NCBI GenBank assembly: GCA_019096065.1
Contig: JAGUCH010000002.1
Location: 12,474,501-12,538,500 of the forward strand
DNA length: 64,000 nucleotides
Reading direction: 5' to 3'
From: Paracyclopina nana
Taxonomy: Eukaryota; Arthropoda; Copepoda; Cyclopoida; Cyclopettidae
Part shown: one piece after another, positions 1 to 64,000 of the stretch
Numbering within the stretch: position 1 is the stretch's first letter
How the letters are laid out: each line of letters opens with the position of its first letter
Notes under the pieces: model-generated
Told to the model about the DNA's origin: nothing
Databases searched by the model: none
What the model saw: the letters and a program-made list of their open reading frames with translations, nothing else
Program-made: the position numbers and the translations under genes

Positions 1-8
1 AACCTTAC

Positions 9-350
9 CTGGAGTGCAGATAACCAAGGTTATGCCAGGCCCAGAGCACAAAACATCAGAATGGGGGTCATGATTGTTGCATGATCTATTTTGGGGCTTG
101 AACCAAGCTCCATTCTCAGCTTCAAAACAAAACTCATCTGGGCTAACTATCCAGCTAGACCATCCACCATTTCTAGCCATAGTACCTTGTGTGCAGTGAA
201 CAAAGGCTTCACTTGGGCCTGCACACAGGCCTCCATATTTGGGTGCTGGATTGGTACAGGTTCTGTTTTTGGATTTGACCCAAGAGCTGTTTTCAGATTC
301 AAAACAAGACTCATCCAGACTAACAGTCCAGCTGGACCATCCACCAGGAA
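9..350 (-). CDS. Fused two-domain TSP1 exon (chimeric B/C plus C-like)
   Basis: A 342-bp exon encodes two TSP1 domains with no intron between them. The first starts like B (ESCFESENSSW, PKYGG) and ends like C (CAGPSEA). The second is C-like but diverged (WSSWIVSPDE, NNHDPHSD). Between them only about 18 nt of the old C-A intron start remain, read in frame as G-T-M-A-R-N; a 14-nt intron would be too short to splice. The exon ends at a GTAAGG donor at positions 1-8, so the gene continues beyond the window. Confidence 0.7.
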
Positions 351-3300
351 CTGAAAAATGGCTTGAGGTTGGCCAGGCTGAAACAAACAAGCTTGGATAG
401 GCAATGGTACCTGGTGTGCACTGAACCAGCTCTTGGCTGGGCCCACTGCAATCCTGGCCACCATAGAGTGGAGTGGGACTGTTGCAGGTTCTGTTTTTGG
501 CCTTGACCCAGGTGCTACTGTCCTCAGATTCCATGCAGAGCTCATCTGAGCTCACAGTCCAGTTGGACCATCCACCTGCAACTGAAGAGCCCAACAATTA
601 GGTCTGGAATGAGCTAGGGATGCCATGCTACTGGCATTTCTGGACACAGTACCTGGTGTGCATTTAAGCAAGGCTTCGCTTGGGCCTGCACACTGGCCGC
701 CATAAAGAGGCGCTGGATTGTTGCATGTTCTGTTTTGGGGTTTGAGCCAAGTTCCATTCTCTGCCTCAAAACACAACTCATCTGGGCTCACTGTCCAGCC
801 GGACCATCCACCGGGAACTGAAAATTGAGGCCTTCATGCAGAAGCAATTGCACTGCAACTACTTCTAAGAATGTTACTTGGTGTGCACACAACCAACTCT
901 GTGCTTTGCCCCACACACTGGCCTCCATATTTGGGTGCAGGATTGGTACAGGTTCTGTTTTTGGATTTGACCCAGGAGCTGTTTTCAGATTCAAAACAAG
1001 ACTCATCCAGACTAACAGTCCAGCTGGACCATCCACCAGGAACTGAAAATGGCTTGAGGTTGGCCAGGCTGAAACAAACAAGCTTGGATAGGCAATGGTA
1101 CCTGGTGTGCACTGAACCAGCTCTTGGCTGGGCCCACTGCAATCCTGGCCACCATAGAGTGGAGTGGGACTGTTGCAGGTTCTGTTTTTGGCCTTGACCC
1201 AGGTGCTACTGTCCTCAGATTCCATGCAGAGCTCATCTGAGCTCACAGTCCAGTTGGACCATCCACCTGCAACTGAAGAGCCCAACAATTAGGTCTGGAA
1301 TGAGCCAGGGATGCCATGCTACTGGCATTTCTGGACACAGTACCTGGTGTGCATTTAAGCAAGGCTTCGCTTGGGCCTGCACACTGGCCGCCATAAAGAG
1401 GCGCTGGATTGTTGCATGTTCTGTTTTGGGGTTTGAGCCAAGTTCCATTCTCTGCCTCAAAACACAACTCATCTGGGCTCACTGTCCAGCCGGACCATCC
1501 ACCGGGAACTGAAAATTGAGGCCTTCATGCAGAAGCAATTGCACTGCAACTACTACTAAGAATGTTACTTGGTGTGCACAACACCAACCCTGTGCTTTGC
1601 CCCACACACTGGCCTCCATATTTGGGTGCAGGATTGGTACAGGTTCTGTTTTTGGATTTGACCCAGGAGCTGTTTTCAGATTCAAAACAAGACTCATCCA
1701 GACTAACAGTCCAGCTGGACCATCCACCAGGAACTGAAAAATGGCTTGAGGTTGGCCAGGCTGAAACAAACAAGCTTGGATAGGCAATGGTACCTGGTGT
1801 GCACTGAACCAGCTCTTGGCTGGGCCCACTGCAATCCTGGCCACCATAGAGTGGAGTGGGACTGTTGCAGGTTCTGTTTTTGGCCTTGACCCAGGTGCTA
1901 CTGTCCTCAGATTCCATGCAGAGCTCATCTGAGCTCACAGTCCAGTTGGACCATCCACCTGCAACTGAAGAGCCCAACAATTAGGTCTGGAATGAGCCAG
2001 GGATGCCATGCTACTGGCATTTCTGGACACAGTACCTGGTGTGCATTTAAGCAAGGCTTCGCTTGGGCCTGCACACTGGCCGCCATAAAGAGGCGCTGGA
2101 TTGTTGCATGTTCTGTTTTGGGGTTTGAGCCAAGTTTCATTCTCTGCTTCAAAACACAACTCATCTGGGCTCACTGTCCAGCCGGACCATCCACCGGGAA
2201 CTGAAAATTGAGGCCTTCATGCAGAAGCAATTGCACTGCAACTACTTCTAAGAATGTTACTTGGTGTGCACACAACCAACACTGTGCTTTGCCCCACGCA
2301 CTGGCCTCCATATTTGGGTGCAGGATTGGTACAGGTTCTGTTTTTGGATTTGACCCAGGAGCTGTTTTCAGATTCAAAACAAGACTCATCCAGACTAACA
2401 GTCCAGCTGGACCATCCACCAGGAACTGAAAAATGGCTTGAGGTTGGCCAGGCTGAAACAAACAAGCTTGGATAGGCAATGGTACCTGGTGTGCACTGAA
2501 CCAGCTCTTGGCTGGGCCCACTGCAATCCTGGCCACCATAGAGTGGAGTGGGACTGTTGCAGGTTCTGTTTTTGGCCTTGACCCAGGTGCTACTGTCCTC
2601 AGATTCTATGCATAGGTCATCTGAGCTCACAGTCCAGCTGGACCATCCACCTGCAACTGTAAACAATGCAACAATAATGCTTATAATTAGAAAGTTTTGT
2701 ATCATTAATTTACTTGGTGTGCACTGAATCAGTTCTCTATCGTAGCCATCACATTCATCTCCACCATACTTTGGAGCTGGATTGTTGCAGGTTCTGTTTT
2801 GGAATTTCACCCAAGTGTTTTCATTTGACTGTTTGCATTGTTCATCTGGTTCTTCAATCCAGCTTGACCATCCTCCTTGAACTAAAAAAAAGTTTTCTGG
2901 TGTGCAGAAGGACTCTTTGAGTTGCATGCAGCTGTCTGAAATATTTCGCTACTATATTTGAATATTCCCGCTCTTTATATTTTCCCTCCCTCTCATTAAA
3001 CTCGTCAGCTTCAGCTGAATAAAAAGTCAGTTACGTTCCACCTTTCCAATCAACAAGTTGTTCACGAGATTTATTCTTCGGTTACAAACTTATACAAAAG
3101 TATTACTTCGTAAAGTCATCAGCAATTTTCTCCAAGGACTAGTATCCGGGTAGCAAATTGCTTACATGGCGCCCAACGGATTGCAGGCAAGAACAAAACT
3201 TTCTGTAACCTTGGGTGTAAGAATACGCCTCGAAAGGCAGTAGCTCTTTGGGCTTGAATTCAGAGGCCGGCTTTGCAACCCTCTGGCTCAAGCTAACAGT

Positions 3301-6300
3301 GACTGGACAACCTTTGGCTTCGACGGCCCTCAAACGAGTGAATTCCCTCGGCATCGGCATAAGCAAATCCCGAGGCTTCGGATCTCCGCAAGCGCCGGCT
3401 TCCCAAGGGACCCAGCACTATTTCCAGCATCCTTGATAACGGCATAAGAAAACACGCTCAAAAAAGCGGAGTCGAAATCCCGTTTGAAAAGGAAGCAAAA
3501 ACCACGTGGCAAACTAAGACTGAGACGACCTTCAGACAAGTGAAATCCCACGGCTTTCTAACGTTCCCGTGGCATAAGATCTTGCCTTTCGTCATCGAAA
3601 CTCAGATTCCACCTGGCATATGACCTTCAGACGAGCAAAATCCTCGGCTTTCTAACGTTCCCGTGGAATAGAGCTCTGAATTCGTCATTCCTTCTTGTAA
3701 GTTGACTCAAAAGTCAATTTTTTTTCTTCTTTCCAGTTCAAAAGAACTAATCCTTTTCTATTTACAGGTCCAACAGGACCAGTGAACCCCACCCAGACGT
3801 TCCTAAGGCCAAAAGACCCGAAAGGACGTCTAACTCTTTTGTCTATCCTATTCCGGAGCGACTCGAAAGCCAATCCGGATTCATCACTTCTTACACCCAG
3901 TCAAAACTGTAGCTGTTTAAGAACAATAAAAGAGCAGCTCTTCATTATTACTTGGTGTGCATTGCACTAGTTCTTTGGTCATGCCAATACATTCTCCACC
4001 ATATAATGGCTCAGGATTGTCACATGTCCTGTTTTTTGTTTTGACCCAGGTGCTGTTATTGTTTTGAAAACACATCTCATCTGGACTCACTGTCCAATTT
4101 GACCATCCTCCTTGAACTGAGAATAATAAAATGTGTAGATTGGTATTGTGTGAAACACTCAAGAGCCAATGATTTAAGGCACCTGGTTGGCATTCTCTTT
4201 GGCAGATGTAGTGATATGAATCTTGGCAATAATTGTCAGCAATGACAATTGTATCATTTTTTGCTGCTTCGCTTTGAGGAGCATGCCTCAAAGAGCTACA
4301 TCCAAATCCGCTGCTTTGATTTATTGCCACATCCGCATTGTATACCATTGAAAATTCTCCTGGAGTCCAGCTTTTTCTTGGATTATCAACCCAAAACAAA
4401 TGACCAGTTGTTGTTTTTATGGCCAGTCCAATGTAGGCAGTTTGGAACCAAAGTTCACGATTTGCAAAAGTAACTTGGAATTTGGTTTTGTAATAGTCCA
4501 AAATCTCTTTCAAGTCTTCTGCATTGTCTGCTTGTGCTAGTCTAGCTCCAAAACTAGCACATGATGCTAATGCACCTTGATAGTTTTCCTCTCCTTCAAA
4601 GGCTCGATAAACATACTTTGACCCAGGATTCACACCATCAAACTCATTTTGTCCACATTCTAAGAAAAGCAAATTAATTGGCTGAACATGAATTCAAACT
4701 TTCAGACTTTAACCACTACCAAATACTTAAAAACAGAGTTTAAGTTAAAACAGATAATTCTCAAAACTTATTTAAAGGTCTTTAAATCACTTAGCACTTT
4801 TTTGCATTATGTAAATTAGCTTCACAACATTTATTTTTTTTTTCATATAGCTTAGTAGCACAAAAATAACAAACAAGTTGACACCTGCTGCTAATTTGTT
4901 GAAAGAGAAATTATCTGGCTTTGGAAAAGTTAATCTAGTCTTAAGATAGCTTGTCTAATTTTAATTGTATTTCAATACAACAACTCAACTTTAAGTAAGA
5001 TTCTGTTCTGCCATTTCAAGGTGCAATCTGTAGCTAATCTGAAAAGCACAGTGGGACTTACCAAACAAAATCTTGAAAAATTGTGCTTTGGGCCGAATCA
5101 GTATGATAATTGAAATGAAAAATGTTTCTCACAAATTTTCTAATAACAAATAATGGGTCTTTAGAAAACCCACCTTTTATGCAATGTCTGGCAATTAAAT
5201 TAATTGAAACACTCAATGAAGGTCATTGGACAAAACCCATGGAACATCAAAGCTAACATCTGAGAATTCTGAAATGCTTGGCATGAGCTTAGATTAGTCC
5301 CACAAAGTGGGGTCAGATGGCTCTAGTTGCTTTCCAAAACACATCTGTTTGCGGGCTTTTTGGAATCAAACAGCCTATTGCTGTGTCTGTAAACAATTAA
5401 AACAAGTGCAGTTCCATCTGGATATCATTCGGCATTAATCAAAGCTTGAGGCAATCATTGCAGAATTGATTAGAATGATTTCTTTGGTGTATTGTAGAGC
5501 TTTTCAGCCAAAACAGTTTCATTCTCATATAAAGACCGGTTTCCAGCAGCTGGTTTGGGTGACTTCTAGGCAACTACTAGAGTCCAAATTTGCCTTTAAA
5601 AAGGGGATTTGTCTTGGATGATGCCTTCCATTGAAAAAACGCCAAACCAACCATTTCATCCTATTATCAGGCAGCTATAACTTTCATGGAAAACCAAATG
5701 CAATTGAGATATTTCAAAAAAAGTTCATATGACACCATTATAGGTATGACAATCAATCAAAATTTGGCATGGAAGTTTACAGAATCTAGAGTTATGAAAA
5801 TAAATTAATGCTCCATAAATTTCCCAATTTTTTTATGATGCACGAAAGCAGCATTTTAACTACTGTGCGCTGATAGGACCAAAAAGCTAAATAATGACAA
5901 TAGAAATCAGCAAAAAATTGTTCAAAAATTGATCTTCATTTGCATTTGCATTTTGTCATGATAAACATTCTGACTAAGCATTGCAGGAATAATCCTGCAT
6001 TGAACAATTTAACTTAAGAAATATGAAAAATGGCCAGAAATAATGACATTGTTGACAAACAGAATCTTCACATAAAAGCAATCAAAATCATTTACCAGGA
6101 GTGCAAAGGACGAGCTGAATGCTGTGCCCAACACAACCTCCCCCAAACATTGGGGATGGATTGCTACAATTTCTAATTTTGGTCTTCACCATTGTTTTGC
6201 TTTCAGATTCAAAACAATCATTGTCTGAGCTAAGTGTCCACTCAGACCAACCCCCGGGAACTGAAAAATAGAGCATGGGTATGGTTACTCACCTACCAAG

Positions 6301-9300
6301 AAAATAAACAGAACCATAATCTTGACAAAAATGATCTAGAAGAATGTAAGTAGGACAACATATTGAAATTAGATTATTAAAACATTTTACATTAACATAA
6401 AAACTAACAATGCCATGGAAAAGCTTCTGACAAAAAAATGCAGGGAGCAGCCCTGAAATCACAATAACTCAAAATTTAGGAGAAAAAAGATGGTTTTTGC
6501 CAAGCATCTCAGCATAACAGGAATTCTGCAAGCATTAGACATTGTTAAAGAAGGAGCAACAATTACACTTATAATGCAAAACTTGGAATACTGCAGCTAC
6601 TTCTCAAAATATTACTTGGTGTGCACACAACCAACTCTGTGCTTTGCCCCACACACTGGCCTCCATATTTGGGTGCAGGATTGGTACAGGTTCTGTTTTT
6701 GGATTTGACCCAGGAGCTGTTTTCAGATTCAAAACAAGACTCATCCAGACTAACAGTCCAGCTGGACCATCCACCAGGAACTGAAAAATGGCTTGAGGTT
6801 GGCCAGGCTGAAACAAACAAGCTTGGATAGGCAATGGTACCTGGTGTGCACTGAACCAGCTCTTGGCTGGGCCCACTGCAATCCTGGCCACCATAGAGTG
6901 GAGTGGGACTGTTGCAGGTTCTGTTTTTGGCCTTGACCCAGGTGCTACTGTCCTCAGATTCCATGCAGAGCTCATCTGAGCTCACAGTCCAGTTGGACCA
7001 TCCACCTGCAACTGAAGAGCCCAACAATTAGGTCTGGAATGAGCTAGGGATGCCATGCTACTGGCATTTCTGGACACAGTACCTGGTGTGCATTTAAGCA
7101 AGGCTTCGCTTGGGCCTGCACACTGGCCGCCATAAAGAGGCGCTGGATTGTTGCATGTTCTGTTTTGGGGTTTGAGCCAAGTTCCATTCTCTGCCTCAAA
7201 ACACAACTCATCTGGGCTCACTGTCCAGCCGGACCATCCACCGGGAACTGAAAATTGAGGCCTTCATGCAGAAGCAATTGCACTGCAACTACTTCTAAGA
7301 ATGTTACTTGGTGTGCACACAACCAACTCTGTGCTTTGCCCCACACACTGGCCTCCATATTTGGGTGCAGGATTGGTACAGGTTCTGTTTTTGGATTTGA
7401 CCCAGGAGCTGTTTTCAGATTCAAAACAAGACTCATCCAGACTAACAGTCCAGCTGGACCATCCACCAGGAACTGAAAAATGGCTTGAGGTTGGCCAGGC
7501 TGAAACAAACAAGCTTGGATAGGCAATGGTACCTGGTGTGCACTGAACCAGCTCTTGGCTGGGCCCACTGCAATCCTGGCCACCATAGAGTGGAGTGGGA
7601 CTGTTGCAGGTTCTGTTTTTGGCCTTGACCCAGGTGCTACTGTCCTCAGATTCCATGCAGAGCTCATCTGAGCTCACAGTCCAGTTGGACCATCCACCTG
7701 CAACTGAAGAGCCCAACAATTAGGTCTGGAATGAGCCAGGGATGCCATGCTACTGGCATTTCTGGACACAGTACCTGGTGTGCATTTAAGCAAGGCTTCG
7801 CTTGGGCCTGCACACTGGCCGCCATAAAGAGGCGCTGGATTGTTGCATGTTCTGTTTTGGGGTTTGAGCCAAGTTCCATTCTCTGCCTCAAAACACAACT
7901 CATCTGGGCTCACTGTCCAGCCGGACCATCCACCGGGAACTGAAAATTGAGGCCTTCATGCAGAAGCAATTGCACTGCAACTACTACTAAGAATGTTACT
8001 TGGTGTGCACACAACCAACTCTGTGCTTTGCCCCACACACTGGCCTCCATATTTGGGTGCAGGATTGGTACAGGTTCTGTTTTTGGATTTGACCCAGGAG
8101 CTGTTTTCAGATTCAAAACAAGACTCATCCAGACTAACAGTCCAGCTGGACCATCCACCAGGAACTGAAAAATGGCTTGAGGTTGGCCAGGCTGAAACAA
8201 ACAAGCTTGGATAGGCAATGGTACCTGGTGTGCACTGAACCAGCTCTTGGCTGGGCCCACTGCAATCCTGGCCACCATAGAGTGGAGTGGGACTGTTGCA
8301 GGTTCTGTTTTTGGTCTTGACCCAGGTGCTACTGTCCTCAGATTCCATGCATAGGTCATCTGAGCTCACAGTCCAGTTGGACCATCCACCTGCAACTGTA
8401 AACAATGCAACAATAATGCTTAGAATTAGAAAGTTTTGTATCATTAATTTACTTGGTGTGCACTGAATCAGTTCTCTATCGTAGCCATCACATTCATCTC
8501 CACCATACTTTGGAGCTGGATTGTTGCAGGTTCTGTTTTGGAATTTCACCCAATTGTTTTCATTTGACTGTTTGCATTGTTCATCTGGTTCTTCAATCCA
8601 GCTTGACCATCCTCCTTGAACTAAAAAAAAGTTTTCTGGTGTGCAGAAGGACTCTGAGTTGCATGCAGCTCTTCATTATTACTTGGTGTGCATTGCACTA
8701 GTTCTTCGGTCATGCCAATACATTCTCCACCATATAATGGCTCAGGATTGTCACATGTCCTGTTTTTTGTTTTGACCCAGGTGCTGTTATTGTTTTGAAA
8801 ACACATCTCATCTGGACTCACTGTCCAATTTGACCATCCTCCTTGAACTGAGAATAATAAAATGTGTAGATTGGTATTGTGTGAAACACTCAAGAGCCAA
8901 TGATTTAAGGCACCTGGTTGGCATTCTCTTTGGCAGATGTAGTGATATGAATCTTGGCAATAATTGTCAGCAATGACAATTGTATCATTTTTTGCTGCTT
9001 CGCTTTGAGGAGCATGCCTCAAAGAGCTACATCCAAATCCGCTGCTTTGATTTATTGCCACATCCGCATTGTATACCATTGAAAATTCTCCTGGAGTCCA
9101 GCTTTTTCTTGGATTATCAACCCAAAACAAATGACCAGTTGTTGTTTTTATGGCCAGTCCAATGTAGGCAGTTTGGAACCAAAGTTCACCATTTGCAAAA
9201 GTAACTTGGAATTTGGTTTTGTAATAGTCCAAAATCTCTTTCAAGTCTTCTGCATTGTCTGCTTGTGCTAGTCTAGCTCCAAAACTAGCACATGATGCTA

Positions 9301-12300
9301 ATGCACCTTGATAGTTTTCCTCTCCTTCAAAGGCTCGATAAACATACTTTGACCCAGGATTCACACCATCAAACTCATTTTGTCCACATTCTAAGAAAAG
9401 CAAATTAATTGGCTGAACATGAATTCAAACTTTCAGACTTTAACCACTACCAAATACTTAAAAACAGAGTTTAAGTTAAAACAGATAATTCTCAAAACTT
9501 ATTTAAAGGTCTTTAAATCACTTAGCACTTTTTTGCATTATGTAAATTAGCTTCACAACATTTATTTTTTTTTTCATATAGCTTAGTAGCACAAAAATAA
9601 CAAACAAGTTGACACCTGCTGCTAATTTGTTGAAAGAGAAATTATCTGGCTTTGGAAAAGTTAATCTAGTCTTAAGATAGCTTGTCTAATTTTAATTGTA
9701 TTTCAATACAACAACTCAACTTTAAGTAAGATTCTGTTCTGCCATTTCAAGGTGCAATCTGTAGCTAATCTGAAAAGCACAGTGGGACTTACCAAACAAA
9801 ATCTTGAAAAATTGTGCTTTGGGCCGAATCAGTATGATAATTGAAATGAAAAATGTTTCTCACAAATTTTCTAATAACAAATAATGGGTCTTTAGAAAAC
9901 CCACCTTTTATGCAATGTCTGGCAATTAAATTAATTGAAACACTCAATGAAGGTCATTGGACAAAACCCATGGAACATCAAAGCTAACATCTGAGAATTC
10001 TGAAATGCTTGGCATGAGCTTAGATTAGTCCCACAAAGTGGGGTCAGATGGCTCTAGTTGCTTTCCAAAACACATCTGTTTGCGGGGCTTTTTGGAATCA
10101 AACAGCCTATTGCTGTGTCTGTAAACAATTAAAACAAGTGCAGTTCCATCTGGATATCATTCGGCATTAATCAAAGCTTGAGGCAATCATTGCAGAATTG
10201 ATTAGAATGATTTCTTTGGTGTATTGTAGAGCTTTTCAGCCAAAACAGTTTCATTCTCATATAAAGACCGGTTTCCAGCAGCTGGTTTGGGTGACTTCTA
10301 GGCAACTACTAGAGTCCAAATTTGCCTTTAAAAAGGGGATTTGTCTTGGATGATGCCTTCCATTGAAAAAACGCCAAACCAACCATTTCATCCTATTATC
10401 AGGCAGCTATAACTTTCATGGAAAACCAAATGCAATTGAGATATTTCAAAAAAAGTTCATATGACACCATTATAGGTATGACAATCAATCAAAATTTGGC
10501 ATGGAAGTTTACAGAATCTAGAGTTATGAAAATAAATTAATGCTCCATAAATTTCCCAATTTTTTTATGATGCACGAAAGCAGCATTTTAACTACTGTGC
10601 GCTGATAGGACCAAAAAGCTAAATAATGACAATAGAAATCAGCAAAAAATTGTTCAAAAATTGATCTTCATTTGCATTTGCATTTTGTCATGATAAACAT
10701 TCTGACTAAGCATTGCAGGAATAATCCTGCATTGAACAATTTAACTTAAGAAATATGAAAAATGGCCAGAAATAATGACATTGTTGACAAACAGAATCTT
10801 CACATAAAAGCAATCAAAATCATTTACCAGGAGTGCAAAGGACGAGCTGAATGCTGTGCCCAACACAACCTCCCCCAAACATTGGGGATGGATTGCTACA
10901 ATTTCTAATTTTGGTCTTCACCATTGTTTTGCTTTCAGATTCAAAACAATCATTGTCTGAGCTAAGTGTCCACTCAGACCAACCCCCGGGAACTGAAAAA
11001 TAGAGCATGGGTATGGTTACTCACCTACCAAGAAAATAAACAGAACCATAATCTTGACAAAAATGATCTAGAAGAATGTAAGTAGGACAACATACTGAAA
11101 TTAGATTATTAAAACATTTTACATTAACATAAAAACTAACAATGCCATGGAAAAGCTTCTGACAAAAAAATGCAGGGAGCAGCCCTGAAATCACAATAAC
11201 TCAAAATTTAGGAGAAAAAAGATGGTTTTTGCCAAGCATCTCAGCATAACAGGAATTCTGCAAGCATTAGACATTGTTAAAGAAGGAGCAACAATTACAC
11301 TTATAATGCAAAACTTGGAATACTGCAGCTACTTCTCAAAATATTACTTGGTGTGCACACAACCAACTCTGTGCTTTGCCCCACACACTGGCCTCCATAT
11401 TTGGGTGCAGGATTGGTACAGGTTCTGTTTTTGGATTTGACCCAGGAGCTGTTTTCAGATTCAAAACAAGACTCATCCAGACTAACAGTCCAGCTGGACC
11501 ATCCACCAGGAACTGAAAAATGGCTTGAGGTTGGCCAGGCTGAAACAAACAAGCTTGGATAGGCAATGGTACCTGGTGTGCACTGAACCAGCTCTTGGCT
11601 GGGCCCACTGCAATCCTGGCCACCATAGAGTGGAGTGGGACTGTTGCAGGTTCTGTTTTTGGCCTTGACCCAGGTGCTACTGTCCTCAGATTCCATGCAG
11701 AGCTCATCTGAGCTCACAGTCCAGTTGGACCATCCACCTGCAACTGAAGAGCCCAACAATTAGGTCTGGAATGAGCTAGGGATGCCATGCTACTGGCATT
11801 TCTGGACACAGTACCTGGTGTGCATTTAAGCAAGGCTTCGCTTGGGCCTGCACACTGGCCGCCATAAAGAGGCGCTGGATTGTTGCATGTTCTGTTTTGG
11901 GGTTTGAGCCAAGTTCCATTCTCTGCCTCAAAACACAACTCATCTGGGCTCACTGTCCAGCCGGACCATCCACCGGGAACTGAAAATTGAGGCCTTCATG
12001 CAGAAGCAATTGCACTGCAACTACTTCTAAGAATGTTACTTGGTGTGCACACAACCAACTCTGTGCTTTGCCCCACACACTGGCCTCCATATTTGGGTGC
12101 AGGATTGGTACAGGTTCTGTTTTTGGATTTGACCCAGGAGCTGTTTTCAGATTCAAAACAAGACTCATCCAGACTAACAGTCCAGCTGGACCATCCACCA
12201 GGAACTGAAAAATGGCTTGAGGTTGGCCAGGCTGAAACAAACAAGCTTGGATAGGCAATGGTACCTGGTGTGCACTGAACCAGCTCTTGGCTGGGCCCAC

Positions 12301-15300
12301 TGCAATCCTGGCCACCATAGAGTGGAGTGGGACTGTTGCAGGTTCTGTTTTTGGCCTTGACCCAGGTGCTACTGTCCTCAGATTCCATGCAGAGCTCATC
12401 TGAGCTCACAGTCCAGTTGGACCATCCACCTGCAACTGAAGAGCCCAACAATTAGGTCTGGAATGAGCCAGGGATGCCATGCTACTGGCATTTCTGGACA
12501 CAGTACCTGGTGTGCATTTAAGCAAGGCTTCGCTTGGGCCTGCACACTGGCCGCCATAAAGAGGCGCTGGATTGTTGCATGTTCTGTTTTGGGGTTTGAG
12601 CCAAGTTCCATTCTCTGCCTCAAAACACAACTCATCTGGGCTCACTGTCCAGCCGGACCATCCACCGGGAACTGAAAATTGAGGCCTTCATGCAGAAGCA
12701 ATTGCACTGCAACTACTTCTAAGAATGTTACTTGGTGTGCACACAACCAACTCTGTGCTTTGCCCCACACACTGGCCTCCATATTTGGGTGCAGGATTGG
12801 TACAGGTTCTGTTTTTGGATTTGACCCAGGAGCTGTTTTCAGATTCAAAACAAGACTCATCCAGACTAACAGTCCAGCTGGACCATCCACCAGGAACTGA
12901 AAAATGGCTTGAGGTTGGCCAGGCTGAAACAAACAAGCTTGGATAGGCAATGGTACCTGGTGTGCACTGAACCAGCTCTTGGCTGGGCCCACTGCAATCC
13001 TGGCCACCATAGAGTGGAGTGGGACTGTTGCAGGTTCTGTTTTTGGCCTTGACCCAGGTGCTACTGTCCTCAGATTCCATGCAGAGCTCATCTGAGCTCA
13101 CAGTCCAGTTGGACCATCCACCTGCAACTGAAGAGCCCAACAATTAGGTCTGGAATGAGCTAGGGATGCCATGCTACTGGCATTTCTGGACACAGTACCT
13201 GGTGTGCATTTAAGCAAGGCTTCGCTTGGGCCTGCACACTGGCCGCCATAAAGAGGCGCTGGATTGTTGCATGTTCTGTTTTGGGGTTTGAGCCAAGTTC
13301 CATTCTCTGCCTCAAAACACAACTCATCTGGGCTCACTGTCCAGCCGGACCATCCACCAGGAACTGAAAATTGAGGCCTTCATACAGAAGCAATTGCACT
13401 GCAACTACTTCTAAGAATGTTACTTGGTGTGCACAACACCAACTCTGTGCTTTGCCCCACACACTGGCCTCCATATTTGGGTGCAGGATTGGTACAGGTT
13501 CTGTTTTTGGATTTGACCCAGGAGCTGTTTTCAGATTCAAAACAAGACTCATCCAGACTAACAGTCCAGCTGGACCATCCACCAGGAACTGAAAAATGGC
13601 TTGAGGTTGGCCAGGCTGAAACAAACAAGCTTGGATAGGCAATGGTACCTGGTGTGCACTGAACCAGCTCTTGGCTGGGCCCACTGCAATCCTGGCCACC
13701 ATAGAGTGGAGTGGGACTGTTGCAGGTTCTGTTTTTGGCCTTGACCCAGGTGCTACTGTCCTCAGATTCCATGCAGAGCTCATCTGAGCTCACAGTCCAG
13801 TTGGACCATCCACCTGCAACTGAAGAGCCCAACAATTAGGTCTGGAATGAGCTAGGGATGCCATGCTACTGGCATTTCTGGACACAGTACCTGGTGTGCA
13901 TTTAAGCAAGGCTTCGCTTGGGCCTGCACACTGGCCGCCATAAAGAGGCGCTGGATTGTTGCATGTTCTGTTTTGGGGTTTGAGCCAAGTTCCATTCTCT
14001 GCCTCAAAACACAACTCATCTGGGCTCACTGTCCAGCCGGACCATCCACCGGGAACTGAAAATTGAGGCCTTCATGCAGAAGCAATTGCACTGCAACTAC
14101 TTCTAAGAATGTTACTTGGCGTGCACACAACCAACTCTGTGCTTTGCCCCACACACTGGCCTCCATATTTGGGTGCAGGATTGGTACAGGTTCTGTTTTT
14201 GGATTTGACCCAGGAGCTGTTTTCAGATTCAAAACAAGACTCATCCAGACTAACAGTCCAGCTGGACCATCCACCAGGAACTGAAAAATGGCTTGAGGTT
14301 GGCCAGGCTGAAACAAACAAGCTTGGATAGGCAATGGTACCTGGTGTGCACTGAACCAGCTCTTGGCTGGGCCCACTGCAATCCTGGCCACCATAGAGTG
14401 GAGTGGGATTGTTGCAGGTTCTGTTTTTGGCCTTGACCCAGGTGCTACTGTCCTCAGATTCCATGCATAGGTCATCTGAGCTCACAGTCCAGTTGGACCA
14501 TCCACCTGCAACTGAAGAGCCCAACAATTAGGTCTGGAATGAGCTAGGGATGCCATGCTACTGGCATTTCTGGACACAGTACCTGGTGTGCATTTAAGCA
14601 AGGCTTCGCTTGGGCCTGCACACTGGCCGCCATAAAGAGGCGCTGGATTGTTGCATGTTCTGTTTTGGGGTTTGAGCCAAGTTCCATTCTCTGCCTCAAA
14701 ACACAACTCATCTGGGCTCACTGTCCAGCCGGACCATCCACCGGGAACTGAAAATTGAGGCCTTCATGCAGAATCAATTGCACTGCAACTACTTCTAAGA
14801 ATGTTACTTGGTGTGCACACAACCAACTCTGTGCTTTGCCCCACACACTGGCCTCCATATTTGGGTGCAGGATTGGTACAGGTTCTGTTTATGGATTTGA
14901 CCCAGGAGCTGTTTTCAGATTCAAAACAAGACTCATCCAGACTAACAGTCCAGCTGGACCATCCACCAGGAACTGAAAAATGGCTTGAGGTTGGCCAGGC
15001 TGAAACAAACAAGCTTGGATAGGCAATGGTACCTGGTGTGCACTGAACCAGCTCTTGGCTGGGCCCACTGCAATCCTGGCCACCATAGAGTGGAGTGGGA
15101 CTGTTGCAGGTTCTGTTTTTGGCCTTGACCCAGGTGCTACTGTCCTCAGATTCCATGCAGAGCTCATCTGAGCTCACAGTCCAGTTGGACCATCCACCTG
15201 CAACTGAAGAGCCCAACAATTAGGTCTGGAATGAGCCAGGGATGCCATGCTACTGGCATTTCTGGACACAGTACCTGGTGTGCATTTAAGCAAGGCTTCG

Positions 15301-18300
15301 CTTGGGCCTGCACACTGGCCGCCATAAAGAGGCGCTGGATTGTTGCATGCTCTGTTTTGGGGTTTGAGCCAAGTTCCATTCTCTGCCTCAAAACACAACT
15401 CATCTGGGCTCACTGTCCAGCCGGACCATCCACCGGGAACTGAAAATTGAGGCCTTCATGCAGAAGCAATTGCACTGCAACTACTTCTAAGAATGTTACT
15501 TGGTGTGCACACAACCAACTCTGTGCTTTGCCCCACACACTGGCCTCCATATTTGGGTGCAGGATTGGTACAGGTTCTGTTTTTGGATTTGACCCAGGAG
15601 CTGTTTTCAGATTCAAAACAAGACTCATCCAGACTAACAGTCCAGCTGGACCATCCACCAGGAACTGAAAAATGGCTTGAGGTTGGCCAGGCTGAAACAA
15701 ACAAGCTTGGATAGGCAATGGTACCTGGTGTGCACTGAACCAGCTCTTGGCTGGGCCCACTGCAATCCTGGCCACCATAGAGTGGAGTGGGACTGTTGCA
15801 GGTTCTGTTTTTGGCCTTGACCCAGGTGCTACTGTCCTCAGATTCCATGCAGAGCTCATCTGAGCTCACAGTCCAGTTGGACCATCCACCTGCAACTGAA
15901 GAGCCCAACAATTAGGTCTGGAATGAGCTAGGATGCCATGCTACTGGCATTTCTGGACACAGTACCTGGTGTGCATTTAAGCAAGGCTTCGCTTGGGCCT
16001 GCACACTGGCCGCCATAAAGAGGCGCTGGATTGTTGCATGTTCTGTTTTGGGGTTTGAGCCAAGTTCCATTCTCTGCCTCAAAACACAACTCATCTGGGC
16101 TCACTGTCCAGCCGGACCATCCACCAGGAACTGAAAATTGAGGCCTTCATACAGAAGCAATTGCACTGCAACTACTTCTAAGAATGTTACTTGGTGTGCA
16201 CACAACCAACTCTGTGCTTTGCCCCACACACTGGCCTCCATATTTGGGTGCAGGATTGGTACAGGTTCTGTTTTTGGATTTGACCCAGGAGCTGTTTTCA
16301 GATTCAAAACAAGACTCATCCAGACTAACAGTCCAGCTGGACCATCCACCAGGAACTGAAAAATGGCTTGAGGTTGGCCAGGCTGAAACAAACAAGCTTG
16401 GATAGGCAATGGTACCTGGTGTGCACTGAACCAGCTCTTGGCTGGGCCCACTGCAATCCTGGCCACCATAGAGTGGAGTGGGACTGTTGCAGGTTCTGTT
16501 TTTGGCCTTGACCCAGGTGCTACTGTCCTCAGATTCCATGCAGAGCTCATCTGAGCTCACAGTCCAGTTGGACCATCCACCTGCAACTGAAGAGCCCAAC
16601 AATTAGGTCTGGAATGAGCTAGGGATGCCATGCTACTGGCATTTCTGGACACAGTACCTGGTGTGCATTTAAGCAAGGCTTCGCTTGGGCCTGCACACTG
16701 GCCGCCATAAAGAGGCGCTGGATTGTTGCATGTTCTGTTTTGGGGTTTGAGCCAAGTTCCATTCTCTGCCTCAAAACACAACTCATCTGGGCTCACTGTC
16801 CAGCCGGACCATCCACCAGGAACTGAAAATTGAGGCCTTCATACAGAAGCAATTGCACTGCAACTACTTCTAAGAATGTTACTTGGTGTGCACACAACCA
16901 ACTCTGTGCTTTGCCCCACACACTGGCCTCCATATTTGGGTGCAGGATTGGTACAGGTTCTGTTTTTGGATTTGACCCAGGAGCTGTTTTCAGATTCAAA
17001 ACAAGACTCATCCAGACTAACAGTCCAGCTGGACCATCCACCAGGAACTGAAAAATGGCTTGAGGTTGGCCAGGCTGAAACAAACAAGCTTGGATAGGCA
17101 ATGGTACCTGGTGTGCACTGAACCAGCTCTTGGCTGGGCCCACTGCAATCCTGGCCACCATAGAGTGGAGTGGGACTGTTGCAGGTTCTGTTTTTGGCCT
17201 TGACCCAGGTGCTACTGTCCTCAGATTCCATGCAGAGCTCATCTGAGCTCACAGTCCAGTTGGACCATCCACCTGCAACTGAAGAGCCCAACAATTAGGT
17301 CTGGAATGAGCTAGGGATGCCATGCTACTGGCATTTCTGGACACAGTACCTGGTGTGCATTTAAGCAAGGCTTCGCTTGGGCCTGCACACTGGCCGCCAT
17401 AAAGAGGCGCTGGATTGTTGCATGTTCTGTTTTGGGGTTTGAGCCAAGTTCCATTCTCTGCCTCAAAACACAACCCATCTGGGCTCACTGTCCAGCCGGA
17501 CCATCCACCGGGAACTGAAAATTGAGGCCTTCATGCAGAAGCAATTGCACTGCAACTACTTCTAAGAATGTTACTTGGCGTGCACACAACCAACTCTGTG
17601 CTTTGCCCCACACACTGGCCTCCATATTTGGGTGCAGGATTGGCACAGGTTCTGTTTTTGGATTTGACCCAGGAGCTGTTTTCAGATTCAAAACAAGACT
17701 CATCCAGACTAACAGTCCAGCTGGACCATCCACCAGGAACTGAAAAATGGCTTGAGGTTGGCCAGGCTGAAACAAACAAGCTTGGATAGGCAATGGTACC
17801 TGGTGTGCACTGAACCAGCTCTTGGCTGGGCCCACTGCAATCCTGGCTACCATAGAGTGGAGTGGGACTGTTGCAGGTTCTGTTTTTGGCCTTGACCCAG
17901 GTGCTACTGTCCTCAGATTCCATGCAGAGCTCATCTGAGCTCACAGTCCAGTTGGACCATCCACCTGCAACTGAAGAGCCCAACAATTAGGTCTGGAATG
18001 AGCTAGGGATGCCATGCTACTGGCATTTCTGGACACAGTACCTGGTGTGCATTTAAGCAAGGCTTCGCTTGGGCCTGCACACTGGCCGCCATAAAGAGGC
18101 GCTGGATTGTTGCATGTTCTGTTTTGGGGTTTGAGCCAAGTTCCATTCTCTGCCTCAAAACACAACTCATCTGGGCTCACTGTCCAGCCGGACCATCCAC
18201 CGGGAACTGAAAATTGAGGCCTTCATGCAGAAGCAATTGCACTGCAACTACTTCTAAGAATGTTACTTGGTGTGCACACAACCAACTCTGTGCTTTGCCC

Positions 18301-21300
18301 CACACACTGGCCTCCATATTTGGGTGCAGGATTGGTACAGGTTCTGTTTTTGGATTTGACCCAGGAGCTGTTTTCAGATTCAAAACAAGACTCATCCAGA
18401 CTAACAGTCCAGCTGGACCATCCACCAGGAACTGAAAAATGGCTTGAGGTTGGCCAGGCTGAAACAAACAAGCTTGGATAGGCAATGGTACCTGGTGTGC
18501 ACTGAACCAGCTCTTGGCTGGGCCCACTGCAATCCTGGCCACCATAGAGTGGAGTGGGATTGTTGCAGGTTCTGTTTTTGGCCTTGACCCAGGTGCTACT
18601 GTCCTCAGATTCCATGCAGAGCTCATCTGAGCTCACAGTCCAGTTGGACCATCCACCTGCAACTGAAGAGCCCAACAATTAGGTCTGGAATGAGCCAGGG
18701 ATGCCATGCTACTGGCATTTCTGGACACAGTACCTGGTGTGCATTTAAGCAAGGCTTCGCTTGGGCCTGCACACTGGCCGCCATAAAGAGGCGCTGGATT
18801 GTTGCATGCTCTGTTTTGGGGTTTGAGCCAAGTTCCATTCTCTGCCTCAAAACACAACTCATCTGGGCTCACTGTCCAGCCGGACCATCCACCGGGAACT
18901 GAAAATTGAGGCCTTCATGCAGAAGCAATTGCACTGCAACTACTTCTAAGAATGTTACTTGGTGTGCACACAACCAACTCTGTGCTTTGCCCCACACACT
19001 GGCCTCCATATTTGGGTGCAGGATTGGTACAGGTTCTGTTTTTGGATTTGACCCAGGAGCTGTTTTCAGATTCAAAACAAGACTCATCCAGACTAACAGT
19101 CCAGCTGGACCATCCACCAGGAACTGAAAAATGGCTTGAGGTTGGCCAGGCTGAAACAAACAAGCTTGGATAGGCAATGGTACCTGGTGTGCACTGAACC
19201 AGCTCTTGGCTGGGCCCACTGCAATCCTGGCCACCATAGAGTGGAGTGGGACTGTTGCAGGTTCTGTTTTTGGCCTTGACCCAGGTGCTACTGTCCTCAG
19301 ATTCCATGCAGAGCTCATCTGAGCTCACAGTCCAGTTGGACCATCCACCTGCAACTGAAGAGCCCAACAATTAGGTCTGGAATGAGCTAGGGATGCCATG
19401 CTACTGGCATTTCTGGACACAGTACCTGGTGTGCATTTAAGCAAGGCTTCGCTTGGGCCTGCACACTGGCCGCCATAAAGAGGCGCTGGATTGTTGCATG
19501 TTCTGTTTTGGGGTTTGAGCCAAGTTCCATTCTCTGCCTCAAAACACAACTCATCTGGGCTCACTGTCCAGCCGGACCATCCACCGGGAACTGAAAATTG
19601 AGGCCTTCATGCAGAAGCAATTGCACTGCAACTACTTCTAAGAATGTTACTTGGTGTGCACACAACCAACTCTGTGCTTTGCCCCACACACTGGCCTCCA
19701 TATTTGGGTGCAGGATTGGTACAGGTTCTGTTTTTGGATTTGACCCAGGAGCTGTTTTCAGATTCAAAACAAGACTCATCCAGACTAACAGTCCAGCTGG
19801 ACCATCCACCAGGAACTGAAAAATGGCTTGAGGTTGGCCAGGCTGAAACAAACAAGCTTGGATAGGCAATGGTACCTGGTGTGCACTGAACCAGCTCTTG
19901 GCTGGGCCCACTGCAATCCTGGCCACCATAGAGTGGAGTGGGACTGTTGCAGGTTCTGTTTTTGGTCTTGACCCAGGTGCTACTGTCCTCAGATTCCATG
20001 CATAGGTCATCTGAGCTCACAGTCCAGTTGGACCATCCACCTGCAACTGTAAACAATGCAACAATAATGCTTAGAATTAGAAAGTTTTGTATCATTAATT
20101 TACTTGGTGTGCACTGAATCAGTTCTCTATCGTAGCCATCACATTCATCTCCACCATACTTTGGAGCTGGATTGTTGCAGGTTCTGTTTTGGAATTTCAC
20201 CCAATTGTTTTCATTTGACTGTTTGCATTGTTCATCTGGTTCTTCAATCCAGCTTGACCATCCTCCTTGAACTAAAAAAAAGTTTTCTGGTGTGCAGAAG
20301 GACTCTTTGAGTTGCATGCAGCTCTTCATTATTACTTGGTGTGCATTGCACTAGTTCTTCGGTCATGCCAATACATTCTCCACCATATAATGGCTCAGGA
20401 TTGTCACATGTCCTGTTTTTTGTTTTGACCCAGGTGCTGTTATTGTTTTGAAAACACATCTCATCTGGACTCACTGTCCAATTTGACCATCCTCCTTGAA
20501 CTGAGAATAATAAAATGTGTAGATTGGTATTGTGTGAAACACTCAAGAGCCAATGATTTAAGGCACCTGGTTGGCATTCTCTTTGGCAGATGTAGTGATA
20601 TGAATCTTGGCAATAATTGTCAGCAATGACAATTGTATCATTTTTTGCTGCTTCGCTTTGAGGAGCATGCCTCAAAGAGCTACATCCAAATCCGCTGCTT
20701 TGATTTATTGCCACATCCGCATTGTATACCATTGAAAATTCTCCTGGAGTCCAGCTTTTTCTTGGATTATCAACCCAAAACAAATGACCAGTTGTTGTTT
20801 TTATGGCCAGTCCAATGTAGGCAGTTTGGAACCAAAGTTCACCATTTGCAAAAGTAACTTGGAATTTGGTTTTGTAATAGTCCAAAATCTCTTTCAAGTC
20901 TTCTGCATTGTCTGCTTGTGCTAGTCTAGCTCCAAAACTAGCACATGATGCTAATGCACCTTGATAGTTTTCCTCTCCTTCAAAGGCTCGATAAACATAC
21001 TTTGACCCAGGATTCACACCATCAAACTCATTTTGTCCACATTCTAAGAAAAGCAAATTAATTGGCTGAACATGAATTCAAACTTTCAGACTTTAACCAC
21101 TACCAAATACTTAAAAACAGAGTTTAAGTTAAAACAGATAATTCTCAAAACTTATTTAAAGGTCTTTAAATCACTTAGCACTTTTTTGCATTATGTAAAT
21201 TAGCTTCACAACATTTATTTTTTTTTTCATATAGCTTAGTAGCACAAAAATAACAAACAAGTTGACACCTGCTGCTAATTTGTTGAAAGAGAAATTATCT

Positions 21301-24300
21301 GGCTTTGGAAAAGTTAATCTAGTCTTAAGATAGCTTGTCTAATTTTAATTGTATTTCAATACAACAACTCAACTTTAAGTAAGATTCTGTTCTGCCATTT
21401 CAAGGTGCAATCTGTAGCTAATCTGAAAAGCACAGTGGGACTTACCAAACAAAATCTTGAAAAATTGTGCTTTGGGCCGAATCAGTATGATAATTGAAAT
21501 GAAAAATGTTTCTCACAAATTTTCTAATAACAAATAATGGGTCTTTAGAAAACCCACCTTTTATGCAATGTCTGGCAATTAAATTAATTGAAACACTCAA
21601 TGAAGGTCATTGGACAAAACCCATGGAACATCAAAGCTAACATCTGAGAATTCTGAAATGCTTGGCATGAGCTTAGATTAGTCCCACAAAGTGGGGTCAG
21701 ATGGCTCTAGTTGCTTTCCAAAACACATCTGTTTGCGGGGCTTTTTGGAATCAAACAGCCTATTGCTGTGTCTGTAAACAATTAAAACAAGTGCAGTTCC
21801 ATCTGGATATCATTCGGCATTAATCAAAGCTTGAGGCAATCATTGCAGAATTGATTAGAATGATTTCTTTGGTGTATTGTAGAGCTTTTCAGCCAAAACA
21901 GTTTCATTCTCATATAAAGACCGGTTTCCAGCAGCTGGTTTGGGTGACTTCTAGGCAACTACTAGAGTCCAAATTTGCCTTTAAAAAGGGGATTTGTCTT
22001 GGATGATGCCTTCCATTGAAAAAACGCCAAACCAACCATTTCATCCTATTATCAGGCAGCTATAACTTTCATGGAAAACCAAATGCAATTGAGATATTTC
22101 AAAAAAAGTTCATATGACACCATTATAGGTATGACAATCAATCAAAATTTGGCATGGAAGTTTACAGAATCTAGAGTTATGAAAATAAATTAATGCTCCA
22201 TAAATTTCCCAATTTTTTTATGATGCACGAAAGCAGCATTTTAACTACTGTGCGCTGATAGGACCAAAAAGCTAAATAATGACAATAGAAATCAGCAAAA
22301 AATTGTTCAAAAATTGATCTTCATTTGCATTTGCATTTTGTCATGATAAACATTCTGACTAAGCATTGCAGGAATAATCCTGCATTGAACAATTTAACTT
22401 AAGAAATATGAAAAATGGCCAGAAATAATGACATTGTTGACAAACAGAATCTTCACATAAAAGCAATCAAAATCATTTACCAGGAGTGCAAAGGACGAGC
22501 TGAATGCTGTGCCCAACACAACCTCCCCCAAACATTGGGGATGGATTGCTACAATTTCTAATTTTGGTCTTCACCATTGTTTTGCTTTCAGATTCAAAAC
22601 AATCATTGTCTGAGCTAAGTGTCCACTCAGACCAACCCCCGGGAACTGAAAAATAGAGCATGGGTATGGTTACTCACCTACCAAGAAAATAAACAGAACC
22701 ATAATCTTGACAAAAATGATCTAGAAGAATGTAAGTAGGACAACATATTGAAATTAGATTATTAAAACATTTTACATTAACATAAAAACTAACAATGCCA
22801 TGGAAAAGCTTCTGACAAAAAAATGCAGGGAGCAGCCCTGAAATCACAATAACTCAAAATTTAGGAGAAAAAAGATGGTTTTTGCCAAGCATCTCAGCAT
22901 AACAGGAATTCTGCAAGCATTAGACATTGTTAAAGAAGGAGCAACAATTACACTTATAATGCAAAACTTGGAATACTGCAGCTACTTCTCAAAATATTAC
23001 TTGGTGTGCACACAACCAACTCTGTGCTTTGCCCCACACACTGGCCTCCATATTTGGGTGCAGGATTGGTACAGGTTCTGTTTTTGGATTTGACCCAGGA
23101 GCTGTTTTCAGATTCAAAACAAGACTCATCCAGACTAACAGTCCAGCTGGACCATCCACCAGGAACTGAAAAATGGCTTGAGGTTGGCCAGGCTGAAACA
23201 AACAAGCTTGGATAGGCAATGGTACCTGGTGTGCACTGAACCAGCTCTTGGCTGGGCCCACTGCAATCCTGGCCACCATAGAGTGGAGTGGGACTGTTGC
23301 AGGTTCTGTTTTTGGCCTTGACCCAGGTGCTACTGTCCTCAGATTCCATGCAGAGCTCATCTGAGCTCACAGTCCAGTTGGACCATCCACCTGCAACTGA
23401 AGAGCCCAACAATTAGGTCTGGAATGAGCTAGGGATGCCATGCTACTGGCATTTCTGGACACAGTACCTGGTGTGCATTTAAGCAAGGCTTCGCTTGGGC
23501 CTGCACACTGGCCGCCATAAAGAGGCGCTGGATTGTTGCATGTTCTGTTTTGGGGTTTGAGCCAAGTTCCATTCTCTGCCTCAAAACACAACTCATCTGG
23601 GCTCACTGTCCAGCCGGACCATCCACCGGGAACTGAAAATTGAGGCCTTCATGCAGAAGCAATTGCACTGCAACTACTTCTAAGAATGTTACTTGGTGTG
23701 CACACAACCAACTCTGTGCTTTGCCCCACACACTGGCCTCCATATTTGGGTGCAGGATTGGTACAGGTTCTGTTTTTGGATTTGACCCAGGAGCTGTTTT
23801 CAGATTCAAAACAAGACTCATCCAGACTAACAGTCCAGCTGGACCATCCACCAGGAACTGAAAAATGGCTTGAGGTTGGCCAGGCTGAAACAAACAAGCT
23901 TGGATAGGCAATGGTACCTGGTGTGCACTGAACCAGCTCTTGGCTGGGCCCACTGCAATCCTGGCCACCATAGAGTGGAGTGGGACTGTTGCAGGTTCTG
24001 TTTTTGGCCTTGACCCAGGTGCTACTGTCCTCAGATTCCATGCAGAGCTCATCTGAGCTCACAGTCCAGTTGGACCATCCACCTGCAACTGAAGAGCCCA
24101 ACAATTAGGTCTGGAATGAGCTAGGGATGCCATTCTACTGGCATTTCTAAACACAGTACCTGGTGTGCATTTAAGCAAGGCTTTGCTTGGGCCTGCACAC
24201 TGGCCGCCATAAAGAGGCGCTGGATTGTTGCATGTTCTGTTTTGGGGTTTGAGCCAAGTTCCATTCTCTGCCTCAAAACACAACTCATCTGGGCTCACTG

Positions 24301-27300
24301 TCCAGCCGGACCATCCACCGGGAACTGAAAATTGAGGCCTTCATGCAGAAGCAATTGCACTGCAACTACTTCTAAGAATGTTACTTGGTGTGCACACAAC
24401 CAACTCTGTGCTTTGCCCCACACACTGGCCTCCATATTTGGGTGCAGGATTGGTACAGGTTCTGTTTTTGGATTTGACCCAGGAGCTGTTTTCAGATTCA
24501 AAACAAGACTCATCCAGACTAACAGTCCAGCTGGACCATCCACCAGGAACTGAAAAATGGCTTGAGGTTGGCCAGGCTGAAACAAACAAGCTTGGATAGG
24601 CAATGGTACCTGGTGTGCACTGAACCAGCTCTTGGCTGGGCCCACTGCAATCCTGGCCACCATAGAGTGGAGTGGGACTGTTGCAGGTTCTGTTTTTGGC
24701 CTTGACCCAGGTGCTACTGTCCTCAGATTCCATGCAGAGCTCATCTGAGCTCACAGTCCAGTTGGACCATCCACCTGCAACTGAAGAGCCCTACAATTAG
24801 GTCTGGAATGAGCCAGGGATGCCATTCTACTGGCATTTCTAAACACAGTACCTGGTGTGCATTTAAGCAAGGCTTCGCTTGGGCCTGCACACTGGCCGCC
24901 ATAAAGAGGCGCTGGATTGTTGCATGTTCTGTTTTGGGGTTTGAGCCAAGTTCCATTCTCTGCCTCAAAACACAACTCATCTGGGCTCACTGTCCAGCCG
25001 GACCATCCACCGGGAACTGAAAATTGAGGCCTTCATGCAGAAGCAATTGCACTGCAACTACTTCTAAGAATGTTACTTGGTGTGCACACAACCAACTCTG
25101 TGCTTTGCCCCACACACTGGCCTCCATATTTGGGTGCAGGATTGGTACAGGTTCTGTTTTTGGATTTGACCCAAGAGCTGTTTTCAGATTCAAAACAAGA
25201 CTCATCCAGACTAACAGTCCAGCTGGACCATCCACCAGGAACTGAAAAATGGCTTGAGGTTGGCCAGGCTGAAACAAACAAGCTTGGATAGGCAATGGTA
25301 CCTGGTGTGCACTGAACCAGCTCTTGGCTGGGCCCACTGCAATCCTGGCCACCATAGAGTGGAGTGGGACTGTTGCAGGTTCTGTTTTTGGCCTTGACCC
25401 AGGTGCTACTGTCCTCAGATTCCATGCAGAGCTCATCTGAGCTCACAGTCCAGTTGGACCATCCACCTGCAACTGAAGAGCCCAACAATTAGGTCTGGAA
25501 TGAGCCAGGGATGCCATGCTACTGGCATTTCTGGACACAGTACCTGGTGTGCATTTAAGCAAGGCTTCGCTTGGGCCTGCACACTGGCCGCCATAAAGAG
25601 GCGCTGGATTGTTGCATGTTCTGTTTTGGGGTTTGAGCCAAGTTCCATTCTCTGCCTCAAAACACAACTCATCTGGGCTCACTGTCCAGCCGGACCATCC
25701 ACCGGGAACTGAAAATTGAGGCCTTCATGCAGAAGCAATTGCACTGCAACTACTTCTAAGAATGTTACTTAGTGTGCACACAACCAACTCTGTGCTTTGC
25801 CCCACACACTGGCCTCCATATTTGGGTGCAGGATTGGTACAGGTTCTGTTTTTGGATTTGACCCAGGAGCTGTTTTCAGATTCAAAACAAGACTCATCCA
25901 GACTAACAGTCCAGCTGGACCATCCACCAGGAACTGAAAAATGGCTTGAGGTTGGCCAGGCTGAAACAAACAAGCTTGGATAGGCAATGGTACCTGGTGT
26001 GCACTGAACCAGCTCTTGGCTGGGCCCACTGCAATCCTGGCCACCATAGAGTGGAGTGGGACTGTTGCAGGTTCTGTTTTTGGCCTTGACCCAGGTGCTA
26101 CTGTCCTCAGATTCCATGCAGAGCTCATCTGAGCTCACAGTCCAGTTGGACCATCCACCTGCAACTGAAGAGCCCAACAATTAGGTCTGGAATGAGCCAG
26201 TGATGCCATGCTACTGGCATTTCTGGACACAGTACCTGGTGTGCATTTAAGCAAGGCTTCGCTTGGGCCTGCACACTGGCCGCCATAAAGAGGCGCTGGA
26301 TTGTTGCATGTTCTGTTTTGGGGTTTGAGCCAAGTTCCATTCTCTGCCTCAAAACACAACTCATCTGGGCTCACTGTCCAGCCGGACCATCCACCGGGAA
26401 CTGAAAATTGAGGCCTTCATGCAGAAGCAATTGCACTGCAACTACTTCTAAGAATGTTACTTGGTGTGCACACAACCAACTCTGTGCTTTGCCCCACACA
26501 CTGGCCTCCATATTTGGGTGCAGGATTGGTACAGGTTCTGTTTTTGGATTTGACCCAGGAGCTGTTTTCAGATTCAAAACAAGACTCATCCAGACTAACA
26601 GTCCAGCTGGACCATCCACCAGGAACTGAAAAATGGCTTGAGGTTGGCCAGGCTGAAACAAACAAGCTTGGATAGGCAATGGTACCTGGTGTGCACTGAA
26701 CCAGCTCTTGGCTGGGCCCACTGCAATCCTGGCCACCATAGAGTGGAGTGGGACTGTTGCAGGTTCTGTTTTTGGCCTTGACCCAGGTGCTACTGTCCTC
26801 AGATTCCATGCAGAGCTCATCTGAGCTCACAGTCCAGTTGGACCATCCACCTGCAACTGAAGAGCCCAACAATTAGGTCTGGAATGAGCCAGTGATGCCA
26901 TGCTACTGGCGTTTCTGGACACAGTACCTGGTGTGCATTTAAGCAAGGCTTCGCTTGGGCCTGCACACTGGCCGCCATAAAGAGGCGCTGGATTGTTGCA
27001 TGTTCTGTTTTGGGGTTTGAGCCAAGTTCCATTCTCTGCCTCAAAACACAACTCATCTGGGCTCACTGTCCAGCCGGACCATCCACCGGGAACTGAAAAT
27101 TGAGGCCTTCATGCAGAAGCAATTGCACTGCAACTACTTCTAAGAATGTTACTTGGTGTGCACACAACCAACTCTGTGCTTTGCCCCACACACTGGCCTC
27201 CATATTTGGGTGCAGGATTGGTACAGGTTCTGTTTTTGGATTTGACCCAGGAGCTGTTTTCAGATTCAAAACAAGACTCATCCAGACTAACAGTCCAGCT

Positions 27301-30300
27301 GGACCATCCACCAGGAACTGAAAAATGGCTTGAGGTTGGCCAGGCTGAAACAAACAAGCTTGGATAGGCAATGGTACCTGGTGTGCACTGAACCAGCTCT
27401 TGGCTGGGCCCACTGCAATCCTGGCCACCATAGAGTGGAGTGGGACTGTTGCAGGTTCTGTTTTTGGCCTTGACCCAGGTGCTACTGTCCTCAGATTCCA
27501 TGCAGAGCTCATCTGAACTCACAGTCCAGTTGGACCATCCACCTGCAACTGAAGAGCCCAACAATTAGGTCTGGAATGAGCCAGTGATGCCATGCTACTG
27601 GCATTTCTGGACACAGTACCTGGTGTGCATTTAAGCAAGGCTTCGCTTGGGCCTGCACACTGGCCGCCATAAAGAGGCGCTGGATTGTTGCATGTTCTGT
27701 TTTGGGGTTTGAGCCAAGTTCCATTCTCTGCCTCAAAACACAACTCATCTGGGCTCACTGTCCAGCCGGACCATCCACCGGGAACTGAAAATTGAGGCCT
27801 TCATGCAGAAGCAATTGCACTGCAACTACTACTAAGAATGTTACTTGGTGTGCACACAACCAACTCTGTGCTTTGCCCCACACACTGGCCTCCATATTTG
27901 GGTGCAGGATTGGTACAGGTTCTGTTTTTGGATTTGACCCAGGAGCTGTTTTCAGATTCAAAACAAGACTCATCCAGACTAACAGTCCAGCTGGACCATC
28001 CACCAGGAACTGAAAAATGGCTTGAGGTTGGCCAGGCTGAAACAAACAAGCTTGGATAGGCAATGGTACCTGGTGTGCACTGAACCAGCTCTTGGCTGGG
28101 CCCACTGCAATCCTGGCCACCATAGAGTGGAGTGGGACTGTTGCAGGTTCTGTTTTTGGCCTTGACCCAGGTGCTACTGTCCTCAGATTCCATGCAGAGC
28201 TCATCTGAGCTCACAGTCCAGTTGGACCATCCACCTGCAACTGAAGAGCCCAACAATTAGGTCTGGAATGAGCCAGTGATGCCATGCTACTGGCATTTCT
28301 GGACACAGTACCTGGTGTGCATTTAAGCAAGGCTTCGCTTGGGCCTGCACACTGGCCGCCATAAAGAGGCGCTGGATTGTTGCATGTTCTGTTTTGGGGT
28401 TTGAGCCAAGTTCCATTCTCTGCCTCAAAACACAACTCATCTGGGCTCACTGTCCAGCCGGACCATCCACCGGGAACTGAAAATTGAGGCCTTCATGCAG
28501 AAGCAATTGCACTGCAACTACTACTAAGAATGTTACTTGGTGTGCACACAACCAACTCTGTGCTTTGCCCCACACACTGGCCTCCATATTTGGGTGCAGG
28601 ATTGGTACAGGTTCTGTTTTTGGATTTGACCCAGGAGCTGTTTTCAGATTCAAAACAAGACTCATCCAGACTAACAGTCCAGCTGGACCATCCACCAGGA
28701 ACTGAAAAATGGCTTGAGGTTGGCCAGGCTGAAACAAACAAGCTTGGATAGGCAATGGTACCTGGTGTGCACTGAACCAGCTCTTGGCTGGGCCCACTGC
28801 AATCCTGGCCACCATAGAGTGGAGTGGGACTGTTGCAGGTTCTGTTTTTGGCCTTGACCCAGGTGCTACTGTCCTCAGATTCCATGCAGAGCTCATCTGA
28901 GCTCACAGTCCAGTTGGACCATCCACCTGCAACTGAAGAGCCCAACAATTAGGTCTGGAATGAGCCAGTGATGCCATGCTACTGGCATTTCTGGACACAG
29001 TACCTGGTGTGCATTTAAGCAAGGCTTCGCTTGGGCCTGCACACTGGCCGCCATAAAGAGGCGCTGGATTGTTGCATGTTCTGTTTTGGGGTTTGAGCCA
29101 AGTTCCATTCTCTGCCTCAAAACACAACTCATCTGGGCTCACTGTCCAGCCGGACCATCCACCAGGAACTGAAAATTGAGGCCTTCATACAGAAGCAATT
29201 GCACTGCAACTACTTCTAAGAATGTTACTTGGTGTGCACACAACCAACTCTGTGCTTTGCCCCACACACTGGCCTCCATATTTGGGTGCAGGATTGGTAC
29301 AGGTTCTGTTTTTGGATTTGACCCAGGAGCTGTTTTCAGATTCAAAACAAGACTCATCCAGACTAACAGTCCAGCTGGACCATCCACCAGGAACTGAAAA
29401 ATGGCTTGAGGTTGGCCAGGCTGAAACAAACAAGCTTGGATAGGCAATGGTACCTGGTGTGCACTGAACCAGCTCTTGGCTGGGCCCACTGCAATCCTGG
29501 CCACCATAGAGTGGAGTGGGACTGTTGCAGGTTCTGTTTTTGGCCTTGACCCAGGTGCTACTGTCCTCAGATTCCATGCAGAGCTCATCTGAGCTCACAG
29601 TCCAGTTGGACCATCCACCTGCAACTGAAGAGCCCAACAATTAGGTCTGGAATGAGCCAGTGATGCCATGCTACTGGCATTTCTGGACACAGTACCTGGT
29701 GTGCATTTAAGCAAGGCTTCGCTTGGGCCTGCACACTGGCCGCCATAAAGAGGCGCTGGATTGTTGCATGTTCTGTTTTGGGGTTTGAGCCAAGTTCCAT
29801 TCTCTGCCTCAAAACACAACTCATCTGGGCTCACTGTCCAGCCGGACCATCCACCAGGAACTGAAAATTGAGGCCTTCATACAGAAGCAATTGCACTGCA
29901 ACTACTTCTAAGAATGTTACTTGGTGTGCACACAACCAACTCTGTGCTTTGCCCCACACACTGGCCTCCATATTTGGGTGCAGGATTGGTACAGGTTCTG
30001 TTTTTGGATTTGACCCAGGAGCTGTTTTCAGATTCAAAACAAGACTCATCCAGACTAACAGTCCAGCTGGACCATCCACCAGGAACTGAAAAATGGCTTG
30101 AGGTTGGCCAGGCTGAAACAAACAAGCTTGGATAGGCAATGGTACCTGGTGTGCACTGAACCAGCTCTTGGCTGGGCCCACTGCAATCCTGGCCACCATA
30201 GAGTGGAGTGGGACTGTTGCAGGTTCTGTTTTTGGCCTTGACCCAGGTGCTACTGTCCTCAGATTCCATGCAGAGCTCATCTGAGCTCACAGTCCAGTTG

Positions 30301-32257
30301 GACCATCCACCTGCAACTGAAGAGCCCAACAATTAGGTCTGGAATGAGCCAGTGATGCCATGCTACTGGCATTTCTGGACACAGTACCTGGTGTGCATTT
30401 AAGCAAGGCTTCGCTTGGGCCTGCACACTGGCCGCCATAAAGAGGCGCTGGATTGTTGCATGTTCTGTTTTGGGGTTTGAGCCAAGTTCCATTCTCTGCC
30501 TCAAAACACAACTCATCTGGGCTCACTGTCCAGCCGGACCATCCACCGGGAACTGAAAATTGAGGCCTTCATGCAGAAGCAATTGCACTGCAACTACTAC
30601 TAAGAATGTTACTTGGTGTGCACACAACCAACTCTGTGCTTTGCCCCACACACTGGCCTCCATATTTGGGTGCAGGATTGGTACAGGTTCTGTTTTTGGA
30701 TTTGACCCAGGAGCTGTTTTCAGATTCAAAACAAGACTCATCCAGACTAACAGTCCAGCTCGACCATCCACCCAAAGCTTCATATTAAGTATTTTCATGG
30801 GTTATCTTTGTCTGTGTGATATGTGTTTGTTTTACTTGGGGTGCATTGAATGTGTTCCTCTGTCAATCCTTTGCATTCTAGTCCTCCATATAGTGGTTCT
30901 GGATTGTTGCATTCTCGCTTTTTTGTTTTCATCCATGTATTTCCATCTCCTTTAATGCACTGGTCATCTGCACTGATTGTCCATTGTGACCATGCTCCGT
31001 CAACTGCAAAAATTCCTTATAATTTTTTTTGTTTTTTTACTGGTGGGGCTATGCAGGAATTGTGGTATATGCAATTTAGTCTATGTTTCAAGTTGCTACA
31101 GGTATATTTCGAAATGCTCTTGCCTTGTGGGCAAACTTCCTCTTGCTTATTTTCTATTGTGGGGTTGCACATGATTCCATCATTGTCAGGTGACCATTCG
31201 TTGTAGCATTCTTTTGATCTTGATCTGATCCATAAGCTGTCCTGGGGTTTACATTCACTCCATGTTGACCAGTCACCATAGTTACCCATGTCTGAAACGT
31301 ATTAAATGCGCAAATATACTGTGGAACCCGTTAATGAAGAACGATGTTTACATTTTTTGTATGGGTTGAATTTACATTCCCTTTGACAAATGTAATAGAA
31401 ATTGTAGCTGCAATGATTGGCTTCAAACTTTATTCCATCATTTGCCCCTGCAGTCTCTCCAGGAGCATATTTAAGTCGGCCGCATGCATATCCACCCGAC
31501 CGATCAATTAACATATCTGTATTGAATGTATTGCGAAATGCATTTGGATACCACTGAGTGTTTGGCTTATCCTCCCAATATAAACGACGTGTGCTCGTTC
31601 TCTTTATGCCTAACCCAATCATTGCTTGATTATACCATAAGCCACCATTGCCTGTTTTTATCTCATATCTTAATTTATAGAAGTCCATTATTTCTTTGAA
31701 ATCCTCAGCGTTTTCTGCTTGAGCCAATCTTGCCCCAAAATTAGCACAAGATGTTACAGCACCGTCATAGTTTTTCTTTGTATCAACAAAGGCTCTGTAG
31801 ACATACTTTGAACCAGGATTCACGCCCTCAAACTGATTCTGACTACATTCTGAAAAATATAGGACATTCTGCTTAAAAACATCCAATGATAGGAAATAAA
31901 TAAAAAATAATTCCAATTAGTGGAGACTGCTTGTGAAATCTCTCGTTACCATCATAGAAATCGTCCGTGCACTCGTATTTCCTGCAATAATCCCATGTGT
32001 CCTCTGCTGTGTAGCACCACGATTTATTGTGGGCATAGTCATGTTTGCAGTTGCTTTCTGGTGCACTTCCATAGGAAACACCTCCAAAGCTAAATTGTGC
32101 TTTACATTCTATCCCATTTTCAGTTAAACCTGTAATCGACCAAATTCGTGCAAATTAAGATCTCCCATTCATTATATCTATACTTACACACGCTCGCCAC
32201 AGGTGTCCATTCAAGATTTATTGCAAGGCTTACAAGTACTCCCAATGACCATGCCAT
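9..32257 (-). CDS. Giant secreted TSP1/C-type-lectin mosaic protein (3' part beyond window)
   Basis: This appears to be one gene of about 108 exons in view. The order is signal peptide, FN2-like domain, CTLD, 37 TSP1 domains, CTLD, 41 TSP1, CTLD, 11 TSP1, CTLD, 14 TSP1, then past the left edge. The exons sum to 19,363 bp, about 6,454 codons, ending in phase 1 at position 9. Every junction examined is phase 1: TSP1 exons end in one base of a codon and the next exon supplies two. The TSP1 domains carry a WSxW motif, four cysteines and an N-R-T-C sequon, so a glycosylated extracellular protein is expected. No promoter, signal-peptide exon or FN2-like exon was found before the three internal CTLDs, which favours a single gene. 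Separate genes, or alternative ends after the last exon of each block, remain possible. Function is unknown; adhesion, matrix or immune recognition are guesses from the domain types. Confidence 0.7.
411..2425 (-). repeat. Array IV: C-A-B TSP1 units continuing to the left edge
   Basis: Exons: B 2261-2425, C 2036-2200, A 1794-1964, B 1569-1733, C 1344-1508, A 1102-1272, B 878-1042, C 653-817, A 411-581, followed by the fused exon at 9-350. One A-B intron (1043-1101) is 59 nt instead of 60. The run degenerates toward the left edge, where the unit becomes chimeric. Confidence 0.88.
2486..2881 (-). CDS. Block IV TSP1 exons E and A'
   Basis: E 2714-2881 (168 bp) and A' 2486-2656 (171 bp) lie on the 3' side of the insertion and are open and phase 1-1. 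A' here reads WSSWTVSSDDLCIES, slightly different from the other A' copies (WSNW, DDLCMES). Confidence 0.75.
2934..3939. mobile_element. 1.0-kb insertion, possible LTR-retroelement-derived fragment
   Basis: The D-E intron of block IV is interrupted by about 1,000 bp absent from the same intron in blocks II and III. GCAGCT occurs at both ends (2928-2933 and 3934-3939) and once in the empty copies, consistent with a 6-bp target duplication. On the plus strand the first ~233 bp contain a TATA-like stretch and an AATAAA, then end in CA directly before TGGCGCCCAACG (3167-3178), a primer-binding-site-like motif. This suggests an LTR-type element. I recognise no matching LTR at the other end and no gag or pol genes, so it would be an incomplete or non-autonomous (TRIM-like) fossil. 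It is younger than the block duplication. Family assignment is weak. Confidence 0.45.
3952..4116 (-). CDS. Block IV TSP1 exon D
   Basis: This 165-bp D exon follows CTLD-4. It differs from the other D copies by a Glu-to-Lys change (GMTKEL rather than GMTEEL). Its downstream intron is enlarged by the 1.0-kb insertion at 2934-3939. Confidence 0.75.
4183..4659 (-). CDS. Fourth C-type lectin domain (CTLD-4)
   Basis: A 477-bp CTLD exon differing from CTLD-2 and CTLD-3 by a Gly-to-Arg change (FANRELWF rather than FANGELWF). Splice sites and phase are the same. It heads block IV, which runs out of the window on the left. Confidence 0.85.
4660..6095 (-). other. 1,436-nt inter-block intron (copy 3)
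   Basis: Third copy of the inter-block intron, one base shorter than the others. No coding sequence or promoter was recognised. Confidence 0.7.
6096..6260 (-). CDS. F-type TSP1 exon closing block III
   Basis: Third copy of the F exon (165 bp, phase 1-1), with the 355-nt intron 6261-6615 upstream and a GTAAAT donor downstream. It matches the other two copies. Confidence 0.75.
6616..8164 (-). repeat. Array III: B plus 2 C-A-B TSP1 units
   Basis: Exons in order of transcription: B 8000-8164, C 7775-7939, A 7533-7703, B 7308-7472, C 7083-7247, A 6841-7011, B 6616-6780. These are the same units as in arrays I and II but only two full copies, so array length varies strongly between otherwise identical blocks. 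Confidence 0.9.
8225..8847 (-). CDS. Block III leading TSP1 exons D, E and A'
   Basis: D 8683-8847, E 8453-8620 and A' 8225-8395 are near-identical to the block II set. The D-E intron is two bases shorter than in block II, one of very few differences between the module copies. Confidence 0.8.
8914..9390 (-). CDS. Third C-type lectin domain (CTLD-3)
   Basis: A 477-bp CTLD exon whose translation appears the same as CTLD-2 from CGQNEFDG to CQRECQP. It has phase 1 boundaries, a TTTTCTTAG acceptor and a GTGCCT donor. It heads the shortest block, which has only two complete C-A-B units. Confidence 0.85.
9391..10827 (-). other. 1,437-nt inter-block intron (copy 2)
   Basis: Non-coding AT-rich DNA, essentially the same as 21044-22480. 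Nothing else was recognised in it. A TATAAAG near 10260 is on the plus strand and points away from the gene. Confidence 0.7.
10828..10992 (-). CDS. F-type TSP1 exon closing block II
   Basis: The 165-bp F exon matches 22481-22645. It is preceded by the same 355-nt intron (10993-11347) and followed by a GTAAAT donor. It carries WSEWTLSS and four cysteines. Confidence 0.75.
11348..19815 (-). repeat. Array II: B plus 12 tandem C-A-B TSP1 units
   Basis: This is the longest run in the window. A first B exon (19651-19815) is followed by C exons starting at 19426, 18734, 18042, 17350, 16658, 15966, 15275, 14583, 13891, 13199, 12507 and 11815. Unit length is 692 bp except for one single-base loss in a C-A intron near 15930. 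All 37 exons stay open. Shared private variants spaced 3,459 bp apart reveal a five-unit higher-order repeat inside the run (see findings). The domains encode about 2,060 residues. Confidence 0.9.
19876..20500 (-). CDS. Block II leading TSP1 exons D, E and A'
   Basis: Three exons: D 20336-20500 (165 bp, WSNWTVSPDE, NNNSTW), E 20104-20271 (168 bp, WSSWIEEPDE, GGDEC) and A' 19876-20046 (171 bp, DDLC in place of DELC). They follow the CTLD in blocks II, III and IV and are distinct from the 692-bp unit except for A', which starts the array proper. All splice phases are 1. Confidence 0.8.
20567..21043 (-). CDS. Second C-type lectin domain (CTLD-2)
   Basis: A 477-bp phase 1-1 exon encodes a full CTLD beginning CGQNEFDGVNPGSKYVYRAF and ending YHYICQRECQP. 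The region where WND would be expected reads IADNYC, and the long-loop motif is FWVDNP, so canonical calcium/sugar ligands are incomplete. No ATG-led hydrophobic segment precedes it, which supports its being an internal exon. It is nearly identical to CTLD-3 and CTLD-4. Confidence 0.85.
21044..22480 (-). other. 1,437-nt inter-block intron (copy 1)
   Basis: AT-rich sequence between the F exon and CTLD-2. I see no exon, signal peptide or coding stretch in it on either strand. It is almost base-for-base the same as 9391-10827 and 4660-6095, so it was copied together with the flanking exons. It ends in a TTTTCTTAG acceptor directly before the CTLD. Confidence 0.7.
22481..22645 (-). CDS. F-type TSP1 exon closing block I
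   Basis: A 165-bp phase 1-1 exon with WSEWTLSS, four cysteines and a MFGGGC motif instead of YGG. It is separated from the last B exon by a 355-nt intron and from the next CTLD exon by 1,437 nt. The donor is GTAAATGA; reading through it gives a stop two codons later, so intron retention would make a short alternative end. Near-identical copies close blocks II and III. Confidence 0.75.
23001..30552 (-). repeat. Array I: 11 tandem C-A-B TSP1 units (692 bp each)
   Basis: Eleven complete units without any change in length: C exons start at 30388, 29696, 29004 and so on in exact 692-bp steps to 23468. Each unit is C (165 bp), 71-nt intron, A (171 bp), 60-nt intron, B (165 bp), 60-nt intron. Core motifs are GGWSGWTVSPDE (C), GGWSNWTVSSDE (A) and GGWSSWTVSLDE (B), followed by KNRTC or QNRTC and YGG. 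All exons remain open with intact GT/AG sites. Seven consecutive units at about 26.2-30.4 kb share a single-base variant in the C-A intron, showing local homogenisation. The 33 TSP1 domains here account for about 1,840 residues. Confidence 0.9.
30613..30777 (-). CDS. First B-type TSP1 exon of block I
   Basis: This 165-bp exon is near-identical to the array B exons over its body. Its upstream edge differs: the acceptor is ATATGAAG with a poor pyrimidine tract, and the first residues are T-L-G-G-W instead of V-P-G-G-W. Homology to the repeat unit ends at this exon, so this is the left-hand (5') boundary of array I. Confidence 0.7.
30836..31003 (-). CDS. Exon 5: divergent TSP1 domain
   Basis: A 168-bp phase 1-1 exon has WSQWTIS, the usual KKRECNNPEP core and a YGG...C...IQCTP end, so four cysteines. 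It lies between the GC-donor exon and the first B-type array exon. Its acceptor is TTTTTGCAG and its donor GTAAAAC. It is not part of the 692-bp repeat and looks like an older relative of the amplified domains. Confidence 0.75.
31124..31291 (-). CDS. Exon 4: divergent TSP1 domain with a GC donor
   Basis: This 168-bp exon encodes a TSP1-like domain with WSTWSEC, RSRSKEC and EEVCPQ motifs, more similar to classical TSP1 modules than the amplified domains. The homologous splice position (Cys-x-x-G) reads CAAG followed by gcaaga, implying a GC-AG intron; that is the only donor found that restores phase 1 at the expected place. The alternative GT donors either break phase or cut the domain differently. 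Confidence 0.6.
31376..31849 (-). CDS. Exon 3: first C-type lectin domain (CTLD-1)
   Basis: A 474-bp phase 1-1 exon encodes one complete CTLD. It starts at CSQNQFEG and runs through YVYRAF, ARLAQAENAEDF and WYNQAMIGLGIK to the terminal YYICQRE. The positions of WVxxP/EPN- and WND-type calcium ligands do not carry the canonical sugar-binding residues, so calcium-dependent sugar binding is doubtful. It is clearly related to, but diverged from, the three internal CTLDs, which are nearly identical to one another. Its donor is GTAAAT, immediately after the codon for E in QRE. Confidence 0.85.
31950..32129 (-). CDS. Exon 2: fibronectin type II-like domain
   Basis: A 180-bp phase 1-1 exon encodes about 60 residues with the pattern FSFGGVSYG, then C, then WCYT, then WDYC and a final C before an acidic tail. 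The F-x-F-G-x-x-Y and WC...W-x-YC spacing resembles fibronectin type II (collagen-binding) modules, but the match is by eye and the cysteine spacing is not fully canonical. The exon occurs once; the downstream blocks lack it. Flanks are a GTAACG donor and a TTACAG acceptor. Confidence 0.5.
32188..32257 (-). CDS. Exon 1: start codon and signal peptide of the TSP1/CTLD gene
   Basis: The first coding exon is 70 bp and begins MAWSLGVLVSLAINLEW, a short hydrophobic stretch ending in a small-residue region (PVASV) that suits signal-peptidase cleavage. It ends in phase 1 before a strong GTAAGTAT donor. A pyrimidine-rich stretch ending in CAG lies just upstream of the ATG, so a 5' untranslated exon may precede it. 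This is the only signal-peptide-like exon found in the whole repeat region. Confidence 0.7.
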
Positions 32258-33591
32258 GGTTAACTGCAAGGACAACTAATAAATATTTGCCAATGCCTTT
32301 TTCAGCGCATAACTACAATGCATCAAAAATGCATCGTGTTTTCAGCTCAAATCATATGGCAACACTTTCTGAAAGTTTGAAATGCTGCAAAAATATATTC
32401 TAAATAAAAGTTTGGAGTGTGCATTCACTATCATAAGTGTGTTATTAAAAATAAATATTCTTTCTTGCTGAATGTTTGCATCAGTTCAACCTGAGATTAT
32501 GGAATAGAGCCTATTTGATGCACTAGTAATGAAGCAGTTATCTGGCTAACGATATAATTACTTGCTCAATGTTAAGGGTAACAATGGTCTAATTACAAAA
32601 GTATTCCGAGTCAAATTTATTATGCCCACTATATCACCAAAAGTTGGAAGGCTTTTGAAATTGTTTCTGAGCGTAATGCAATAAATTGTTTGGCAACTTA
32701 ATGAATAAACTATATTAATGTACAGCCTGATTTTCATAGAATTTAGATACATTTAACATAAGCGATAATAATTAAAAATCAGCTGTATTTATATGCTAGT
32801 TGCAGCAACTTCTAACTAAGATATTGTGCAATGTTCGCTTATAAAGGAAACTGCGTTTCTTTTAGATCGTTTTCACCAACTGATTAGTTAATATGAGTTT
32901 GATGTGTTTTGAAGCTTTGACCTGGAATTTCATAGTAGGATGTCGTTCGAGCTCTAGGAAACGAGGTATACGTGAACACCCTAAGAATTGACACAATAAT
33001 ATTTGCTGCGTTCTGAATTTTTCAACAACCCTGACTTTACTCATCGGTCCAAGCGCAAGCCAATGATTGCATTTGTGAAAAAGATCAATTATGCATGATT
33101 GCACACGACATATCTTTTTGAAAAGCATTAATAGGAAAAAAATACACTAGTAATTGATATCACAAGTAAAGTTTTCAAGCATCTTGATGGCATTTAGAGC
33201 TCATAATGGCTGCAAGTTGAAGTGGAACTTCCAGGATAGCTATGGAACTCCCCATCTTCATTGAGCAAATCTGAAACATTCAAAGAAATATAATCAGAAC
33301 AGACAGAGATAAATGATCTCTACTTTATGGTTAGTACTTGATTTCGGCAAACTATTGAGGCAGGACCTGCGTGATTTTATTGAACATACTGAGAGGGTAT
33401 TTCAGTAAGACATACATACATATTTGTACATGCACACAGTGTTGTTGCTCTACTAGTAAAAGTGGTAGCTCATGAGCCTAATCTTGAAAGACCCTAAACG
33501 CTAAAAGTAGAAGTAATTATTTCCTTTTTTTGGGGGGGAGGAGGGAGATATTTTTTTGCTTTATGTACTTTGTGTGAAAGAATGAATTTTT
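32258..33591. other. Intergenic region upstream of the TSP1/CTLD gene
   Basis: About 1.3 kb of AT-rich sequence between the start of the minus-strand TSP1/CTLD gene and the stop of the minus-strand BCAS3-like gene. It should hold the promoter of the former and the 3' UTR of the latter. I recognised no further exon, RNA gene or repeat. Confidence 0.5.
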
Positions 33592-36500
33592 TTATCGTTT
33601 TTTCTTCTTGGACTTGCCCTTCTTTTTTGAGGCTGCTCTGGGATTGGGGCTGTTGCCCACAGATGACTCTGAGTTGGAGGTGGTCGAAGTCATCGCAGTA
33701 TTGGATACTGTTGACAGGGAGCATCCAAGATTCAAGCTTTTGGACAAGTTCTCCTTCAACGCTGATGACTCCTCGTCGACTTCAACCTCAAACTTGAGGC
33801 TGGAGGCCATGAGCTCAGAGTCAAACTTGAACACGTCCTCGAGAGCTGCTTTTTCTTCACTGCCCCCATCAGTAGCTTTATCCATGGTTGTCTTGGCCTC
33901 AAACAGTAGCTTGTTGACATCCAAATCATCCGCTTCAAATGACCAGCCCTCGTTGTTCTTCTCCATAAGTTCAGAGGACTCGGAGTCAGCAAATGAGGAT
34001 CCAGAAGAGTTACACTGAGCCTTGGACTTGTTGTTCTTGTTCTTCTTGCCAGACGTCACTGGCTGAAACTCGTGATCATCCTCAGCCTCGCCTCCAGAAA
34101 AGCCAAAGCTCTCGTAAAAATGGGCAGCCTTGTCAATGCTCTTGATGATGTCATCCCCCAAAAGATCATCACTCTTGTCATGCACAGCTCCAGCAGAAGA
34201 CTCGTCATCTTCCTTGATCTTGAACACTTCTTCTTCCTCCTCAACTTCATCTTCATCGTCTTCCAGAGGCTTCTCATTTGACATTTCTTGGAAATGATCG
34301 TCGTCATCTGCATCAATGGTCATTTCCTTGAAATCGTCGTCCTCATCCTTGAACACATTGGGAGGCTCGTTGACAACAGGTTTTTCATCCTCTTCTTCTT
34401 CTGCACCAGTCACAGTGGTCTGAAGGGCCTCAGCCAGTAGCTTTTCGCAGCAATCATTGTCAGCCTTCAAGCATAAAAAAGAGAGGTTAGCTGGATGAAG
34501 GCGAAAACACAGCTGACACTTACCTCCATCAGGTCAGTGACCACTTCGTCCGCGATGTCTTCTGATGCTTCGAATTTAGCTTCGTATTTCTTGTGCTTTT
34601 TCATTGCGGACTTCTGCTGCTTTCGGGCAGCAGCAGCAGTTTTGGCCTCCGGAACTGTCCCGGTTTTTTTGCCGTCTGAAACCACAGCAAACCTGCCGGT
34701 GTAGTCGGTATCGACATCGCAGATGATAAGGCCATCATGACTTTTGATTCGACCCTGGCCTTCCTTGTTGGCCTTGGCCTCCACAGCCACACTAAAGATC
34801 TTCGTATCGGGGATTTGGTGTTCATTGCCATGGTCGTGATGACCATGGTGATGACCTTGGGATGATGAGGCATTCCTGCTCCTGTCTGAAGCATTGGAGC
34901 AAATGGACCTTGCATCATCCGGGGTCAAGCAGAAGAACTCCTCCTCAGAGGATCCATTTTTGGGATTGTTCTTGCTGTTGAAGCTCTTCTTGCTGCTCGC
35001 GCTACTCACGACTTGGCTCTTGAGGAAAGGCTTACCTAAATGATCAACAACATCCTTGATGATTTGTTCCGAGCATCAACCACGTACACAACATTGGCAT
35101 ACTAGCATGCTAAAAAGTGGACTGTTACTCCCCATCATCACTTACCATCAAGAGACTGTTCAGCAAGCACGGTGTCAGACATGGCCTCGGAGATCTCGTT
35201 TTCCACGTCCTGCAGATGATCCTGACCAGAGCTGAGCCTGTCGCGGAATCCTTGATTGGTGAACCTAGGGCTCAGTTCGAAACTGCTCGCAGACCCACAC
35301 TCAATAAGAACCTAAAGAATACAGGCCTGTTAAGTGACTTTGCAAAGATATTGGATTAAAACTGTTACATTATTTTGCTTTGAAGGTATGGGCATGTTGA
35401 CGGGGGTAGATTGCTCCGGCTTGCAAGAGATATCCAAAGCGATGGCAACTTCACTGTAAAATAATAAAATCGGTGTTTTTGAAAAGTCACAATGTAGATG
35501 GCTCAAATGACAAGCCTACCCATCTTTGACAGATCTGAAGGTCTTGAAGCAGAACTGAGGGCCCATCCATAGTCTCCGGTGAGGTCCAACGTGGGTCACA
35601 ATTTCCACCTGACTGAGCCACTTGTCTTCACCCACTCCTCCAGATGGGTGTCTACCAATGGACCGTTCTTCGTTGAACAGCACCGTGTCCATCAATGGAT
35701 TGCCCAGACTCAGGGGAGGCTGCAAGTCGTTCGTGGGCTTTGGGGCAGTCAGGCTCCATTGGCCAAAAGCTTCAACTTGTAGCTTCACAGGTGACGACTC
35801 GCAAATCTTGGACTCCTTCTGCTGTCCAACATCTGGCAGAGCTTCGAGGCTGTACTCCAAAAGAACTCCGTGGTTGGCCATGACAAAGAGGCTGTCAGCC
35901 ATTTTGCTTTTGGGCTTTGCGTGGAAAATATTGCCCGTTTGCTTTGCAGAGGCTCTAGAGGGAGCAAAGGCCACTGCCAGCCGAATCGGCACCAGCTCCT
36001 CGGTGGCCTTCTTCGAGCTGGACGTTGAGGCCGCAGCGTTGGAGGCCAAAGTCACAATGTAAGGCTGTCTAAGTTGAGCCAAAGGCTGCACCAAGGTGGG
36101 AGCAGGAAAGGGAGGAACATAGGGATTGGGATAAGGTATGACCAAAGGGCAGTTTCCGGTCGAGGCAGGGTCCACGTACATTTTTGAAATGACAGGCGAA
36201 GACCCAAGGCTGGGATTGGGACTCGTCCTCCCGGATGTTGAATTGGCGCGATACTCGTCAAATCCAGCAGACCTACAAGAGCCGATAATAATTCACAAGA
36301 AACCTACAATGAAGCTGAATATGCTCACCTGTGAAATCTCGATAGGCGATTCACCACCTTGGTCGAAGTGTGAGTCCTCACGCCAATCGGGCCTCCATAG
36401 GGCGTGATGGGGAAAATATGCGACGTTCCTCTCAACGTTGAAACTGCCACCCATCTCGAGTCAGGACTGAACGATATGTCCTGCACAGATCCAGGGGTTT

Positions 36501-37831
36501 CTCCGCGGTACAAAGAGTACAAATGGTGAACCGTGGAATACGAAGAACCCGAGGGGTGGGCCATGATCTTGTACAAATTGAAGTAATTGCCAGAGTTGTC
36601 AGCAGTCAATAGCAGGGTCCCGTTGTGGTCAAACTGCAAGGCCACGACAGCCTTGTTGTGAGCCACGAAGTGAGCCACAACTCCGGCCATTTTGTCGTTC
36701 AAGTTGACCTCGTCTTGGCCATCATTGGAGCAAACCTGGAGCACGTCCAAAATGGTTACGATCCCCTTCTGGCTCTGTTGGCCTTGATGGTGGCTCTGGC
36801 CTTGCACAGATGGTGGCATGGGTGGGTGGCAAGAGGAGGAGTGAGCAGATTTGGATGCAGATGAAAAGATGTTGCTGTACAACTTGGAAACACCTTGAGC
36901 AAGCTTGCTGCCTACATTAATTCCCCAGGCCGTCACGGATTGCCCTCCATCCACAATCATGCCCCCAAGGGACCTTCACATAAATGTAGGGGTAAATTGC
37001 AGATGAAAGCTTAGAAATGTTGGATAATTTCGCACCTGTGAATGGCCACAAACTGCTGATCAGCGTAGGCCAGCCAACGATCTCCAAGAGCAATTGGATT
37101 GACATGAACTCCAGGACTTGGGTAGCAGGTCGTGACCGTGAACCGAGGTTCAAGGTTGCAAGCATCAAATGCCACCAGCTTTTCCTTGAAGGCCACAATG
37201 ACAACACGTCTGTTGGCCACAATGTGATCAACTTCGCTGTTGAACTTGATGTTGTGGACAATCTCGCCACTTTTCAGGCTGATGAAGCTGGCTGAAGTGA
37301 AGGCAGGTGAGCCATCCACCATGACAACTAGAGGCCTGCAGTGGCCAAAGTTGTCTGGAGAGCCAAAGCAGTTTTCGGGAGATGGTAAAATCCTCAAGGT
37401 CTTCACCTGGCCTTGCCTCCAAGCCAAAACCTCCTGCGCCTCACCAGTCATAGGAATCAGCCAGACTTGCACACCTTGGGTGTAGCCCAACACCAGCATC
37501 AAGGGAGGGAAGTTACCTATAACGGATAAAAAATTTACTCAAGTGGCCAAGTGAAAGAGGGATCGAAGCGAAGGAACTCACCGTTGACCTCGGCAGCCTC
37601 TGGAAACAGTCCGGGGTCATTGATATCAGCTCTCTGAAAGCTGGCCCAAGTGATCTGAATTTTAGAGTCATGGTTGGGCTTGTTCAAGGCTTGCACTTCA
37701 TTGATGAATCCAGCCACTGAATCCAGCAAAGAAGTCTCGGTCACAGGCTGAGGCCGTATGATGGAGCCCTTGGGAGCCTCCGACCTCAGCGAAGAGGTCG
37801 AAGATGACCGACAAGAGTCGGCAGACATCAT
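33592..37831 (-). CDS. Bcas3: BCAS3 / rudhira homologue
   Basis: Eight coding exons join in frame: 37582-37831, 37036-37516, 36329-36973, 35520-36272, 35369-35453, 35146-35311, 34524-35035 and 33592-34464, giving 1,254 residues. BCAS3 family proteins have a WD40-like beta-propeller and a BCAS3 domain and act in cytoskeleton-linked cell migration and, with PHAF1, at phagophores. Recognisable pieces are the N-terminal PQPVTETSLLDSVAGFINEV, the propeller segments MLVLGYTQGVQVWLI and FSPDSRWVAVSTLRGTSHIF, and the IHRSLGG junction. The C-terminal ~290 residues are highly acidic and end in KKKGKSKKKKR; this tail is longer than I recall for vertebrate BCAS3 (about 900 residues). A 5' UTR intron is likely at 37848-37915. 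Start chosen at the first of two adjacent ATGs. Confidence 0.85.
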
Positions 37832-39659
37832 TTTGACTTGTCTCTATCTGGAAGAAATGCAATTTCAGACAATGACGCATTTCACATTCACTAATGCGCA
37901 GTTGTTGTTACTCACTTAATGTTGACCATTTTTTCTCGCCAAATGAGCGTGTCTGCGCACTGACACTGAGCGGAGGGCTTCCAATTGGCGGAAAATTGCC
38001 ACTATGCTGTGATGGTCGAAAATTTCCTCAAGAAAACGACTACAAGGAATTTTTTTGATAGTTCTCAGCTGATCTCTAGTCTCTTTTTGGCTTGACAACA
38101 GTCAGTAATGTGCGAGATAAACTCTACCCTGTCCACATTTATTCATGAAAAACGCCACATAAAAGCGCAACAGCTCCCTTAAGTATCTGGATGCGCTGAC
38201 ATCAAGGGCAAGAAAGAGCTTTGTTCGAGATCGTAGCCTCAAACCCAAAACGTTGGTTTTTGTCAAAACTGTTGGAGCTCGTCTGAAAAAGGGCAAAAAA
38301 GTGAAGATAAGGAAATTATTTGGTGATCATCGATGATATCTTCTAATTTGGCTGAATTGCCTACTGCATCAGATCCAGTACATGTTTTGGCTCATTGATT
38401 TCCTTGCTAGGGAAGTAATCACAAATTGGGACATTAAAGGAATAAAGCACTGTAGTTGTGACTGGCGATATTCAGATTTTTATTAAAGTTCCAATTTTTT
38501 TATTCGTGCGCTGTCTTGCTAATTATTTTGCTTAGGACGTACAATTTTGAAAATCGGGCAAACCTAAGTAAATTACTGACCATGATATTGATAATAAATC
38601 GCTTGTTTTAAATAAAGATGCACATTTTGATCAATTTTTAAGATTCAATTGACTTTTCCTTAAAGCTGAAGTTATATACGATTTTTGGCACTTTTCGTCA
38701 TCTTTTGACTGGCGAGGCCTCAAATCACCTGGTTGTCTGATGTGTCAGGAGGTGGAAACAACTTTGGAAATTTTCCGCTGAGATAACTTTCCATAGTGGC
38801 CTCTAATGACAGTTAACAGCTTCATCACTTCCAATCCGAGGGGGCCCATTTCTACTTCTCTCTAAGCTCATTTTTTCATTTTCTCAAAGGTAAGCGATCG
38901 TGACAATCAGGCAAAAAAAAACAAATGTGAGAGGTAAAAAATCTGCAGGTCTCGCAATGTAAACAACCCATTGATTTTCCGCAAAATGATTTGGTATCTT
39001 TACAAGTAGCAACGACATGCTACGATTTGGCGAGAAAAGTAATTAAAGTTACGTAATGCTTGAGCTGCTGCTACAAACTCCTCCTCAAAAGCATGACAAG
39101 ATTCGGTCAGAGTTCATAGATGAAATTACTGACCACGCAAGTTTTTGAATGCTGCTCTTCAAAACTTCCAACTACTCCTATTCTTAAAGGCTAAAAATGA
39201 CGGCAAAACGGCAAGGATATGGCTCGATCGAGCGCAGCAGTACAGTAAGTAGCGTAAAGCATGTGAGACAAGTGTTCTTGTCGTATCACCTGGCACAATT
39301 CCCTTGTTTCGTAAATGTGTGAATGTCTGCTGATCCCTCTTTATTTTTGGCATGCTTGAAGAAGTATTTAATTTGCAGCCAGTCAATGACAATGGCTGTC
39401 AAGCACCCAAAAAGGTAGTATTTGGTTTCATTCTCCATTCGTAGAATTGGTTTTTGAAAGCTTCTTTTTTGCTTTTAGTAGAATACTCATTCATTTTTTT
39501 GCTGCCTACCAAGTGATAGGTTTGTATTGAATGTCCTAACACCTTTAACTGAGCCTTATATTTCCATGTAAAAATGATGTATTCGTTTTCATGTAGAGAA
39601 CTTGCTACAAACTTCTTCAGAGATCGAATTTCTTTGTTATGTAGGACGGTGCCTCAAAA
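37832..39659. other. Divergent intergenic region (BCAS3-like / amino-acid transporter)
   Basis: About 1.8 kb holding both divergent promoters. The BCAS3-side 5' UTR exon probably begins at 37916 on the minus strand, after a GTGAGT donor. On the transporter side a GTAGTA donor-like site near 39416 may end a non-coding first exon. No open frame with coding character was seen. Confidence 0.5.
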
Positions 39660-41542
39660 ATGGAATCAAATGGAGGGCCGATTGTTGCATCACGAAGAGG
39701 AGAAGCAGAGCCTTTATTAGCTGAATCGGACTTCAATAACAGTGATAGGTAAGTTATCTATGAAGCCGCAAAAATTAATCATTCGTTTAGTGAAAAGAAT
39801 GTCTGGAAATCAGCTCCCAATTTTAAAGCCTACGGCTGAGTACTTAATTTATTGCACATAATTATTATTTGATTTTTTTAAAAGCCTCCAACCTACTTGC
39901 AGTGAAAACCACGAAAATGGAGTGTCAGAAAAGTCAAATGCTTCCGTGTCTGAGGTTCGAGTCCCACTCGGCTCATCATCTGATAGTGAAGTAGAAGAAG
40001 GTCACGATGAGAGAGAAGCTGATGCTCATTCAATTTCGTAAAGGCTGAAAAGTAATCGTAGACGATTTGAAAATCAAATTCACTTCTTTTAACAGGAGCT
40101 GTGATGCAATTATTCACTTGCTGAAAGGCAACATTGGCACAGGAATTTTGGCAATGCCGGATGCCATAAAAAATTCCGGTCTCTTGGTTGGATCCATAGG
40201 ATTGGTGATACTAAGCGTATTCTGTGTATCGTGTATGCACATGTTGGTCAACTGTGCGCAGCACTTGAGCGAAAAGGCCAAAATCAAGTCACTGGATTAT
40301 GCAAGAGTGGCAGAAGTGGCCTTTGCAACCTCCGGACCAAAATTGTCAAAATATGCCGTCCTTTCAAGGTAGGATAAGTTCACATGAGCTGCATGCTAAT
40401 TTTTGTGCCATGCATTTCAGGAAAATCATCAATGTTTTCCTGTGCATAACTCAGTTGGGCTTCTGCTGTGTCTACTTTGTGTTTGTGGCTCAAAACCTCA
40501 AAATGGTGATGGACCACCATTTTGGCTCTCTGGACTACCACGTGTACATGGCAATGATACTTTTACCAATGCTGGCACAGTGCTCAATTCGTAACCTGCG
40601 TTATTTGTCTCCAATTTCCATGTTGGCCAACATTCTGCAGTTCTCGGGGCTGATTTTCACGTTCTACTATCTGCTGCAAGATCTCCCCAAGTCCTGGGAA
40701 CGAAAGGCCTTTGCAACTTGGTACACAGTTCTTTTATTGCATGATTTAGTCAGGATTTATGAAAAATGTCTTTTATAGGGAACAAATGCCTCTGTTCTTC
40801 GGTACTGCCATTTATGCCTTTGAGGGCATTGGAGTCGTTCTGCCCATCGAAAATCAGATGAAAAATAAGCAGGAGCTTCGTGGAACCAATGGGGTGCTCA
40901 ATACAAGCATGGTCATTGTTACGTGTCTCTACATTGCTGTTGCCTTTTTTGGTTACCTCAAGTATGGCGAGGATGTCTTGGGGTCCATCACGCTCAACCT
41001 GCCCGTGGAAGAATGGTACTATTTTGTCGTGATGCCGATTATGTGTCATTGAAAAATTTATTTTTTTAGGTTGGCCCAACTCGTCATCATTGCATTTTCA
41101 TTGGCCATCTTTTTCTCATATGGCTTGCAATTCTACGTACCTGTTCTGATCATTCTGCCTATGGTTCAAGAGAGGACATCACCCGAAAACCATCTCAAAT
41201 GGGAATTTGTAGTGCGTTATGGGCTTGTCATGCTTACATGTGAGGATACTTATATGCCTAGAAAATGTTGATTGAGCTCAATTTGTTAACGTTTTTGCAG
41301 TTGGCCTTGCAGCAGCCATTCCAAAGCTCGACCTCTTCATATCATTGGTTGGTGCTGTCAGCTCATCAACTTTAGCCCTGATGGCTCCTCCTATATTGGA
41401 TACAGTGACATTCTGGCCACAAATGGGCAAGTTAAGGCTGTCCCGTAACATCTTTCTGTTCTTAGTTGGATTTCTCGGATTTGTTACTGGGAGTTTCATC
41501 AGCATCAGGAACATTATAACTTATTTCTCCACTGGCAGATAG
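39660..41542 (+). CDS. Proton-coupled amino-acid transporter, SLC36 (PAT) family
   Basis: Seven exons (39660-39748, 39903-40037, 40096-40368, 40421-40720, 40779-41015, 41070-41239, 41301-41542) join in frame to 481 residues, the normal family length. The first ~75 residues are a hydrophilic cytoplasmic N-terminus; the rest has multiple membrane segments, about eleven expected. The family signature HLLKGNIGTGILAMPDAIKN opens the first membrane helix, and AIYAFEGIGVVLPIENQMK is the conserved mid-protein motif. Such proteins move small amino acids with protons at the plasma membrane or lysosome; Drosophila pathetic is a relative. Introns are 52-154 nt. An AATAAA polyadenylation signal lies at 41607. 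Substrate specificity cannot be read from sequence. Confidence 0.92.
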
Positions 41543-41606
41543 TTTAAATGACAATTAAAAGCAATGATATTTTCTATGATCTAATGTGACTTATATACAC
41601 AATTAT

Positions 41607-41612
41607 AATAAA
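41607..41612 (+). other. Polyadenylation signal of the SLC36-type gene
   Basis: AATAAA lies 65 bp after the stop codon. Only 317 bp separate it from the next start codon, so the downstream aminopeptidase promoter must be very compact. Confidence 0.5.
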
Positions 41613-41928
41613 GCAACATTAAATGCTATTTTATGCTCCAGTTGAATAAAATGAGCTTAAAAGTGTCTCTTATTGACTTAAAATATCTTAATTTTGGTAA
41701 TTAACTTGATTCCGCTAATACATGAACATTCCAGTTCAATGACTGCAAATGTAATGCGTAAAAGATACCTTTACATTCATTGTAGTAGTTGCTGTATGCA
41801 ACTTGCTCACTCTCTTTACTCATTTTGGCATTTTTCTGTACATAATAGAAACTTGCGGCAATTCTCGCGAAATCACAACAGGACACCAAAACATCAATCA
41901 CTCAAGCAAATTTCCACCACTTAACATC

Positions 41929-44897
41929 ATGTCCCCTGCTTCAACAGAGGTCAAGCCAAGCTTGGTCTTCAAGAAGGGGTCCAAGTTGACACCAGACTTA
42001 ACCAGGCTGCCCAATACAATCATCCCTAAAAGATATGAGCTCAAGCTAGATGTTGAGCCAGAACTGAAAAAATACGCTGGGCAAGTAAACATCAGGATTT
42101 TTGTGCAAGAGGAAAATGCGGAACAAACAGTTTGGTTGCACTCGAAAAATCTGGAAATTCTGTCGGCTTCTGTTCAATTCACTCAATTTGCTGTGCCCGT
42201 AGAAGCCACTGAAGTGATTGAAGTACCAGAAAAATCCTGCATTGGCATCTGCTTTCCTCCAACTGTAGATCTGAGAAAAGGCTCAAGAGCATGGCTACAC
42301 ATTGTCTTTAATGGAAAACTATCACAGTCACTGGAAGGGTTCTTTAGCAACCCCTATGTTGACGTGGACGGAAATCAGAGGTATGAAAAAGAAAATATGG
42401 CAAAAATCGACGTGCATATGCTTGCACAATTTCTCAATGACTGATTGACTTGAAACCCATTTAAAAACTTGTTTTTTAACTACTATGAAATAGAATCCTT
42501 GTTTTGTTAGGTTGGGAGCTGCCACCATGTTTGCTGCTACCGAAGCAAGAAGCTGTTTCCCCTGCTTTGATGAGCCCCACTTCAAGGCAATTTTTGCCTT
42601 GGAGGTGACTGTGGATAGTCATCTGATGGTCATCTCCAACATGCCTGTCATGGACAGTGAGTACTTTCCAGCCCGAAAGAAAAGAAAGGACCACTTCGAG
42701 TGGAGCAAAGAAATGTCTACCTATCTAGTCTGCATTGTCATTGGTCAATATGAGTTTGTTCAAACCAAAGCCAACCACAATAGAACAATCGTCAGAGTGT
42801 TCTCACCCCATGGGCAAAGGGAACATGGTAGATTTAGCCTGGAGGTGGCCAAAAAGAGCCTGGAGTTCTTTAATCACTATTTTGGAAAAAGATACCCACT
42901 CCCGAAGTTGGATTTGGTTGCTCTGAATAGGCTGTCAGTTGGAGCTATGGAAAATTGGGGTCTGATCACATGCAGGGAGAACGCTCTGATTGTCAACCCA
43001 CATGATGCCAATCCTTCCACGCTAAGACGAATTGCTACTCTTGTGGCTCATGAGATCAGCCATCAATGGTTTGGTAATCTAGTCACTATGAAGTGGTGGG
43101 ACTTTTTGTACCTCAATGAAGGTTTCGCCACCTTCATGCAGTATTTGTGCATCAATGCAATCTACCCAGAGTTTGAGGTCTTCAACGAGTTCAGTACTGA
43201 AACATTTGTGCCTGCACTTGGCATGGATGCTCTTGAGCACACTCATGCTGTGGAGATGCCTCTTCATGACGCATCTGAGATTTCTCAAGTGTTTGATAAA
43301 ATCACTTACTGTAAAGGTGCTTCAGTGATTTACATGCTTCACCAATACATTGGCCCTGAGAACTTCAAAAGCGGCATCAGGGAGTACATCCAGCATTTCT
43401 CCTACGGCAATGCTGAGACTGATGACCTGTGGCATTTCATGAGCAAGGCTTCTGGCATTGATGTGGCCAACCTCATGAACTCATGGATCAGGGAAATGGG
43501 ATTCCCTGTTGTCAAAGCTACAACGATGAGAACTCCAGATGATGATGATACTGGGAGAGTGACAATAAAGCTCACTCAGCAAAGGTTTTGTGGAGGTGAG
43601 TCACATGGTGCCAAGGCTGGTATGATATGGTCAATTCCTGTTCAGGGCATTTACATGAAGAGCTGCCAAACACTAGAGTCGTTTCAGCTTCTCTTCGATA
43701 AGAGAACAACTACTGTGGAGCTAGAAGGATATGATGTCAATGACTCCAACTGTTGGCTGAAGCTTAATCCTAAACTCACTGGGTTCTACAGGGTGCAGTA
43801 CTGTGAGGATCTCTTCTCAAACTTATTTGCCAATCTGAGTTCTGCCCACTTGACTTCCGTCGACAGAATGGGCCTCTTTGATGACCAAGTAGCCATGGTT
43901 CAAACTGAGACTGGCTCAACTGTGAGACTGCTAAAAATGGCTCAGCACTTTAGTGAATATGAAAGAAGCTACACAGTGTGGAGGGCTGTCATGGGGATAC
44001 TCCATTTGATAAGATCTCTCACTTGGGACTTGGATGATGTGGCCGACAAATTGGATCAGTTTTGTCAAGGCATTTTAAGGCCTTTCCTTGATGAACTAGG
44101 TTTCATTACTTTAGGGAACGAGCCTTCAAATGACAGGTATGCATTTAATTTTTTTAGATGGTTATTTCATTCAAAATTCATTTAGGTTTTGTCGAGCTTC
44201 TCTGTTTGGATATTTGGCAACTTTAGGTGATTCGGAAGTACAAGTGGTTGCCAAAGAATTGTTCAAGCATCATTGTGATGGAAGCCAACCCATTCATGCA
44301 ACTATGAGGGATGCTGTTTTCAAAGCAGTCATGACTTGTGCCAATCGGCAGACAGTTAACCAGATGAAATGTCTTTACAGGAATGCAGAATTAGCTGAGG
44401 AAAAAAATAGAATTCTAAATGCTATGGGCTATTGCCAGAACCATGACATCATAGACACAGGTAGACATTCTTGGGTTATCATGAAGATCAATTTGTGACA
44501 AAAGAAAATATTTGCAGTTCTAGAATTTGCTCTTTCGAGAGAAGTGCCATTGCAAGACTCATTACTGACCATTGTATCAGTGGCCTCCAACAGATATGGA
44601 CACAAACAAGCGTGGAGTTTTTTTACCAACAATATTGACAAAATATCCAAGAGATACTCAGGAGGGCTCTTCCTTATGGCTAGACTCATCAAGGCTGTGA
44701 CAGATAATTTTTCAGATCAGGAATACTTGAGGGAAATCACAGAAACCTTTGCAACCCACAAGGATAAGTTCATTGGTGCTGAGTCTTCCATAGAACAGGC
44801 TTGTGAAAGGGTCAAACTCAATGCAGCATGGAGAGCCAAAGATATTGACAATTTAAGGAGATTCCTTGAATCTGATGAGGCAACACTTCTAGGCTAG
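41929..44897 (+). CDS. Psa: Puromycin-sensitive aminopeptidase (M1 zinc metallopeptidase)
   Basis: Four exons (41929-42380, 42511-44136, 44186-44460, 44518-44897) give 910 residues, close to the family's ~920. It removes N-terminal residues from peptides, mainly in the cytosol. The GAMEN exopeptidase motif is at about residue 295. The zinc site HEISH is at 331-335, with the third ligand Glu 354 eighteen residues on. The catalytic Tyr is near 417 in TYCKGAS. The N-terminal beta domain begins LPNTIIPKRYELKLDVEP, and the C-terminal ERAP1-like helical domain spans roughly residues 565-900. There is no signal peptide or membrane anchor, which fits PSA rather than APN-type enzymes. The open frame extends upstream to another ATG at 41803, but that stretch looks non-coding. 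Confidence 0.93.
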
Positions 44898-45022
44898 CTG
44901 TAGTCTACCAAAAATATGAATTATTATTAACAAAAATTATAATTTGTAATTTGCTCAATGTAAAATTATGCTACACTTATTGCACACTGTTGATACGAAT
45001 GAATTTTCTTGCTGAACTCCTC
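44898..45022. other. Short convergent spacer between two stop codons
   Basis: Only 125 bp separate the aminopeptidase stop from the stop of the opposing gene, so their 3' UTRs probably overlap. The sequence is AT-rich with no other feature. Confidence 0.6.
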
Positions 45023-48000
45023 TCAGCTTTGAGATGATCCCAAGCCATCACCTTTGAGAAAAGATTGCCTTATTTGGTCTATTCTTCTGTCAACTTCTCT
45101 GTAGCCAGTGAGACCTGCATTTTCATGGCTATACATTGAAGGGTTTGTATTTCTTGGGTGCACCACCTCTCCCCTTTGATGAGCAAAGTCTGAATAATGG
45201 TGTTGCTGAAAGTTCTCATGGGGATCAAAAGCAATCTTCCTAGGGGACCTGTAGAAGGCATCTGGATTGATCAGCTCAGAAGGAATGTCAAAATGTGGGT
45301 GACTGAACTGAGCTCCTTCATGAGCATGTAGTATGAGAGGAAGTGGCTGGCTGCCAACATGTCTCTTGAGTTCTGAAGGGGGTGGGAAGGGCTCTCTAGG
45401 GATACTTCTAAAGGGTTGATGGAACATTTCACTTTCCAGATTGTACTCTGGATGATCAAATGGGAGGTCAGTAGCTACCCCAAAAGAAGGTGGTGGGCTC
45501 ATTCGAAAAGGCTCAGGCTTTAAGGCTTGAAAGCTTGCTGAAACAGGAGGAGGTTCAGGTTTTCTCCTGTATGGCTCAGTATGTCTCTCTGACTCTTTGG
45601 TGATGAGGAATTCATCAAAGTCACCACCCATGTTGCTATCCATGTCCTTGATTGGCTTGGGCATAAATTCCTGAGGTGGAGGTAGTCGCGAAGACATGTA
45701 ATATGGTGGCGCTGGTCCTGGCTTAACTGAGTCTTCTGAGTTACTGGCTGGTCTTGGTTGGAAGCTCATGGAAGTTTTTGTGTAGTCTGTGTCAAATGGG
45801 CTTTCAAATGGGTTTCTCATACCAAGCTCTTCAAAGAAAGCAGCATTGTGCACACTTCCCTGATTAGGAGGGGGTAATTCAACAGGCCTTGGAGTAGTTG
45901 CTGAGAACATGGGCCTTGGTGTTGCCATTGAAAAGTAAGAATATCCCCCAACAGTGGGACTTGGTGATTCAGGAATATCTCTAGGGAGACCTCCTTTGAA
46001 TGGTTGACTCAGTTCTTCTTTAGCCCTTTGGGCAATTGCCATAGTGAAGGGAACTGCACCATGCTTGTATCCAAAGCTACTGCCTACAGAGGGACCCTCC
46101 CCTCTGTCCCTGTGCTTTTGGGCATTATCATTTCCTTTTACAATTCCCAGCTCATTTAAGTCAATATCTAAAACTCCCTCTTCTTCCATCATTACAACCA
46201 TCTGCTCTAGTTCCTTGTCTGTGATGAGACCTTGCTCATACAAATCCATCATTGAAGACAATATTTCTATGTCTTTCTCCTCAGGGGTTTTAGCAGTTGC
46301 AACAGAAATTTCTTTTGATTGCCTTTCAGGAAGTTTGACCATCTCAAAATCACCATCAGGGTCATCAATGCTGACAACCTTCAGAATGTCATGCTCATCT
46401 TTAGCCACCATCTGATGCTGTCTGGCTCTAAGCTGTTGCAGTCTATCTAAGTTCACTTCTTCTCTTTCCTTAACTTCATTATTTGTAGGTTGTATTCTTA
46501 AGGGCTGACTTCTGAATGGGGGCATAGTAGGAGCAGAGCTTTGGTCTTTGATTGCCTTTCCCTTAGTTCCTCCAACAATGATTGGAATTTTTCCAACTTC
46601 TGTCACCTCAACTGGCAATAGCCCATTGTTGATCATTTGTTCAATTACTTCCTCATGTGAAAGCCTACCTTCTTCAATAAGCCTCATCATTGTCTGTAGT
46701 ACTTGAGATTGCATTGTACCCTCAGTTTGATCATTTGGTCTCATTGTCATCCTGAGCATTTGGCCTTGCACTGCCTTTGGTGGGTCTTCAATGTGATGTG
46801 GCTCAAATAGAGGAGGAGGTGAAGGGGTTAGGTTTTCCTTTTGGGAGATGATTAAGTCAGTGAATGCTGAAGTGACTGCTAGAGGGTCCTGTTCTATCAT
46901 CTGATGCAGCTCTTCCTCTGTCCTTACTTTTTCTTCGTCTGAATTAATGTCAAAAAGTTCTGCAAGATCAGCAGCTGCCTTCTCTGGATTTTCTATGATC
47001 ATGTCCATGATGTGGTCCTCAACCATTTCCTTAGTCTGAGGCAGTTTGAGTATCTCTGTTAGGTTCATGCTTTCAGTTGCCTCAAGTGTTGAAAAATCAT
47101 CAAGGTCATAATCTTTGTTGATTGGAAGACTAAGATCAGAATCAAAGTCTTTTAGGTGGGTTGGTCTAGCCTTGGCCTTGTTAATGAGAATTTGAGAGAA
47201 ATCTTCTTTGTTAGCCTGCTGCTTTGGCTTCTCAACAAACACAGGTGGATCAAGATGAGAGTCAAAGTTTTTGACATTGTCAGGCTTCTGTTTTGCCTTA
47301 TTGAGTAAGATGTGCGAGAAGTCATTGGGGATGTGGAGCCTTGGTTTGTCCCTTGTTGGTACTTCAAGGATTCCCTCGAAGCTGGGTACATGCACAGGCC
47401 TCTTCTTGGCCTTCTCAAAAAGAACCTTAGAAAAGTCCCTTTCATCATGAGCATCAGGGCTCTCCAAAAGTTTAGTTACTGCTTCCTGTATTTCCTCTTG
47501 AACTGGATTGGCAGTTGGTCTCCTTTCTTCCATAGCTTCCTTAGCTCTTTGGGCATTGGCCTCTTTAAATAAGTTGACAAGGTTGCCAACCTTTTGAAAG
47601 TTTTTCTTCTGTTCTTCCTTGCTTTGGCTGTCCACCTTGGCTTTCTTAACAAGGTCAGTAACTAGAGTCTTGATGGTAGTGACTGGCAAATCATCACCAG
47701 CAACCTTCATAATTTGGATGACTTTCATCATTTCTCTCTCAAACTCCCCCTCTTCAGCAGCTGGTGCAGCCTCTATAGAATCAATGTCCACCTCAAAGTC
47801 TTCAAAGTTGAGCTTTCCAAACTCAGTGGTTAGCTCAAGAGACTCCAAAGGAATGCCTGCAATTAGAAAATGGGTAAGTTTATACAAAAATCTGAATGGA
47901 GTTCAAATTAAAACCAAGGCACCTGAAAAATTAGAAGTAGTTGAATCAAACTCATGCACTCCAACAACCTCCTCATCCTCATGCATTATCATGACAGTCT

Positions 48001-51000
48001 CTGCTGTTGTAGTGGTTTCAGGAACCACAGTGAATTCAGCCAATTCACTGAACGGTGAAGTGCTGGAAGACATATCAGGCTTGATTTCAGGCAAAAAATC
48101 AGGAGAGATGAAAGGATGCTCAGATGAAAAGAAAATGGGAACTGTTGATAGGCCCTCACTAGCAGGAGAATGGGTTGATGCATCTAGAAAAAAAAGCAGG
48201 CTAAAAAATGTCACCTTTGAGCTTTCTATGGATTAAGTCAGAGAGCACTGTTTTGATTTCTTCCCAATAAAACTGCTTATCAATCCTATGAAGCAATAGC
48301 TTCACCCACTTGTAAAACAAAATGAGTTTTAGGGCTGGAAACATAAAAGTGATGTGTCAGGTAATAATTTGTGACCACCATTAATAATGCATGCAAATGG
48401 TTCCCAATCAGCCTTTCTAAGCTTACCTTCTTTTTTGTCTTCCACTGACAAGGGTGAATTAACTCTTTGGAAGGTGACTTCCTCTACTGGCTTCTTGATT
48501 TGCAGAATTTCAAATTTGCTCTTGGGCATTACTGGCCTGAATTGTTTCATATCTTCATCAACTTCTTCTAGAGCATTGTTGTTGAACTCTTCATCATCTT
48601 CCACATCTTCATCATCATAATATTCATTTTCCTCATTGCTCCTAAATGATTCTGGTTCTTCCCCTCCCTCAATGGACTCATGAAATAATGTCTCTAGGCT
48701 GGGCAACCTTTGGTCAGTGCCAGAGTTCTCAGTGAATCTAGGAGCACTGAGCAATGCACTTGCATCAAAATTATCTCCGCCATGCTTTCTGAGAATTGAC
48801 AATAGCTTATCTTGTTGCCTAGGAGGGAGCTGTAAAAAGTCATCTTTGTACTTCTGAGGAGTTGATACTAATTGACGAAATAGAGGATTTTGCTTGTATC
48901 TAGGTGGTGTTAGGCCTTGATTCAGTATCTTTTCTCTTCTATCAAATCTTAAAATTCTGAGGAGAGGGTTTTGCCTCTTATTAGGAAGATTAAGATGGTC
49001 AGGGTTGAAATTGCTGAAAGGCTTGCTTGCCCTGAACAAAGGATCATTCAAGGGGTTTTTGGGTGGATTGATCCCATCTACTTCACCTTTATCTCCAGGA
49101 TGCAAATTCTTGAGTAAAGGATTTTGTTTTTTTGATGGAGCAGACAATCCTTCTTTCCCTCTATCAAGACCATTATTCTTCAATTGCCTCAAAAGTGGAT
49201 TCTGTCTATGAGAGGGAGGCTGTATTCCATCTACATCCCCACTATCTCCAGGCCTTAAATTTCTGAGCAGGGGATTTTGTCTATGAGAGGGAACATTCAA
49301 GCCCTCTATTGAGCTGTCTTTTTGATGTCTAAGCTGGCCTAGAAATGGGTTTTGTTTAAGAGATGGAGCTGACAAGCCTTCAAAATTGCCATCATGGTTT
49401 GCTTGCAGCTGCCCCAAAAGCACATCTTGATGGGGTCTTGGAGTGTCAAACTCAAGATCTGAGCTGTCATCAAATTCTGGCCTCAGAGTTTTGGTCAGAA
49501 AAGGATTTTGTCTTGGACTTGGTGCAGTGAAGTCTTCAAACTCCTCTGCATCATCAATCAATGTCACAGCTGTTGTGACCAATCTTTCAAACGGATCTCT
49601 TCTTAGCCCTTTTTGCTTCATCAACCTCTGCAAGGTATCTTGCATTCTGGTGGGCACATCACCCTGGTTCCCATTGATTGTTGCAGGTGTAGTGAGTGCA
49701 TCATCCATAGATTCAGAGGGCTCAACTAAAGATGCAGTAGTTGACTCTGTTGAGGTTGCCTCAGTTCTTGAGGTCTCTGTTTCTGGTGGAAAAGTGGGGG
49801 AAATAAGGACCAAAGGGTTCACCTCTGGAACCTGCAATGCTCCTGGGTCCACATCACCAATAGTGCTTTTGGCTGTCACTGTGATTAAAGGATCTAGATG
49901 AATGCTTGGCCCAGAGTCTACAAATTCAGGTCCTGGAAGATTCTTCTCTATTTCCTCCTCCTCTCTTTCCTTTTCAAGCATTTCTACAACTCTCTGCCTA
50001 GCCATGTCCATTTTTGTAGGTGGACTTGCTGTTGGGGTGGTTGGACTTGGCCTTTTTGTAGTGGTGATTCCAATTGGATCCTCCCCCATGAGCTTTCTTA
50101 ACCTGTTCCTGGCTGACACCATTTTATCTCTGATGCTAAGGGTGGTTGTGATTGGTGTTGTGGTGCTGGCAGCAACTAGAGTACTGAAAGTGGTTGTGGG
50201 CTGCTGGTTGGTTAGCTTTGAAAATGGTTTGGGTCTATTTCCTCTATTGGAATCTTCAACCACAGTAATAAAAGGCTCTTCATCTTCAGGCTCCTGAGTA
50301 GTAGTAGTTGAAGGATTTAGCCTTGTCCTCAAAAGCTCCCTTGCTCTATCCATGGAAGACTTCTTTTCCTTCAGCCTTCTTATAACCTTTGCATTTACCC
50401 TATTTTCAGAGCCAGAAACACTTTTGAACACAATTTGAGGATCTTGCAGCAAATCTTCAAATTTAGTAGGTACTTCAATCAGGGGAACCTCAGTCACATG
50501 AGTGGGAATTTTATTGTCAATCAGCCTTTCTGCTGAACCCAATAGTAATGGCTCCTCCAGCACTGAGCTTGTTGCTGATGGCACCTGAAACATGGCACAA
50601 GAGTTTAGGATTTGACTTAATTATATTTCAAGCATTCTAAAAAGATTACCTGGTCATCTGACTCATTTTCTGTTTCCTCTTCCCCCTCATCTATGAACAT
50701 CCTTGCTTCTGCTTGAGGAGGAGTTATTTTCCCGGCAAAGGTGTCTAAAAAAGAGGGCATATTTCACAATGATGGTTATTAATGTACAAGCTGAAAAATC
50801 AGCACATTTGTGGTCACATTGCTGGATTCAAAGTCAAGGGCATCATCACACACTGTGAGAACTTTAATTGTCCAGATGCTTCTGTTTTTATCTCTAGAGT
50901 ATCACACAAGTTTTTCTTAAACAGTTGTTAGATTGACCATTTGGCTCACAAGGCAAAGTCAAGGTTTGGGATAAAGAAGGCTATCTGGCTAATCTCAATA

Positions 51001-53439
51001 ATGAAGCAATAATATTAGATTTATTACATAATGCAAATAATTGGACCATTACGATTGAGTACTTTGCACCAATAGTTTTACTTCAGCATGAATTGAAACA
51101 TATGGTAGATTATTGCACATTACCAAAAATGTCTTGCAATATAAAACCAGCTGCAAAATTAAGAGCTTGCTTCTGTCAAATTTGTATGAAGAAATTATTA
51201 TTGGAGTAATCTTCATGAAAATGCCGAAAGTGTCCTTAAAATGTGAGGCATTTTTCCTCAAAGAGAGGTGGTTTCCATTTTTTGCTGACTTGCGCAAGTT
51301 TCAAGTAAACTATGGATCTTGCGACCAAAACTTGCATTATTATTGCTGATGTTGGCCACAAAAAAGCCATATTTTTGACAAATTAACCACATCACTAGGC
51401 CAAGAAAAGTCATACATGCATTTGTTCATATCACGTACAGAAATGTTAAGATGCATATGTAAATACAGATATCGATTAAGCAAAAGGCCTTCTTATCTAG
51501 GAAAAATTCAATAGTCAGTTGTTTTTTATTCAAAGCCTTGTTGAAAATGACGCCTGAAGGAAATTTCATCATTTCCGTGCAAATTAAGTGCACTCTTGGT
51601 TCAGTGAGTGGCGTAATATGGCTCACATTGTACCATGATGTGCAATAACTTAATATTTTTTCTTTTAGCAGTTTTTGATAACAATTAGCAAGCCATTTTA
51701 GGAGATGATTCTCGAAAAATTAGCTATGCTTTGGTTTTTTCTTTAGTTGGTCTTGACCCTGATTCCGTCTGTCTACCAAGTCCGCTGCAGTCAATCCATC
51801 ATCTTGCTATTTACAAGAGCTTTAACGGGGCAATTTTGCCTGTGGGTAAAATCCAATCTGACGACAGAAGTCCATTTTCTTCTGAGGTTCAAGATCAATG
51901 CCATACTTCTAGGGCCGTTAAAAAAGTTCCCACCTATTCACGAGATAAGTTGATGTGACTCTCATGATGCAAAAAAAGAGTGCATGTGCACTGAAAAAAA
52001 TTGTTACACACGATCATTCACTTATATGTGGCTATTTTGGCCTCGAGTGCAGCTTTTAATTGAGTATGGCCCAATTTATGGCTTCAAATTGAGCAGCTAT
52101 ATACTCATGGCGTGAAAAAGTCCTTCAAAAAATATATATTCCCCATCTGTTTTCATGAGAGTTACAGGGTCAAGTTCAACACTCAGAAGTCAAATGCTTT
52201 AATTAAAACAAGATTTATATCACATCAGCCCAAAAATTGCAGCCTGAACGTAAGTGGCGCCTTGAAGTCTGAATTTCTTCCAACGGTTTTTCCGACTAGC
52301 GCCATAATGTCTAGATGAAGTATTTTTCAAGTAAAATTATGCAATCATTTGGTCAAAATCAACCGAGCTATTCTAATGGCTTGAATCCGTTCTGCTTTTC
52401 ATGCTTTGAGGGTCATGTTCCAACTTTTGTGTTCAAGCTTCCGATGCATCAAGAAGATTAGAGCAAAAGTTTTGCTTTGAGTCAAAAAACGCTGCGTTTG
52501 AACAAATTAAAAGCCGTTATCATCTTGATACAGCCATTGTCATTTTCTGAACAATGAACTTGCATATTCTAAGCATGCTACATATATGCTCTAGAATTTA
52601 GCTAAATTGCAACTAAGGAAATAAACTGAGAGAAAACGTTTTTCTTCAGAAGCGCATACTAATTTGGTACTCTTCCCATAAAAACCAATTGTGGTAGAGA
52701 AAGAAACTTCTTTTCAAATAAGGAAAATGATACCTTTCTATTTACATTTATTTGTACAAGCAAGGAGAAAACTGAAAACTTAATAAATTGATGAGCTTTG
52801 TTAATTAACTCAATATGCTTAGTAAAGTTTTTTTTCATACACATTCCCTTTGAGGTTTGTGACAATAGAAAATTGAGCCATTATCTCTACTAAAGTCAAG
52901 TTGTGGTCATGATACGATATAATAAGACAATTTTTGACCTTGAGATCCCGTCTGTGAAATGAGAAACCATATGTTGCGCCTCTAAATACATACAATTGTA
53001 ACCGTTGTTCAACGTTCTAAGAATTGCAAAGTGGTTGTGTAATAGAGCAAATGTGCCTTATTTTCCTCGGTTTAGCAATAATCAAAAGTTACCATACAGT
53101 AACTTGTAAATTTCTCTGCAGAAGAGGTGAGCTGACAAATGACACTTTTACGAAAACTCTGTGACCACAAACGCGCCATATAGAATAAAAATGCTTACCT
53201 ATATCTTTGTTTTCGGCTAATTTGTTTCTAAAATCATACGTCCACGGATCTTTAACTTCTGACTTGAAGTTACTGGTTGGCACAAAGTATGGCTCATAGT
53301 CGTAATCAGAGTCTGTGTCGAAAAATGAAGTGTCCAAATCACTCGATGAAGAAGAGGGCCCTTGCGAGTCAGGCCTTGCTTCAACAAAATGGCACAAAAA
53401 TGACCAAATCACAGCAGCTACAAAGATTGCACTATTCAT
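45023..53439 (-). CDS. Large secreted low-complexity repeat protein, unrecognised
   Basis: Five exons join in frame: 53199-53439, 50650-50744, 48427-50584, 47923-48183 and 45023-47856, giving 1,862 residues. Residues 1-21 (MNSAIFVAAVIWSFLCHFVEA) are a good signal peptide; no membrane segment follows. The protein is rich in Pro, Ser, Thr, Glu and Asp and very poor in Cys. It contains about ten degenerate 22-26-residue repeats built on QNPLLRxL (about 48750-49530) and three copies of DFSxxLxxKAKxxP (about 47100-47440). Acidic and TTTT-rich linkers lie between. A 2.45-kb intron (50745-53198) follows the signal exon. I do not recognise the family; an extracellular matrix or cuticle-associated role is only a guess from composition. 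Confidence 0.75.
50745..53198 (-). other. 2.45-kb first intron of the large secreted protein gene
   Basis: This is much longer than nearly all other introns here. It is AT-rich, with only short spurious open frames on both strands and no recognised transposon or nested gene. Being the first intron, it may hold regulatory sequence. Confidence 0.5.
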
Positions 53440-53832
53440 GGTAAAGCCTTCTTATTTTAGCATTTTTCAAGTAGGTTTTCACTGCTGCAAAGATTCTATC
53501 GAAATGCGTCACGACGCGTCGAAATTGCTCGGCGTCAGGAGACTACACGCACCGGGGAGACCTTGATTATTACCAAGCTATGGTTTTCTTTAAGAAAGAT
53601 TTACAGCATTAAAATGGAACTTTTTTACTGTCAAGCCTCAGAAATGATGTGACACCATCAAAACTTGATAATCGAACATAAAATAGCTATTGCTTTTTAA
53701 TCGTACTTCCTATATGATCTTTTAAAATGTTGATAAATGAATCTGCTAATAAGCCTTATTTTTCAAACAGTAGAATAGAGTGCGTTCTAACTTGGTTCGC
53801 TATGACAATTCCTTGTAGGCGAAAATATTAGC
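53440..53832. other. Intergenic, promoter side of the large secreted protein gene
   Basis: About 390 bp between the start codon of the secreted repeat protein and the stop of the F-box gene, both on the minus strand. No feature was recognised; it must carry the promoter of one and the 3' UTR of the other. Confidence 0.4.
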
Positions 53833-54864
53833 TTAAAAGTAACCACGGGCCAGTTTTAAGCTGGCGGTTGGCTTCACCTCAGGTTTGACAGGCAATGGAA
53901 AGGAGATCTTGAGGCTGGACTCAGCAAAGCAAACCCCAACTTGGTTTTGCTCTTCCTCATCCTCAATGACAACATTACAAGTTGCTCCATGGTAGTAATG
54001 CAACTTTTTGATATCCTTCAAGCTTGTTTTGAAGCTTGTCTCAACGTAATTCCAATGGTTGAGCAACTCTCTGTTTTGGTTTCTGTAGGTTACCATCTGA
54101 TGAATGGGCATACCATTGCAGCCGAAAAATGTCACTTTAAGGTCCATGATACAAGGACCCAACATGCAATACCACTGACTGGCATGAATGACAACTTCAT
54201 AGTTTTCATTGTCCAAGAGAGGATCTGGCCTCTGTGGCCAAAGCTGATCTAAATGCAAGATCTGCACCTTGTTGCATGAGTGATAGGAAGTGATGAACCA
54301 TTGATCAAAGTTCAACTCTTTGACGTTGAGATGAGGGTAGTTGGTGAAGACACTAGGGTTAATTTTGAGCTCTTGATTTTTGGGATTTTTTACCACCCTC
54401 CAGCCAAGGCTGGCGTTGCTCAAGACTTGCCAGTATTTGTAGGATGGCCAAGGCTCGTACATTTGGTCAGCTTCGTTGAAGACTCTATTATGCTGAGCCT
54501 CAAACTCTTCCTCTGAGGTCAGCTCACCACTGCAGTTTTTTATCAGATTCTTTTCATAGTTGCTTTCGCATCCTTTCCTATGAAAAAATTCCATTATTAT
54601 TGCCTTAAGAATTCAAAATATCTAATTAAAGGCTTTTTACCGGAGGTGAGCGAAATAGGTCCAAGAAAGACCGGCCAAGTACAGCTCTTTAGGAAGTTTT
54701 GTGCCCCAATATTTGTGATATTCCAACCAGAATTTTGTGGATGCTATAACAGCGCACCAAGCTTTGCACACAAGAATTGGGGATTTGAGCAAAAAAATTT
54801 GGTCGCTCACTCGAGTCAAAACGAGAAAAATTAGCTCGACAGGCAAGTCTTCAAAGCCTGCCAT
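53833..54864 (-). CDS. F-box protein with FBA (sugar-binding-type) domain
   Basis: Two exons (54641-54864 and 53833-54577) join in phase 2 to 322 residues, the usual size of FBXO2/6/44-type proteins. Residues ~5-45 (DLPVELIFLVLTRV...CKAWCAVI) form the F-box that binds Skp1. The rest is an F-box-associated domain: KNCSGEL near its start, GWRVVKNP, SYHSCNKVQILHL, and a C-terminal VGVCFAESSLKISF strand. In mammals FBA proteins recruit N-glycosylated misfolded proteins to SCF ubiquitin ligases. The FBA C-terminal WKGW-type motif is not obvious here, so glycan binding is uncertain. The 63-nt intron has a GTAAAA donor and a TTCATAG acceptor. Confidence 0.88.
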
Positions 54865-55486
54865 TTCCGCGAATTCCTCGTTCTATGCGTTTGTTGACAT
54901 AAATGATATTTTAGCTGTTGATTGCTGAAGTTTCGCGAGAAAATAGAAATTTCGTTGCGCTTATGCGCTTTGACGAGAAAATATATTACCTCAACTCAAG
55001 ACACAAAGCGCAGCTTAGCAATAAAACCAGATTTCTTTGAAAAAGGGCACATAAGGAAAACTAGAAAAAGAGAAAACTGATAACACATTCCTTAGCAGCA
55101 TATCTTTTTTAAAAAGAGGAGCAGAAATAGGTCGCCAACTATTTTGCTACAGCACAAGCAATTGTCACTAGCAACATTTGCGTTCCGTCCTCTGAGATGG
55201 GGATAGACTTCCACAGAGGTTCCCTTGCACCTACCAATATGGAAGAAGCACTGTTTTCACCTTTGGTGCTTTGTCTTTGAGAGAGAGCCTACAATTCACA
55301 GATATCACAGTAGAAGAAAAAACCATAAATGACGCTCAATTAGCCTTCTTTATGGGCTACATATTGCATCAGGGTAGGAACAACACAAGTTTGTGTGCGT
55401 ATGATGCAGGTAGCTACGATAAAGTAAGCTACCTGAGTTGGCCTTTGGCTCAACAGTTGATAGATAGCTTCAAAACAAATCTCAAA
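54865..55486. other. Divergent promoter region (F-box gene / four-span membrane protein)
   Basis: A 622-bp interval between divergently transcribed genes. The 5' leader of the plus-strand gene probably covers its right half, with a short upstream open frame from about 55271 that does not join the coding frame. No other feature was seen. Confidence 0.45.
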
Positions 55487-56346
55487 ATGGGCTCGAGTAT
55501 TGAGGGGTCCATTCGTGATGAGGATAAGGCCAAAGCTCAACAGACCTCTGGTAAAAGACAACTGGATAGTGGTCAAGTGAGCCCTTCACAAATAGTATCT
55601 TTTTTCAGATGCCCTGTTCTATGGATCGGTGGCCAGTTTTATGGCAGGCACTCTGCTACTCATGAGCTTTGCTAGTCCTTACTGGTTGCAGTCTTGGGAA
55701 GACACGCAGAGTCCCTTCAAAAATATGGGCCTGTGGGAATTCTGCTTCTACAAGTTCCGTCATCCAGACTACCAATTCGACCATTTGTTCCATGGTTGCC
55801 ATGCCCTGTATGGAGACGAGTACAGACTGATTCGGGAGAAGCTCCTTCCAGGATGGCTGATGGTGGTACAGCTATTTGTGACATTGGCTCTCATCACATC
55901 TTTTTTGGGGCAAGTAGTCATTGTCTGTCTGCTCCTGAGGGCTCCATTAGAATGGATCCTGCGATTTGAATGGCATTTCTGCGGCATTGCCCTTGTGTGC
56001 AAAGGTGTATCAGGTGAGCTCTTTTTCAAACATAAAAAAGTTGCCTTATTTTATTGAAGATTCTTTTGTAGCCGTGCTTCTGTTTTTGTCCATATGCATT
56101 TTTGGTGGCGAATGCTGGGATCGAGACTGGTTGTACTACCCCAACTACAACTATGTCAGCTGGAGCTACGCACTCGCAGTATTTTCTTGCTTGGCTCATC
56201 TAATAGCTACCGTTTTCATGTTCATTGATTGCCAACAAGCTAAGGAAAGGAAGGAAAAGAACAAAGCTCTCATCACGCAAATGCATCCACCAGCATTTGC
56301 CTCTACAGCATCATCTTATCACATGGGAGGATCAGGGTACATCTAA
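55487..56346 (+). CDS. Claudin/PMP22-like four-span membrane protein
   Basis: Three exons (55487-55550, 55609-56013, 56072-56346) join in phase 1 to 247 residues. After a hydrophilic start MGSSIEGSIRDEDKAKAQQ comes the first membrane helix (YGSVASFMAGTLLLMSFASP), then an extracellular loop with W...GLWEFC and a later C, the claudin/PMP22 superfamily signature. Three further helices follow (about 55860-55960, 56072-56120 and 56165-56230), then a cytoplasmic tail ending SGYI, which could bind a PDZ domain. Claudin-like proteins form septate junctions or act as tetraspan chaperones in insects; which subfamily this belongs to is not certain. The start was chosen because this exon alone gives the right phase. 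Confidence 0.8.
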
Positions 56347-57235
56347 GAATCACAAGCAATATCAAAGCGTACACATGGCTAGATTTTCTTGTAGCCAAAG
56401 ATTAAAAATATATCGTATAAATACCGCACACAAAAGCAACGCAACGCACTCTACTAAATACCGCACACTGCTAAATACCGCACACAGCAAAGAAATGCAA
56501 ATGCAATTGAAATACAGACTGATTCAGTGAATTGTGATCAATTCGGTAATAGGTTATTAAAAAAAGTGTTCACAATTCCATGACTCAGGCTGTATAGCTG
56601 AAAATTATTCTAATCGAGTATTTAGTAGGCAAACATACTAAATACCGCACACACAATAAAAACGGCAATAGGGAACCGTAAACGGTATTAGTATTGTGCT
56701 GTATTTTGTAGTGTGCATTGCGTTGCGTTTGTGTGCGGCATTTAGTATGTACCAATATAAATTGTTCCAACCAGAGCGGCATTTTTCAGTTAACAAAAGG
56801 GCAATTTAGCTGACAAAAAATTATCGTCAAAAAGTGTGACAGGAGATAAAAAACCAGCGGGAAAACTCCTCAAAATAAGCTGAAAATCGAGGATGAATAA
56901 GAAAAGGCTAATTTTGAAAGTCATTCAGTTAAAGCGCATGAAGGTAAAACAAGCATGACTTTCAGAAGAAGAGAAAACTAAAATCATTCAATAGCATGTT
57001 TTTTTTCCTGGCAATGTGAAACTAACTTAAATAAGTAAAAAACTTGCTCCAGTTGCCACTTGCGGCAACCCGGCGCGACGCATGAATCATACAGAGAACA
57101 GCTGACATTGCTTCGTTCTGCCATTGGCCCAGTGGGCCTAAGCGTCTGGATGATTGGCCAGAATTCTGGTAAAGATCCAGAAGTGCCTAGAAGCTGAATT
57201 TCACCACCGAAGCAGCATTTCATCAGAAAAGTCCG
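56347..57235. other. Intergenic region holding an inverted-repeat cluster
   Basis: About 890 bp between the four-span gene and p62. Its left half carries direct and inverted copies of a short GC-richer motif (separate entry). The right half is AT-rich and leads into the p62 promoter. Confidence 0.5.
56414..56745. repeat. Clustered TAAATACCGCACAC repeats with inverted arm
   Basis: TAAATACCGCACAC occurs in direct orientation at 56418, 56455, 56472 and 56639. A slightly altered inverted copy lies at 56731-56744. The arms 56414-56450 and 56711-56745 are imperfect inverted repeats of about 35 bp and could fold a hairpin with a ~260-nt loop. It may be the remnant of a small non-autonomous DNA transposon (MITE-like) or a regulatory cluster; target duplications were not identified. 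Confidence 0.55.
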
Positions 57236-57272
57236 TATAAAAAGTCATGGCTGAAAATTCACTGCTTCAGTC
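57236..57272 (+). promoter_or_regulatory. Putative core promoter of p62: TATA box and initiator
   Basis: TATAAAAAG starts at 57236 and an arthropod-type initiator TCAGTC lies at 57267-57272, about 31-33 bp downstream, the standard TATA-to-Inr distance. If used, transcription begins near 57269, after the first ATG of the open frame. Confidence 0.5.
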
Positions 57273-58791
57273 AATGACAGCCCAAGCCACCAACAAGATG
57301 AGTGAAACTGTGTCATTCAAAGTCTCCCTGAAGATCCAGGATCCATCTGGAGCGTCCAAGAGTGAGGTCAGAAGGTTCGTGTTGCCCCAAGACTGCAGCA
57401 CTTCCCTTGTCTACCTCAAGGAGAAATTGAGATCAATCTTCGCCTCTGATCTTGGCCTGTCCAAGTTCAAGATTTCCTGGAGAGACGATGACAACGACGA
57501 CGTTACCATCGACTCGGATGAGGAGTTGATGATTGCTCTGCAAGAGATGAAAGGACCCGTCTACAAATTCGACATTGTCCTGGCTGGACCAATGATCGGC
57601 TTGAGGGACAATGACAACTACAACCCTGGGCCTGAAAAGGGCGGTTCAGTTCATCCTGGAGTTGTTTGCGATGTCTGCAATGGACCGGTGGTTGGCATCA
57701 GGTACAAGTGCACTGTCTGCCCTGACTATGACCTTTGCTCGAAATGCGAGGGGTCTGGAGCCCATCCTGGACACAACATGATCAGGATCGCCACTCCGGA
57801 CAATGCTTGGCCCAAAAACCTCTTTGCCAGACTGAACCGGATTCAGGCCAGGGCCTGCCGGTTGGCAGAGCAGCCATTGTGTACTCATGATCATCCCAAT
57901 TGCAAGGATGGGAAGAAGGAGGCAAAAGAGGCTAAGAAAGAGATGAAAAAGGAGTTCAAGGAGATGAAGGAGGAGATCAAGCTTCGCAACAAACCTTCGG
58001 GAGGGATGCCAAGATATGGATCCTGTCATGGTGTCAGGGGCCACCCAGGAGCTTTCCGGGGCCAGCCTGGGGCGTTCAGGGGAGCACCACTCAATGGTCA
58101 TGAGTCGCAGCATTTCAATGCTCACAGAGATGCATTGGTAAAAATGATGGATAGCATCGTTAGCAATGCTCAGCAGGCTTTGGACCCTTTTGGAGTAGAC
58201 ATTGAGGCCCATTTTGAGACATCCATGGGTGAGCCAGCAAAGGAGCCAACTCCTCCGGCTGACAATAAGGAGAGTTCTTCTGAGCCTTCAACTGATGAAG
58301 ATGGGGCTGATTTGTCAATGAACAGCTCTCAAGGAGCATCAAAGGCCAAAGATCAAGTTGAGCCTGAAAAGGCAAAGGATGAACTTGAGCCTGAAAAGGC
58401 AAAGGATGAATTTGAGCCTGAAAAGGCAAAGGATCACCTTGAGCCGGAGAAGGCAAAGGATTTAGAAGAGCCTGAGAAGGCAAAGGATCAAGAAGAGCCT
58501 GAGAAAGCTGTGGAGGCAGCCAATGTTTCAGGAGCTGCCAAGGCTCAAGAGGACGGAGATTGGACCGTTTTGGAGAAATCTGGATCACCAATTTACCCCC
58601 AATTGACTGAGACCAAGGCCGAGGATTCCAAGCCTCATGCAAACCCCAAAATCAATGTGGCTTTACAGGCCATGGAAAACATGGGATTCTCCAATGATGG
58701 GGGCTGGTTGACCATTCTTCTTGAGAAGTTTGATGGAGACATTGGCAAAGTCTTGGATGTCCTCCAACCCGCCAAGCCATTCAGAACCTAA
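57247..58791 (+). CDS. ref(2)P: p62 / sequestosome-1 selective autophagy receptor
   Basis: An intronless frame of 514 codons. Residues ~22-112 form a PB1 domain for self-assembly, with basic stretch SEVRRF and acidic OPCA-type DDDNDDVTIDSDEE. Residues ~136-190 form a ZZ zinc finger (CDVCNGPVVGIRYKCTVCPDYDLC). Around residue 439 DWTVLE is an LC3-interacting motif (W-x-x-L after acidic residues). Residues ~469-510 form the ubiquitin-binding UBA domain (ALQAMENMGFSNDGG). A run of EPEKAKD-type repeats lies between ZZ and LIR. The protein carries ubiquitinated cargo to autophagosomes. The true start may be the third Met (57298, MSETVSFKVS), because a TATA box and initiator place the cap site inside this frame and family members begin right before PB1. 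An AATAAA lies at 58812. Confidence 0.93.
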   Translation: MAENSLLQSMTAQATNKMSETVSFKVSLKIQDPSGASKSEVRRFVLPQDCSTSLVYLKEKLRSIFASDLGLSKFKISWRDDDNDDVTIDSDEELMIALQEMKGPVYKFDIVLAGPMIGLRDNDNYNPGPEKGGSVHPGVVCDVCNGPVVGIRYKCTVCPDYDLCSKCEGSGAHPGHNMIRIATPDNAWPKNLFARLNRIQARACRLAEQPLCTHDHPNCKDGKKEAKEAKKEMKKEFKEMKEEIKLRNKPSGGMPRYGSCHGVRGHPGAFRGQPGAFRGAPLNGHESQHFNAHRDALVKMMDSIVSNAQQALDPFGVDIEAHFETSMGEPAKEPTPPADNKESSSEPSTDEDGADLSMNSSQGASKAKDQVEPEKAKDELEPEKAKDEFEPEKAKDHLEPEKAKDLEEPEKAKDQEEPEKAVEAANVSGAAKAQEDGDWTVLEKSGSPIYPQLTETKAEDSKPHANPKINVALQAMENMGFSNDGGWLTILLEKFDGDIGKVLDVLQPAKPFRT

Positions 58792-59745
58792 AGGAATTGC
58801 CGCTCTTAATCAATAAAATAACAGATTTATCGATAAACCTGTGCTGACAAGAAAAAATTAAAACCTAAAAAAACCTATATTCACTATGTAATAGCTTATA
58901 AGTAAGGTATCTGTATATGCTATTTGTGGACATTTTGCTAGTATTGTACCAAATCAATGGAAGTTTGTTTGTCATGATGAAATATGTTGCCAACCTTGTG
59001 TCAAATAAACTTTTTCAGCATTCCCATTGCTCAATGAAATTATCCAAGGTAGATAAGGAGCTATTTAGAAAAATGGGTCACGGGTGTAAACAATCTTCGA
59101 GACTATTTGATCTCGCAAGTTTACGCTTCTAAATTGCTTGCTGTAACATTTCAAGTAGAGTTTACACTCCATATAAATTGAAGCAAGCTCTCTAGCAAGC
59201 GGCAAATCAAGTGCCAAGATCATGTCACATCCACAGCAATAATCTTCTTTAACATAGCACATGCACCCAACTTTAAAAAAGCCACTTTTAATTGCGTGAG
59301 AAATAAAACTTTATAAAACTTCAGAAATGAAAAAAATGCAGATTTTCATTTTATTAAAAAAAAGCCTTTTTGCTTTTTTTTAACTGAAATGGGGGAATTC
59401 CCGCACAAAATGGGAATTATTCATTTGAATGAAACAGTTTCAAACAAAAAAATTGCTCTTCAAAAGTCACTTGTGGCGCTAAGGCGCAAAAAGATAAGCT
59501 AAAGTAATAGCGTGTAAAACTCACAGTCATCAAAAAAATAATGAGTCACATGAGTCGGGCCATAGCTCGACCTAGGCTGAGAACGCGCGCACGCCTATAC
59601 TAGTTTTAAAATAACAAATTCAACAGCTCGCTGCGCGGGCTCCCATGGTATTTTGTGTATGACGCCCTCAGCTCAGCTGACAGCTGCGTCTTTCGGTCTT
59701 AAGTAATATTCATTTGATAAAGCTACTTTTGTGACAGCCCTCAAG
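58792..59745. other. Intergenic region between p62 and flotillin-2
   Basis: About 950 bp. The left end has the p62 polyadenylation signal AATAAA at 58812-58817. The right end, about 59550-59745, is GC-richer with several CAGCTC/CAGCTG motifs and presumably holds the flotillin promoter and leader. No other gene was recognised. Confidence 0.5.
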
Positions 59746-61103
59746 ATGGGTAATGTCCACACTGTGGGGCCGAACAGGGCCTTGGTCGTCTCAGGTGGTT
59801 GCTCTGGAGGTGCCAAAAAGGTCATTGTGGTTGGCAGCTGGGCTTGGGCCTGGTGGTGCATCACCGATGTCCAAACCTTGAGCCTCGAGGTCATGACCTT
59901 GCAGCCAGTTTGCGACAGAGTGGAAACCATCCACGGTGTGCCCATCACGGTGACAGGTGTCGCGCAGGTGAAGATCATGAAGAATTTCGACCTTTTGCTG
60001 CTGGCCTCCGAGCAATTTTTGGGCAAGGACGAGGACGAGGTGAAGCGAACGGTGCTCCAGACCTTGGAAGGCCACCTAAGAGCCATCCTAGGAACAATGA
60101 CAGTTGAAGAGGTGTACAAGGATCGCGAAAAGTTTGCAGCTGAGGTAAAGCAAAATATTTCAATTTTCATTAAAACATTTCAGTAACTTCTTTTGGGCTG
60201 CAGGTACGCGAGGTGGCAGCTCCAGATGTTGGACGCATGGGACTGGAGATCCTGTCTTTCACCATCAAGGATGTCTTTGATGATGTCAACTACTTGTCAT
60301 CCTTGGGCATCTCCCAAACTGCCTTGGTGAAGAGAGATGCGGATGTTGGTGTTGCCAATGCCAACAGGGATGCTGGCATCAAAGAGGCTGAATGTGAGAA
60401 GGCTGCCATGGACGTCAAATTTGAAACCGAGACCAAAATTCAAAATGACACTCGAGCTTACATGCTGCAATTGGCTGAATTCCAGAAGCAAATCAATACT
60501 GCCAATGCTGAGGCTCAGATGGCCTATGAGCTGGAGGCAGCCAAATTGAAGCAAAAGATCAGGACAGAGGAGATCAAAATTGAGGTCATAGAGCGAAAGA
60601 AGCAAATCCAGATTGAGGAGCAGGAAATCCAGAGGAAGGAAAAGGAGCTGCAATCTACTGTTAAATTGCCAGCTGAGGCTGAAGCATTCAAGGTGCAAAT
60701 GATAGCTGAGGGCAAGAAGACCCAAATAATTGAGGCTGCCAAGGCCGAAGCTGAAAGGTTGAAGCTGCTGGGATTGGCCAAGGCCAAATCCATAGAGTTG
60801 ATTGGGAAGGCTGAGGCCGAAGGAATGAAGCTGACAGCCAAGGCTTACCAGCAGTATGGAGATGCTGCCATTTTGGCCTTGGTTTTGGAGGCCTTGCCAG
60901 CAATTGCCAAAGAGGTGGCTGGTCCATTGAAGAAGACGGACGAGATAGTTCTCTTGGGATCTGCAGACAAAGTGACCTCAGAGGTCAACAAACTTGTAAG
61001 CCAACTTCCAACCACTATTCAGGCCTTAACTGGCGTTGACATAAGCGGAGTACTTGGGCAGCTTCCAGGGGCAAATACAGTAACAAACACAGCTACAGCA
61101 TAA
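59746..61103 (+). CDS. Flo2: Flotillin-2 (reggie-1)
   Basis: Two exons (59746-60144 and 60204-61103) join in phase 0 to 432 residues, the standard flotillin-2 length. Flotillins scaffold membrane microdomains on the cytoplasmic face of the plasma membrane and endosomes. MGNVHTVGPN at the start carries an N-myristoylation signal (Gly2), followed by the characteristic GSWAWAWW segment of the PHB/SPFH domain (about residues 1-180). A long Ala/Glu/Lys-rich coiled-coil follows (about 190-360, with EAE/KAEAE repeats), and the C-terminal oligomerisation region contains YGDAAILALVLEALPAIAKEV. The intron is 59 nt. AATAAA at 61158 is a likely polyadenylation signal. Flotillin-1 is excluded by the GPN start and WAWAWW motif. 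Confidence 0.95.
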
Positions 61104-62387
61104 AAAAGGACCAACTCCTTATTGAAATAATTTTCTATTTCAAAGCTTTTTTTAAGAAATAAACTGCATTTTTCAGACAATTACCCAATTGGAATTTTGA
61201 ATTTGAGATGTGAATGCTGGTGGATTTTTCAATTTTATTTTTATAAAGTCTTTTAATTTTTTTAAAAAAGAGCCCGCAATAAAAGAAGATGCCTTTTTCC
61301 AAAATGAAAATATCTTATCTTGATTAATGTGACGCAATTTTTAAAAGGAAACCAGGCATCTATAATTTATCAAACTTTTAAAAAGCCTGATATATCATTA
61401 AATAAGCTTATTTGGCTACTTAATATAAGCTTATCTAATTCTAACTAAGCCTTTCTAATTTTATTTTATTTTTTAGTAAGATAACTTCGTTTCCAAATGC
61501 TGACTTAATTCAATAAGCTTATGTCATTTAAATTAAAGTTTTTTATTTTAATTAATTGCATGTAAATGGACGCCTGCAGCAACTTAATTTTAATCTTTAA
61601 AATGTTTGAAGACATCAAAATATCACAATGATTTCAGAACTTGCTTTGCAAGAGCCTTTGCTAAAATCAGAAACAGACACCTTAGTTAGGATTTCCAAGA
61701 GGATTCATCTTAACTAACTATTTATCGTGTCTACATGCAAGTCTATCTTTCATTTTTTCTGCATCAGACTCTATGGGAGTACTACAGTGCAGTAGAAGTG
61801 TGCAAGATACAATCCCTGAGTCCTCATTTATCATTGTGTCACAACCATATTTCTTGCGAAGGATAGCACAGTTTTGTAGGGAGTTTCTCTGTGTGTTATG
61901 GTAAGCGCGCATAATGAACATTTGTGCACACTCGTCCAAAATATCCTGGCTTTCTCAGAGTGGCAGCAGAAGTTAGTTCACTTCTACAGACTGCTGGAAC
62001 AGCTGACTCCAGTTGAGGCCGGAGGCTTCTCTGCTGTGCACTGAAGAATCATAAAAAGCAATTGCCTGAAAAATCTCTGCAATGCAGTGCTAATATGGTG
62101 AGTAATGGCAAAATATAGAAGAGTATATGTAAGCACATAAAAATTACAAAATTACTGGCTCCAAAGATGATATAACCGGGCGCGCACTCGCTCAAGTCCG
62201 TTGATATGTCCATGCAGGTAGATTTTTCCAGGTAGAAAATGCATCTGTTGAACAACAAGCGTAGGACTCCTATGGAAGACAGGTACAAAAGCTATGCAGT
62301 GCGACGACTGCGCTGCAACTCCGCGCCCTAAACTCAAGCCAAAATGGACACCCAACAGTCAGGCTGCCAGTGAAAAGTGATCCCAAA
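61104..62387. other. Intergenic region between flotillin-2 and contactin
   Basis: About 1.3 kb. A flotillin polyadenylation signal lies at 61158-61163. The middle is very AT-rich, with repeated AAGCTTAT and CTAATTTTA motifs around 61400-61560. No coding frame, RNA gene or transposon was recognised; the right end should hold the contactin promoter and leader. Confidence 0.5.
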
Positions 62388-64000
62388 ATGCAGACAATAG
62401 CAGGCATTCTGCTCTTTTTGCTCGTCCTGGTGACAGCCCAAGATGGACCCGAGTACGATGACAGTGATATGGGCAATTCAGAGGACGCAGTGCCACCAGA
62501 CTTCAATGCACCTCCATTTCCAAACCAGCCTGGGTTTGACCCTTTCAGCAGGCAAAATCAGTTCAACAACATCAACGAAGCACGAAGACCCACACCAAGC
62601 ACAGAAGACCCATTCAGAAGGGTCATTGTGACCTCCACAACGACCGAGTCCAATAGGTTTAACCAGTTTCAAAACAATGAGCTAGGAGGCAACAAGAGGC
62701 CCATTGATCCTTTCCCTCAAAATCCGCGAAAGGACTTTAGTCGACCTCAAGTAGATGAATTTGGAAACCCATTAGGTATAAAATTGCCGCAAGAAAGGTT
62801 GCATGGTAAAATGTTGCGTGTCCCTTCTAGGTGAAATCTACAATGTGGACACCACCAGGTTCGAGCTTGGCCAAGGTGTGGAGGCAGATGACATCAAATG
62901 CCCCAGGAATTGGGTGAGATATGGCACGAGCTGCTACAAGTTCACCCGGAGCCCTATCAAAAGGTGGGATGATGCCAGGCTCATTTGCCAGGCCTACAGG
63001 CATCAGGACACGGACCACTCGGATCTGGCCAGCGTGTCCACCCTGGAGGAGCATCGCTTCCTCACCAACCATTTGAACCAGATTGATCCTCAGCACAGGA
63101 GATGGTACATTTCCACGAGGCAAGAGGACCAAAACCGATGGGTCAACCTGGGCGACAAGAGCCAAATGTTGAATTTGCAAGAGTACTTTTTGTCCTCCAA
63201 TGAGTGGGGCGAGGTGTCTGGCCTGGATTACAAGAAGGATTACCTGGTTTATGCTTATTCCATCATTGAAGGCCGGTAAGTTGCATTTCAAATCAGGATT
63301 CGAACTTAATATTGGCGGCATGATGAACTATAATCATACTACACGTGCCTCATTTTGAACTTTCATGTCATAAAAAAGAGGACACATCAATGATCATACA
63401 GCTCATAGGTAAACCAGGAAAGAGCCATATTAAGGATTGAGTTTCTTAATGCTTCTCAAGTATGGCAACTAATCGATTAACTCATTTCAGATGGGGCTTC
63501 CAGCCAGTTTTCGGCCACGAGGAGTACCTGTTCATCTGTGAAATGCCCATTGAAGAAGTCTCCTATTTGATGACTGACGAAAGGACTCACGAGTACGGCC
63601 AGCCCATTGGAGATCCGCGGTTTTATCCCATGGGACCTTTCTTCATCCGACAGCCCAACAATACGGTGTTCAACGTGGCCACGAGGCAAATCAAGAATGA
63701 CATCTCGCTGAGGTGCATTGCCACTGGATGGCCAACACCCACGTACAGGTGGTTTCGCGAAGTCTACCAAAATGACACGCTCATCGAGAAGGAAGTGGAC
63801 CCACTGAAGGACTCCAGGATCACCATCAGTGGCGGCCAACTGATCATCAACAACCCCAACCAAGTGACTGACAGGGGTCGTTACTTCTGCAAGTCCCTCA
63901 ACAAGTATGGAGTCATTCGCTCCCAATCAGTGTCCATCTCGTTCGGATTCATCGGCGAGTTCATACTGAGGAGGAACAACGAGGTTGGCAGTGAGAACTG
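62388..64000 (+). CDS. Cont: Contactin, 5' part (CTLD plus Ig; 3' end beyond window)
   Basis: Three exons are in view: 62388-62775, 62831-63275 and 63491 to the edge (about 447 codons). Residues 1-17 (MQTIAGILLFLLVLVTA) are a signal peptide, followed by a ~110-residue Pro/Asp/Asn-rich linker. Then comes NVDTTRFELGQG and a C-type lectin domain (CPRNWVRYGTSCYKF to LFICEMP), followed by the first Ig domain (ISLRCIATGWPTPTYRWF, RGRYFCKSLN). This order matches insect contactin, a GPI-anchored septate-junction adhesion protein with CTLD, six Ig and four FNIII domains; the remaining domains lie past the right edge. An in-frame ATG 18 bp upstream (62370) would only extend the leader. Introns are 55 and 215 nt. 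Confidence 0.93.

Follow-up and report, generated by a model that had tools for sequence, protein, structure and literature searches.

The minus strand of the left part of the window (the whole 64,000-nucleotide stretch of Paracyclopina nana DNA analysed here) carries a long array of TSP1-type repeat (TSR) and lectin-type domain (CTLD) exons, which we read, on balance, as the 5′ portion of a single, very large gene that probably encodes a giant acidic, secreted modular glycoprotein of structural or adhesive type. From position 32257 to the left edge of the window we rebuilt 108 exons encoding 109 modules: a signal-peptide-like exon, a weakly fibronectin-II/kringle-like exon, four CTLD exons and 103 TSR modules. 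The rebuilt coding sequence of 19,387 bp (6,462 codons) contains no stops, all exon junctions of the array gene are in phase 1, and the gene leaves the window through a phase-1 donor, gtaagg, its 3′ end lying beyond. The preliminary description had proposed an array of TSP1 and lectin exons in phase 1-1, and this was borne out, with 103 TSRs, four CTLDs and an open frame. Its exon sum of 19,363 bp was right as to the consistent frame but not as to length; the shortfall of 24 bp matches an alternative upstream donor of the CTLD1 exon, which was presumably the one used. Likewise, its exon list gave the array but left out the Cys-rich module of exon 2 (32129-31950), and its number of about 108 exons stands, but the last two TSRs (350-9) share one exon, so that the modules number 109. 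For the part within the window, the computed product has a pI of 4.6, a mass of ∼699 kDa unmodified and 205 N-glycosylation sequons. The features of the locus, all on the minus strand, are as follows.

32188..32257, minus: first coding exon, signal-peptide-like as judged by hydrophobicity only, MAWSLGVLVSLAINLEWTPVASV; donor gtaagt, ends in phase 1
31950..32129, minus: exon 2, weakly fibronectin-II/kringle-like Cys module; phase 1-1
31352..31849, minus: CTLD1 exon (Pfam Lectin_C); alternative donor 24 bp upstream
31124..31291, minus: divergent TSR exon (WSTWSEC); GC-AG donor, or GT donor downstream
30836..31003, minus: TSR unit 1 (motif search)
23001..30777, minus: array 1, 34 TSR exons ordered C-A-B (692-bp higher-order repeat)
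22481..22645, minus: TSR unit t8; CTPGK-stop if its donor is read through
20567..21043, minus: CTLD2 exon (Pfam Lectin_C, 23.8 bits)
20104..20500, minus: TSR units t9 and t10 (motif search)
11348..20046, minus: array 2, 38 TSR exons (motif search, repeat analysis)
10828..10992, minus: TSR unit t8, copy 2 (motif search)
8914..9390, minus: CTLD3 exon (block comparison, exon rebuild)
8453..8847, minus: TSR units t9 and t10, copy 2 (motif search)
6616..8395, minus: array 3, 8 TSR exons (motif search, repeat analysis)
6096..6260, minus: TSR unit t8, copy 3 (motif search)
4183..4659, minus: CTLD4 exon (block comparison, exon rebuild)
3952..4116, minus: TSR unit t9, copy 3 (motif search)
2934..3934, minus: 1001-bp insertion in the t9-t10 intron of the CTLD4 block; 5-bp direct repeat AGCTG
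2714..2881, minus: TSR unit t10, copy 3 (motif search)
411..2656, minus: array 4, 10 TSR exons (motif search, repeat analysis)
9..350, minus: fused double-TSR exon, a C/A chimera plus a divergent TSR with no intron between; donor gtaagg

The rebuilt exons are separated by 107 introns, 98 of which are 57-71 bp long; the others measure 100, 120, 355 (three), 1070, 1436 and 1437 (two) bp. In neighbouring genes, the five introns that were examined span 52-61 bp, and two of them have GTAC donors like those of array exons A and B, so that introns as short as those of the array seem ordinary for this organism. Array 1 opens with an exon whose acceptor is weak (atgaag). At 31123 on the minus strand, a possible GC-AG intron (AAG/GCAAGA) follows the divergent TSR exon.

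TSR exons were identified with a finder that required an AG...GT-bounded, stop-free stretch in phase 1-1, with a length divisible by 3 and a TSR-like motif. This returned 102 exons on the minus strand of positions 1..33000 and none on the plus strand, and in 33001..64000 two on the plus strand and none on the minus strand; ten first-order Markov controls gave 0 exons in nine cases and 1 in the tenth. The divergent exon at 31291-31124 was added as TSR number 103. The two plus-strand matches (around 40.3 and 40.9 kb) fall on an SLC36-like gene, do not look like TSRs on inspection and were dismissed as chance, and the idea that the array exons themselves are chance open reading frames was rejected. 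The C-A-B order is unbroken within the arrays, which indicates that the finder's demands on stops and frame dropped no array unit. AG/GT pairs carrying the motif numbered 247 under phase 1, 28 under phase 2 and 1 under phase 0, and the six phase-2 pairs inspected were type A exons in which a different AG and a different donor had been paired. The uniform phase had been linked to exon shuffling. It mainly reflects tandem duplication and not repeated shuffling, since three exons account, as copies, for 90 of the 103 TSRs and the uniformity is mostly one event copied; the exon phases amount to about a dozen exon kinds copied many times, as opposed to some 108 independent observations.

All 103 TSRs contain exactly four cysteines, against the six conserved cysteines expected of a TSP1/TSR domain, and all 103 contain WxxW (102 of them having been found by a pattern that requires W..W). 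In 102 of the 103 the spacing from the second Trp through the four Cys residues is 8, 16-17, 11-12 and 10, the divergent exon at 31291-31124 having 3, 15, 13 and 12. In TSR2 of thrombospondin-1 the canonical C1, C3, C4 and C5 are spaced by 15, 12 and 10, and alignment of the TSR triplet with thrombospondin-1 also places the first Cys on C1. Together, the spacing and the alignment indicate that C2 and C6 are the residues missing from the array TSRs; the alternative that the first cysteine is the missing one was dropped after comparison of the Cys spacing. In thrombospondin TSRs C2 and C6 pair with each other. The array TSRs thus seem to have lost one whole disulfide while keeping C1-C5 and C3-C4. 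The motif CSx(S/T)CG, an O-fucose site, does not occur in the array TSRs.

The identity proposed earlier for both module types is supported by Pfam, PDB sequence and fold matches, and the profile check gave a mixed outcome: Lectin_C matched CTLD1 and CTLD2, and TSP_1 (PF00090) was passed by a six-unit TSR stretch but by none of seven single TSR units. Two of these seven scored 17 and 15.3 bits against the cut-off of 21.6 bits and five had no TSP_1 match; models other than TSP_1, among them PAS_11 and DUF4121, were also matched by single units below threshold. The six-unit stretch reached 44.1 bits for TSP_1 as a whole (cut-off 21.6), no individual segment within it falling below E 0.01, and it also passed the TRM13 zinc-finger model, a match that we take as spurious. 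When the TSR triplet was compared with the PDB, thrombospondin-1 was matched at E 6e-10 and properdin was also among the sequence matches. An AlphaFold model of unit B, built with 12 sequences from the window, had a pLDDT of 84 and a pTM of 0.55, and in a Foldseek search ranks 1-8 were occupied by thrombospondin-1, UNC5 and properdin with a probability of at least 0.97, at modest E-values (best 0.02, none ≤0.001). The array units are accordingly predicted to have a TSR-like fold. NCBIfam gave no match, and a search of viral contigs for relatives of the TSR triplet gave no pattern match.

Both CTLDs that were tested against Pfam, CTLD1 and CTLD2, pass Lectin_C (PF00059) narrowly, at 23.8 bits against a cut-off of 22.6. 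The motifs EPN or QPD and WND, which bind Ca and sugar, define only the sugar-binding members of the C-type lectins; none of EPN, QPD and WND was found in any of the four CTLDs, so that these domains do not appear to be canonical sugar-binding lectins and sugar binding by them is doubtful. AlphaFold modelling of CTLD2 gave a pLDDT of 33 and no usable fold, a profile of the CTLD pair had no match in the PDB at E≤0.01, and none of 26 pattern matches to CTLD2 in prokaryote genomes was confirmed by tblastn. Exon 2 weakly resembles the end of a kringle or of the FN2 domain of MMP2: a phmmer search of the PDB gave apolipoprotein(a) kringles and an MMP2 fragment at weak E-values of 0.11-0.16, and no Pfam family was matched at E≤1.

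Tandem Repeats Finder reported four arrays with a period of 225 bp. The true repeat unit, however, is a 692-bp triplet, C-A-B, with exons of 165, 165 and 171 bp and introns of 60, 71 and 60 bp, and the arrays contain 34, 38, 8 and at least 10 TSRs. Twenty-five of the 27 complete triplets are 692 bp long and two are 691 bp, both 1-bp deletions falling in introns. The 25 triplets of 692 bp differ pairwise at 4.1 sites on average (maximum 11), and all of them lie within 6 sites of the consensus. The arrays nevertheless have variants of their own: intron variant 200C>A is present in 7 of the 11 type-A units of array 1 as compared to none of the 17 in arrays 2-4, and 203G>A in 2 of 11 as compared to 11 of 17. 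Inverted repeats of at least 150 bp (30-base seeds) were not found, and there was no Rfam match at gathering score.

The blocks containing CTLD2, CTLD3 and CTLD4 are 99.86-99.90% identical across 2.8-3.1 kb, non-coding parts included, and an alignment of blocks 2 and 3 over 3,100 bp shows a single mismatch and a single gap opening; CTLD1 and CTLD2 share 53% protein identity. Positions 6606-15933 match 18257-27586 in register, and 3933-8355 match 8664-13087, but inside the arrays such a register says little because all triplets are alike. Block 4 (CTLD4) has private variants and the 1001-bp insertion, which is absent from the other two near-identical blocks and which we interpret as a transposon-like, mobile element inserted in this block only. 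The insertion (2934-3934) holds an AATAAA. The identity of the blocks reflects recent unequal exchange or, in part, assembly error, and the pattern of block and array variants fits unequal crossing-over inside the arrays. Size change by recombination, which had been put forward before, is therefore a likely process, given the near-identical blocks and the array-specific variants.

The same near-identity raises the question whether block and unit numbers are artefacts, a smaller array having been expanded or haplotypes joined during assembly, while the gene itself is real. The arrays exceed the length of short sequencing reads, and the minimal difference between blocks 2 and 3 fits such an error; the arrays, however, differ in length, in the intron variants 200C>A and 203G>A and in private exon variants, and the insertion is confined to block 4, which makes this explanation quite unlikely. 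That the array is a decayed, untranscribed pseudogene amplified like a satellite would agree with the satellite-like homogeneity of the 692-bp repeat. We consider this extremely improbable: the 103 TSR and four CTLD modules contain no stops or frameshifts, their order is unbroken, and the two 1-bp deletions among 27 triplets are both intronic. In addition, among 36 pairs of old TSR paralogues the 23 with finite dS gave dN/dS values of 0.14-0.54, well below 1 (the other 13 were saturated in dS and hence gave no ratio), and CTLD1/CTLD2 gave 0.28. Recent triplet variants comprise 12 nonsynonymous changes on 392 sites, 8 synonymous on 109 and 10 in 191 intron bases, the coding classes differing at a weak binomial p of 0.05 with units that are not independent. 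The dN/dS values below 1, together with the intronic position of both deletions, indicate that the array is coding and not a fossil, with purifying selection among the old paralogues.

The three 1.4-kb gaps before CTLD2-4 bear on whether the blocks belong to one gene. In favour of each CTLD-TSR block being a gene of its own, ending at t8 with the next one starting near its CTLD, read-through of the t8 donor meets a stop two codons later (CTPGK) and each gap contains one AATAAA and one ATTAAA. The AATAAA, however, lies ∼1.26 kb past t8 and only ∼175 bp before the CTLD exon, which leaves little space for a promoter and a first exon; the t8 donor (ggtaaat) and the CTLD acceptor (tttcttag) are both present and both in phase 1. 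A scan for start-like exons that recovers the real signal-peptide exon found none in the three gaps (it was run without a background control and could miss one), and blastn revealed no match there, at the DNA level, to the signal-peptide or FN2-like exon. A family of tandem genes therefore appears unlikely; since no start-like exon was detected between blocks, one gene is favoured over separate genes per block, and one transcript spanning all blocks is likely judging from the DNA. As to function, CTLD and TSR modules are both found in immune proteins, and properdin, a TSR protein of complement, is among the sequence and fold matches, so that a secreted or haemolymph immune lectin or opsonin of variable length, with repeats for avidity, could be envisaged. 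We give this recognition role a low probability, as the variation consists of copy number, with 25 of the 25 692-bp triplets at most 6 sites from the consensus, and the CTLD2-4 blocks are nearly identical, unlike diversified recognition.

The view that any whole internal exon could be skipped without loss of frame holds, all junctions being in phase 1, and alternative splicing of the array is no more than a possibility. Retention of the 71-bp A-B intron would cause a frameshift, and the C-A intron contains an in-frame stop. The 60-bp B-C intron, on the other hand, can be read through without a stop or a change of frame, and use of its inner TTTCAG acceptor would add 9 residues. Thus at 30086-30145 and in other B-C introns (minus strand) retention or an alternative acceptor would keep the frame, unlike in the other two array introns.

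Genes surrounding the array were assigned with Pfam as BCAS3-like (minus strand), M1 aminopeptidase, FBA-domain, claudin-like, SQSTM1-like (PB1-ZZ-UBA) and flotillin, and by reading of translations as SLC36-like and contactin-like (CTLD then Ig). A viral origin of the locus was ruled out by its spliced exons and these animal neighbours. The contactin-like gene (62265-64000, plus strand), which we take to be arthropod-style, runs off the right edge, and its CTLD scores 20.2 bits in Pfam against the cut-off of 22.6. Together with the compact introns, this gene tentatively points to an arthropod, perhaps a crustacean. The SQSTM1/p62-like gene (57241-58788, plus strand; PB1, ZZ and UBA by Pfam) has a tandem 27-bp (9-residue) repeat at 58341-58507. 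On the minus strand, 45026-50620 contains open stretches of 959 and 763 codons in which T, S, P and E are abundant, with runs of T in the second (composition taken from the first 400 residues of each); it perhaps encodes a large extracellular or mucin-like protein.

The array TSRs resemble those of thrombospondin-1 (PDB 3r6b, 1lsl, 7yyk) and of properdin in their GGWSxW start, RxC and NPxPxxGG motifs, in C1, C3, C4 and C5-like spacing, in the TSR-like model and in their tandem arrangement. They differ in having four instead of six Cys, in lacking the CSx(S/T)CG site and, in the array types, the third Trp, and in their far higher copy number and many N-sequons. The thrombospondin family proper is marked by EGF and type 3 repeats at the C terminus, a part that in the array gene would lie beyond the window. 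Matrix proteins with multiple TSRs, such as SCO-spondin, carry many of them in one secreted protein, but these number tens, not more than a hundred, and are not known to be accompanied by CTLDs. In the flatworm Macrostomum lignano, the large repetitive adhesive protein Mlig-ap1 combines a C-type lectin domain with 17 EGF modules, one von Willebrand D domain and KR-rich regions. A second one, Mlig-ap2, contains multiple TSRs together with domains of von Willebrand, trypsin-inhibitor-like and LDL-receptor type; its central part holds 46 repeats, 255 or 221 residues in length, that are described apart from its TSRs (PMC6410801). The extra domain families of these two proteins had no match among the array modules scanned with Pfam, the 3′ end of the gene lying beyond the window. 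Shrimp pmTSP-II is a thrombospondin of the egg extracellular matrix with a deduced size of 110 kDa and an EGF-like domain, and is similar in being a crustacean thrombospondin-named glycoprotein, located in an extracellular egg coat (PMC9106747). The flatworm adhesive proteins and the shrimp egg-coat thrombospondin are the closest precedents found, as analogies and not as memberships. Among the papers listed by a full-text literature search, judged by titles and abstract starts, none described this domain order, and this counts only weakly towards novelty. Each part is a module of a known kind; as far as can be told, the novelty lies in the scale, in the two-disulfide subfamily of TSRs and in a higher-order repeat that is coding.

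The favoured protein would begin with a signal peptide, an FN2/kringle-type Cys module and a CTLD, followed by long TSR rods broken by further CTLDs. One transcript would yield a secreted, glycosylated product with paired disulfides, in which the TSRs may act as stiff, WxxW-bearing, N-glycosylated spacers and the CTLDs as periodic binding heads along the rods. Such a molecule could bridge many ligands in a matrix, an egg coat or an adhesive secretion. The DNA would evolve through unequal crossing-over and conversion between 692-bp C-A-B triplets, and because every unit is in phase 1 at both ends, each exchange would give a longer or shorter protein in frame, so that populations may vary in its length. 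We put forward only tentatively that the locus is a coding higher-order repeat, in which three-exon TSR triplets are homogenised in a satellite-like manner while uniform phase keeps unequal exchange in frame. If true, individuals would differ in the length of a megadalton-class protein made up of CTLDs and two-disulfide TSRs. Splicing would then have to proceed in order across about a hundred introns of 60-71 bp that are almost identical, and the locus would offer a natural setting in which to test how the spliceosome maintains order among dozens of such introns. It would also show coding exons and introns evolving together as a satellite higher-order repeat, in frame and under purifying selection, and such a process may give rise to long adhesive or matrix proteins and to length polymorphism.
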